Source: Tubulanus polymorphus
Taxonomy: Eukaryota > Nemertea > Palaeonemertea > Tubulaniformes > Tubulanidae
Direction: 5' to 3'
Assembly: GCF_964204645.1 (NCBI RefSeq)
Contig: NC_134025.1
Location: 5,027,001-5,091,000, forward strand
Length of the DNA stretch: 64,000 nt
A program made the translations under genes and the position numbers. Of this stretch, positions 1 through 64,000 are shown in pieces; within the stretch, counting starts at the first letter, position 1, and the number at the start of each line of letters is the position of its first letter. The notes beneath the pieces are model-generated. The model did no database searches. It was not told where the DNA came from and saw only the letters and a program-made list of their open reading frames with translations.

Positions 1-297
1 CGACCATTCATGTATTCAATTGTCGAAAGTTAAACCCGATCATAGTTCATACTGATATGGATGTAAGAAAAATGATTATTTCGATTGTCTAGTTAACGGG
101 AGCGGGTTAAAGGCGCAGTGATCGGTGAGAATAGGGTGGAAATCCCATCGTTCAGATCTATGATTATCCTCAAAACTATAATTGACCCATAACTGTAGAC
201 GCTTTTTGTTTTGTCTTAACAAGAAACTAGGATTACGAGAAACTGGGCCTTGCTACTGTGTAATTGAAGCAGGGTGACATATCGCGAAGCTACTTAC

Positions 298-1528
298 GCC
301 GTTAGTTCTTGTGCAGATCGGTGAACTCTTTCGGTTTATCATTTCCTGTATATAGCTTATTGGCAACGTGACACCTTCGCCATCCAACGCAAATCCATAA
401 GGCAGAATGCTTTTATATGATCCTATAAACATCAGCGAAACCCCCATAGAATGTGTAATCCATTGACTCATTGGCTCTCTTCCCGGCAACAGAAACACGT
501 TCAGAAGACCCCAGACCCCTCGCCATACGTTCAAAGATCCGTGTATCCCAATTATCCAGTACACGGATTCAAAAATCGACAGCCATATCGTTTTCGATGC
601 CAATTTTCTGGAGATAATCGCAGCCAGCTTTTGCCAGAAAACATAGATAAAACAAATGAGGTATCCGATTATTAATGATACCCAACTACTTTTAGTTTTG
701 TCATCCGGATACAAGATGGCATCGAGAAACACCCATGAACCTCGCCAAACAAACACAACAAGTCCATGAATCACGACGGTCGTGAAAAGAATATCCAAGA
801 ACCAGTTGTAAGGTGTCTTCGGCTGTAAATAATGATAAGTCGTCATGTAGTGAAATTAGTGTCGTACTGATTGCAATGTTTGGTCGTTCATACTGTAAAC
901 ATTGCGGAGATGCTATTTCTTTTGAAAGTGAAATTTAGGAAGGACTCATGGAACAAGCCTGATATAATAATCTCAAGAAATCCTATCAACCCACCGTTCT
1001 TCGAAATCTTGTAGAAATGACGAAAAAGTTATCGTGTCGATCTATTACGCTGAGCAATGGCGGGGCGTACGCGTTCTTTGCACCTCGAAATAGCGCCAAC
1101 ATTGCGAATCCTATAATTGTGGAGGTCATGCCGCTGAGCGCCCCAGTTCCAGTGTAGTGATCCCACAACGTCCAAACACCTCGCCAATGATTCACGATTG
1201 CTCCACTAAGCACGTAGAGATATACTCGGGAACAAATGATAAACAATATTACATTTTGCCCATGTAAACATTTTTCTAATTTAAACTGCAGAAGATTGAA
1301 AATCATGACGAGACAAACTCCAATCCCGTATGATATAAAGCAGTTTAACGGGGCTTCACGAGGTAAATAATGATCCATCAATTCCCATGTGCCTCTCCAG
1401 TAACTAACGACTAACGGTGCGATTATGAAAAACGTTATTATCACATCTAAAGAATAAAATGTTACACCAGCTACCTCAGCTTTTCTTTTGTCTATGGCGG
1501 TGCTCGGATGTGATATGCTGGTGGACAT
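298..1528 (-). CDS. Fuseless-family multipass membrane protein, copy A (3' end outside window)
   Basis: Two coding exons are visible on the minus strand: 1528-995 (178 codons, donor GTGGGT) and 822-298 (175 codons, donor GTAAGT at 297), both in phase 0. A further C-terminal exon, as seen in copy B, must lie left of base 1. The start is the ATG at 1526-1528, which follows a TTTTTCAG acceptor, so there is an upstream 5' UTR exon. The protein has about eight hydrophobic segments and four copies of a W-R-G-x-W motif followed by L/F-x-D (YWRGTWELMD, HWRGVWTLWD, VWRGSWVFLD, VWRGVWGLLN). This pattern matches the Fuseless family (Drosophila fusl), which acts at presynaptic terminals in calcium channel placement and vesicle release. 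A neuronal role here is inferred from the family. Copy B is its tandem neighbour. Confidence 0.82.
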
Positions 1529-4500
1529 GGTGATCACCTCCAACCTGAAAAATATTTAGGATATGCATACTCCAAACGTGAGCTGAACTTGTTTCTTTCT
1601 TTGGCATACATAGTTATATTTCACCAGAAAAACACTATAGGTAATCTCACCTAAACGACATATACACCAACCTCCTAAATTCCCATAGTTACGTATAGGC
1701 CTAAACAAAGTCTCATCTAAACCATGGGCTCTAAAATGAAGTCCACGCTAAGAACCAGTTTTAATATACCGCAGGATCCATACAAAAAGCAGATGTTTTA
1801 TACGTGTGGGAATAGCTTACTTGTAAAATGAAGTGTAATTTCTTTACATTGGATTTTGATCGCAATGGAGTACATACTGTATAAAACATGGTGACCGAGT
1901 TATCGATAGATTGTAAAATGTATTGTATTCATAAGACTTCGTTTTGAATAGGTCTCGATGAAAATATGAGAATACGTGAGGAGCGATAGACACTGACGAT
2001 GCCAAACCGATGGACTCGGGAGAACCGCAAGGAAATGTCCTTCGTATTATTTATTGTGTTTATTACTAACAATTTCCGAGTAGATTATCCATGATTGACA
2101 CACCAGCTCCTTTCCATGATTTAACCGCACACATTTTTTGTTCTCTTATTTTATGTTTGAGCTACTTCTTAGTTGTTTCAGAAGTTGAAAAAACTGCATT
2201 TATTTGAGATTTTTCAAAATTTTTGGACACACGTTTGGCAACCTTTTTACACAAACTTTGCAAACAACAGAAATTCTGTCAATCATTCTAAGTAAGTGTG
2301 ACTACGTAAAATGTCCAACTAATCTATTTAACCTTCTATGATTTATCTACAATATTTAAATTCTGTAAAGTCCAATGTTGTCTACTGCATCACACCTTGA
2401 TAAATCTGGTGCCTATACATATATATTTAGGATATATTCAGACAAAATGGTATGTTTCGACGCCCGCGATGTTTTTAATCCTGGAAATTATTCTCATCGC
2501 TCTGATCTAACAAGAATAGTAACTAGATGGCGACTTCGTTGCAGATGATACTTACTTCTCTCGTTTCTTTTTCCAATGGCTCTGCCCCTAAATATTAATA
2601 TATTTCCTGTTTATTTGCATATCGATCACCCGTCCGAGCTAGTTTTAAATGATTCATCGAATACAGTGTTAGGGTTTTACCTCTACGGGTATTTTTCCTA
2701 TTCGGTGTTGTGTCCTAGCTTGCTGTGCCTCTCGTGTGGCCCTTTGTGGAGGCCTTTCTTTTCTAGTACACATATCACTTGTTTCTAGTAAATCTACTTG
2801 AAATGATTCAATTTTTAGATAAATGTTTATTTGAGTGACACGTACATAAAAGAGAAAAATAATAAAGCCATGTAATATTTTAGCTCTTGTTTTTATCAAT
2901 CTATCTACCGCAGTATTTAGTGGTATACAAAACAGGTGAATAGATCGTCAATGTTTGTCGTAAATTTACGATAAATGATTCTATTTATTAGATACATGTT
3001 TGTCGAGTTCCTGGAGCGCTAAATTGAAGAACCAGCGAACTGGCTTCTTGTTGTATTCTTAGACGTATGAACAGGTTCTTGGAATAATTTCAACTAGATG
3101 TCATATTGTATTGATGAGTTATTGATTGACGTAATGGGGGTAATGGTGTATGAGTGACGGTATTGTTATTTTTTCTTATTGTATCAAATATTGATACACC
3201 TATCATTTTCGCAGTGTTCCTTGAATATACGACTATTGTTGAATTCTTTCAACGAGCCAATCTTCTTCCCTTTTCATTGTTCTAATTGTTTTTTGACTTG
3301 AAAGAAGGTTTTACCAAAGTGCACAAACCGGAAAATTATAGATCGTATCTCGATCAGTATTGAACGCGCACAAACTAATCATTTTTGAGGGACGTATACG
3401 AAAATCTCAAGCACTAAAGCCATTCATTTTTTAACATTATAGGTATATGTTAGTCAAAATTTCCATTTCTAAATATTATCCACTAATCATATCGTTTGCA
3501 GCATAAATTGGCCAGACGATTTGATTTTTTAATAGGTATATGCGTATTATGACAATTTATTGTTCTAATGATTAATTCTTCATGCAGAAAAATACAGGCA
3601 TTTCCACTTCCAGAAAATCAACGTTGACGATTATAGAGCATCTATAGTACTGCTAAATAGGCAGAAGGAAGGAAGTAGTCAAGATATCCTTCCGTTATAT
3701 TGCACGAATTAAACTCTTAAGTGTGTTCAAAAAGGTTGGAACGCTTTCTTGGAAAAAAAGAATAGTGTGGCTTCATTCTCGAAACTAACAGCGACGTTTA
3801 TGACATTCTCATACTAACATCGTGACTTAAATAGCATTATTTTATGTGAATTAAACAAATCCACTCAAACATTGGAGATTTATTATGGCGAATGATAATA
3901 GAATTTACATATGTATATCCCAATTATAGCCTACGTCATTATATACATGCGTAGGCCTATATACGTGTGTCCCCTATAAAGAATGTGTTTTAAAAGGTGA
4001 ACGGAAAAAAGGAATACAGAAAAATTGACCAAGGAAAAAATGACCACGGAAAAAATGGCCAGAGGAATTCAATCAAAAATGAACTACCATTTTATGAATT
4101 TCAACAAGATTAAATGCATAGATCTTTTGACATGTCACTTCTTGAGATTATTAGAATACGTCATTTTAATGTGGGAATTCGTGCGACCAGCTAAACGAAT
4201 AAAGAGCATTGGTCACTGCCATGTAGAATTAACATGAATTATATTTACAAAAAGAAAACATGTACTGACTATGATGCTGGTAATCATGGAATGAATGATT
4301 TCCTCCGCAGTGTTACAGAAAACATTTACTTTTGAATCAGTGGTCCAACAGAAAAATCCAGCTCGATCTGCATTGTATTGCAATTACTTGACTCAATACA
4401 ATATATACCTCTTGAAAAATTTAAAAAATGTCATTAGATATAAAGATCAATTCGATATCAACATTGCCACTAGATAAATTCATCTCCAATTCTCATAAAT

Positions 4501-4905
4501 TTTCCTTGCCCATTTTTTTTTCGTGGCCGTTTTTCCTACAATCGATTAAAGGTGTTCACATGCATGCGAGATGTACAATTAAATCATATTCCTCATTTGA
4601 AAAAGACAAGATTTCTCAATTCTCAATCAAACAGTCATTACATATCAGTATTGCATTCATTAAGAACGAATACGATAATTTCCTCCTGTTTTCATCATCA
4701 TTTTGATTGTGTTTGAAGCTCGGTTTTTATGGTAGGAATTATTAAAGAAATATAAATATGATTACAAAAATCTAAGACATACAACAATATAACTAATATT
4801 AACTAATAAAAAACGGTAATCTTACAACATAAAATGAAACATAACAGCGCCAGAGACGAAACATATTACATGTATTGTATAAAGTGTTTGTTCTTTATAA
4901 GACTT
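1529..4905. other. Interval between the two Fuseless-family genes
   Basis: It holds the 5' leader region of copy A (an acceptor lies just upstream of its ATG) and the 3' flank of copy B. The open frames here are short, overlap on both strands and lack coding character. I see no other gene, RNA gene or clear mobile element. Confidence 0.6.
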
Positions 4906-6942
4906 TCACACTTTCTCAAAAGTGGATTGCACGCTATCCATCTCGACTAAAGACCCGTTTTTCTTGAGAGATTCGATGTCCGTGGTTTTCTGTTCATTTT
5001 CGCCCTTAAAATGGAAAAGGAATATAATAAATACATCTAGATAAATATACGGTATCTAATACAGCACATTTAAAAATCGAAATACGTCTTGGGACTTTCA
5101 GAGAAGAATCAGCCAAAGAATAAAGAAATTGGAAGTTCCCCTTCGGCGCACAAGTCATTCTTATGAATACCACTTATGGATTATGTAAGTGCAGAAAGTT
5201 TATAATTCGCGTGCATCGATGATGGAATTACAAGTTACCAAATGAAGGTGTGTTTGATTGGCTGACCATGGTCTTTCAAAGCTTTTTAATTACTACAAAT
5301 GGCGAGAGAACATTACAAAGTACAGTTCACTATATATAGAATTACAGAATTTCGTTGGTATCATTGATAAGTTTTCATGTCTTAGCATAGACTCCAGGAA
5401 AACAATATGCAGAATATACTAAAATATTACTTTCTTATAATCATGCTTTTAACGAAAAAATCTATTAAGCTATTACTTACAGTACTTGATGATCTTGTAC
5501 AAATTGGAGAATTCTGTCTGTTAACTATCTCCTGTATATAGCGTATTGGCAGTGTGACGCCTTCACCATCCATCACAAATCCAACGGCTAAAATGCTTTT
5601 GTATGTGCATATGAACATTAATGACACCCCCATAGAATGCGTAATCCATTGACTAATTGGCTCTCTTCCCGGCAACAGAAATACGTCCAAGAGGCCCCAG
5701 ACCCCTCGCCAAAGGTTAAGAGGCCCATAGAACCCTACTATCCAGTATGCAGATTCGAAAATCGACACCCATATTGTTTTTGCTGCCAGCTTCCTTGAGA
5801 TAATCGTAGCCAACTTTTGCCAGAACAGATAAACAAAAGAAATCAGATATCCGATTATCAGAGATACCCAACAGCTTTTAGCTTTGTCATCCGGATACAA
5901 GATGGCATCGAGAAACACCCATGAACCTCGCCAGACAAACACAACAAGCCCATGAATTACGACGGTTGTGAAAAGAATATCCAAGAACCAGTAATAAGGT
6001 GTCTTCGGCTGAAAAAAAGGATATATGTTTTTACAGATAAAGGTAGCAAGTTTCATATGTAAATCTTGAGTGTTTATACTTTCTAATTGGTATTATATCG
6101 AGCTGTCAAAGCCATATAAATTGCGCATTCTCCAAGATTTCTATGCAGCTATATAAAAATCATTTAGCATATATATTTCTGAAAGGAAACATATACGTTT
6201 CAATTTTCGATGACATTTAATTACGGCACATACCCGATTAAGCTTTTCATACATATGAATTAATTCAGTTCCCATAGAAATTAGATTAGATCAAGCACGT
6301 GTGCATAATTACTCAGAACGGTGTCGTGTTGATATGTGTTTTAGGGGTCTCGTGATGTTAGCGTGTTTGAACATTTATCCGATGTACTGCCCTAGGTAAA
6401 CATACCGTTGTTCGAAACCTTGTGGAAATTAAAAAGAATTCATCATGTCGGTCTATTACGCTGAGCAATGGCGGGGCGTACGCGTTCTTTGCACCTCGAA
6501 ATATCGCCAACATTGCGAATCCTATAATTGTGGAGGTCATGCCGCTGAGCGCCCCAGTTCCAGTGTAGTGATCCCACAGCGTCCAAACACCTCGCCAATG
6601 ATTCACGATTCCTCCACTAAGCACGTAGAGATATACTCGGGAACAAATGATAAACAATATTACATTTTGCCCATGTAAACATTTTTCTAATTTAAACTGC
6701 AGAAGATTGAAAATCATGACGAGACAAACTCCAATTCCGTATGATATGAAGCAGTTTAACGGGGCTTCACGAGGTAAATAATGATCCATCAATTCCCATG
6801 TGCCTCTCCAGTAACTAACGACTAACGGTGCGATTATGAAAAACGTTATTATCACATCTAAAACGTAGAATATGACGCTAGCGACCGAACTTTTTTCTTT
6901 TTCGGCTTCCGTTTTTGCTTCCATTTCGTCACGGGTGGACAT
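4906..6942 (-). CDS. Fuseless-family multipass membrane protein, copy B (complete)
   Basis: There are three coding exons: 6942-6406 (179 codons, donor GTATGT), 6008-5481 (176 codons, TTTTTTTCAG acceptor, donor GTAAGT) and 5004-4906 (32 codons plus TGA, acceptor TTTTAAG). All junctions are phase 0, giving 387 aa. The ATG follows an acceptor at 6959-6960, so the leader contains an intron. The protein has a polar N-terminus of about 25 residues, then hydrophobic segments with four WRGxW motifs: YWRGTWELMD and HWRGVWTLWD in exon 1, VWRGSWVFLD and LWRGVWGLLD in exon 2. The last exon encodes a charged cytoplasmic-type tail ending FEKV. That ending loosely fits a class III PDZ ligand, which is speculative. 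Family identity (Fuseless, presynaptic) is well supported; function in this animal is inferred. Confidence 0.86.
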
Positions 6943-7830
6943 GGTTACCACGCTTCGCCTAAAATATATTTAGGAAAAACAATTATCTTGGAATTCTTCC
7001 AATTGGAATATCTTTGGTGATGCTAAGTATTTATTAGCTTTATAACAAATGAAAACAAATCACCGCGATTCCAAGATGTTTTCAACCCGGCACCGGTTTA
7101 TATACAATGTAAGCATACAAACTCAACTCAAATAGACTACAATAGATACCAAAGAAATAACGGAATATCCACAACCAAAAAACTACATTCTCGTCTGAGA
7201 TTTCGCACAGCATTAAAAGTCCATAATATCGTCAGACGTCTGATCAAATGGCTATTTGCAGGAGGTTTCTAAACGTATATAATACGCAGAAATACGTACT
7301 TCCCACTGCGTTGAATAGACCAAAACTAAATTGCGCGTCACGCACAAAATGTCGTCGAGACGTCAAAAAGGCATTTAGAAAATTTCAATGATCTACAGTG
7401 CTTTGAGAAGTTCCTTCCTTTCAAAGGAAATGATTTCAATCAAATAGATCATGTTGAATATCAATTTTGAATTTGATATATATAGCCTACATTTTTGAAA
7501 CATTGGCATATATGGTGACATTTCAGTTTTGGATAAACAGTTGGGTCATCAAGAGAAATTAAGCGGAACATCTTTCAACTTTTTATTTACAATTGTATCC
7601 ATGTCCTTCTATGTATTTCGCTTAAAATCTAAATTATTCATAAATTACCAAAAATACGGAAGCGTCTTCAAAGCCGTTATTCCGTGTATTCAAACAAATT
7701 AGAAATGCTCGAAAAATATTTCATAGATGATAATTTGATTGAAATACTTATGATAAAACGGATTTGAGTGTTCTTATCATGTTAATATAACGACTGCTTG
7801 CAGGCTTGGAAAGAACTGGTAATCGCATCT

Positions 7831-7854
7831 ATATATATATATATATATATATAT
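7831..7854. repeat. (AT)n microsatellite
   Basis: Twelve uninterrupted AT units. Confidence 0.95.
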
Positions 7855-10699
7855 GTATTAGTGGGGAGTACGTATTTGGCTACATTTTCTAATTAAACTA
7901 TTTACGATATGTTGAGTATTTGGGTTAGATACTGTCTTGGTTCATGCATGGACTGTACACTGTCCTTTGAATAACCCAACCTGCCACCAATACCGTATTT
8001 TTAAAGTAGGATTCATCGATTCACAATTTTTTAGTTCCAAATTTATATTATTACAACTTCGAGTACAGCCCCACAAGCGGATCTACCAACATCTCAGTAT
8101 GATGTTGGGAATACTTGCCCAGATGTACAAGGAGTATTCAGCGGCGTTCTCTCCATTTTCTCCTATAAGTAACTGAATTTTTAAAAACTTATTCAAATCT
8201 TTTGGCCACCATTGTTTGATTGTATATTGAGTCAACGTTTTTAGTTCTTATTTTGTTATTCGGAATTACTAACTTCCCAAACGCTATGCATTTAATGCGT
8301 ATAGCATCAACATCACCCATCGTTGATTAAAGGTCAAATACAAACATCGGTGCAAACTAATGTCATTATTCATATAATATGTGAATGCAAGTTTCGGACA
8401 CAGAGCTTGTCTTACACGTATCGAGATTATACATCGGGCATTAGCGTTTTGTTCACGCGCATCGAATAAGGCTCGTTTTACTTTCATGATCACACATTTC
8501 AAAATCACATTTAGCCACAGTGGCTTCAGGCAGGACACGCGGATCTATTGCAATTATATAAAGGCGTAACCTTTGAGTTGTTGATGTTACAACTAAAATT
8601 CCTAACGCCAGAGCGTAATCATCTGAACATTACGAGTTCATTACACCCAACCTTAATTAAGGCCCACCGCATACGAGCGCAAATTGTACTGCGATAAGTT
8701 CGTACGCGATAGAATGATACCACAATTCACTCCATGGCCCAGTGTGGCCACGATCAGGTCGTTATGGGTAAAAGTGGTAAATCATTTGGGCGTTTAGTCG
8801 AGCGGTAAGGGCTTTCGGTTTTTGAAGTTAGGTCAGATTATTTTAGGTTTTCCGCCATCTACAAACCAACTTTTGATTCATATAATTTACTTTTATTTTT
8901 CTTAGTTATTCAAAATGTTTCCTCTCGACATAAATTAATTAATCCTCATTGTCTTCTACCCGTTTCTCCGAAGTTCCGGTATGCATTTAGCGTGGAATCA
9001 GTCCAACGCACACGAGCCGAAAAATGCGCAAAGAAAAGAGCTGTGGTAATATCTGTAGTATTTTCAAGGGGCTTTCCGTCCTCTTGTCAAATTCATTTGG
9101 ATATAAATGATTTCTTCTCTCTCCGTACGCGTGTTTCGTGGCAACACGTGGCTGAGCGCATTACCTATAATTTTGAATTTGTATGAGGTTATATTCGGAG
9201 TTTGACCAGTGAGCTTGCAACAGCTCGGAGGTTGCGCGTTGCGAACTTTTAGCGTTCTCAACAAAAAAGAATGAATTGTGATATTCCAATTTGTATTTAC
9301 ATGAATATCCAAAGTAGAGCGCTGTAATTTTGCTTTTATCAAATAGGATTCTGATGGGCGTAGATGACCTACGTAACAATTTGGCGCGACGACCTGTATT
9401 AAAGCAGTCAAATCGTGCAGCATTTCCCCAAAAGTTTTATTCTATTTTTGTTACTCACCTTGAAGCGGGAAACTTTTCGAGTGCGTATGTCCGGGAAATC
9501 TTTACAAATTATCATACATCATGATTTATCCATCCATCCATCCATATTCAAAGCGCGTTGTAAATTACCCTGTAACATGTATACACAGAAGCGGAAAGAC
9601 AAGGGAAATGAACAAGCGATCGTAATGGCTCGTGACCTTTTCTAATTGAATGTCACAACGCAGTAGTCAAATTATTAACTAGGATACAACAATTACATCC
9701 CTACTTTCTTGCGAAGTTCATTTCCCCACAAATAGTTTCGTGACATACTGTGCTGAATTAACGGATGAAGATTCTTTGATAGAACCACTTAATTAGGTCA
9801 CACGTCACTGTCATAGTGTGTCCATATTCATGATCAAAACCCTGATGATCTATACATAGGTTAATATAATATTTATCCATGAAGTCTTGTTCGGATACAA
9901 AAAATTATAGATCAGCATTCCATCTATCCTTATATAGATTCCATATACGTATATACTATATATACAGTTTAGATCTGCGAGTTTAGATCACAAAATATAC
10001 TCGTTGGGATAATGCAATACAAGCTGTTTATATCAGCTGTTGCAACAAAACGCTGTTGGAACTCACAGAAACAATATATTCGTGTTTATATGATGTTAAT
10101 AAGGGAGGCATTTCCCGTGATTTCCTATATTTTGAAAGGTTACAACAGAACAATGCGCCACTCTTTCGATTATCTGTAATTATACGTAAGTATAGTTAAA
10201 AGTTATTTCACTCCCAATACCTAATCCTTGTACTTATGTGCAAGGATAAGCTATATGGAATAGAATAATGCAAAACCAAACGTAAATTAAGATTCAACTA
10301 AAAACCGAGCTCACGGGCAGCTATTCTTCACAGACGTTGCGTATTAGATTTGTTCCAGATGCAAATACATAATGGGACACATTTGTTGTATCGGGTATTC
10401 TCACGTCTGGGAAAGGTTCATCTGGTTGTAATTTTTTCACTGCTATAATGAACTATCTTGGGGATTAGGCAATTTTGCACGCATTTTGAGCCGATAATTG
10501 AAACCCAAAAAGGGGATGATTGTGTTTGTAATAGAGTGCATTAATTGACAGTCGTGTTGAATTGCAGTCCAATAGGTAATGAGGCCAAACCTATCCACAC
10601 CTACATTATTTCCTAGTAATTACGCTATTTTGTATTGTTCTGTTTTGCTGTATACCTGATGACAATGTATAGTGTGCGAAATACCCGAGAGCATGAGTC

Positions 10700-11330
10700 T
10701 GAGACCGACACTCTGTCACTCAACCAGTGCCGGCGGATTGAGGGACCGGGGCACGGCGTGCTGCCCTAAAAGTTGTCTGGAAAACATTCTGGACCCTTTT
10801 TAGCGCATTGTGTCTTGAAATATATTAGTCTTTTTAAACAGACTAGTGTTTTTCTCTATTGTAGTTGTTTAAAAAATCAGGTTCTATAACTACATTTAAG
10901 ATTTCAGAAATTGCTGATCAGTCCCCCTTTGTTTCAGTGCCGTGAGAGTGGAGAGGCCCCAATCCCCCACCGTCCCTGGATCGCCGGTCGTCTCTTCAGT
11001 GCCGCCTTAAGTCCTGGATCCATCCCTGCATCCGAACGTGTGTCGGCAGTCCCCGGCCTGATGAATTGACTAAGGGGCTCCGGATACCTATGATACACGG
11101 ACGCCGCGTCAGGCTGGTGCGCCCGACAGAAAAGCAGACCGAGACGGTTCGCCAAAAGTGTAAATCAAGCGCCGGCCATTACCGACTCCTGCAGAGTTGA
11201 ACTAAAAAATAGTGCCAGGTCATCGTTCTAGGGACAGCGCACCGGTGCGTGGGGTTGATCCGGATTTAGGATATGGAGCATTCCTATCATTTGTTATTGT
11301 GCTGGCAAGCGAGTGTATCTTTTCGGGCTG
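10700..11330. other. GC- and CpG-rich segment, possible decayed repeat
   Basis: The base composition is clearly richer in G+C and CpG than the flanks, with runs such as GGACCGGGGCACGGCG near 10743. It carries short open frames with no recognisable domain. It may be an old interspersed repeat or a CpG-rich stretch upstream of the F-box gene. The sequence alone does not decide. Confidence 0.3.
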
Positions 11331-11902
11331 GCATGTGAGTGTGGCGCCTCGTACCGTATTGGTTCAGTTGGGTTTTCCCTACATAAAGCATTCATTCATG
11401 GTCGACATGCTATGGCATGACATGACATGCAATGTGAATTGTCAATTAAATGCATCGCCTTCGTAGCTCTACTAAAGTAAAGCCAAAGGCCGGGATCAAT
11501 TTGTTTCAAGACTTGAGACACTTAAAACCGATAGTATAGCTTACATGATACACTGTGGACTTGGACTGGCAACAACAACAGTAAGTTTGGTGGGAGCAAT
11601 CTGAAACTTATTGAGCTTTTGTTGTCATGTTGTTTGCGCGAAAAGTCGCCGATCGATATGATTGGTGAAATGAGCTGTAATTATGTTTCTTGTTATTTAG
11701 GGCGAGCGATGGATCGATCGATTTTGTGATTTTTTCTGCGATGTTGGTGCCCTGCCTCTAAAACTGTTGTGATTGTTGAGATATCCCACTGCAGTAGTAT
11801 TCAGCTGGTAGTATTGCGGAAGTACTGCGATATAGCTTTCCTCATCTTACACTGGCTAGATTGACTGGTTACAATTCTTCGAGTCACCTCGCTCCATAAT
11901 AA

Positions 11903-12362
11903 ATGATGGATAGGCTAAAAAATCCTGTACCTGTACCGGTAGCGCTTGAAAAGTCTGATATTCTGTTACACTTGTTTTCGTTTTTGGATCCTATTAGTCT
12001 CGGAAACTGTGCTCAAGTTAACAAATTGTGGTATAATATTATCATCAAAGATTATGATAAATCAATCTGGTCTGGACATTGTATCAATAAATGTGGTTTA
12101 ACGGAGTGTGAGTTGAAAGATGCCAAACGAAGTTGTATGGTAAGCTTGATCCTCACTAAGTAACAATAGTATGACTTGCCTCTTCACATCGAAATGCGTA
12201 CAATTATTATTCTAATTTTTACAGGATATTGTGAAAGACAACTATAAACGACGAAAGAAAAAAGAAAAACTGATTGATGATGGGATTTTATATGGTGAAG
12301 ACATATCAGGACTAACTGCTGTAGATTGGGGTGAGATTGTTGAGGCTTACCAGCAACAATAA
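11903..12362 (+). CDS. Small F-box protein, FBXO48-like
   Basis: Two exons, 11903-12139 (ATG to donor GTAAGC) and 12225-12362 (acceptor TTTACAG, stop TAA), join in phase 0 to give 124 aa. Residues about 17-60 form an F-box: an L-x-x-L-F-S-F-L-D core, then N-C-A-Q-V-N-K-L-W and a W-S-G-H-C tail. F-box proteins bind SKP1 in SCF ubiquitin ligases and choose substrates. The C-terminus ends in D-W-G-E-I-V-E-A, which resembles the W-G-E-I-L-E-A ending of vertebrate FBXO48, also a small protein with no large substrate domain. The middle is a basic stretch (KRRKKKEK). The start could be the second ATG one codon later. The F-box is clear; the FBXO48 assignment is tentative. Confidence 0.75.
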
Positions 12363-13110
12363 ATGTTCTTTTGATCTATGATCATTTAACCCTGAGGTTT
12401 TCAAACAAGTATATTGATGATTTACAACAACTCCATATCTAGTCTGATATTTTATTGTTAATGTTCATTTTTTAATGAAAATCTACATTTTAAATTACTA
12501 AATTATTTGTGTATCCATCATTAGTGAATTAATTATCTTATTTATTTAATTTATTTTTTTCATTGTTTTTGTTTAAGTAGGCCTATAGGGTACCTATTAG
12601 AGCATAGATAATATATCACTAGTCAATAAAGCTTAAGTGAGTCATTGTAAGTCACCCTATTTTACAATTCAGTACTAGGGGCCTATACTTCTTCACCTTA
12701 GAGCAATCATCGGATATTGTTCGTTCATTTTACCAAATCTTTAGTGTATTTGAGTATAAAGTACATTTGATTACCGGTATTAGGTTTATGGTATGTTTTA
12801 ACGTGGTGTGGTATCATTATTTGTATTTTATTGTATCTGAACGTTTGGTAATAAAATATGATTCGAAACAAATAAGTTGCCGTTGTTTTAATTTAATTCT
12901 ACACTGTGTCCTGCACAGTAGAGAAGCGAGACTCAGAAAAGGTTCGATCCTCCACAATTTAGAAAAAAAATTACGAAAAACGAAATCAACCGTAAAGAAT
13001 GGAGTCCATCTGTCATTTCTACATTCTTTGATCAAAAACCAGTAAGCGACCAACCCTGGCAAGCGAGCGAGAATCACGCAACAGAAAGAAAGGGTTAACC
13101 GAAAAATAAA
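12363..13110. other. F-box 3' UTR and PSMG1 promoter interval
   Basis: This AT-rich stretch carries AATAAA signals in its first part and no credible coding frame. The second half should hold the PSMG1 promoter; no TATA box is obvious at a convincing spacing. Confidence 0.55.
12625..12630 (+). terminator. Poly(A) signal, F-box gene
   Basis: AATAAA lies about 260 bp after the F-box stop codon. Another AATAAA lies near 12850. Confidence 0.5.
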
Positions 13111-14514
13111 ATGGCTGCCTCCTACGGTGATATCATTCCCGTCATTTCGCGAGCCGTAGACGAAGATGATGATGACGACAGCTCCGAAATCATAAAGTAA
13201 GTACGTTAAATGTTTAGATTAACATTTCTACGCAAACAATCATTTGAATTTATTTGCTGTGTCCCCCACGCAAGCAAATCATTGACGTGAAAAATTTTCA
13301 TTCGCTTTTAGTTCGCTTAAACTACGCCAGGCGGCAGCAGCTCATAGATTAATTCTTGAACTTTCGATATATCTTATATGCCGTTTCTTATTTTTAATTT
13401 ACAGGATTCCTGAACCAGAGATTTGTTGGCAGACTACATTAATACCAGAAAAGACCACAGATTTTGTAATAGCAATTGGACCTGCCGCTTCAGGTATTTT
13501 AACTTAAAACTATTGGTATAAGACAAGTTTAAGATAAAAGTAAAACTAAAAAGTGTCTTACATTGTTGGGACTATGTACCAATATTCAACCACATAAAGT
13601 ATACCGGTATGTGAAATTGTTTTCAGTTTTTGTTGGAACAAATTTTATGTCAAACGATAATACAAGTGAAATTGGCAAAATATCGCTTGAATCTCAAAAA
13701 GACTGTTTCATCCATCAACTTCGTGAACATCCGAATGTACTGTTATGCATGTGCAATCAGCGGTTACAACATGAACAAGCATTTACTTGGACTGAACAGG
13801 TGAGACTATTAATATGGATTTATAGAAATTCATTCCATTTCTTAACAAAAATGTCTTGCTTACAAATCATGAGTTATCCTGATCTTGTCCTTAAAATTGT
13901 GAAGGAGATTATTTGAATTAACTATTACTTCTATCGGTTGAATAGCTGATGCAACAATTCAAGGAAGTAGATGTAAATGTGACCGTTCTGAACGGCGCTA
14001 TGGCTGCCGAATATAAATGCAATAAAGCGATCAATGATGTTAAATTACCACTGGTTCGAGCCTTGAAAACTAGTCACTGCAAAAACGATGCCCTCTGTCA
14101 ATATCTGGATCAACCGAACACTGTCAGTGGTGTGGCTGCGCAAAGTAAGTGTTAGATTACCGATGAAATGATTATTTGGAAAACCGTATGAATTGAAATG
14201 ATATTTTATATATTTTTTCAGTTATCAGCTATTGTCAAATTTATGGATTAAGATGCACTCTTTATCAGGCATTTACCGACACAATCCATCTTGATTCGAT
14301 TCAAGTCAATGCTTTCAATTTCATTCTGAAGGGAAACCCTTTTAAACAACTCCAGCAGGTAAAAACATTTAACTTAATACATATTGAATGAACAATTTCA
14401 GACCTCATGCATAGCGTTATTTCAATATTACTTATTTTGCAGTTTGGAGGTGATAATAACCGATTGAAAGGTCTTTTAGAAAAAGAAAGTTCCGAAAACC
14501 TACTGTATTTATGA
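13111..14514 (+). CDS. PSMG1: Proteasome assembly chaperone 1 (PAC1)
   Basis: Six exons: 13111-13196, 13405-13493, 13627-13799, 13946-14144, 14222-14358 and 14443-14514. Phases agree at every junction, giving 251 aa. PAC1 pairs with PAC2 to build the alpha ring of the 20S proteasome in cytosol and ER-associated pools. The N-terminus begins MAAS and runs into an acidic stretch (EDDDDD), as in vertebrate PAC1. Conserved blocks include a F-V-I-A-I-G core (exon 2), H-P-N-V-L-L-C-M-C (exon 3), L-V-R-A-L-K-T followed by a Q-P-N motif (exon 4) and S-Y-C-Q-I-Y-G-L with a T-D-x-x-x-L-D element (exon 5). It is somewhat shorter than the human protein (about 288 aa), mainly in the N-terminal third. The gene converges on ZMPSTE24. 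Confidence 0.93.
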
Positions 14515-15276
14515 TTTTATAGATAGATCTCATCAGTTTTTATGTGTCACATACATTTAATGAAAATACATTATTTTGTAAAGTATAAAATTGGTCTTAT
14601 TATTTCCGTCATTTTGCCATCGATCGCTATTAAATATTCCAATTACGGTCTCCAAAAGCAGTTCAGGGAACGTTAAAAACTCTACACTGACACAACTGAT
14701 GTAACTACTGAGGCTAATATCACTTCAGATTTGTTTTGAACATCAAAAAATTTATTGCCTTCATATATTTCATAAAAAGTTAATTAAAAATAATGCATTG
14801 AACAAAAGGACAATAAACACGTAATGATAACTTAATCTACGGTGGTTTCTACATCCAAAACATAGGTTCCTTTCCTCTTAACAGTAGCTACTAAAACTAT
14901 GCGTGGTAGTAAATTCCAGGTTTAGGACACCTTCGTTAAAACTAATTCCAATATAGAAGACAGAAGAAATACGTCACTACCACAATGGTTCTTGCAACCA
15001 CACTGATAATAAATAATGATGAACAATTTGATCTTTTTTGATTACACCAAACCTCTAGGACTACCATAATGCAGACAATACATTAAGCAATTTAAGTATT
15101 TAGAAGATTTACGCATATTTACGGAGATCCTGAGCCAAAATCCAAGAACTCGGTCGAGATATTAAGTATTTTAGTAATACCAAAACAGTACAGCATACAC
15201 TTATTGAAGAAATTTTGAAATGTACCACATGACGTAATTGATAGATTGGAAATTTTCGCTTTCTATCAATATCAGA
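14515..15276. other. Shared 3' interval of PSMG1 and ZMPSTE24
   Basis: Tail-to-tail interval with no coding frame. A TTTATT (AATAAA on the minus strand) at 14751-14756 fits the ZMPSTE24 3' end. For PSMG1 only variants such as TATAAA near 14584 are close; an AATAAA at 14812 on the plus strand would make the two 3' UTRs overlap. Confidence 0.55.
14751..14756 (-). terminator. Poly(A) signal, ZMPSTE24
   Basis: AATAAA on the minus strand, about 520 bp past the ZMPSTE24 stop codon. Confidence 0.45.
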
Positions 15277-17913
15277 TCAGTCTTCTTTTTCCAACGCTTT
15301 CAACCTTTCAAGGAGAGGTGGGTGGGAATAGTTCCAGGCAGAGAACAGTTTGTCGCAAACTGGGAATCCTAGATTATCCTTGTTGAGTTTGATTAATGCA
15401 GAACGTAATTCGGCTGCATGTCTCAGCGTCTTTGCGAATGCGTCTGCTTGGAATTCAAATCGTCTGCTTAATACGGTCATACAGAATGACAGCAGCTGAA
15501 AATGATAGAAAATTATTCATAAAATCTAGAGTCAAGTACTGATAAGTAATTAATACATCTTGGGCATTAGGTAAAGCTTACCTCGTTGTAGGGTGAGAAA
15601 ATGAACTGGAAAATGATCAGTAATCCTATAAGAATGGGCTGATTATTCGAAAAACCAAATGCAGTGTACAAGATCTGCTTGTTCAGCAGAAAACCAAACA
15701 CCGCAAAGCACAGGAATGTGTTAATCTACAAAGATAAAGGCTCTCATTATTTTTAATGAAAATCGAAGAAACAACTACCGGGTTGGTATCAATCATCGAC
15801 CTGGAGGATTCATCATCATTCATACCTGTCCGATAATGAGATTTTTCAGATTATGATTAAGTTTCCAATGTCCTAGTTCATGACTGAGTACAGCCAATAT
15901 TTCACTGTTACTACATCCCATTTTTCTTTCTTTTTTTCCTTCATTGTCTTCCGATTTTGGTTTTTCATCCTGAAATATTCAACATAGCTATGAACATCGA
16001 TACCAACAGCATACATGTCAAATACTGTAAATACTGTTTATTATTTGAGACGATTCTAATGTTGAATAAGAGAAACTTGGAATTTCCTTTACAAGTAATG
16101 TATAAACCTGTTTTCACATGAACAGCAATAACGAAGAAGGTTTAGTTCAAATTGTCCTGAAAATTCAAAGTAAGTTTCTCAGGGAAAAAGGCGTATAAGT
16201 TTACCGGTTTGTCAGCATCCTCAGTGGGTTCACCCGAAATCTCTCCATCTTTATTCATTGGAGTATAATCTTCTAACAGTGTGTCAAACAGTACAATTCT
16301 CTTGTTCTTATAAAATCCATAGAAGTATGCATTGCTGTGGCTAGAACGTTTCGACCCTATGAATTAGAAGAAAATGTTATCTCAAACTTGAAGCTACCGG
16401 AGAGTTTGATCACTTTCAAATACGGTTGCTCCATTTACCTTCTACGACATAGAGTTTCTTTAATGGGAAATTTATACTGGCAGCTAATTCTTCAATCTTA
16501 GTTCGCAGTGGACCTTCGGGTAGTGGAGTGAATTTGTCAAACAGCGGAGCAATAAAATCAGCATAAACTGTGATCAGAACCTGAAACCGAATTAAAAATA
16601 GAATGCAGGTGTAGAAATACTTTTGAAGTCTATCATTCAACACTACTGTTTTATAGCACTTACTAGCGTTATAATGAATGTAAACAACCAGGCATAAACG
16701 AAGAAATAGTCTCCACCAAGTCGTACAATAGTTATCAGTGTTGCTAATATCGGTAGAGCAATAACTAATGTGACCAGCAGTTTCTTCACTGTGTCTTTCA
16801 AGAAAAATCCAACAGTCTGAAATCGGAAACAAGTTATTTCCAAAGATCTACGAGGATATTAATAGGATAGGATTCTAGTAGAGCTTGTATTTGAGAACTT
16901 TTCTACCTGTTTATTGAAACCATGTCTTTCCTCAATAACGAACGTACTGTACAATCCCCACGGCAAACCAATAATCGTACTGTAGATCATGGTCAAAACC
17001 ATGAATGCCATCGATTGTAAAACCTGATCAAACGAAAGACGAATAGGTGAAATCTAAATACGATATTCGAATAAAATACCATCAGAAATATTCCTAGTTT
17101 ACCTCATATTCGCTACCATAACCAAAGTAAGCGGTTATATCACCAGCCACTCTCCATATGAATGGCAATCCACCAAATAGCAGAAGTAACTACAATTGAA
17201 ATGATAACTTTAGGTCAGTGGATGAAAACCTGTCGGTGCCATCTAACAGTTTAGTTTCAGTAGATAACTTCACAAACATCGGCATGAACGTAGCTGATTA
17301 TAAAAGCTCAATAACAATTTGTTCGCTGGTTTCGCTAGAGAGGGATGCCGGTATGAATGCAATGATTTGGATGTTCGCGGAGCCGCCCTTACCCATCAAG
17401 TACACATTCACAAAACATACCCTTGGTTTCATGCTATCATTTTGAAGATAAGATAAGACGATGATTCAGTTAATTCAAAGAAATAGAATGAAATTACCGT
17501 TGTTTCTACTTGTGAAAACAGTCCGGACCACAAACCAAATACACTTTTGTCCAGTTGATAGACGCGTGCTTTTTCAAACGTTTCAGCGTCCAAAACATGT
17601 TCAATCGCGGCAGGCACTTTATTTACAGTGCGATAAAGTTGACGCTGTAAAATATGATATAAATCACAAGCTTATGAAGTAACATATTATTGACAGATTG
17701 CGTATCTAAATCGTCCTTCCAGCCGGTGCTGCCACCACCCAGACCAGGTACATCTAAACGACACTCGACAGACTTGTGATAAACACCTACCTGACGACTG
17801 GACAAATATGACTCCCATAAGTACACAATCCACGAGAAAATCAAAACACCCCATAAAATGTGTTCAGGAGTAAATGCTTCAGTGGTATTTCGATGAAAAT
17901 ATGGGATTTCCAT
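15277..17913 (-). CDS. ZMPSTE24: CAAX prenyl protease 1 (Ste24-type zinc metalloprotease)
   Basis: Ten exons: 17913-17791, 17644-17498, 17189-17103, 17023-16907, 16816-16664, 16580-16439, 16356-16205, 15969-15826, 15725-15582 and 15495-15277. All phases agree and the product is 475 aa, the same length as human ZMPSTE24. The enzyme is a seven-span ER and inner nuclear membrane protease that clips the last three residues of prenylated CAAX proteins and matures prelamin A (a-factor in yeast). Exon 8 carries the zinc motif HELGH within [10 protein letters not shown]. The third zinc ligand is the Glu of [10 protein letters not shown] in exon 10. Other landmarks are G-L-P-W-G-L-Y (exon 4), [12 protein letters not shown] (exon 5), [13 protein letters not shown] (exon 6) and S-H-P-P-L-L-E-R-L near the C-terminus. 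It looks fully functional and shares a short divergent promoter with the IQANK1-like gene. Confidence 0.98.
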
Positions 17914-18125
17914 GATCTGATGATCGCACCGGTAGTTTTTCAGCGCGAGGAGTGTAGGTTACGTGGATACCCAAATCTGTACGCGGAGTCATGGACCGGG
18001 CGAATGGAAGCCTCCGGATTGGTGGAAGCCTCCGGATCCGCGACCTTCATAATTGTTTACATGTTTCCAAGTATGGCGATCCATGACTTATACTCTCCCG
18101 TCTAATAATCCAGACAAAAATAAAA
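17914..18125. promoter_or_regulatory. Divergent (bidirectional) promoter region, ZMPSTE24 / IQANK1-like
   Basis: Only 212 bp separate the two divergent start codons, so both 5' UTRs and core promoters must fit here unless untranslated exons lie elsewhere. It contains two copies of TGGAAGCCTCCGGAT, at 18005-18019 and 18023-18037, 18 bp apart and including the palindrome TCCGGA. The segment is richer in G+C than its flanks. No TATA box is evident. Confidence 0.6.
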
Positions 18126-21100
18126 ATGCCACCGAAGAAACCCGTTGCAAAGGCTCCTGCTGGTTCGAGGACTGCACCAAAAGTGACTGCACCGGTGAAA
18201 ACAACTACTCGCGCTACAGGGGTGGCTACAGGGAAGGGAAAACAAGCAACTCCAGCTGGGAAAAAGGTTATTGCTGGAGGAGGTGAGATAGTGTTCATGT
18301 GACTGCTTTTTGCCGCAGGAAATTGTTAATACATAGAGGTTAAACCTGTGTCATTTAAAGCAAAGAAACCTGCTGCAAATGGAAGCAATCCAAAAAAATC
18401 TGCAACCCCAGCTGAGCCGAAGAAAAAGGTGTGGACCAAAGAAGATGATGCGGCGAGTAAAATTCAGACCAAATACAGACAGTTCAGAAGTAAAAAGATC
18501 CTCGAAAAGAAAAGACAAGAGAAAGCTGATTATGAAGAACTTATGGATAAACTCGAAAAAGAAGTAGGATTTAGGCTACAAACTTCGTAGGCTAACAGTG
18601 CCTCCTCCTAGGTTTTGTAAACAATCATAATCCTGATTATTTTCTTCTGTTCATATTACTACTAGGCTTATGTGAAAATGGTTAAGCAGCAACAGGAAGA
18701 GGCTGAACGCTTATACCAGAAAGAGGAAGAAGAACGAAAAAGAAAACGTGAAGAGCTGAAGAGAAAGAAAAGATTCCTTGAGGCTGCATTTGATGGAGAT
18801 TCGGGAGAAATTATTGCCATTTTAAAAGAGGTAGGTTAGATATGGATGCAAGGTATTCTTTTCTCGTAACGCAAGATATAGTTTCATTTTTCAGAACATA
18901 GCTTCATTTTTACAAAAATTTAATGAAAAGACCTGATGTTGGATATGTAATTAGTGATCAGTGGTTTGAGCTCCCAACAAATGCCATACATGATCGATCA
19001 TTGTGCTACATGTATATAGAATCTCTAGGTTGCAGATTTGGATGTGAAAATGGGCTTAGAAGATGACATCATTGGCCGTGTAACTAAAGTGAAACATCAG
19101 CTATCTATGATAAATTGTGAAGATGCCAATGAAAATACACCCATATCTGAGGCAGCTAGTAAGTCTACCTTTCTCATTTTAAGAATTGAAGACAATGGCT
19201 CACTACAAAAATTTGAGCCGTTATCACATTCTGTCTCACACTAGCTTAATCCATCCACCAATCATTCATGGCCAAATGAATTATCAAATTTATCTATTAT
19301 TAGGTGGTGGGCATGCAGATACTATAAAACTTCTGATAGAAAAAGGTGCTGACATTAATAAGCAAGGACAGTTCCAGAGGACTCCTTTGTATAGAGCAGC
19401 ATTTGCTGGTCATTTAGATGCCTGTCAGGTATATATAATGATAATCCAGTTGTTGTATAATATTAGTTTATGATTCTATACATAGTTATTTATGTTTTCA
19501 AATTTTAGTTGCTGTTGCAACACGGAGCTGACCCAAGAATTTATGCAAGTGATGGACAAACTCCTGAACAGGTTCGAATTGCTTTATTAAGTACCTACGA
19601 TGAATCTATATTTTCTTCATTGATTTATTCGAAAGGAGCCATTAAAATGTAATTCGTTGACCTCATGCAAATTTATGAATAGATAGTTCCATCTGCTTTG
19701 CGTTACGCAGGTGGCATCTCAAGCAACTGTTCAAGAAGTCCTGCAAAGCTGGGATATTTCACAAACTGAATCATTACTCGATAGGATTGAAAAACAGAAA
19801 GAAAAACGACTTGAAGAAGACCGAAAGAAAAAGGAAGCGGAAACTAATAAGTGAGCGCAAAAAAAAATTCTCAACTCGGATTTTATTTTTTGTTATATTA
19901 CTAAAAGTGTGTAGAAATGATTGCATGGATTTGTCTCATGTCAGGTTAGAAAATCAACTTGCAGAAGTGCAGAAAGAGTATAGCGTCAAGCAACTACAGG
20001 TAATACAGATTATCTGGATATTTTTCATGTACAACCGAATTTCATATACAATACAAAGATATGATATTGTTTTCATAAATAGCTGAATGAGTTGTACGCT
20101 GAGCTAGAAAAAAGAATCCATAGCCACGACATGGCTGTAGCTTCAGGATATGAAAAAACCAATGTTACTTTACAGGTAATTTATTGCGATTTGATCTTGG
20201 ATACTACAAATTCTGATGTTATAGTTAGTTTCATACCTTACATCATAGGCAGTGCATGATATCGAATTTGAACTGGAAGTAGCTAAGTTAGACTTTGAAA
20301 AGGCTCGTGACAAGCTCGCTCAGGCTAAGCTTCAACTCAGAGACCAAGAGAGAGAAAATCAAGGTATGATTTATGCATTTATTTACCTGGAGTCCATCTA
20401 TTGACAGTTGGATAGGTTAGAAGATCCTTTGAAATTTTGCGACCATAATGAATTGACCTCCAAATACTGCAGCTTGACACGAAATATGATATTATTTTGT
20501 AGGTTTAACTGGACAAGAGCTGCCTGGTATACCAGTAGCGATCAAAGAGTTAGATGAGGTTTTACTGCGCGATGTTGGAAACCGCATTAAGGAATCCGGA
20601 AAGTAAGAAAATAAAAAGATGAAAATAGATGTTTTATTTTATTCTAAAGCATTTTGTTCACATGTTGATCGTGTTTCTATTTAAGATGGCCATTGATCAT
20701 TGATCCTTCTGGACAAGCCTCAATATTTCTGCGATATAGAGACACAAATTACCTGAATGCACTGCGACCTCATGATATGGAACCAGACAGAATAAGACTT
20801 GCCCTGTTGGGCAGTATAAGGTACCAGTCATGACAAACTGAAAGTTAACATTTGATTATGAGTTACTGGATGCTACAGTGTCTTTAATTCTAATGCAGTT
20901 CTAGGCTATGAAAACTTTGAGGATTTCTTGTTATTCACGTCGTTTTCAGATTTGGTAAGATCTTCATCATAGACATGATGGAAATCGATATGTACGAAGC
21001 GTGTGAGAGAAGATTTGACGAGATTCAAAAAGGACTACTGGATTCTGTTATGGACAAATCTATATTGCAGAATGAAAGGTACTTATTGTGCAATTATAAC

Positions 21101-21392
21101 TGAAATTTGAAAATGGGCTTTAATCTCAAAAAACTATACTCATTCTTATGACCGTTGATGTAGAAATGGTCATTGAAGCAATCATTGGTATTATGAAAAT
21201 GAACAATATTTATTATGTTTTAGGTATTTGTCGTTTGTGAAAGAATCTGATGGACCCGAATATCAGAAAACTAAGTTCAACGATCTCAGAGTATCAAATT
21301 TCCGTTTCTATATTCTATCAAAAAATCCTTATCCTTCGGAACAATTAATGGATCGCTTGTATGGACCGATACGCGTTCAGATACCGATGTAG
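18126..21392 (+). CDS. IQ motif, ankyrin repeat and coiled-coil protein with C-terminal dynein AAA5-like domain (IQANK1-like)
   Basis: Fourteen exons: 18126-18282, 18337-18563, 18666-18830, 19029-19158, 19304-19428, 19509-19571, 19711-19850, 19945-19999, 20083-20175, 20249-20363, 20503-20602, 20686-20820, 20950-21078 and 21224-21392. All phases agree, giving 600 aa. In order: a Lys/Ala/Pro/Thr-rich N-terminal tail (about 1-90), an IQ motif (IQTKYRQFRSKK, about residue 98), a charged helical stretch rich in Glu/Lys, ankyrin repeats (N-T-P-I-S-E-A-A to H-G-A-D-P-R-I-Y), a second coiled coil, and a C-terminal domain from about 440. IQ motifs bind calmodulin-type proteins. The architecture matches vertebrate IQANK1, whose function is little known. 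The C-terminal domain resembles dynein heavy chain AAA5 (see findings). The exon 6 donor (GTTCGA) is weak but phase and homology support it. Confidence 0.85.
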
Positions 21393-22701
21393 TGTGATAT
21401 GTGAATGAATGATAACTTGGTAGAAGGATTTTGATGATAATACGAAAACTTTTGTTGAAAGAACCTGCAGTTCATTTGCAGTTGTGTTTCAAGTGAATAG
21501 ATTAAAGTGATCTGTCTTTTCATTTTCTACGATTGAAAAATACGTGTCAGTGAATGAAAATCGTTGGAGTCAGAAAACTGCAAACAGTTATCGAGAATGT
21601 AGTGTGAAATATAACGAATTTTACTTTTTCGATGATGAGTGTAACCACAGTAAAACTAGATATGAGACCAAAGCTCTCTGAGCATCTTAATGCTTTACAT
21701 TTTGGAGAAATCGTTTACAATAGCATCGGGGTTACGGTATATGGATTTGAAAATGTGTCTTATTATTGTCATTGATGAAATATTGTTCCTTTTTCACATA
21801 GTGATAAGTATTATAGATAAGTAACGAAAGATTTTTCACTATGCCGTCCATAAACGTTGTATTTATTGAGGTTGGTTTATTAATCTATTATTTTTTTTTT
21901 TAGATAACAACTATTTTAAGAAAAGCTATTGTCTGTTATAAGGGTTTTTATGAAATTGCCATAATTGAATCGAATTCTTATCAAAAATAAAATATTATTT
22001 GCCCTAAAAAATCAGTTTTGTATACTCGTTTTGTACATTTAAATCTCCCAACACACTTTTCGTTCTCTCTAGTCATAACGGCGTTAACATGTAGATTTCA
22101 GTTCGGTTAGTGTTCACATGATAGAATTCGAGGCGCGATAACTATTGCCGCGATGAAGCTCTTAAGTCTGCCCCAAAACCCGTAGAGAAGTGATGGTGGA
22201 ATGGACCCGCAAAAACGGGATGTCTGAAGCTCCTACCCTAAGAAGACTTTATTTTTCTTATATAAATATAATCGGTAATGCGTCTATTTATGTCTATATA
22301 TAACACGGTTTTGACCCCTGATTTACCACCTGAAAATTCACCTATTGCGTATGCCTATATAGTTCTGGACTTGGGCCACTGTCTTTGAATACATTGGTGG
22401 CGTTTCTTACGTTCGTGCAATATTTGTTTATGTGTTTCCAAGTAGATTGCATGGTTGTGATTAATGGATTGAAGGACACATTTTCTTCAATAATAACTAT
22501 TTACAGGACAGGAGACACGAGACCGGCATAAATTTCGTTCTAAGGTAAATTGAACACTTGAAATGCGATCTAAAACGATATCGGTAGCGTGTCACTGATT
22601 GCATAGTCATTACTATCAACTGGCGATAAAACTAGCCGCTCTCAATTTATATTAATGGTTCATTGCATGAATTTTTAGTTGAAGCCTTCAATCGTATTGC
22701 A
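21393..22701. other. 3' UTR and spacer between the two IQANK1-type genes
   Basis: AT-rich, with the 3' UTR of the upstream gene in its first part and the promoter of the short copy near the right edge. I find no remnants of the IQ or ankyrin exons here. Confidence 0.55.
21986..21991 (+). terminator. Poly(A) signal, IQANK1-like gene
   Basis: AATAAA lies about 590 bp after the stop codon and is the first canonical signal seen downstream. Confidence 0.45.
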
Positions 22702-24511
22702 ATGCCTCCGAAGAAACCTGCTGCTAAAGCAACAATTTCAAAACCTGCCACCACAAAAGCTGGCGCAACAAAAGGACCCACCAAGCCAAAGCAGAGCGTC
22801 CCTGTTAACAAGGATGCGAAGAAGGTTGATGCAAAATCAAAAGAAGGTGAGATGAGGATGATTTAAAGATCGTTTATGATTTATAATTAGCCGAATACAT
22901 AATAATTACACTACATGATTGCACAGGTCCCCCCGCAAAGGAAACCACTGAAGTTACCGCTGCTGGAATTACTGTAAAATTCAGACAATTAGATTCCGTT
23001 CTGTTGAGGGATGTCGGAAACGTGATTAAGGATTCTGGAAAGTGAGTTCGATGATCAGATCACTGACGCTCACTTCGTATTTTTTTAGGAAATCCTAGTT
23101 AATCTAAATCAGAAAACATGGATTTTATTTTTGTTTTTAGGTGGCCCTTAGTGATCGATCCATCTGGAACCACAGCAACATTCCTTCGACATCGATACGC
23201 AAATGTTCTGAATGCGTTAGAGCCCTCTGAAATGACAGCCGACAAAATTCGACTAGCTCTCCTCGGAAGTATAAGGTAATATATGGTAATTAATGTTCAT
23301 TCATTGCTTTTTGCTAACATAGAAAGAATTAATTTTGTATCTTTAATACTAAGATTTGAGCAATGTATTAAAACTTCATTTTGAAACTGAGGCTAATTGA
23401 AGAGGAAAGGTGTTTTCTCCTAGTTTTCCTATATTGCCGATCGGCTGTGTTGTTAATCCACGGTTTCATGGGGCGATCTCGGATTGAAATTCGATTCGAG
23501 CTCCGACTATAGCCAGCCCATATACACGTCCACCCAAAGCCAAATACAACCGACTCTCCGGTCTAACCTGCTAACTCAATTTAGTCCTCCCCCAAATCCC
23601 AATCCTACATCTATCTCCCTGATCGAGTGGTCATCAGACATGCAAGAACAGGTGTATAAACTGTGAACTCATCCCATACTGTGATGTCACTTGTCCAAAC
23701 ATTCATCAAAGATCAATCAATGACAGACAGTGACTGACAGAGAGATGTCAATTATGGATTATGTATTGATACATTATAATAAAGTTATAAACTAACTTGT
23801 CTCTCTGTGCCCCATGAATTTCTGGACGTTACTGGTAAAATCTGAGGCCTGAGTTTCAGAAGAGTAGCCGTAATCAGTGAGAAATCAATCCCTGTACACC
23901 GTATAATGAATTTGAGGTATATGCCCAATCGATCTATATCTGATGCACCTCTGTTTTTTATCTATCGAAATCATCGTAATTAAATCGATAGTTTTTTTTT
24001 CAGGTTTGGTAAAATATTTGTCATAGACATGATGGGTGTCGACATGTACGACGCATGCGCAAGACGATTTGATGAAATCCAAGAGGGACTTCTTGGTGCA
24101 CTTATTGATAAATCTTTATTGAAAAATGAAAGGTGCGATAGTGCACATAAAAATCGTCTTTAAATATGATATTCTCATTCGAATGTAGAAAAACAATATG
24201 TCCTTGTCCTGCATGTCCGCATGACATTTCCCAAAATTCAGTATTATAAATTATTTGATCGTCGATATAAACTTTCTGCTGCCTGAATCAACAGTATATG
24301 TGGGTTATCTATCATTTATCGGTAATGATTGTTTCTATTTTTCAGCTATATATCGTTTATCAAAGATTCGGACGGGCCGGAGTATAACCCCGTACAATTC
24401 GTCGACCCATACTTAACGGATTTTAGTTTCGTTTTACTGACGCGAAACCCGAATCCGCCGAAACATTTATGCGATCGAATGTACGGACCAATACGAATTG
24501 AAATGCAATAG
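22702..24511 (+). CDS. Short IQANK1 paralogue: basic N-terminal tail fused to the dynein AAA5-like domain
   Basis: Five exons: 22702-22846, 22927-23041, 23141-23275, 24004-24132 and 24346-24511. They join in consistent phases to give 229 aa. The start MPPKKPAAKA matches the parent's MPPKKPVAKA and is followed by a similar Lys/Ala/Thr-rich tail. Exon 2 picks up at the position of parental exon 11 (L-L-R-D-V-G-N). The next exons have the same lengths as the parental ones (135 and 129 bp) and the same phases. IQ motif, ankyrin repeats and coiled coils are absent. Exons 1 and 10 of the parent both end in phase 1, so loss of exons 2-10 keeps the frame. All conserved blocks of the domain survive (W-P-L-V-I-D-P-S-G, F-G-K-I-F-V-I-D-M-M, D-R-M-Y-G-P-I-R), which argues for a working gene. 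Function unknown. Confidence 0.82.
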
Positions 24512-24616
24512 AATTTATAGCCTGTTAAAAAGAAGTTTTTCAACGTACGTTATCTTATTTATAACAAACAGTTCGGTAACTTTGTTTGATATTGTGTTTC
24601 ATAAACATTTTAGAAT

Positions 24617-24622
24617 AATAAA
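24617..24622 (+). terminator. Poly(A) signal, short IQANK1 paralogue
   Basis: AATAAA lies about 105 bp after the stop codon. Confidence 0.6.
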
Positions 24623-24767
24623 ACTATATGCTATCAAAGTCCACCATATGACTGTATCTGTTTTATTTCTTTTTCGCGAACGTTGAAGATTTGTAAAATA
24701 AATCTTTCTGGATCAATAAGCCGCAAATATTCTAATTTTCGTGAGATAATTTAGACCGTTGTGGGCG

Positions 24768-25288
24768 TCAATTCGGGAACATTAATTGGTGAACAATGAT
24801 TCCAAAGTCGATATTCACTGCTTCTTCAGTGCTTATAATGGTGAAAAACTCAATGATTTTACTGTTTGTTCGAATGATCGATGTGTCCAATATTCTCCTA
24901 TCAGATATCACTTTCTGAAATCTCACATTCATCATCTTTTCAACAGTTTCACCGGCGTCGTATATCAGGACATTCAATTCATTTCTAACAAATATCGGCG
25001 AGTTCTCCATGTGCTCTGGTGCCAATATTTTCATGGCCGCCTGATTTCAATAGATGTTTACCGATGACACATCTACACTTGTTGCTGATGAGTATGAGTT
25101 CCCGAGGCAAGGAGCAGGATTTTCGATGCTTCGCAAACAACTCCCAGCAGCAGAATTGCCAATATTCTATAAGCAGACAACTGAAAATGAATGATATGGA
25201 ATATAGCAAAATATAAAGCCCCGTCACCCGGGAATATTTCCTCGTGATACGTGGAGTGAAATATGCGAATTTCGCCACCAAGAACCAT
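24768..25288 (-). pseudogene. Frameshifted relic resembling the N-terminus of a UDP-glycosyltransferase
   Basis: Three minus-strand frames carry consecutive pieces of what looks like one protein. The first (to a stop near 25073) reads a hydrophobic leader, then E-A-S-K-I-L-L-L-A-S-G-T-H-T-H. The second (near 25035-25072) reads I-G-K-H-L-L-K-S-G-G-H-E. The third (from about 25034 down to 24768) reads L-A-P-E-H-M-E-N-S-P-I-F and continues about 75 residues. Signal peptide, then a beta strand with an S/G-H element, a helix ending G-H-E and a V/L-x-P strand is the usual start of UGT-family enzymes. Two frame changes break it and no C-terminal half with the UGT signature follows. It could also be an exon with assembly errors. 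Assignment is from pattern only. Confidence 0.42.
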
Positions 25289-26022
25289 CTATAGGAAAAA
25301 ACGATGGCTTCGTTGAAATGCTTAAGTTAAACCTCACAAAATGTTTACAATTATTCGGAAGAAAATAATGATATGTTCTCCGACGATTGTGTCTTTGTTG
25401 TCTCCTTGTTGTATTTTTGTTGTATTAATTTTTTATGCTACAGGGATGGGTTCCGTTTTATAAAAAATAGCTTATGTTGAGTCAGATTTAAATCGCCATA
25501 CATCAACAGTCTACATGTGGATTAAAGGATTTCTCAGAGAATCAACTAGTCATCAATAATCTGCTGCCTACGCAAAAACCTCGTAATTGGACCAAAAGTT
25601 ATTCTGAACTACGAAAAATTAGTCTGACAATCTGCTGGCTGCCTACCTATTTATCGCGTTATAACAGCTGTTGTGATTGAGATTACCGTTTACACTTCGT
25701 CTGATAGGTATTCCTGAAAGGAGGCTAAAATTCTCTAAAAATTAAGGGTATGTCTTTTACTTTGTTATTTAACCTTTGGAGAACAGACCAAGTATCTTTT
25801 CACCTTTTTATGCTCATTGACTGTCATTTTTTTCGAAACATAATTCATCCCATGTCATATGAAATTCGTATAATTCTTTTACCAAGATTTTTGTTGGTGG
25901 CTTCTGCTTTCGAAGTTAGATTTCAATATGAGGTGGGGAGGCGCTTCTTAGTTCTTGCGGTTTCCTTCAGAATATTTTGAACGACCGTCCTGACTACGTG
26001 TTGAATAATGCTCTTTCAACAG
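25289..26022. other. Upstream region of the small secreted-protein gene
   Basis: No conserved frame is seen. It should contain the 5' untranslated exon and promoter of the 26.0 kb gene, because an acceptor sits 2 bp before its ATG. Confidence 0.5.
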
Positions 26023-26024
26023 GG

Positions 26025-26561
26025 ATGAAGACCGGAATTGTATTTATCTGCCTATTTATCGGAGTCATTGCAAGGAAGCATGGACTTAGTTTAAAAGGAC
26101 TTACGAGAGGTCCATCTGCTAGAAGTAGACTAAATCCGAAGCCAACAAATACGAAACAGCCACCTAAGCAAGAACGGAAATCGAAAAAAGATATTTTGCC
26201 CAAACCCAATTCCAAGATTCCGGTTTCTGCACAGCCGCAATTACCAATGTATCAGCACAAACAGAAGCCAAATCTCCAAAACATTGATCATACGATACCT
26301 AGAAGACAGCATTTCCAACCCCGTCAGACAATATTTCTCCGTAATCCCCTTGGACTATCCCGACGCCCATACCACCATCGAGTGCATCGACGTCCGGTCA
26401 TCAAACATCCGCGAATTCATCCCGAAATGTTTACACAAAGGCAGCAACAACTCAAGCGTTTCATTCCCCGCACGAAACCGAAACTACCTTCAACTGGAAA
26501 AGACGATATCAAAGGGCCAACTGGGTGTAAAAAGATCAGATCCGCCAACCCGGACGTATGA
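26025..26561 (+). CDS. Small secreted basic protein, orphan family member 1
   Basis: A single coding exon of 178 aa begins at the ATG 2 bp after a TTTCAACAG acceptor, so the leader has an intron. The signal peptide is MKTGIVFICLFIGVIARKHG or slightly shorter. The mature part begins near the motif HGLSLKGLTRGP and is rich in Lys, Pro, Arg and Gln, with one Cys near the C-terminus (T-G-C-K-K). There is no known domain. The neighbour at 27.8 kb has the same leader layout and nearly the same 12-residue motif, so the two are tandem relatives. A donor-like GAG/GTAACC overlaps the stop region and an acceptor lies near 26655, so a 3' UTR intron is possible. AATAAA is at 26802. An extracellular matrix, mucus or shell-type role is a guess from composition. 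Confidence 0.6.
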   Translation: MKTGIVFICLFIGVIARKHGLSLKGLTRGPSARSRLNPKPTNTKQPPKQERKSKKDILPKPNSKIPVSAQPQLPMYQHKQKPNLQNIDHTIPRRQHFQPRQTIFLRNPLGLSRRPYHHRVHRRPVIKHPRIHPEMFTQRQQQLKRFIPRTKPKLPSTGKDDIKGPTGCKKIRSANPDV

Positions 26562-27816
26562 GGTAACCCTTCTATCAGTTAAATCACATCGATGTACATA
26601 TATATCGATATTTGTTAATACACTCTAAACGTCTTACATTTTTTGTTGTATATAGGTAATGACTCAACCAGGACAATACCGAAAAAATTTGTAGACATAG
26701 ATTGAACCAAGATAATCTTTTGATTTCAAAGGACTACGGAGTGACCTGGATTTGAAAATTTCAAAGAAATTGATGGAGTAAAACTTCTTGTATTAGAATT
26801 GAATAAAGTCCCTTTTAAGATTTCGCCAGTACGTTGTGCCGCATGCAAGAATCGTTATTGTCTCATATTATTACAGATGTGGGTGCATTCTATCCTATAT
26901 TTTTGTTCTTCTACACCTCAAGTACTGAATCATACATATCGCAAACAGTATTTCACAGTCAGGTGTGCTTTTCGTTCCGCACGTTTAAAATGAGTGGGAT
27001 GATAATCTAATTAATAAAAAGGCACTGATAGTAGTTGACATTCAGAGTGGAAGATTACGCACGACGCCATTAATATTTCCTCTCCCAATACATTTCCACA
27101 CGCGACGGTGATCGATACAGAGAAAATACGTAACGGTTATTCATATGTTTTATTGCCAATTTGAAAAGAAGAATGTACGACACGTCATCATAAAGCAGTA
27201 CACAGAAATACATCATGAAATGACCAGAAGGTACCTTCATCAATTTAGCCACAAATTGATAACAGCACAAGGTGTAGAAGAGTTCTTTTGTTTTTTTTTG
27301 TTGCTCGTTTTGTTCGTCGGCTACTTTTCAGCTATTGTAGTTCAACAGTGTCTGCGTGAGAATGCCGCATATTCTCTTGTTATGATATATCCGACTGGAA
27401 TTTGAATGAAATAACCACCTGTAGTCATCTCAACATTGACAACCACTTCATCTTCCTTGACAGCCTCTTTATTACGTTGGAGACAGATAAATTGGATGAC
27501 GCCTTGTGGGCGCTATTCAAAAAACTTCCTTCGCCGCGCTCTCTCTCTTCGAGCATTGAAATGGATATGTTCTTTTTACTCGAGACGGTATATATGTGCT
27601 ATAAATATTCGAGTTCTTGAAATTCATGAAACATTATCACTTGATTATCATAAAGTTCTCCAAAGGTACGTATGATGAAATAGATATCGTAATATAATAA
27701 ACTTTGCAATGACACTAACTTTGGAGACGTATATAAAAGAAATAGGAAATAGGTTGACATATTTTGGTATAAGTTTATCAAATGTACAAAGTTTCACCTT
27801 GTTCATTTTTTTCCAG
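26562..27816. other. Spacer between the two secreted-protein genes
   Basis: It holds the 3' UTR of the first gene and presumably the 5' leader exon of the second. The short frames on both strands are not convincing. Confidence 0.5.
26802..26807 (+). terminator. Poly(A) signal, small secreted-protein gene
   Basis: AATAAA lies about 240 bp downstream of the stop codon. Confidence 0.5.
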
Positions 27817-29817
27817 ATGAGGATGATTTATTTCCTTTCGTTAATTTCACTCTGCGCAGCGCATGGAATAAGCCTTAAGGGCTTAAGCAGGGGACCCAGG
27901 CATAATAGCAGACCCTTCAGGAAAACAGAACTAAATGGTGTCAAGAGAAAACCTGAAAATGGTGATCGAAAAATCGTTACAAGTAGACCTAAAAGAAAAG
28001 TTGGTTTCGACGGCATGGATCATACAAAGCGACCGATTAAACTATCTAAACCTCCTTATCAGTTAGCGAAAGGAAGCGTGGATAGTAATGGAGTTAGGGT
28101 AGATAAATTCAAAGATAAAGGTGCTAATTTCAAATTGATGAAGCAACAGACAGGAGAAACCAGCCATACTTTGAAGAAAAATAAAAAGTCGAATGCTATT
28201 CCTTCGATGTCGTCGCCCTCTGCACAAAAACAGGCTCAAGCTCGAAAATTTGATAAGAAAACCAAAAATAAAAAAGATATAAGTAATCGGATGAGTCGGT
28301 CTAAGCAGAAAGCAAATGGTGTGGCACTGAATCAATCAAAGACTTCGAAACAATTACAAACATCAATCCGCAATCCAGCAGTAGTCAATACAGCTGTAAA
28401 TAACCAATTGACAGGAAATGGTATTTACTCGTTTGAAAACTTGAATTCTGTTGGTAGTCAATACGGCCCGGTTGGATACACTGTGGGAAAAGCACCAATA
28501 TCTGCTAATTATGGCCTGACTCCTACGTATAACCCGAGCGATCATAACAGTGGGACTAATATGGGCCAGAAGAATCGTAACGTCAATGCAGGCAATGGCG
28601 CCCTGTACAAGAGCAATATTGGTAAAAATGAAGAAACGCCTGATCATAATGGATACCAGATATCATCAGGTAGAAAATACCCTGGCTACGGCAACAAAAT
28701 GTATGACTATTACAGAAAATCCAACCATCAAAATGACTACCGAGGTAACGCCCCTGTACATACTGAAAACTTTAAGAGTGACCCGGGGCAAAGAAACGGC
28801 TTCGTCCCAAGGCGGCAAAATCATCATTTCTTACAACTTCGAATGGGAGGAATCTCTCGTAATAGATTTGGTCCTCCGAATAATGGCTACAGGCATACCA
28901 CGCAGATCTCTCGGGAAAGCTCAAACTACAAAAACTATCCAACCGTACGACCGGTGTCAAACCATAATCGCGAAGCCAGTGCTACAAGTGGTCCACAGCC
29001 GTTTAGCAACAGAGGTGATGGCAATCAGAGGTTAGGCCCTGATCATACGAATCAACGTTACCAACGTACATCTAATGCAAACATCGGTCAACGACCATTT
29101 CAATACAGAGGGTATGGAGATCACGGATTCGGGAGCAAGATTCCTAATCAAGTTCACATCAATAATGGAAACCCAACAGATCGTTATGGGAACCACTTAC
29201 ATAAAATTCAAACGGGCCATGCGCCTCACTATCACATTGATCCACAGTTTCGATATAGAGGGTATGGTGGCCATCGAGGATTCAGTGGTGCGGCGATTTC
29301 TCACCCACCTTACATCGATGATAAATATCGTTCTGTGAATTATCAAGCCCAAAAAGGCCAATATGATTACGGCTCTGTGAATAACCGTTTCGACGAGGAG
29401 CCACATGTACATCAAAATGCCCAAAATCTAGGACTTGACATACCTATTTTTGAAGCATTTTTCTACGGTAATGATCGTGAATCTGGTACAAACTGTAGCC
29501 TAGATTCTCCTCAACCAACGATTAGGGCTGATTTGAGTGGTATCGATGGCAAAAGTGATGGAAAACCTAACTATAACGCTCGTAACGCACCGACAAATGA
29601 AAAGGTTGCAGATTTCGATAGTTATGGTTCGCATATCGAGCCATTCGGACGTAACAGTGGTCAGGGGAATGGTGTAAACAACGTTTATGGTCACGGATTA
29701 CAGATTCCGAACGACAGCGTTAATGGGAACGACTGGATGAGGAGTGATTATTTGAATCGCTACAGAACGTATCGTCAGTGCCTCCGTGATGCTATTAGAT
29801 ATAGAATAAAGAATTAA
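27817..29817 (+). CDS. Large secreted Gly/Asn/Tyr-rich protein, orphan family member 2
   Basis: A single coding exon of 666 aa begins at an ATG immediately after a TTTTTTTCCAG acceptor; an upstream in-frame extension crosses that acceptor and is probably intronic. The signal peptide MRMIYFLSLISLCAAHG is followed by HGISLKGLSRGP, matching the 26.0 kb protein. Residues about 25-180 are Lys-rich and basic. From about 185 to 620 the protein is rich in Gly, Asn, Tyr, His, Arg and Gln, with repeats around R-G-Y-G-D-H-G-F and F-R-Y-R-G-Y-G-G-H. I see only two Cys after the signal peptide (near residues 560 and 654). No known domain is evident. The composition is typical of structural, adhesive or matrix proteins; that role is inferred. 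A stray copy of residues about 165-248 lies at 33.7 kb. Confidence 0.75.
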   Translation: MRMIYFLSLISLCAAHGISLKGLSRGPRHNSRPFRKTELNGVKRKPENGDRKIVTSRPKRKVGFDGMDHTKRPIKLSKPPYQLAKGSVDSNGVRVDKFKDKGANFKLMKQQTGETSHTLKKNKKSNAIPSMSSPSAQKQAQARKFDKKTKNKKDISNRMSRSKQKANGVALNQSKTSKQLQTSIRNPAVVNTAVNNQLTGNGIYSFENLNSVGSQYGPVGYTVGKAPISANYGLTPTYNPSDHNSGTNMGQKNRNVNAGNGALYKSNIGKNEETPDHNGYQISSGRKYPGYGNKMYDYYRKSNHQNDYRGNAPVHTENFKSDPGQRNGFVPRRQNHHFLQLRMGGISRNRFGPPNNGYRHTTQISRESSNYKNYPTVRPVSNHNREASATSGPQPFSNRGDGNQRLGPDHTNQRYQRTSNANIGQRPFQYRGYGDHGFGSKIPNQVHINNGNPTDRYGNHLHKIQTGHAPHYHIDPQFRYRGYGGHRGFSGAAISHPPYIDDKYRSVNYQAQKGQYDYGSVNNRFDEEPHVHQNAQNLGLDIPIFEAFFYGNDRESGTNCSLDSPQPTIRADLSGIDGKSDGKPNYNARNAPTNEKVADFDSYGSHIEPFGRNSGQGNGVNNVYGHGLQIPNDSVNGNDWMRSDYLNRYRTYRQCLRDAIRYRIKN

Positions 29818-30047
29818 TGACAATAGGAACCGAATGATTTAAGACGCCGTGTGCTAATGAACAAATGCGAAATCCTCAACCCAAATGCTTTCTGAGCTCG
29901 GTTGTAATTTGACGATGACAGACGTCTGTGATTCATTCCTTTTTGATCTCTTTTATTTTACGTGATGGGGTTTGATTGGGAAACAAAGACTGAAAATCAG
30001 ACTCACGACAGATGTTTCATATTTGCAACTGTTTTCCTTTGATTACC

Positions 30048-30050
<3 letters not shown>

Positions 30051-30078
<28 letters not shown>
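30051..30078. repeat. (AT)n microsatellite
   Basis: Fourteen uninterrupted AT units. Confidence 0.95.
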
Positions 30079-30083
<5 letters not shown>

Positions 30084-30546
30084 CTTTATAAGATGTTCAA
30101 AGCCAGAGCTAGACAACCAGATAGAACTAGAATTCTATTTGCGTCTACCTTATATGGTAAGATTTTTTTTGGGTTGTTTTTGTTACATTTACATTCTGAT
30201 ATCAAAGTGCACTGAAAACATTGGTGCATTAGATGGAACCAATGATCAAATAAGAAAAAAAAACTAATTCTAATCATGAATCAATTTTAATTATCCCTGT
30301 TAACATATAAAAATAATTACATAATTTGATATCGAAAATGAATGAGAACAAGCTAAATATTCGAGATAAGCACACACAGTCAACGCACATCGCATCGCAT
30401 CGCACGCAAAATGTACACCGTTCCAGATACACCAACGCGAATACAAGATTCAGAGGCAAACGTATCTCAACTCAAACCATTGCCTTACATAACTCACATA
30501 ACTCAGACAAACATACATACATACCGACATACATGCATACATACAT

Positions 30547-30690
30547 CAGGGCCGTAACAAGCATTTCAATTTTGGGGGCAGAGAAACCCGAAGAAGGGCA
30601 GTTCTATTGGAAATAACAATAATATTTGCAAAAAGACACTTTTCCAAAATTTCTTGGGGGGGGGGGCAAGGGGGGCTAGGTACGGTCCTG
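30547..30690. mobile_element. Short non-autonomous element with inverted ends, inside a CATA microsatellite
   Basis: The left end reads CAGGGCCGTAACAAGC and the right end, read in reverse complement, CAGGACCGTACCTAGC: 13 of 16 positions match. The body is 144 bp with a run of 11 G at 30656-30666. CATA-type repeat continues on both sides, so it appears to have inserted into a microsatellite. Target duplication cannot be judged in such sequence. No coding capacity; MITE-like. Confidence 0.55.
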
Positions 30691-31930
30691 TACCTTCACA
30701 TACATACACACATACATACAAACATACATACATACGCACATATATACATACATACGTAACAGTGACTGTAATACAAGATCCACTTTCTTGTAAGAATGCA
30801 AGGATAGGGAAATCCCGAATAAAATAGTCTATGAAAACTCAAAACGTCTAAGAACAGATGCACCATCCAAAAATAATTGGTTTTATTTTGTATATAAAAA
30901 TTGACTTATATATCCGGCGTTTGCGTATGTATTTTGTTGGTGGAATCTGCATCACCTGCATCTGATGACGCATTTGTTTGCTGAAATTGGTGCCTATAAC
31001 GAAAATGTTTTTGTTCAAGATGTTTAGCGCAATCTGTTTGGCAAATGGTAAACTACGAAACCCAGTTTTAATGCGACATTAACTTCATAATGATGTATCG
31101 TTAATGGGGAGAGAAAAATGTGTAAGAATGTCAATATTAGGACATTGCACAAAAAGTATCTATGCGCGTTAAATATTTGTCAAATCTTCAATCCAAGATT
31201 TCCTTTAGAAATATTTTCACATTTCAAGGGTTATAGGCTAAACTAGTAAAGCTTTTAACCCGTGACAGATTTTTAAATCCGACGTAGGGGTTTGAACTAT
31301 ATTCATCTCGACCGATAACTCATAATAATGCCATTACGGTATTTTATGAGAAAACTAAATACTATACATATATCTACAACGCCTTACAGTAACAGCAGTA
31401 TTTCTGATACATGTACTATCCTCTGATAAAATACAGTAATATATGTATATATATGTATATATACGTTATTGAATTATTATTCGCATCGTACGGTTTGCTT
31501 TGCTTTATTGAGCATTTCTTCTTTTATCCGTTTTACCGAGTCGGGTTTTAGATAATAGCATGATGATGTACAGCAGCTGGTTGCGAGCACACGAGGTAAC
31601 CTCCATCGACGGGCAAAGATACGTGTTTGCAACTATATCCCTTCCCGGTCGTGGAAACTAATGTTTACCTACACAGAAGCGCCCCTAGTCCACCTTATTT
31701 GTTCGAAATGTGTGGAAAGGATCCGTCGATAAAATGAACACGCGCAAGGGATGCTAATGGTATTACTGAAAGCTCAATTGCAGCCATTAGTGGGTGTGTG
31801 TTTCGAATATCGGAACATAATTACACCCGTGAAATTAGACCAATCGCCTCAGTTCACGTTCGGTGTATATCCGCACCTTTTTCTGTCACCTATTTGAACT
31901 ATCCTTCCATTTGATAACAAATTCCGTTTA

Positions 31931-32805
31931 CTACGTGTCGTCTTGTCCCAATTTTTTATTCAATATGGCCAACGGTCCAACACCACCCTGGAATCCTCCG
32001 CCATTTTGTTGAAACGCCCCCCTTTGGGCCGTTTCGTACAATTGTTTTTGCATCATAGCCAGGGAAATTTTGTTAGCCTGTAAGAAATCCCTCATTGAAA
32101 TCATCTCTCCGGATCCTCTACGCTCTATATCGCTATCGTACGAATCAGCATCGCCATTTGCGTCTGACGCTTTCGTTGACCTGCTAAGGTGACCAGGTGT
32201 AATTGCATTGCGCCGCGGTCGCGGTTTCGGTTTGTAACAACATCGGCAGTCCAGTTTTTTAATCAGCCAGTTAAGAAACTGTTTAATCACAATTGAGGTA
32301 ACGTTGAAAAGACTATATATACAACAGCATCCGAGTACTATAAAAATAAAATTGCCGAATCGGTACAAATGCACGTTGTCGTAATGCGCCCCCTGGCTGA
32401 CGACGTAATCTCCAAAACCGATCGTGGCGAAAGTTACAAAGCAGAAATAGATCGCTTCGAAATAAGACCAGTTTTCGACCGGGTAATACATAGCAGAGGC
32501 GCAACATGCTATCACAACTGCTCCCAGGAAGAGAATAATCATAACCCAATATACAGACGGTTTCCAGGAATCCAGGCTATCATCGTCTGATACCTGCGAG
32601 CCTCGTCTGCCTTTTGGGTCTCTGGACATGAGCCCCTTGCGTCTGAGTTCTCTTTCGTGGATGGATCGTAGAATGTACGCGAGGAAGGTGATTATTCGCT
32701 CCAAGAACAAGTTAAAAAACAGAATGGCACCGGCACAACCGAGAAATCCGTAAAATATGAGCACGATCTTTCCTGGAATCGTTCGGGGTGTCGTCATTCC
32801 AAAAC
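31931..32805 (-). CDS. Two-pore potassium channel KCNK12/13 (THIK) type: shared second exon
   Basis: This exon encodes 290 aa plus part of a split Gly codon and ends at TAG 31931. It starts after a TCATTTCAG acceptor at the second G of the first pore filter (G-F-G-M-T-T). It carries TM2 (I-F-Y-G-F-L-G-C to F-F-N-L-F-L-E-R), a basic loop, TM3 (W-K-P-S-V-Y-W-V onward, then C-C-A-S-A-M-Y), pore 2 with filter T-I-G-F-G-D, TM4 (I-Y-S-L-F-N-V) and a long cytoplasmic tail. The tail ends with G-E-M-I-S-M-R-D-F-L and G-G-V-G-P-L-A-I-L-N, both close to human KCNK13. K2P channels are dimers carrying background K+ current that sets resting potential; THIK channels are inhibited by halothane. Two alternative first exons fit it in phase. 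Confidence 0.96.
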
Positions 32806-33676
32806 CTGAAATGAGAAGAAAAGATTCAATTGGTTTTGAATAAATAAACAAACAAATAGAAATGAATTTTAATGCGACGTCATGCTTCTTCCAATAAAAC
32901 TACGCTCAATCACAAACTAGAATTCAACTATAGTTTTCTTCATTTATTGATTGAAATATTCTCCATCTTTTTTCTCTAGATCTCTGATATCTTGATCTAA
33001 ACCGGTACTTAATAATTGATTCAATTTTCAAGTTAAGTTATTGATACAACTTTTCCGAGCAATAAAATTAATATCAATATCAAAGCTGGAAAATGTGTAG
33101 ATAATAATAACCATAACAGCTGGTAAAGACAAACTGCACTGTAAGTTTTCAATATCTAGCTGTTAATTGAATTTCAAATGATCTGTATCAATTTTGTATC
33201 CGTAAGGTATACGAAGTCTTAACTTCGTTGAAAAAGTCACATTCGAGTATAAAATGATATTCGTCACCGATAGTATTCAGGTTAATTTGATAGGTTAAAT
33301 TCGAATGGTGTAGAATTCGTGTGAAACGATATACGATGGAGTAGGCGTTTGATCGTTTTCAGTTGCATCGTCACTTCGGATTTCCTTTGCTCGTATTAGG
33401 CGCTACGCGTGCAACTGCTACTTCATGGTTCCGAAAGAAAATAAATAAAAGGCAGCATTAGTTCTCAAACAACAAATTGATCGATCGTCAATCAACTGAC
33501 GTCGGGGGGGAAATTCGAGCTTTTTAGTTGAACTGATGCTCTGCTGATAAGCGTGCGTGTTATTGTGTGTCCGCGTGCTAATCGAATAAAGAACGGATAT
33601 ATCGATGATGGGTTGAAATCCAGCGAGGAATGTGAACGAAGCCTTTTTAAAAGGAAGCACTATTTTTTCTAATCCC

Positions 33677-33934
33677 TAGTTCTACTGCTATGATCGCTGA
33701 GGTTATACGTAGGAGCCAGGCCATAATAAGTAGAAATTCGTGCTTTTCCCACAGTGTATCCAACCGAGCCGTATTGACTACCAACAGAATTCGAGTTTTC
33801 AAACGAGTAAACACCATTTCCTGTCAATTGGTTATTTTCAGCTGTATTGACTACTGCTGAATTGCGGATTGGTGTTTGTAATTGTAATTGTGTTGAAGTC
33901 TTTGATTGATTCATTGCCACACCATATGCTTTCT
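33677..33934 (-). pseudogene. Transposed fragment of the large secreted-protein gene
   Basis: The minus strand repeats plus-strand bases about 28309-28553 of the 27.8 kb gene, covering the region encoding N-Q-S-K-T-S to T-Y-N-P-S-D-H. It differs by roughly 15 to 20 residues in 83 and a 6-bp in-frame gain, and the frame is still open. It has no signal peptide and no splice sites at its edges. An 11-bp direct repeat, TTTCTAATCCC, flanks it (33666-33676 and 33930-33940). It lies in the KCNK intron, so it is most likely an inert insertion. Confidence 0.75.
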
Positions 33935-36687
33935 AATCCCTTTTTCTAATTTCTAATTTCCTAAATTCTAAAGAACCACACACATTGTTTCACCTTATGT
34001 TTGATGATGATAAAGAAATGCCATTTCGATTCGTCAGCAGGTAAAAACGTATATCAACGTCTAACATTAAGACCAATATTTCGCGTATTGAACTTGCATA
34101 AACCGAAAGACACTTATAGCTTCGATTGATCATGGATTGATCATGTTCGTTCGTATTCACAGTCACTGATCAGATGAGACAGAGAAAAACTATGAATCCA
34201 ATTTTCTAGGAAAAGATGACTGTTTATGCGCTTCGAATCTTTCCTGGATGAGGCTTGTACAATCAGATTGTCCACTTGGTTACCCGTTGTATACAAATAA
34301 TAGACGGCCAAATAATCCGTTTATAACAAAAACGTCGGTATTTCTGAGAGGGTTATCATTGATTGAAAATAAAGTCATGTGATATCAAAGTTATGTTAAA
34401 CCAATTACTCCCATGACCCATGCATCTGAAACTAGTTCAAGTTATAGTTCCTATCTAAAACCTGTAGTTGCTATCTTGTATTATTACGTATGTATTATTT
34501 CATCCTTCAACAGACAGGAGGGAATACCGAATTGCAAATTTTGCTGGTACCAAAAGATCTCTGTTACATGGTTTTTCTATTGTCGTCGAGTCGGCGATTA
34601 CAATGGTCGCAGCTTAGGTTTATTCGCCATAAAATCGGCCTTATTGCTAAGACTGGCTTTGATCAAAGTGATGAGCGTATAGTAAATGTAACAAGCTAAC
34701 GGCCTAGCGCGGCCAATCAATGTGGCGGGTGTAAAACGCACAAATTGTACTAGGATCTTGAATGCGGTATCTCTACGCCATCAATGTGAATAATGAACAT
34801 AAAAATGGATCAAACCACAGATCAAATAGAACGATACATCGTTCAGGAAATACAGCCTGATATCGCGAGAGATTCCGATATAAATGTGCAAATAGACTGG
34901 TTGTCGGCACCGAGCTCCTAGAAAGGTGAAATTGAGGTCCAGCCAGCCACTCGAAGCCCATCAGTTATCGAAACAATTAGCAGTAATGAGTATATACTTA
35001 TTCAAGGTTGTTCTTGTGGATTGATGGATAAGAAAATCAACTAAGGCTCTCTTTAACCTATTCATAAAAAACACATTTCCCGTCTTAATTCACTGTTCTG
35101 GACGATGCTATTCGGAGGTGAAAGAATTAAGTAAATCAAGACGGATAACTACACAACGTACATGTTCTACTTGGCCTAAGTTCATCACACATCAATGAGC
35201 TAAATATACACATGTATTCGGTCAGATTCCGGTTTCGAGTGTGCTGTTCTCATGGTTAAGTAAGTTGGATATCTTGAATATTAAGAGTATTCAGAAGAAA
35301 ATATAGATTGTAAAGAATAGTATGAAACAAATGAATATCATTCGGTGATTATCCCAGACCAGAGACGTGAAGGTCAAGTTTAGAGTCAATAAGTTTAAAA
35401 TAAATTTGCTCCCGCATGAATTTTGATGATTAAAAAAACTCTTTTCGAGTGCATTATCTCCAATTGTAGATTCAGCTGTTGTAATAGGTTTGCTTTCCGT
35501 GAGTAAATTAATTTGAAAGTTTCTCCGGATCCCGAGGCACGCAGCTCAACTGCGATGCGTCGACGTCGTTCTGATTTCTTCCAAAACGTCGCCTACAAAC
35601 GTCAGCGAAACGATGAATTCTTCTTACACGATTCAAGCGTCGTTTAAATGTAACGGTGAATTAAACGCCCGCCGAAAGATTTATAAGTAATTTCGACAAA
35701 AACCGGACTGACTGAAGAAACCGACTGCACCACGGATTATAACGTCGCGGAGTCGAGCTCACGCTTCAGATGTTTTGTCACTGACTTTCGAGCCGCTGGA
35801 AATAAAATGAAATGATATTTCCTAGCCTTATTAATAACGCGACTAAGCGAAATTGAGACGAGAACCGGAAATTTTTTCCTCGATTCCGGTGAGAAGATCT
35901 TTCAGTAGTCAGGTATTCAGGTCCGAACAATCCGTTCATTAGATTACGATTCGCTCAATGGATGATCGTGAAATCGGAATTAGTAGTTGTATTGTGAGCT
36001 CAGTGAATAACAGCCGTTGCCGGCTGAATTTTACCCGATTATCCGGGCTTTAAGAAGCTTACGACGAACGCCGGGGTTCATGATGTGTTTTATCCTTAAA
36101 CCTTTCGATTTTCTTAGGATCTTGAAGAAAAGTATTACGTAATTTGTAGTTTTTTATGGAAATATCTTTCTTTATTGCCCAAACTGTTGGGGCCCATGCT
36201 GAATTGAGAATTTGAACTATTTACAAAAAAGATAATTAGGCCTATTTATGGATCCTAAATCCCAATCACTTCAGGACGCTACACACGGAATGAAACAGTG
36301 TACATCCGGGTGCTCTGACAATATCTCTCACTTTTCGCTACAGTTCTATCACGAAATGTCCCGTGCTCGACTAATGATTGGGGTTTCTACTAGAAAAACA
36401 TACGGTCTCCACACAATACATTGAAAGAAAACAAGTGCGGTCCTTTATATTGCGAAACTCAACAAAGTACTACGTGCCATGTTCACCATGAGGGAACGAT
36501 TTTCAACGGGCAACAGATCGTTGTTCACACGATATATCGCCGAGAGCTTCTAACCTTCACCCGACCAAATCAGTGCATCGACTCGTTATTGAGTGCTGTA
36601 ATGTATGGGTATTTGCAGGCTGTCAATTATAACTATTCTAGATTTTGGATCCTATTTTGTATTCAGTGAGGTATATTTATGAGTAGA

Positions 36688-36722
36688 AAAATTTGACGTA
36701 TACGACCTATACGTCAAATTTT
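36688..36722. repeat. Perfect inverted repeat, 15-bp arms
   Basis: AAAATTTGACGTATA, a 5-base loop (CGACC), then its exact reverse complement. Confidence 0.9.
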
Positions 36723-37465
36723 AATAGAAAAACGAATAAGTATATCAATCATTGTCCCGAAGAATAATTTCAAAAGTTTTCATTCAAATAAAAATGGTCA
36801 TAGTTTGATAGACGAATATTGATTTTACGAATTATTTGCGTCATATTAAGTCGTCTTCAGATGAACAAACTGTTCGGTCAATTACAACGATGAATCAGGA
36901 CAAAATACGACGAAGTGGATTTTGGCAAGACGACATTTGAGCTACATAAACGCCTACTTGAAACGTGTATTTTTACGATTCATTACACGTACGTCTAGTT
37001 ATGAAGCAGCGCCTGCGGGTATTCGCTGATCGACAGGAAAGTCGTCTTTTTAAATTGTAAAACACCGAGACGTTGGCGTGTATACATCCTAAAACACGTC
37101 TCAGCCGCCTACTGTGGTTACAACTTGCACTATTGACAGGGAACGTGTCTGCTTCATTTTCAATTCCTCGAAGATTGCACGCGATCCATTCGAATAGATC
37201 AGCAACCGGATTACGCCCACACATCGGACGTGTTCAATTCAGTTTTTAAAGTTTTTATTTTGAAAGTAAGTCTGATCTGAAATTGGTTCTTAAGATAGTG
37301 CTTTCATCAGTGTTTATCTTGGACTTAAATAGCTCTTAACTATATATTTGATTGCACTGGAATTATATCAATAGTTACACTTATCGATAACTGTTGATAG
37401 AAAATTTGGAATCATGTAACGGGAATTCTTCAATGATATATAGATATACCGATTGACCAAAATAG

Positions 37466-37588
37466 TATCCTGGGCCAGGTTTTATAGACTGGTATTAACT
37501 TTAACCCAAGGGGCTAAGTCAATTGAAAATGAATTGAGTTAACCCCCGGGTTAAACTCTATACTAGTCTATAAAACTGGTCCCTGATA
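37466..37588. mobile_element. Full-length fold-back element (MITE-like), 123 bp
   Basis: The left half (starting TATCCTGGGCCAGG) and the reverse complement of the right half (starting TATCAGGGACCAG) align over almost 60 bases, sharing TTTTATAGACT and TTTAACCC blocks. The whole element folds on itself. It has no coding capacity. Confidence 0.7.
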
Positions 37589-39567
37589 CATTGGTACCGT
37601 ACATCGAATACGACAGACGATACATCGCTCGAGACCCGTATCTTAGATCTGTGTCAAGTACTGGTCAGAAATGATTTATCGATGATCGCACGCTGTCTGT
37701 AACTAATTATCGATAATTATCTGAACACGGTCGACCAGCTACGACGATGGTCACATTCGATGGCATGCCAATTACGAAAATCGTATATCTAGGAGAGTTA
37801 CGTAAAATCCAGTCGACATGAACCATTAGCGATATGTGTATGAGATCAATGCATTGTGTGAAATTTTCAAACCAATGCTGAACCCAGCATCATCGGCCAG
37901 TTGTCACTGTATATATCAAAACGTGCAGATTGGAGCAAATACGACTGACAAATGTTAATTCTGCGACGTATCTATAATTGGGCTGTCACTTCCGCCTGAC
38001 TTCGTAATCACCCACTGAATTTGGTTGGTTTGTGGTCGCACACATACGCGAAACCATTCTTTCTGTTCGGCTGTGAATGAATTTTGGTATCATTTTGATG
38101 ATAAACTCTTTTCCACCTTTTGCTAAAACATTGATTAGACCGTTTTCGCCAACACGCGAAAAGAATAGGGCTTTACCTGCGGATTAGATCGAAAATACAC
38201 CGATTTGATCTGAATTTAGAAATGGACGCATCGATAATATGGGATCGGAAATCGATGACTACGCGTTTGGCTCAATTGTAATGCGTGGTTTATAATCAAA
38301 TCCTGACACTACGAAGATCCAGCTGCTGCAACCATCGTGGATCGATTTGCGATTAGAATCTAAAGAGATAGGAGCCTACGAATCATTTACTATATTCAAA
38401 GAATATTTCTAAGCGACGGTTTTGGTGTGTATATTGGACATAATGTTTAGCAGTAGCTTTGTACCATAACCATCGCAACGCTTCCGGATGGAATCAATAT
38501 GTCCGACCTGAAATGACCGACCAAAATAGTTCCTCCCAACGCTCACCGAGGCCGAAACGTTTTTCATGGCATGAACATCTTTCCGCAGCCTTGTGCGTTA
38601 GGCCAGACCAAATCAAACCGAGTGATGATAAACACATCGACTTTACGACAACCTGTGACAAATAGCGAGTACCCCATGTAGCGAAAAGTCTAGGCTTTGA
38701 TTAAGTTAAGATTGACGGGAACTTAGAACAGAAATCAAGCCATCCAACTTTTTCACGTCAGTTCAGACACAAGAAACCGTCCGTGGTAAATTGCTTGTCG
38801 ACGATTTTGTCAAGAAGCCACGAAATCCAATCTTCTTAGTTTCATTTCATTGTCGCCTTCTCAAAACCTGGTAATACTAGTACCGAGGTTCTGGTGGAAT
38901 CGATGAAAAATTGGAGTCTGCAATCCGATCTCGCGGTTTGTAATGTCATTTTTAGAAAAAAAAGCAAGCTGTTAGATCTTAATTTTGTTTTAGTTACCGA
39001 TCACAGTGAGTACATAAGGCCCATACACTTCCAGCAGTGCGGATAAGCACTCATTTTTGGTAGATCAACATTTACGTACAGATCATCGCAGGTGAAATGT
39101 CTCGCGCCATCAGCTTTCAGACTATCGTCTTATACGCGGATGGATATAATTGCGTTTATATGCCAATTTAACAGGACTCGCCGTGCGAGGAGAGAACGTG
39201 TAATAGCTGATGGCGGATACAAGCACACAGGTTGCGATTTCCCTTGTATTTATATATAGATAAAGTTACCCAAGGGCATGATGTCAACAAAGTTTGTTTT
39301 TCGTTTTTTATAACTTTATACATTGCTTTGCTATTATAGTGTAGATGGGGCAAGTTAATCTATTGACAATTGAATCATCTCGTAGCAAATGAAGATTGAG
39401 TTGCGAATTCGTGGATAAAAACGCAAAATAAACTTACGTATTGTACGGTGATGGATGCTCGAGGCACATTGGCAATGATTTGTCCAAAAATAGAGAAATT
39501 GAGGAGATTGTCGAAGGATATCAATAGTTCCTTAAGGCTGGATTAGTGTCTCTGTGGAAGCGCCAGT

Positions 39568-39712
39568 CAGGGCCGAATTCGGTTTTCGTATCTAGTCGAC
39601 TAGTGGTCGGAACTAATAACCGAATGCGCATGATTTCCGAACTATTTCCGGAATATAGTTTTCACTTAGTTCGACTATAGTTGACTAACTCGGATAACCG
39701 AAGTTGGCCCTG
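39568..39712. mobile_element. Fold-back element (MITE-like), 145 bp
   Basis: The left end CAGGGCCGAATTCGGTTTTC is mirrored at the right end (reverse complement CAGGGCCAACTTCGGTTATC). Imperfect pairing continues inward for most of the element. No obvious target duplication. Confidence 0.65.
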
Positions 39713-42700
39713 GTTGATGCTGCCTTCGCCGTGGACCTTGAACTTGAACTGTGGACCTATGGACAATTGAATAGTCTTTCCTCAAGTAGTCTCTTTGATC
39801 TGATCGTGGACTCGCACGCAATGTCATCGCGTCCACTGTATGTTATGCCACATGTTCTTTCTATGACACCTCGATATATTTTTCCACCAGTAGCTCGAGG
39901 GGTCGATCTCTTTGCTTGAAACTGCCATCGGTATAGATTATGTGATAAGCGTCTCATATGTCATGTTTCTTAAAATGGCTTTTCGGTATTATTCACACTG
40001 TACGGGTGCCATTTTATTCTATAATCCCTGGATTAACATCTTTCTGTATTAGTTATAGATGGTTTTTGAGATTCCGAAAAATGAATGACGTTTAAGGGTG
40101 ACTGCCGTTAGTATTTACTTCCTATAACTTAACATGCACGTGACGTATCTTCGTCTCTTTCGATGCGTACATAATTTAGTTATCTAGTATTTCGTGACTT
40201 GGGGACAGATCAGTCACTCGTTCACTGTCTCTTTCTGGTCGCGCGGGATTCGGTTACAATTACAGCAAATCGTGAAAATTGTGATCCCCTCAATGATTGT
40301 CACTTTCTATTAGTCATCTGTAAGATGGTGCAGAAACGATGACAGTTTCAAGTACGCAGCTATCGCAAGTCGGAAACCCGTCATCGAGCCAATCTTAACA
40401 CCTCTATGAGCGCCGAGTCCAGTTACTGGTTTTTAAAATGTCTCATTATTTCACGGCTTAGTCTGAGTAAAACCTTGACAAGAGAGCGCATACGGCCAGA
40501 ATTACTGAAGGCAGTCTTCGCCGAATGCTTCGAAGAAATCTGACGATATCCTCATGGCTCCCGGTGTCAGATTGTTTTAGAATGCCACGTCATTACTCAA
40601 TTCTAGTGAGATTTACGACGCCGAAACGTAAATAATATCTCCGTATTTTATTATTTCCGTTTTATCCCCCTTACAAAAGGTGTATTTGTGAGTTCTTCGA
40701 AAATTTGAAATTCTGTTCATTTTATCGCAGTAGTTCGAATTATAGCCAACTGAAAACACAGCACGTCGTTCGCGTAAATAGCGCGTCGAATCAGAAGTCA
40801 CTTCGAACATCGAATTTCGTTTTTTTTCTCTCGTGGCCCATTGAACAAATCAGTGCCATTTCATCAGACAGTGCGTCTAGATGCGATTAAACAGAAAATT
40901 CAATTCCGAACGCCGACGAACAAAATGAAATCAGTTCCGTTCGCTTAACGCTCATTAAATTGTGCTCGTGTCCGTTCTTCGCCGGTGATGCACTTATCCC
41001 ATGACAAGGCATCGACGACGGACGGGCAATGTCTGGTAGATGATAAGAAAATACGATAATTAATACTAATAAAACATGAATGCAGGCACGGCCGTTAAAT
41101 TAGAGCAATTACAGGCAATCGCACGAGCAGTTTCGCAATTCGTGAATTTTCGGTGTTGCAAGGTAATTGCGGGATTTCACAGGGTAGGCGCGCTTGACTA
41201 GACATCATACCGGGTATTAAAGTGCTTATCGGAGTGCCATCGATTGCCTTATAACTGTCGGAGAACACGTGAGAACCCTGCGGCATAAAATTCAAGACTG
41301 TGTAATTCACCTGAGGTAGAAGAGTGTATAAATACATCGTGAAAAATCGACTTCATTAGTAAACGTCTGTAGAATTTCATAAAAAACAAACAAAAAACGA
41401 CGTTACACGTTTACGCTTCAAACACTTAAGCATATTCTAAAACGACTATCCAATGACACGGAAATGCATCTAAAATTATTTTTTTCATGTTTTTTGTTAT
41501 GCGTAAAGGTTCGTTAGCCATTGACGCCATGAAGTCATAGGTTACATCAGAAAAATCAAGTTATTTGACGTCTGTATCTTAAGATGTATTATTGGCACTG
41601 GCTACAAGAGGCAGTTTGTACCGCAATGGAGAAAATACTTTTTTAAGAGAACTGGGAACTGGTCATTGACATTATCTATATACCAGGATTTCTAACCCGT
41701 TCAAATTTGCCAGCAAATGTTGTTTTCGGTTGGTCGGTTACACATTTATCTCATCGATAAATTTTAGTCTCACGATTGCCCTCACGAGGCCTTTTAGTTT
41801 CAATCATTTTCGGGATTAAAATTCAGCACGCCATACATGGACTTAATAAAATGGGAATGAATGAATAATGAAGATTTTATGGTTTTGCTAACCATCAACA
41901 AATCATGAGTCAACGCGCTACGCTCGAGTTCAATAGATTAATAAAACATACCACACGTATACTTAATATGACCTATTATGATTATTTTCATGAGGAAATC
42001 CGTTGCTGGTGATAGTGTGATATCTCATGCTTTAGAGGGTTACGATAGATTTGATATTCTGACGAAATATTACATTTTTGATGATTTCTTTGTTCCACAG
42101 ACACGCGGAGGTAAAATGACGTATCAAATATAAGACCCGTCTGGAGACAGTTACATCCGCTCGGATGGAGACGACGCCGTAACTGCGGAAATTCCATCCG
42201 ACACGATAAATTCATTGGCGTCATAAGTGCGTGTTTTATTCCCCAATTCATTCGCTTTTCGTTATTCATAATTAATGATTCAACCACAAACCTGAATTAT
42301 TCACTTCCAACAAAAATTAGTCGCCGAATACTTCCAAAACTATTAAATGCAAAACGTCGAAGCAAAACCATATATACATATTTGAAAGAAAAGGAATCGA
42401 TGAATATTTCGGTCAAGAAAAATATAGCATATAAAAAGATTGATGCCCATCTATTATCAGTTATGAGAAGATCCCTTCAAACTTGCCGTCATTAAGTGAT
42501 ATGACGATCAACCATGGAATTTTTGCACCGTTTGAATTGGTGAACTTCAGAAATTCGGCTAAAAATGTTTCATCTTATTTTTGCGAACCGACACAAATTC
42601 ACTATCTATTGGATGCCCAATGATTATAAATCGGTCAGTGTTGATACGTATGTATAATCGGTTATCAAATTTCATTGAGATTTATATATTACATCAAAGG

Positions 42701-44709
42701 TCACCATGGGAACCACTATGCGATACAGAGGTCAACGAAATAGCAATTATTGACAGGCAATAAATTCGGCTTATTTTCCAATCCTGCTGTGCCCGACAGA
42801 ATTGTAGTCTTGAATTGCGTGGAGAAATGCAAGTTAGAGGAAGTGCCGGAGCAAATTACGAGAATCTGCCGCCTGTTGCTTCCGGCGCCATTAAGTCGAC
42901 TTCTCCCGAAAAATAGGTGATAGTCACACTGTGCAGATATATACATATTCTTCGAACACTTCTCAAGAGAAGGCGGTGACGTGCTATTGTGTATACATTA
43001 TTTATATATGACACGAAACGAAATAAAAAATGAATCGGGGCAAATCATTTCCGGATAATCATCAGATTCAGATCACGACTTCAAGCAACAATTCGATACG
43101 CCAGGCGACAAAGGCGATTTCGTTTCTTCATAAGATTTATCATATCTCACGATACGTGCAGTTGCATACCGTAACTTATAATATACCTTAGTCTCACCGA
43201 TATAATCTATACATATAACTATAACCGATCCGCAGATTTGAGGTATCTATGCATCATGCTGTGTTTATCATTAAAATACACTTTAACGTGCAGGTGCCGA
43301 TTCAAAGTACTGCGTTCAAGTAGTTTTTTTAAGCGAATGTAATATGAATCATCGTGTTCAGTGAAGAGCTCACAAAACAGATGTGGATAGTGCAATTTTA
43401 CAACTATCAAACGCTTTTCTATGATCCTGTAAGATATTCCGCTATTGTAAACAGAAAAAAAAACGATTTTTGGATTTGCAAAAGTTCCAGTTAAACCATG
43501 GACTCCAAAACGAGTAGTAGAGTGCGTCGTCAAACGCACTGTGTATTCTGTATATCTAGACTTGTGACATAAAACCTGAATTTCAATCTAATGTGATTTT
43601 ACAAAAGCGGAATTATGATTAGTTGCTACTGACAACCCTATATCACGCTCAATGATTTCCACAGTTCAATTTCATCATATAGCTTTGTGAAAGTGTGGAT
43701 TGCATATCAACACGGGAGGATATTATTGTTTCGGGATAGACTGTTATTGTCCAACGCTTTTAATAGTCAATGGTGCGGGTCTTTTTCCCAATCTATTTCC
43801 GAAGGGACAGCCTGCGCAATTGATTAATTATTTATCAAGGTGACAACGGGCTGAAAGTGGATATCGTGTCACACGAGATAGAACTTAAATACACCTAAAT
43901 CCATCATCGTTTACCCATTGCAGCGCGTTTCATGTGCAACTGAACAACGCCAGACAATGTTCGACGACGTATTCCGTTTCAGACGAGAGAGAAAGCTATC
44001 TACTAGAAAGATCATCGCCTATCACTTCCGATGCAAACATAATATGAGTGCCCTGAAGCTACGAAAAGAATCTACACAATTGGTTGTATTTTCGTATCAC
44101 CGCGATATCAGTCTGCGGGGGAAATATCCACGTTATAAGCAACCAATGTTGATATTGATAATCGCAGCTAAGCGCAACTATACACATAGAAAAGACCAAC
44201 AGCTGTTTCTCGGACTGTTAAAACCGACATGTTCTCCCATAATCGGTTCCAAAGGCTATTTAATCAGCAAATTGATCGCATAATTTATCACACTGACGTC
44301 CGTACTATTTTTTAAATAGTACGATCCGCATTTAATGCTTTAGAGATGAACACAAGGAATGCATTAAATCAATAGTGTGTAGACTTTAAGAGCGAGTTCG
44401 AGAAGGATTTTTTTAGAAGAACCTGATAACATTCGACCAATCCAGTCGCGATCAACAGAATGCAAAAGCTACACAATATAACATCGTGGATCACACTTCA
44501 ATCGCAAATGAGGACAGCTATAAAAGTTAATTACTGCGATTAAAGCGAATTGTTGAAGTTATTGAACATGAGAAGTCTGTCGCAAGCAATTAATTACGTC
44601 TATGAAACCTGACCATAGATGGTTTTAAAATGAAAGACAACTTCTGATTAAGATTTAGAATTCCAGCGAGACAAAGTTGCTATGCAAGGCACGTTTGCGT
44701 TCTACTTAC

Positions 44710-45043
44710 CGATTGTTGAAACCACCGTTCCAACAAAATAGAAAGATCCGGAAAAATCCCATCGTTCTCTTTTATCATCGATTATTCCTGCTATACTCGC
44801 GTCGGCGTGATGTTTTAGTAAATTTTGCAATTCCGTCTCGTTAACTCGCGGGTTGTTATCCAAAAAGCGTCGTAGGGCTTCGTGATATCTACTCCTTTCG
44901 TTCAGTTCGTTTTCGCGTTCTAAAAACATGAACACAGACGCCCCGGATAGCATGTATATGACCATGACCAGCGCCAGCAAAATAAAGCGGGCGTTGTCCT
45001 CCTTCAAGTGAAGTGCGGAACAACATCCATCTCTTGGAGACAT
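44710..45043 (-). CDS. KCNK12/13-type channel: alternative first exon 1a
   Basis: ATG at 45043-45041; 111 codons plus the first G of a split glycine codon, donor GTAAGT. Joined to the shared exon it gives a 402-aa channel (human KCNK13 is 408 aa). It encodes a short cytoplasmic N-terminus with the THIK-typical E-D-N-A-R-F, TM1 (residues about 19-40, then F-L-E-R), the extracellular cap with a glycosylation sequon N-E-T and no cysteine, and the first pore helix R-W-D-F-S-G-S-F-Y-F-V-G-T-V-V-S-T-I-G. The filter glycine codon is split by a phase 1 intron, the conserved K2P intron position. The exon is intact. Confidence 0.93.
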
Positions 45044-48000
45044 ACTATAGCGCGTCCCTAGAGAAAATTATTTTCGGCACAAATGTTTTTTTACCCAACC
45101 GAAAATACAATTTTGCCAACTTGCATCATCATTATAATCACGTTTGTATAATTCCAAATATTCTTCTAAAATCCAAAGATGTCCAGATGGATTTGTGAAT
45201 CTATAAGACCATATCCATAAATCTAACCGATGTTTATTCCACTATATCTCTAACCTGCGCGTTGTTGTTAAACTGATTCCTTATTTCTCAGATTACGCAT
45301 CGCGCGATTTCTCCAGCTTGCGCGCGGCACCAACCGCATTCTCAGAAATTTCCGTATTACGAACGGAGTTCATCATTTTACCGATCTATTATGTTCTTCT
45401 GATGAACGTTTTATTACGGCTAACCAGAACATCTGGACGCGAGAAGTGAGCTGTTGTGTGGCGAATCAATCGGCTGACGTTTCTCTCTCGTTCACTCGGC
45501 GATAGATTCTGCCGCTGTCGTCCGCGGGTGCCACCTTGGTAATCAGGCAACCACCATATGTGGTCGTTTGTTATACTAGATGACGACAGGTAGACGCGAT
45601 GAAATCTACTAAATCCTTGTATACGACTGAATGGAATCTGTCTTTGGTGAAAACCTGTTACAACTAAGTGATCTGTAACCTACGGGCCCTCAGTGGCACT
45701 TAATGGATGGTAAAACCATTGGGCAAGCATCTAACCAGTGAGTTTCGCACCACTAACGAATACATACAATAAAACCATCTTACTACAGACAATCCAGTTG
45801 AAGTTCCCCTAATGCAACAGACAGATATTGCGAAATCAATCAATTCTGCGAAATCTGAAAGTAAATATTCCAACTAACGTACGTAAATTCTAGTAATTGG
45901 CCGAGAGTTTTGAATTATTTCTGTTAATTCTCTATATTCCAAATATCAACAGGAGCTTGGAACAAAGGCTCGTTCTTTGTTAATTTGCAAATATAGACTG
46001 TACAAACAGAGTTGGAATGATGCAGCCCTTCACGTTTCATTGCTCACCAAAGCGTTTTATTGTATTTACTGCCCATCGAAGTTTGCACTTACTTAAGGTC
46101 GTCATGGAAACATAGTGCCTAACTAACACCCAATCACTACAATTAGTCAGTACAACGTATTGTTTATTTCAGTACTAAAGGGGGCTATAGTCCCCAATCA
46201 AGCCTCTATTGTAGGAATTGTCGTTAATGCCCCCCTCCCCCAGCACTAAACAGTCTATCTTCCCAGTTCATTGGCACGTCCCAAACAAGCAAAGATCCCG
46301 ACTGATATTTTCAATTTCAAACTGTTTTTCGATTGTCCTTAAGTGTCGTCAACATAATACCGTATAACGTACAAACACATTTCAAAAAATTTACGAAAAA
46401 TCAGTGTGCAGTTTGAGTTGGTCGAAAGTAAAGTATCAACCAACAAAAAATAAAGTGTTGTTTGTTGTTGTTAATTAGTTCAGAATGAGTGCATTATTCC
46501 AGGCGAACGTCGTTAATTAAAGAAAACCATCTTGGTAATCAACTTGCCTCGAAAAACTGAAGAACGAATATCCCCGAGGACGTCGTGCTATAGGCAATTC
46601 AAATGATACACTGCAATCGGGCAATCCCAAAAGGGGCAATTACACGACAAAATACAAAATGCATGAATCTTGTTTAAGATAATGCTCTCTAAAACTCGTT
46701 GCGGTTTCTTTCATGTATTGTGCTGTCCCTGTAGAGATTTTTAATAACGAAGTAAAAGCTACTCGCAAATTCGGCTTTATAGACAAGGCCTCCATGTGAT
46801 TTTAAAGTCAGCTGGATGATAACGTACCCCCGTTTATACAGTGAACTATAAAAGTACACAATTTCATATTAAACTTTAGCAAAGAAATGTAAACGCTTCC
46901 ATGAATACTGAGAAATATTTAGCAAGCGTCCATATTATCGGTTTCATATCAACGGAAGCTGTAATGTTATATCGACGATAATTAGTTCTATATACGGGAT
47001 ATTTGATATTTACCTGATGCAAATATAATATCTATAAATCAGAGTAGGTGTCAAACACTATTTGACAGCATATCACCCAACTGATGATAGGCCGGATACA
47101 ACGGACAACCGAATATTCGATGGGAGCCTTCCTGCCACGGCTAAAAGATTAAGAGTCTTTCGTTACTGAAAGGTTGTCACCAAACGAACGTAAAGGTCAG
47201 CCGCACGAAAATATAATCCTCGCTCGGGGATTTAATGCTAAGTGAAATCCTGTCATTAGCAATAAATTTTGAAGTTTTGAAGTTTGAAGCCCGACCCTGA
47301 TGAATTAGCATAGCGTGCGTTCGGTCTTTCTCCGCCATGGATGAGGACGAATAGTTTATGCTGATCAGGTATTAGCAATAACTACTGCCATACGGGAATA
47401 TCATAAGTTATACCACTCGAGGTTGGACTACTATACGGAGTTCGGTTTAATTTCATGAGATTTGGATTTACATTCGTTTGCCGAGCAATTAAGTGACTTG
47501 ATCATCATTCCGGCGACTATATACGCCTTGAAGGCGACGTGTTATAGCAGTAACTAACATCAGATGAATGAATCACGACGCTACATTTTATGTCCGGTTT
47601 ATAGCCCGACTCTGGGCAACCGTAAATGGTAACTGATTAACTACTGTTCGACCCTCCGAGCGAATCAGTTCTTAGTAAACCCTTTTATTATGCAGTTTGC
47701 TTCTTAGAAAAGCTGCCCAGAAACAGAATGCTAACGAACAAAAACAACGCCTCTTCTTTGAATCCGATTAGAAAACATTGTTCAGATAATTTCATACCCG
47801 CCATGTATAGATTAAAAATGAAAGTACGATCGATATAGTAATTCAATTAAAAAGACTCACTCTAGAGATATCTTCATTACATTGCCAATTTCAATCGTAT
47901 ATCATTTCCATGACGTACGACGCTACCAGACAATTGATTACTGACTTATCTCGAATTTTCTATTTCTAGTTTTTTTTTTAGCTATTGTTTTGCGAACGGT

Positions 48001-51000
48001 TTACGTGTTATTTCATACAATCTTAAGCATGAACTTATCCGATTTGAAAATAATCAAAATCATTCAAAATGAAAGGTCATATTCATAACAGAATTTACAT
48101 TGTCGTGCCTGTGAAAATTGCTGCATTTTCAGCTACCGTATTCATGGCATTGAGTGTTTATTTTTAAAATTCAAATAATCTATTTCAATAATAAACCACC
48201 TCTATCGTCAAAATGTTGGGGTACACGCGTACATTAAGCTAATTTTACCTGCGCGAGTAAATATTCAAGTTTCGTGACTCGACATTCTGGTAAGAATTCC
48301 AGAAGTTTCATCTATTATTCAATATAGAACGATCATTTCAGTCAATTTTCTTAAACAGCGCCATTACAATTTGTAGTCGCTGAAATGCCGAACGTTAATG
48401 ATAGCACGATCGCGTGATTCAGTCGGTTTCATTTCAATCAACCACACACGATCGGATCAATATCACGAAAAAAGACTTGGGTTAAGTTCATAGCTTTTAG
48501 CTTTTTCTTATGCTGAGCACTTTCTTCGTCGACCTGATTTAGCCCTGATTTCTCTCTTCGTTTTAGATTGACAAAAATATGTTCAATTCAATGGTTAGTT
48601 CATGATTAGTTCCATTATTAACTACGAAGGAAATGTGCCATAAATTTCTATAAGAAATCCGCATTTCAGTTTTATCGATCATGTTTCTGGGGAAAAATTT
48701 GATCAATCTTCAACTTTCTTAGAGAATATGATATTTGAATAAATGGTATAGTTTTTGCTCGTAATATCAGCATTTCATATCCACCTTAAAAGTCATAATG
48801 TCCCCAACCAGAAGTCTAATTCTTTGTATGAGAAATTCTGGCAAATAACACGTTTTAAAATGTTTCCATGCATGCGTTGACATTTACTAGGAATCTTTGT
48901 CAATCTTCAAGTCATACCAGTTCAAACAATACAAAATACATAATTCACTTTGAATACGTTAGAACCGTGTTCATGTATTCAGACATGAATCTGGAAATAG
49001 TGGAGACACAGGATCGAGGGCTGTAGTCAAATATCGCTTGAATGATGGATATGCAAGTTCAGATTCTGCGTTCACGTGTACAGCCGACCCCCGGATGTCG
49101 GTAAAACTGTTTGTCAAGCGCTGCAACACGAAAAAAATTACTGAAATAGTGTAATTAATCCGGTCTTAAGCACGTTTTGATCGATCGGCGCGATAACCGT
49201 AACTGCTATAAATGCATCAATTTCATAATTTTTCAAGATGTCACCGAATGAACGCGCAACATCCGCTCAGTCGTAGACAGTGCGAAGATTAATGATACAT
49301 TATATCTACGGCAACGAGTGTCAACGCTCTCTCAGTTTCGAGCAGGGCGATGATGGAATTCTGTTTGAGTACTGGTAGAATATATACCACAGAGACCTGT
49401 ATGTGTGTGAGTGAGTGAGTGCGAGAATGACTATTCCAATAGGTGTGGGAACCTTAGGAATAGTCATTATATATTCCTTGATCTCGTAAGTTGCTCAGTC
49501 CACCTGGGTTTTCATCACCATATCCCATGGGTCTCACTTGACATCACAGGCAGACTGTGGCTAGGGCATCATCGAGCTTGTTATAGTTTCCAGGTTTGAA
49601 ACAAATGGATAACGTACAACGCAGTCTCTCAATGTCGAGTAGATGACGTGACGACGATGGATGTCGTAGCGAAAATATACATGTACAGGAATATGGAATG
49701 CTTTTACCTCATTTTGCACGTCATGGAATTAACTTCACTGACAGATGCAACGCATTTCGGAATCGTTGTCTTGCCATGCGAAAATCCATCAATGTCAGTA
49801 TCCTTTCACCGCACTGCATTTCCGTCGTTCATGATATTTTTATACTGCACACGAGTCTGATAAAATCTACCTCGAGCGGAAACGTGGCTTGTCTCTTGAC
49901 GACACAAGATACGATGTTTTGTAGCTCATACAAAGGATGAATAAAGATAAATTGAGAAATATATAAGAATTCTAGTAGAGTAAATTCTACTTAGAACGCA
50001 AATCAACAGTATCTTAACATATTGTAACATTTTATATTTTTGGGTATATCGCTACTTTAGGCCTGACAGCGTATAAAAGTCAGGAAAGTAAACAGTTGTT
50101 CAGCTTACTGAATCAAACAAACAAAATTCCCCACACATCCTTTACAAATCTTCCGGTGCATTTAAATTTGCCATTTACGTTTAATTTTCACGGATTATTT
50201 CGTTCGAACATCGACCCCGGAGATAATTATTTGCTACATCGAAATATAGCAGATAAGAGGAGAAGAGGGAGAACACCGGCCGTTGTAATTAGTGTTGAAC
50301 GGAATACTCATTACTCTTCAACTGGCGTGACTTACATGATGTACGGTCAATCCACCACAAACATGGCTGCGCGGTGAAGATAAGACGATAATCATTTCTG
50401 GATCGTCTGCGGCGAACAATCGAAACAGCGGCCATCGAAATTTAATAAAACTAAAACGCATCGAACACCTCGGTAATGATGCACAATCTAGGATGTTAAT
50501 AGCGTTTTTATGTGGCAATAAAAAGATTAGCGAAGAAAAAGATTGAGTGCACATTACTTCCATTAGTGGCTATGGAAATATATTGAGCATCCGTTGAGAA
50601 AGAATATAAGGAACTTAAGTAAATAAACAAAGGACATTTTCCCTTCCTACCTGCCCACCTCCTTCTCAAACTTCCAATCTGTCTCCTTCCCTTCCAACCT
50701 CCCTCTGGCGAACACATCACGGATTAGAGTTGGACGAAAAAATATGAAAACCACCTGCCGCGTATTTTATTAACACCACGATCGTCACAAATCATAATGT
50801 TTGATTGCGCCGATACGCTGGATTCAATACCAGGAACTCTCTGTAGAGCTATTTCTTCAAAGCTCTCTTCTAAAGTAAACGACATTATCTATAAATGTAT
50901 TACATTGAATGGTCTTTGAATAAATTACTTGTTGATTTTGAATCCAATTCCAGGTTATATCATCTATGAATTATGTATGATTTCGCATATTACATTACTG

Positions 51001-54000
51001 CCATGCAATTATTTTCAGGGCTTTCATTGGAAATAAGAATCATTAGCGTAGTTACATCTAAATGGCATCTAAAATATCTTATATTAGTCGTATGTTCCGC
51101 AGGTGGTTGGAAGGCTTTAATCATAGACTTTAGAAAACCGCTAGCACTGCGCAGCGTAGGCTGTTAGGGCTTATCCATTAAGCCCAATCACCAGTAATAA
51201 TCTACGTCTTCTGATTTATACAGAATCGTGGTGATATAAAGAATAATGTTTGGGGTATTGTACTAGCCGTCGTAGTAAACTGATCCCACGAAAAATCGAA
51301 TTAATCATCTGAAACCACGGGGGAGAGGTGGCAAGATGTGCCGGGGTTCGATCAATCTTATCAGATTCCACTCGACGTAAACCATTAAAATTCATTGCCG
51401 AGATATATCGGTCCTAATACACTTTGTGATGAATGTCAGACACTATAACGATCTTGCGAATAGAGTACATGTAAATGACGATGGAAACAGAAACGAAACT
51501 TCGCGCCACAGATCTTTTCTATTGCGATTCAGATTTGCGATCATCAACGAACAATCACGATAGGGCATTTGATTTGAAGCAGCCTTATACGCCGGTATTG
51601 ATTCGATTCGCTCCGTGTTAGCTTATCGAAGCGATGGGTAAACATTATATTATCACCATATCAACAATAAGAAAAAATAGATTTGCTTTCATATTTTTGC
51701 AACGCCCGAATGGAAACCATTACCACGCGAACGAAAACCTAGTTTGTCTAGGTTTGCAAAGACGCCTGAAGAATAACGTACAAAAAATATTGCGCATTGA
51801 GTTACTAAAGAATCGCTCCAGGCTAGAAATAATAGGGCCACTTGGTACGCTTCTTTTCGTAGTTTATCAATCGTGGGGTTTTTTTCTCGTGGATAAACCT
51901 GTATTATGGTTACGTTCCAAGAAAGAACCATTCCAAAATGTAGGTTTTACGTACTAGGCAAATACAGACACGTTTCCACCAGATCAAGTATGGATATTTT
52001 GGACAGAAGTAGTGAGATTTTTTAGTAGTACCCTTTAGAATAGTATTTTGATGAAATGGATTCCATACTTTATACCTAGCGCCGTTTGCGACTCCCTTAC
52101 TATCCTAGTTCATCAAGTTAACGTGATAGGATTATAGCAAATGCTACCACAACATTGGTTTAGTTCGTTGCTCGTAATTTACCTCAGAGATTTATCAGAA
52201 TTATCAATCTGAATTAATGTTATCAGAAAAACGCGGCTTCAATCAGAGCAGTAATTTATTATATATTCGGTCGACACATGTTCCCCGTTATTCTGCTAAT
52301 CTAGCCGACATTGCCCTAGCGGTTTGGTCTATGGCTGCAGAACACACTGCCAACACTCGGCGGATCTTTATATGCACGGAACTGCGAATATTAGCCATAA
52401 AACTAAGTTTTCAAGATCCATAAAAGAATTATACATCCCGGAGTGCGTTTGCGAAAGCTATAAAAAGTAAATATAAATTAATGCACATTTGTTGTATCAG
52501 AAATAATTGCCTAAAAGGCAGTTGCGTATAGTTAAATTCCGCGCGTCGCCAGCGATATGAAGAATGGTTCATTAGTGAAAATGAAATTTCTTCACTTTTA
52601 GGAGCATTCGTCCTATGACGTTCCATGTTATAATGGTAGTTTTTTAGCGTAAGACGCCGAGCTGATCTCTTTCCTAGACACAGTTAACGAACCGATGGAA
52701 ATTCACCCACACCCACCCACTGGCACTCGCTAAGGATAGAAAACGAATGTTTTCGTAATGCAACTTGATTCTTGTAGTATGTTCCTAGTCGTGTTAACAT
52801 AAACACAAAAACTGCACTACTCCATTCATCGCAAAAGCAATCTCACAAACCCCAACTATCTCAAGTACGTTTGCTTCATTCATCTCTTCCTTAACTTGTT
52901 CTTCGATTACACACGTCCAGTGTCATATTTACACGTAAGAAACCCCAAACATTAAATGATGATAAGTGAATATTAGAAAATATCGGTTTCGATTTTCAAC
53001 AGATTTGAAGAGTAATAGGAACTAATTTTGACTAAACTGGTATACTTTTGGTGTGGTTATTTAGGTAAACACATAAATGGTTCAAGTACAAATGTAGATT
53101 GAATAGGAACGCTTATACACATATACTGTCTCATCAATTCAAACAAATATTGTACATATTTTACATAATATTTTACTAATTTGAATTAATGTTCATCCAG
53201 CCATTTTGTCAATAACTTGCCCTTGCGGTGTCACGACGAATTTAAGCATACATTATTGAAGCCACTCTGACTTCACACGCACCCATTGGGAGAGCTAATG
53301 TGTTGAATTAATGACATGCCTTTATTAGCGATGACCACCATTTTCCCTTGATGTTCCTGTACGCTCGTGTAGTCTGTTGACTAATACTTATCAACGTGTT
53401 GAAGAGTTGTCCAGGGACTCATTCGACAAGACACTAACGAAACATTTTACTGCCCTCGAATATCGAGTGTTACCACTTAATCCACGGTATTCCAACATTC
53501 ATCAATCATTTTATTCATATATTTGACCAATTTGAAACTAACACAGTTGGACAAGATATGGTAATGATTGCTAAACTATCTGATTTGAAATGTGCATGAA
53601 TACGTAGGAAATGATTATTTTGAATTTTGTAACGTATATTTAATAGGGATTTAGATGCGTGAGGAAAGACTAGGCTACCCCCATTGAAACAGTTGCAACG
53701 TTGATTCAAATACAGAATTCTAGTTCAATTTTTCGGCACTTTCCGATGCTAGATTCTTATTCAAGTTTGTATACGCATAGTTTCCCAGTCAAATCAGTTA
53801 TCTTATTCTGCGTAACGATGTTTTCATTGTATGGCTATCTCTGTGCTACAAACCTACACAAGCATCTGCGTATCTTTCTTCAATACGAAGATCCAAAAAA
53901 TGCGACTTAAAGATCAACGGGATTGCAACCGATCGTTATCTCATGCACCGCCACTTCATACGAGGTATCACAGTAATTCTAGCGCATGAAATCGTGTATA

Positions 54001-57000
54001 TGTGGAACGAATGTTAAATAATGTAATATTCTACACAATGCCTATATTAGCGTATATTCTATACAATAACCTAGATTAGCTCTCAAAGCTCAAATTTACC
54101 CTGATTAGGTTTAATATGTTTACATCTAAGTTAATTTCTTTGCAAATGACCCGGCTACATTGATACATGAGCACTTAAAGAGAGCTCCGATATAGCTCAG
54201 CAGACGTATTATAATGTTTTCAGCATAGAAAAGAAAAGCACAATTTCGCACTCATCTCAAGTCAATCTTATGATTATCATTGTGCATTTTACAGCTAAAA
54301 TCCATTTCAAAAATGAAAGTCAAACATGATTCCATTCTCGCACTATTTGCATATATAAATCTTCCATCTATATGTAACTCAATCTGTGCTTTCCGTAAGT
54401 TTATTTGACTATTATTCGCTTGAGATTCGTACTTCGAAATTCCGATGTATTTTCATAAGAGGGTACGTCAATGTTATGGTTGAAGATATATAAAGCGATA
54501 TGGTCTGCTGGGATGTTTGCCTGGCTTCTTATCGACGGTGGAATTGCGATGGACGAATATTGATAGAATCGTCGAAGCTACAGGAGGGTACCACGCTGCG
54601 CTACTCCACGCAATTGAACTTACGCTCGTGGTTCAGATGGGTACAGTGTTATCAAGGAATAATTGAAATAAGAAATAACCTCATACGAAATGGATAATTA
54701 ACGAATTTATCACCAACACAGTTACTAGTAACTTTGTATTCCGATCAGAGTGAAACCTGACGTTTCTACGGATAATCTGCTTTAATCAAAGTACATTTTA
54801 TTTCTAACAATCCTTCGACTGATAATTCCAATTACGTCTTACATTTCTAACTATGTCGTTTGTCAATAATACCTAAGTTTACCTACTCAGATTCAGATCC
54901 CCCAATGATCGTCTTGTTGCCCTTTATGGTTCGAGAATCGTCCAAAGGCAATGTGGTGCCCGAGTGACGTGAAATTTCAATTCCGAATGATACATAACCA
55001 ACCTAATTAAAAAAAAGCAACCCGGAGTATAATTGCGAATACAAATATTAGTCGTGTAGTACACAATGACGTTTAGTTAATGCAAATGTCATTATTCCTT
55101 GTTGATTTCCCCCCAACAGATCAACAGATATTCTTTTGCATTATTCTCTCTACTGTCAAGTGGTTTTCCGATGAAACTTCGGCGAATAGAAGAGGGCTTA
55201 GTATTTTTGTGAAACTGGCAATATCTAAAAGACTATGAATTGTAGAAAGGTGACTCATTGCTGGTAATTCAACATCCACATTCACAAACATGACGAGTGG
55301 AATCTGCTGAAAATGCAGACCTCATTGTCTCTAAATGAACAAATCCCTCGAAGGGATCGGTAATGAATAGATAACGAGGATATTATTACCATTTTTAGAT
55401 TCGGATCAATTGAATTAAGTTGAAGCCGCTAGAAACTTCTCCCATTCGGTTGATTTAAACGGACTTTTAACCGATAGCATTGTTTTACTAAATTTTTTTT
55501 CGGGGAGTCGCGGTATCTCATTAATCAGAAATTCTTTTTTCCATCACAAAATGTGTATGAATATCACCGTGTATATGGACAGAATCCCAGTAATCGCGTC
55601 AAACACGGTGTATGGGATCACGATTCAGTCAGACTTGAGTTGCGTGAGCAAGAAAAATTACTTTCGAAAATAAGTCACTATTTAGATTGATGGTGATTTT
55701 GGCTGCCAGAAATACACGAAGCGACAGTCATAATTAATGCTACGGCAGTCAGCTATCACTGACACTTTGATACACAGGGTGAAACTGTCACCGAATATGT
55801 GACTCGAAGGTCAATACCAAAGAAATTATCATGCGGTGCGCATCTGCTATCCTCCCAGGACCCTGTCAGCATTCATACATTTCATCGTCTATTCGAGAAC
55901 TTTTTGAACACGTTTTTCGCTAGTCGAATGTTCCGGGAAAAATTGTTGATTATCCGTTAAGAAAAAACTGTTATCCTACTTCGAACAAGAATTATATCGT
56001 TTGGCATTGTCGCGCAATTCATTCTATTGCGGCAATTAAAATGATTAATTAAAAGGCTATAAATTTTGTGCGCCAGTGCCAGTGGAGCTGCGAGCACTGC
56101 TTGTTCGCCAGCACTATAGAATGAATAGCAACTGATACCATTTGGCCAAAACACTATCAATTATTGCAGTAAATGGGTAATAATGAACAAACTCTAGGGA
56201 TAAATGATGACAAATATGTTTGAAATAAGACAACCGCAAGCTGCTTGTGTGGATTGATCATAATATGAGCAATATAGGATTTTGCAGTATAGGAAGACTG
56301 CAAGCCATATATTTCATTTCAGACATATTTTTCAGCGGGGATTTCGTGAGTGTTCATAAAAGCCCTCTTATATATTTATATCTTCAGTGATCCTTTAAAT
56401 AAGTTGCGATTCTGTAAATATCTTGGCCTTTAATAGATTATCGAAGACGCATCAAGAATCGAAAAATATGTGTTACCACTGAAAATTCGGTCACGGATTT
56501 GTCGATGCACGGGTTGTAAGCGATTAAAAGTACTTTTAGTAAAATATATGCGCAGAAACGGGCGACCATGACTACGTAATCTATTCTATCCAGATTCTTG
56601 GTCGTGTTTAAAAACTAGTTATTTGGATATTATTGATATTGTCAACGGTAATGAACCTGAGATAAACACGGTCCCTTATTCCAGTAGAGTTGTCGCAGCC
56701 AATCTAATCCACGCTACCGATACCTAACGCAGGACTCAATTTTGCTAGTGACTTTCTGTGCTTATTAGTAAGTTGATGGATGTGTGGCAGTAGAAAGCGA
56801 TATATTTCCGGCAATAACGCCGAGTAAGTGGTACTGGCTGAATGAACTAGACCTACTTCTCATTTCCAGCTGCCATTTCGAGCCAGGCTATATGGTCAAT
56901 CATCAACGAATGAAAGATGCCATCAGATGTCGCAGATCGTTCATTCTATCTGAAAGATGTGAACGGACCGCGCGCACACAATACGTCGCTAGCGAAATAT

Positions 57001-59349
57001 CTATATTTCCAGCACTTCAAAGTACAATATCGAATGAGCCATTATCTATAAAACAATCGTTACAGCCATACTTCAAAGTCCGTACGCGTTTTGATATTGT
57101 GACACCTTAGCATCAGTATTTCAATATATTTATGAATATTTGATCCTAGTAGTGTCGATATGAACCGCGAATGATGAATAATTCAACATGGAACGTTTTC
57201 CCACTTCATCTTCTCCAACTCTTCTTTTTCTTTTTCATTTATCCATAATATTCATTATCAATTGACCTCTAAATGGTCGCTTCGAAAGTATAGAAGAGTA
57301 CATGTTAATAGGCGTTTCAAGTACGAAGGGTCTTATCGCCAAATACAATATATTTTCTAATAATGGATTAATAAAACACGTAAGACATAGACTCCAATAC
57401 ATTTATTGTATAAGTTTTTCATATAAAAATGTAATTTTAGAATTTTCCCAGCTTCCTTGGCATTCTTGAAATGCGTATCGATTTGAAATTTCGTCATTAT
57501 TGTAGGCATATTTACATAGCAATTTACGTTTCATGAATCTTACGCGCTTCACGAATCTTCTCAAGCGTATGTTTGATTATCAAGTATTCATAATACCTAA
57601 GCAAATTTCCGATGAGATCTACACAAAACAGCCAATAGAAAGTACCTCCCAATGTCGTGCAGTCATCTGTTTCACTCAATACGTGGCTCACTAATAATTA
57701 ATTCGATGATTTTGGCGAATCGCTTCTTCTTCGAATGACAAAAGGTCATACCGGAGTAACCAGAGTGAACACGCGTAGGCCACATTAATTAATCAATGCT
57801 TTACATCTTAAATCTGATGAACATACTGCGGGTGTGCGGCTAAACAGACCTCTGGTCACATCATCACAAAAGATTCAAATTGATATCCCCTGATGCGTGT
57901 ATATAACAGTTTCAACAAAACGTAAATAATGTATATTGAATTGTAGTAATATGAAGACCTGCTTTACTATTGTAAAGTGAGAAAGTGTTTTGAAAATTCT
58001 CTAATCATTCGTTGGCTTGATATAACCATCTATTCGAAATTTGTTTTAGAGTCCATGATACAATGTACGACTTATAAATCATCTAAGCCGTTCCATAGAT
58101 ATAAGTTAATCAAACGCCCGCAGAGGTTGAAGTCATTTATATTGATTTTTTAAAATGAGTAATGTAAATCATATCGAAAACCGAGTGTTCAAGAATATTA
58201 TATTATATATATATTTAGAATATATAGTTAGAATATCAAGAATTTTTTCAAATACCAATCGTGTCAATCGTTGTGGTAGTCAACGCGTGGGATATGCACC
58301 AGAGAAGACCTTAAGAACAAGCTACAAAGAAGCATTCGGACTTATACACGTGGAAAATCGGAAAGAAACTTAAACAACGGACAATGTGATCTTAGTTCTT
58401 TGTAAATTCTATGTATGAAATCAGGCAGTTAACAAAAACCAAACCCCTCAGTCGCTAGAAGGTTCAGAAACCGGAACTGAAATTTACATTTATTTTCTTC
58501 GAATCAAACCAGAAATTCTGGACCTTTTATATTTCTTACTCCACATTCAAAATTTAAGTCCCCTGTATGTTTCCCGGCAGGTGAGTCGGGTTTGTAAGGG
58601 GACACATTAGATAAATAAGAGATTGACAATATGAGAGTAAGTACTATGAGATCACGTTAATGAATTATAAGCTATTAAGTCAGCCAATTATACATTTGCT
58701 ATTTACTAAATTGAAACTAGTTCCTTGAAGTTTCATCACTTTTTCAAGTGTCAATTCATTTAATATACCGTTCACGAAAGTTTCCGAAAGTGAGCAGATT
58801 AATGTAAAATCTGTCTGCTGTCGGTGACCAAAAATCGATTCTATTGGAAGAAAGAAAAACGACGATTAATCTTTTCATTGTTCATTAACTGCGCATATAT
58901 ATCTGAATAACCTGTGCGGCACCAACAGATGGGTACGTATGTTGACAATCGAAAACGAAAGCTGTGAGCGAAGCAGCCATTTATTTACGTGTCAAGATTT
59001 GATAAATACGTTATACAATATGTTAGTGAACAACGAAATAGGCGTTTTTTTATAAAACAACCAAATTCATTTTTGAATAGATATTGCACTAGTTGTTTTA
59101 TAGCATTGTTGCAAGTTTTTTTTGCCAACAAAAGAAAATAATTTGATTGACCACGTGCCAAATTGCGTTCGTGTTGATCAGAAATTTGTCCGTGGAATGA
59201 AATGAATTGTCAAACATTTAATGAGGATTTGATTAGAACTTGGAATGAAAATTCATGCTTCGAAAATATGAAAAGTAATTTTAGCACTTCGTCGCGAAAT
59301 GTATATTGTTGAAATAAACTAGGCATGTAATTTATCAAAGTACGCTTAC
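45044..59349 (-). other. KCNK intron segment between first exons 1a and 1b
   Basis: 14.3 kb with no recognisable exon. I looked for a second copy of the shared exon (TM2 to C-terminus) here and found none. There is a 43-nt hairpin at 49426-49468 and a pyrimidine-rich stretch at about 50640-50705. The promoter for exon 1a should lie just right of 45043. Confidence 0.65.
49426..49468. repeat. Short hairpin, 12-bp perfect outer stem
   Basis: AATGACTATTCC at 49426-49437 pairs exactly with 49457-49468, and an inner AGGT/ACCT pair extends the stem. It is too short for a usual microRNA precursor. Confidence 0.7.
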
Positions 59350-59680
59350 CTATTGTCGAAACAACGGTTCCCACAAAATAGAAAGAGCCCGAAAAGTCCC
59401 AGCGCATTCGTTTATGCTCCAAAAATCCAGCAGTAGTCGCTTCTGAATGTAATTCCAACAGTTCAAATAACTCCGTTTGATTTATATCCTGGTAACGCTT
59501 AATGAAGCTATTCAGAGACTGCAGGTAATTTTTCCGTTCTAGGATCTCATTGTCCCGTTCCAAGAACACAAATAACGTCGCCCCAAACAGCATGTAGATG
59601 ATAAGCACAACCGCCAGAAGAAAAAAACGGGCATTGTCTTCCCTCAAGTTCAAACGAGCGCAACAGCCGACGTGGTTCAT
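59350..59680 (-). CDS. KCNK12/13-type channel: alternative first exon 1b
   Basis: ATG at 59680-59678; 110 codons plus the first G of the split glycine codon, donor GTAAGC. Joined to the shared exon at 32805 it gives a 401-aa channel. It has the same layout as exon 1a: E-D-N-A-R-F, TM1 (L-L-A-V-V-L-I-I-Y-M-L-F-G-A), F-L-E-R, a cap with sequon N-Q-T, and the identical pore helix D-F-S-G-S-F-Y-F-V-G-T-V-V-S-T-I-G. The cap differs strongly from 1a. The frame, donor and conserved residues are intact. Either it is an alternative first exon of the same gene, or the remnant of a tandem copy whose second exon is gone. I favour the former. Confidence 0.85.
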
Positions 59681-62600
59681 TCTTATCGGACGAAGTTCTT
59701 GTTAAAATCCGACAAATGCGACGTCATAACGAGTGAAGAAAATTAACCTGACGCATTCAGTCACTCGATGGAATTCAAACTTGCATAGATTTTCTAGTGA
59801 GGCGAACTAGGCAAGTAATACATACCACTCGACACCAGTCCAGTCAGAGAGAGAGAGAGAGAGAGAGAGAAAGTCATCATAATTGTTGACGATGTGTCTG
59901 ATGAAGTTACGATCCTCGAGCACCGTCCGATCAGTGACAACGGTGAATTAAAACAGCCATGTCCGTGAGAGTTGACGACAACGTGCGAGCATTGTTTCTA
60001 TAGAAACTACACATTAATATCTAGCGAGAAAACCATTGGACTGTTTGGGAAAATCGAGAGCCAATTTTGACATGTTTTTGCTCCATATCATATTCGACTA
60101 GATGGTGGCCCGCATGTGAACCTGGTGTTAGTGCGATTAATATGTGAATAATATTAATAATAATATTATCGATAATGTCGATCGGTAGGCAGATGCAAGT
60201 CGTATATCTATAAAATGAAGTGGCAGATGTTTTTTCCTGGGAATACGATACAATATGATCTACGTAGCCATCATTTGATTATAGTCGTGAGCGGTATTTG
60301 AAAAAAAAAATTGCCTACAATGATTAAGAGGTGAACGGATGCCACTTACGTATTGTTAATATGTTTTTTTTCCAGTGAAAATCCTGCACATAAAACATCT
60401 ACACCAAATTATACTGAATATATACATTTTTTGATTGACGCTTCGATTGCGAGCTTCGTCATATTCTTATCCAACTTGTTTGAATATATCTTTCATCGAA
60501 AGACCATTATTGTTATGATTATCTTCCGATGGATTGTAGATCATAATCAACGCATTTATCATCTTGGCCTCCAGAGTTCTCTCGCAAACAGCGCGTTTCC
60601 GGTTTAGTTAATTAATGGCAGCGCATTTTTCAAGTAAGCGATTGGAAGCTATGATCGGCTCCTAGCAAACACCATAGACGTCGCTGACAAGAAATGTAAA
60701 TAAAGTTCTGATTTTTACGGTACACTCTCAATATCTCGTCATCAATTATTTACATCAGTCACACCGATTTCTCATAACTACTGTTGTATGGAGGGTAACG
60801 TTAGAATTTATAAATCAGTAGAATCATGACGGTTTACATTTGAAGCAACGATATTTGTATAGAGCTGATTAATTTCTTCAGTAAGATATGCCAATATATT
60901 TTCTATGGTCGCATTATTCACAATCTCAAAGTACCACAGTTCTATGTTATTTATTGTTCATTTCCATATGTTGATTAATATTGAGTGAAATCATAACGTA
61001 GATATTTCGAACTGGATCTTTGACTGTATCTCGTAACAATGATATGTCGAAGCTTTCTTATGCTACTGTTCTTTCACCAAATTTCGAGCGTAGAAAAACT
61101 GATTATCACATACGTATGAAAGTAGATTACAAAAACAGATTTAGATTATATCAATAGTTAGTACTAAGAGTGTCCAAAACGTTACGTGAATTTCATGCCC
61201 CTTTTTCGAATCCTGCATTAATAAAAATATCTTACGAACTACTTTCAAAGTTAGTCGTAGATATCGTAGAGCACGGCGGTGCAGATTACAAAAACAGTTG
61301 CTCCAAAAGCGATCACAAAATTTCAGTTATCAACTAGTCACCAATTTTTTCACCATCAAGTAACACTCGAAATGTAGGTTAAGTTACAATGGAAGAAACG
61401 ATCGATTTTTCAATCAATGATTTGCTGCATAGTACCACATACAGCCTCAACAAAATGATCGTGCTTTTTCGCAAAATCTGTATGGCACATCATCAATAAA
61501 TTACCAAGGTTCGCATTGATAGATCTCAGCCCAATTATGCGATAGTTAGAAAAAAGTGTGGTCGCTTTCCCTAGGCTGGAATATGCTAGAATCCTGGCAT
61601 TCCGTCAACCATCACGCGATTACGTACGTGACGTCTAGTGAACGGTACGCTCTAGACCTTATTAGGAAACAAATCATCATTGACGTCTTGGTTTATCTCG
61701 GTCGTCGATAAGACCGCACGGCGCTTCAAAAATAATTCTGACTACTTTCGGTTCTTCAAACGCTTTTTATCAATGGAAAAGGTTGTGATCTACATTTCGT
61801 ATTGTGTCCGAGTTGTTATAAGTACATACTGTGAGGACACAGTTCGGGAATTCTGATTACAATCAGTCAAGGCACGGAAAATGGATTTTTTATCGATATG
61901 TATATGAATGAAATTTCCACTTTTGGGAATATGGAACCGAGCATTATATAGCTGTAAGCCAGATTTGCCTTCTCCCACCAGATACAAATTCATCCGTAAT
62001 GTTTGGCTTCGCAATTCGCCGCCCGCACCAATTTCATCGTTTAGCCAGAGTCGATATCAAGCAAATAATGAAGGGAAAAAATATATATGATTTACCACCA
62101 AGAAGCCACATTAAATTCATCGCTAGCGCGCTGTCTTATTTCTAGGGTTTCACGTGGGACGCGGTATAATCTATTTCGTTCCCGCATATTTGGCGCCATG
62201 ATAGATGAAAATAACCTTAAACACGAACGTCGTCAACGTAGCTGTAAATGCGTAGTACGGATTTTTTTTTAATAGATAATTCTGATCAAGTCTTGTCGGT
62301 TTTTCAATGCGGTATGTATGATATAGTTATTTTTCCACTAACTTGTAAAATAGATTCAACACAGTTCAACCGTTGTTTGCGAATCCACCGTTTGGGCCTC
62401 ATAATCACAATCACTTAATAACCAAAAATATACTTGATTTCATTAAGTTATTATCTCTTTTAGATCATTATCACGTTGATCATGAAGAAAGTAAAGGTAA
62501 TACAGATTTTTCTACATAAAAAAAAAAATAAAACGTTTATGGCAGATAAAAGCTGCATATTGAGCTGGAATATATGATTTATGTTTGACTAGTACGGCTT

Positions 62601-64000
62601 TCTATCACAATGGCTGACATGTTATCAAGTGATGCAAGCTGCTCCTGCGTAACAGCAAGCTTTATTAGTTTTGCGCACTATTTTCATTTAATAACAGAAG
62701 ATTTTTTATAATCTTATCACCATGAGGTATATGTGGCGCTTGTAAATAGAACGGCCTTGTCAGCTGTTACGCCAGGTCATAGTTAATTCTACATAAATGT
62801 ATATAAAATAATTTCGCATTATGAAATGAATACGAGGTTTATGAACTTAGATTCGCTCATCTATAAAAGTGCAAGCAATCTACATATGTGTACTCATAGT
62901 ACCATTAAATGAAACATAGACTTGAGGACCTTTATCCGCACACCATCTGGAATATAACACTCTAAAAGCACACATGCTAATCTAAATCTCAATACGAAAA
63001 AGTGGCTCTCAAATAATCAATGATACGTGAATTACGTTGATATCTTTACACTTAACGCAATTCAAAAAATCCCATCAATGGGTCTTAATAAATATTATCC
63101 ACGATGAATGATTTTTTCATCCATGGAATGAGTCAGTTGGATATGATTGCTATCAGGTTTGGTGTGAAGTGGTTATCAGATGACTAGCCGTCTCTATCTA
63201 TCCTTCAAGTCGACGGCAATCTCAGCTCCCCTTGATGATGGGTGCATCCGGGAAACGTTGCGGCTTCTTTTAAAATTCTAAGCCCGAGGCCAGTTATAGG
63301 GACGAATCACTAATGTATTTATATTCATGTTATTATCGCAGAAATTGACTTATGTTGAAAATAAAAGCTTTCAAATGTTTGATATTTGGGTGAATTTCAA
63401 AAATGAATGAATGAAGTGAATGAAAAAAATTAGATTTCTATTGATTCTTTTGTCTATCTCAGTACAACCAACGACAACCCGTTTGAAATGCGTAAATACG
63501 GTGAAGTCGTCTTCACAATCGAAAATCAAGTGGCGATCTGATCGAAATTGATCGATCTATCTTACATCGTTTGATTGTCGGCTTTGTCGTTATCGAGAGC
63601 TGCTTTGAAATCGTATATATCACCCCTTTGCCTTTATCATGAGCATCGAATTTCTGTCGCCATATATCGAACGTGGATGTACACGGCGCAAATTTATTGG
63701 AATATTTTCTGCTATCTGGTTAACAACTACGCGACATCTGCTGTAGTTTTGCCAAATTAAGCATCTATTCAACCTGCTCCTAATGGCACAGCAGCGCGGC
63801 AGCGTTACATAGCTATAAATTATACCATACTTTATAGCGATACTGTCGGCAGTACAGAACCCTTGAGCTGGATGATCTGATTTTTCAATGTAACATTATC
63901 CGAGATCTTTTTTCAGAATCTCCGTAAGTCAATTCCTAAAGAAGAGAAACTAATGTTTATAATAATCTGAAAAAACCGCTTCAAAGCATCATTTCTGATT
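59681..64000. other. Upstream flank of KCNK exon 1b
   Basis: The first few hundred bases should hold the exon 1b promoter. There is an (AG)n run at about 59846-59870. No gene is recognised to the window end. Confidence 0.55.
59846..59870. repeat. (AG)n microsatellite
   Basis: About twelve AG units within 200 bp upstream of the exon 1b start codon. Confidence 0.95.

What the first reader, a model, noticed from the sequence alone, without database searches (positions are those of the whole stretch)
31931..59680. One K2P potassium channel gene with two mutually exclusive first exons 12 and 27 kb upstream
Seen: two intact minus-strand exons (45043-44710 and 59680-59350) each encode the N-terminus, TM1, cap and pore helix 1 of a THIK-type channel. 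Both end in phase 1 on the first G of the same filter glycine codon, followed by good donors. Only one downstream exon (32805-31931) with a matching phase 1 acceptor exists in the window. Known: vertebrate KCNK12 and KCNK13 are two-exon genes with a long intron. Inferred: promoter choice swaps TM1 and the extracellular cap on a common channel body, giving 402- and 401-aa isoforms with different gating, pH or partner behaviour, and mixed dimers if coexpressed. I know of no described case with this layout.
Basis: partly seen in the sequence, partly recalled or inferred. Interest (0 to 1): 0.82.

Follow-up and report, generated by a model that had tools for sequence, protein, structure and literature searches.

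The report
Potassium channel genes with swappable first exons
In this animal, three different background potassium channel genes, including the one in the window, each carry two to four interchangeable first exons in front of one shared second exon, so a single gene can apparently make channels that differ in their tail, first membrane helix and outer cap.

Summary
Exons 1a (45043-44710) and 1b (59680-59350) and the shared exon 2 (32805-31931) are intact, phase 1, with good splice sites. Together they encode a THIK channel (human KCNK13, E 3e-134).

A third intact first exon, 1c, lies 2.4 kb beyond the window edge (window-equivalent 66728-66365). It is 69% identical to 1a and ends in the same filter-glycine codon. 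One THIK second exon was found in the 268-Mb assembly.

The layout is not unique to this gene. Two more K2P loci in the same genome show it: a TASK gene on C8 (two first exons, one exon 2) and a divergent K2P gene on C5 (four first exons, one exon 2). So nine first exons serve three shared second exons. Coding constraint is strong: among THIK first exons synonymous change is saturated, and the P1 helix is 94-100% identical while the cap is 38-50%.

Best explanation: alternative promoters that swap N-terminus, TM1, cap and P1 helix on a common body, as in UGT1A or clustered protocadherins. Exon 1c also carries an Arg-rich N-terminus reminiscent of the intracellularly retained THIK-2.

No RNA evidence was available, and conservation in other species could not be tested.

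The parts
31931..32805 (-). Shared exon 2: rest of filter 1, TM2, TM3, pore 2, TM4, C-terminus, stop TAG
   Evidence: Phase 1 acceptor TTTTCTTCTCATTTCAG|G; 290 codons after the split glycine; C-terminus aligned to the end of human KCNK13; only such exon found in the genome
44710..45043 (-). Alternative first exon 1a: ATG, N-terminus, TM1, cap, P1 helix, first G of filter glycine
   Evidence: Open frame of 111 codons plus G, donor G|GTAAGT, in-frame stop 27 nt upstream of ATG
59350..59680 (-). Alternative first exon 1b: same parts as 1a, 58% identical in protein. (A third first exon, 1c, lies outside the window at window-equivalent 66728-66365, genome C1:5093728-5093365.)
   Evidence: 1b: open frame of 110 codons plus G, donor G|GTAAGC, in-frame stop 24 nt upstream of ATG. 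1c: 121 codons plus G, donor G|GTAGGT, 69% identical to 1a

Best explanation
This is one THIK-type two-pore (K2P) potassium channel gene with three alternative first exons and one shared second exon. Each first exon has its own start codon and probably its own promoter. It encodes the N-terminus, TM1, extracellular cap and P1 helix, and is cis-spliced in phase 1, inside the first filter-glycine codon, to the common exon 2. Which first exon is transcribed sets the cap and TM1 of the channel, and for 1c adds an arginine-rich tail. If two isoforms are made in one cell they could form mixed dimers. The same variable-first-exon layout exists at two other K2P genes of this genome: a TASK gene with two first exons and a C5 gene with four. 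Shown: exon anatomy, single exon 2 per locus, matching phase and splice sites, coding constraint, recurrence. Inferred: transcription, promoter choice, functional difference between isoforms, heterodimers.
For: Exons are intact with matching phase and splice sites. A third first exon exists and only one THIK exon 2 was found. Coding constraint: pS 0.83-0.93 against pN 0.23-0.27; P1 helix 94-100% identical, cap 38-50%. Each first exon has an in-frame stop shortly upstream of its ATG, and upstream acceptors at 1a and 1b are weak (best 4.5 and 4.3 bits against 6.1-14.2 for known K2P acceptors). No Pfam match in 69 ORFs of the intron interval inside the window. Recurrence: TASK on C8 with first exons at 1121341 and 1144156 and exon 2 at 1185811; C5 with four first exons (donor G at 7221547, 7223985, 7226330, 7228449) and a single exon 2 at 7215491-7214806.
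Against: No transcript evidence at all. No related genome could be searched, so conservation of the array in other species is untested. Exon 1c has a moderate acceptor-like site 19 nt before its ATG (7.4 bits, about 1.3 per kb by chance), so part of the choice could be splicing from an upstream untranslated exon. A strongly diverged exon 2, or one in an assembly gap, cannot be strictly excluded.
Confidence: 0.85

Rival explanations
1. The exons are mutually exclusive internal exons: a common promoter and untranslated first exon lie further upstream, and splicing, not promoter choice, selects 1a, 1b or 1c.
For: A moderate acceptor-like site lies 19 nt before the 1c ATG (7.4 bits) and a weak one 14 nt before the 1a ATG (4.4 bits). 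The single-first-exon TASK gene has a strong acceptor-like site 116 nt upstream of its ATG, so 5' UTR introns may occur in this family here.
Against: 1b has no acceptor-like site above 4.3 bits within 200 nt, and the C5 first exons have none above 5.7. The exons are 7 to 15 kb apart, each with its own ATG.
Confidence: 0.1
2. 1b and 1c are leftovers of former complete THIK genes that lost their second exons; they are no longer used.
For: No transcript data exist. Tandem gene duplication followed by loss of exon 2 would leave isolated first exons.
Against: Intact frames, preserved donors and saturated synonymous change with a conserved P1 helix in all three exons. The same layout at two other loci, with four intact exons at one, would need the same decay to be arrested many times.
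Confidence: 0.04
3. 1b and 1c belong to separate genes whose second exons are missing from the assembly or too diverged to be found.
For: An assembly can omit or collapse sequence, and N runs may hide stretches.
Against: No N in 73 kb around the locus. Searches with exon 2 and with the pore-domain family found no further pore exon near it. Order and orientation of all exons suit one gene.
Confidence: 0.03

Closest known systems
Vertebrate KCNK13 (THIK-1) and KCNK12 (THIK-2)
   Same: Same protein family over nearly the full length including the C-terminal GEMIS...GGVG region (E 3e-134 to KCNK13). Vertebrate genes have two coding exons and a long intron (general knowledge, not tested here).
   Different: Vertebrates have two genes, each with one coding first exon (general knowledge). 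Here one exon 2 serves three first exons. Human cap arginines R83 and R87 above the filter (PMC12263422) are not arginine in any of the three.
UGT1A and clustered protocadherins (general knowledge)
   Same: Array of homologous first exons, each with its own start codon, feeding one constant downstream part.
   Different: The swapped unit is half of a pore-forming ion channel, cut inside a selectivity-filter codon. Arrays are small (2-4) and occur at several genes of one family.
C. elegans twk-40 alternative first exons (PMC9049526)
   Same: A K2P gene with alternative upstream first exons and promoters; isoform-specific mutants differ in behaviour.
   Different: There the alternative exons only add N-terminal residues to a channel region shared by all isoforms; TM1, cap and P1 are not swapped.

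Membership tests
THIK (KCNK12/13) K2P channel | Two pore domains and full-length similarity to KCNK13, closer than to other K2P groups | tested here: met
   Best PDB match KCNK13 at 451 bits; next subfamily about 108 bits
THIK (KCNK12/13) K2P channel | Phase 1 intron within the first filter-glycine codon | tested here: met
   All three first exons end ATH G|GTR and exon 2 begins after TTTCAG. The vertebrate position is general knowledge.
THIK (KCNK12/13) K2P channel | K+ selective leak current inhibited by halothane | not testable with these tools
   Needs expression and recording
Variable-first-exon cluster (UGT1A or protocadherin type) | Several homologous intact first exons and a single shared downstream part | tested here: met
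   Three THIK first exons and one exon 2; two TASK and four C5 first exons with one exon 2 each
Variable-first-exon cluster (UGT1A or protocadherin type) | A separate promoter for each first exon and transcripts joining each to the constant part | tested here: inconclusive
   Own ATG and upstream in-frame stop in each, mostly weak upstream acceptors, no TATA box within 400 nt. No RNA available.
THIK-2-like retained isoform (1c only) | Arginine-rich N-terminal retention signal | tested here: inconclusive
   1c has RFR and RRR (net +8); 1a and 1b have no RXR. A motif alone does not show retention.

The most novel reading that the evidence does not exclude
An animal genome in which three K2P channel genes of different subfamilies (THIK, TASK and a third type) each carry an array of alternative first exons that exchange N-terminus, TM1, extracellular cap and P1 helix at a split filter codon. 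A few genes could thus yield many cap variants and mixed dimers, a combinatorial way to diversify background potassium channels that I have not found described.
Probability: 0.7. Interest if true: 0.78.

Novelty: new variant of a known kind. Interest (0 to 1): 0.72.

Why it matters
K2P channels set the resting potential, and the cap affects conductance, block and gating. In human THIK-1, charge reversal at cap residue R87 raises whole-cell current about sevenfold (PMC12263422). Arrays of natural cap and TM1 variants on one constant body are ready-made chimeras for asking what the cap does. They also suggest that some animals diversify leak channels with exon arrays rather than only with more genes. 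Recurrence at three loci makes the phase 1 filter intron a plausible enabling feature: any duplicated first exon is immediately compatible with the shared exon 2.

Tried and rejected
A second exon 2 for 1b or 1c: none found. Unrelated genes inside the introns: no Pfam match in 69 ORFs of the interval. Recent tandem DNA duplication: self-comparison shows only 57-61 bp matches at the P1/donor ends of the first exons, so the THIK duplications are old. Positive selection on the TASK cap: dN exceeded dS in only 3.6% of bootstraps, so not supported. Naming the species by assembly length in papers or by COX1 failed. A bootstrapped iqtree run timed out; FastTree gave weak support among the THIK exons (0.625), so their branching order is unresolved. 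Paper searches found no K2P gene with swapped TM1-cap-P1 exons, but the library lacks most subscription papers. No structure prediction was requested, because spliced products are not a contiguous reading of the window.

Full report
WHAT WAS CLAIMED AND WHAT IS THERE. Joining 1a or 1b to exon 2 gives 402 and 401 aa. Both first exons end on the first G of the filter-glycine codon: ACAATCG|GTAAGT and ACAATAG|GTAAGC. Exon 2 follows a strong acceptor, TTTTCTTCTCATTTCAG|G. Each ATG has an in-frame stop 27 or 24 nt upstream, so each exon starts its own protein. The spliced 1a product matches human KCNK13 over nearly its whole length at E 3e-134, 451 bits, against about 108 bits for the next K2P group. 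It is a THIK channel.

A THIRD FIRST EXON. Whole-genome searches with 1a and 1b found three close matches, all on C1 and in the same orientation. The third, 1c, lies at C1:5093728-5093365, window-equivalent 66728-66365, 2.4 kb past the window edge. It is intact, 69% identical to 1a and 61% to 1b in the matched stretches, and ends ACCATAG|GTAGGT in the same phase. Joined to exon 2 it would give 412 aa. Only one THIK exon 2 was found; the next match is another K2P exon at 38% identity. A pore-domain scan of the genome showed no other pore exon near the locus. There are no N in the window or in the 9 kb that follow.

IS IT CONSTRAINED? Synonymous sites are saturated between the three exons (pS 0.83-0.93) while non-synonymous change is modest (pN 0.23-0.27). 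By region, the P1 helix is 94-100% identical, TM1 72-86% and the cap 38-50%. A simple neutral simulation kept both frames open in 71 to 100 of 20,000 runs. All three keep one N-glycosylation sequon at the same cap position (NET, NQT, NKT). The exons are old and maintained.

THE SAME LAYOUT AT TWO OTHER K2P GENES. (a) TASK on C8: first exons at 1121341 and 1144156 (+) and one exon 2 at 1185811 (+), about 64 and 41 kb downstream. The spliced product matches KCNK9 and KCNK3 at E about 1e-109 to 1e-112. A second TASK gene at 13.35 Mb has one first exon found and its own exon 2. (b) C5: a DNA pattern for the P1 end followed by a donor, whose reversed control gave zero hits, pointed to C5:7.22 Mb. 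Reading 17 kb there showed four intact first exons. Their last bases (donor G) are at 7221547, 7223985, 7226330 and 7228449 on the minus strand. All are phase 1 with their own ATGs and lie upstream of a single exon 2 at 7215491-7214806. Genome searches found these four plus two distant single matches elsewhere, and one such exon 2. The four are 36-52% identical to one another. So nine first exons serve three second exons. Other K2P exons in this genome begin at the same split-glycine acceptor, and only one first exon was seen for each of those, though the pattern scan has limited sensitivity.

HOW IT MOST LIKELY WORKS. Because the intron splits the filter glycine in phase 1, any duplicated first exon is immediately compatible with the shared exon 2. 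The simplest mechanism is one promoter per first exon and cis-splicing to exon 2 (inferred). Support: own ATGs with upstream in-frame stops, and mostly weak acceptors upstream of the first exons, with best scores of 4.5 (1a), 4.3 (1b) and 2.4-5.7 (C5), against 6.1-14.2 for real K2P acceptors here. The acceptor matrix is a generic one of mine, so these are rough scores. Exception: 1c has a 7.4-bit site 19 nt before its ATG, so a spliced 5' UTR is possible there.

WHAT THE SWAP COULD CHANGE. In human THIK-1, R83 and R87 of the cap sit above the filter, and charge reversal at R87 raises whole-cell current about sevenfold (PMC12263422). Neither aligned position is arginine in 1a, 1b or 1c. The R83 position reads I, T or V, and the caps have net charge -3, -3 and -2 against +3 in human. 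1c adds an arginine-rich N-terminus with RFR and RRR (net +8) that 1a and 1b lack. Vertebrate THIK-2 is described as silent, probably through an N-terminal retention signal and low open probability (PMC8616229). Removing its residues 2-30 raises surface expression, and THIK-1 and THIK-2 form functional heterodimers (PMC10132538). A surface-going versus retained isoform pair is therefore a concrete, testable idea, not a result.

A SIDE OBSERVATION. The two TASK first exons are almost identical over about 97 nt of N-terminus and TM1 (2.5 synonymous differences in 22.5 sites) while the cap is diverged (15 in 25 synonymous sites; 50% amino-acid identity). The contrast in synonymous change between TM1 and the rest has Fisher p about 0.001. 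That fits partial gene conversion between alternative exons that spared the cap. Positive selection on the cap was tested and not supported.

WHAT IS KNOWN. Variable first exons with a constant remainder are known from UGT1A and clustered protocadherins (general knowledge). K2P genes with alternative first exons are known, for example C. elegans twk-40, but there the exons only lengthen the N-terminus (PMC9049526). No paper found describes a K2P gene that swaps TM1, cap and P1 this way, though the library is incomplete. I therefore call it a new variant of a known kind. The animal could not be identified, and no related eukaryote genome could be searched.

Noticed in passing
C5:7214806-7228962 (minus; L081, L082): Divergent K2P gene with four intact alternative first exons within about 7.5 kb and a single exon 2; the largest such array seen here.
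   Followed up: yes
C8:1121341 (L005) and C8:1144156 (L009), exon 2 at C8:1185811 (L012): TASK gene with two alternative first exons; N-terminus and TM1 nearly identical in DNA, cap diverged, suggesting partial gene conversion.
   Followed up: partly
window 256-1555 and 5430-6969 (-): Two tandem copies of a multi-pass membrane protein gene that looks like fuseless (name from memory, no family search run); matching stretches are 96.5% and 84% identical in DNA.
   Followed up: no
window 25932-26558 and 27679-29814 (+): Two ORFs sharing a HG(I/L)SLKGL(S/T)RGP start; the longer (712-aa open frame) has a signal-like start and is rich in Gly, Asn and Tyr, like a secreted structural protein. No family search run.
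   Followed up: no
window 33677-33934 against 28307-28558: Inverted 258-bp copy (90% identical) of part of the 712-aa ORF region inside the THIK intron, about 0.9 kb upstream of exon 2.
   Followed up: no
window 16419-17958 (-): Exons that look like a STE24/ZMPSTE24 protease (recognised by eye, not searched).
   Followed up: no
C8:13346433 region (L004): Single-first-exon TASK gene has a strong acceptor-like site 116 nt before its ATG (11.7 bits), suggesting a 5' UTR intron.
   Followed up: no
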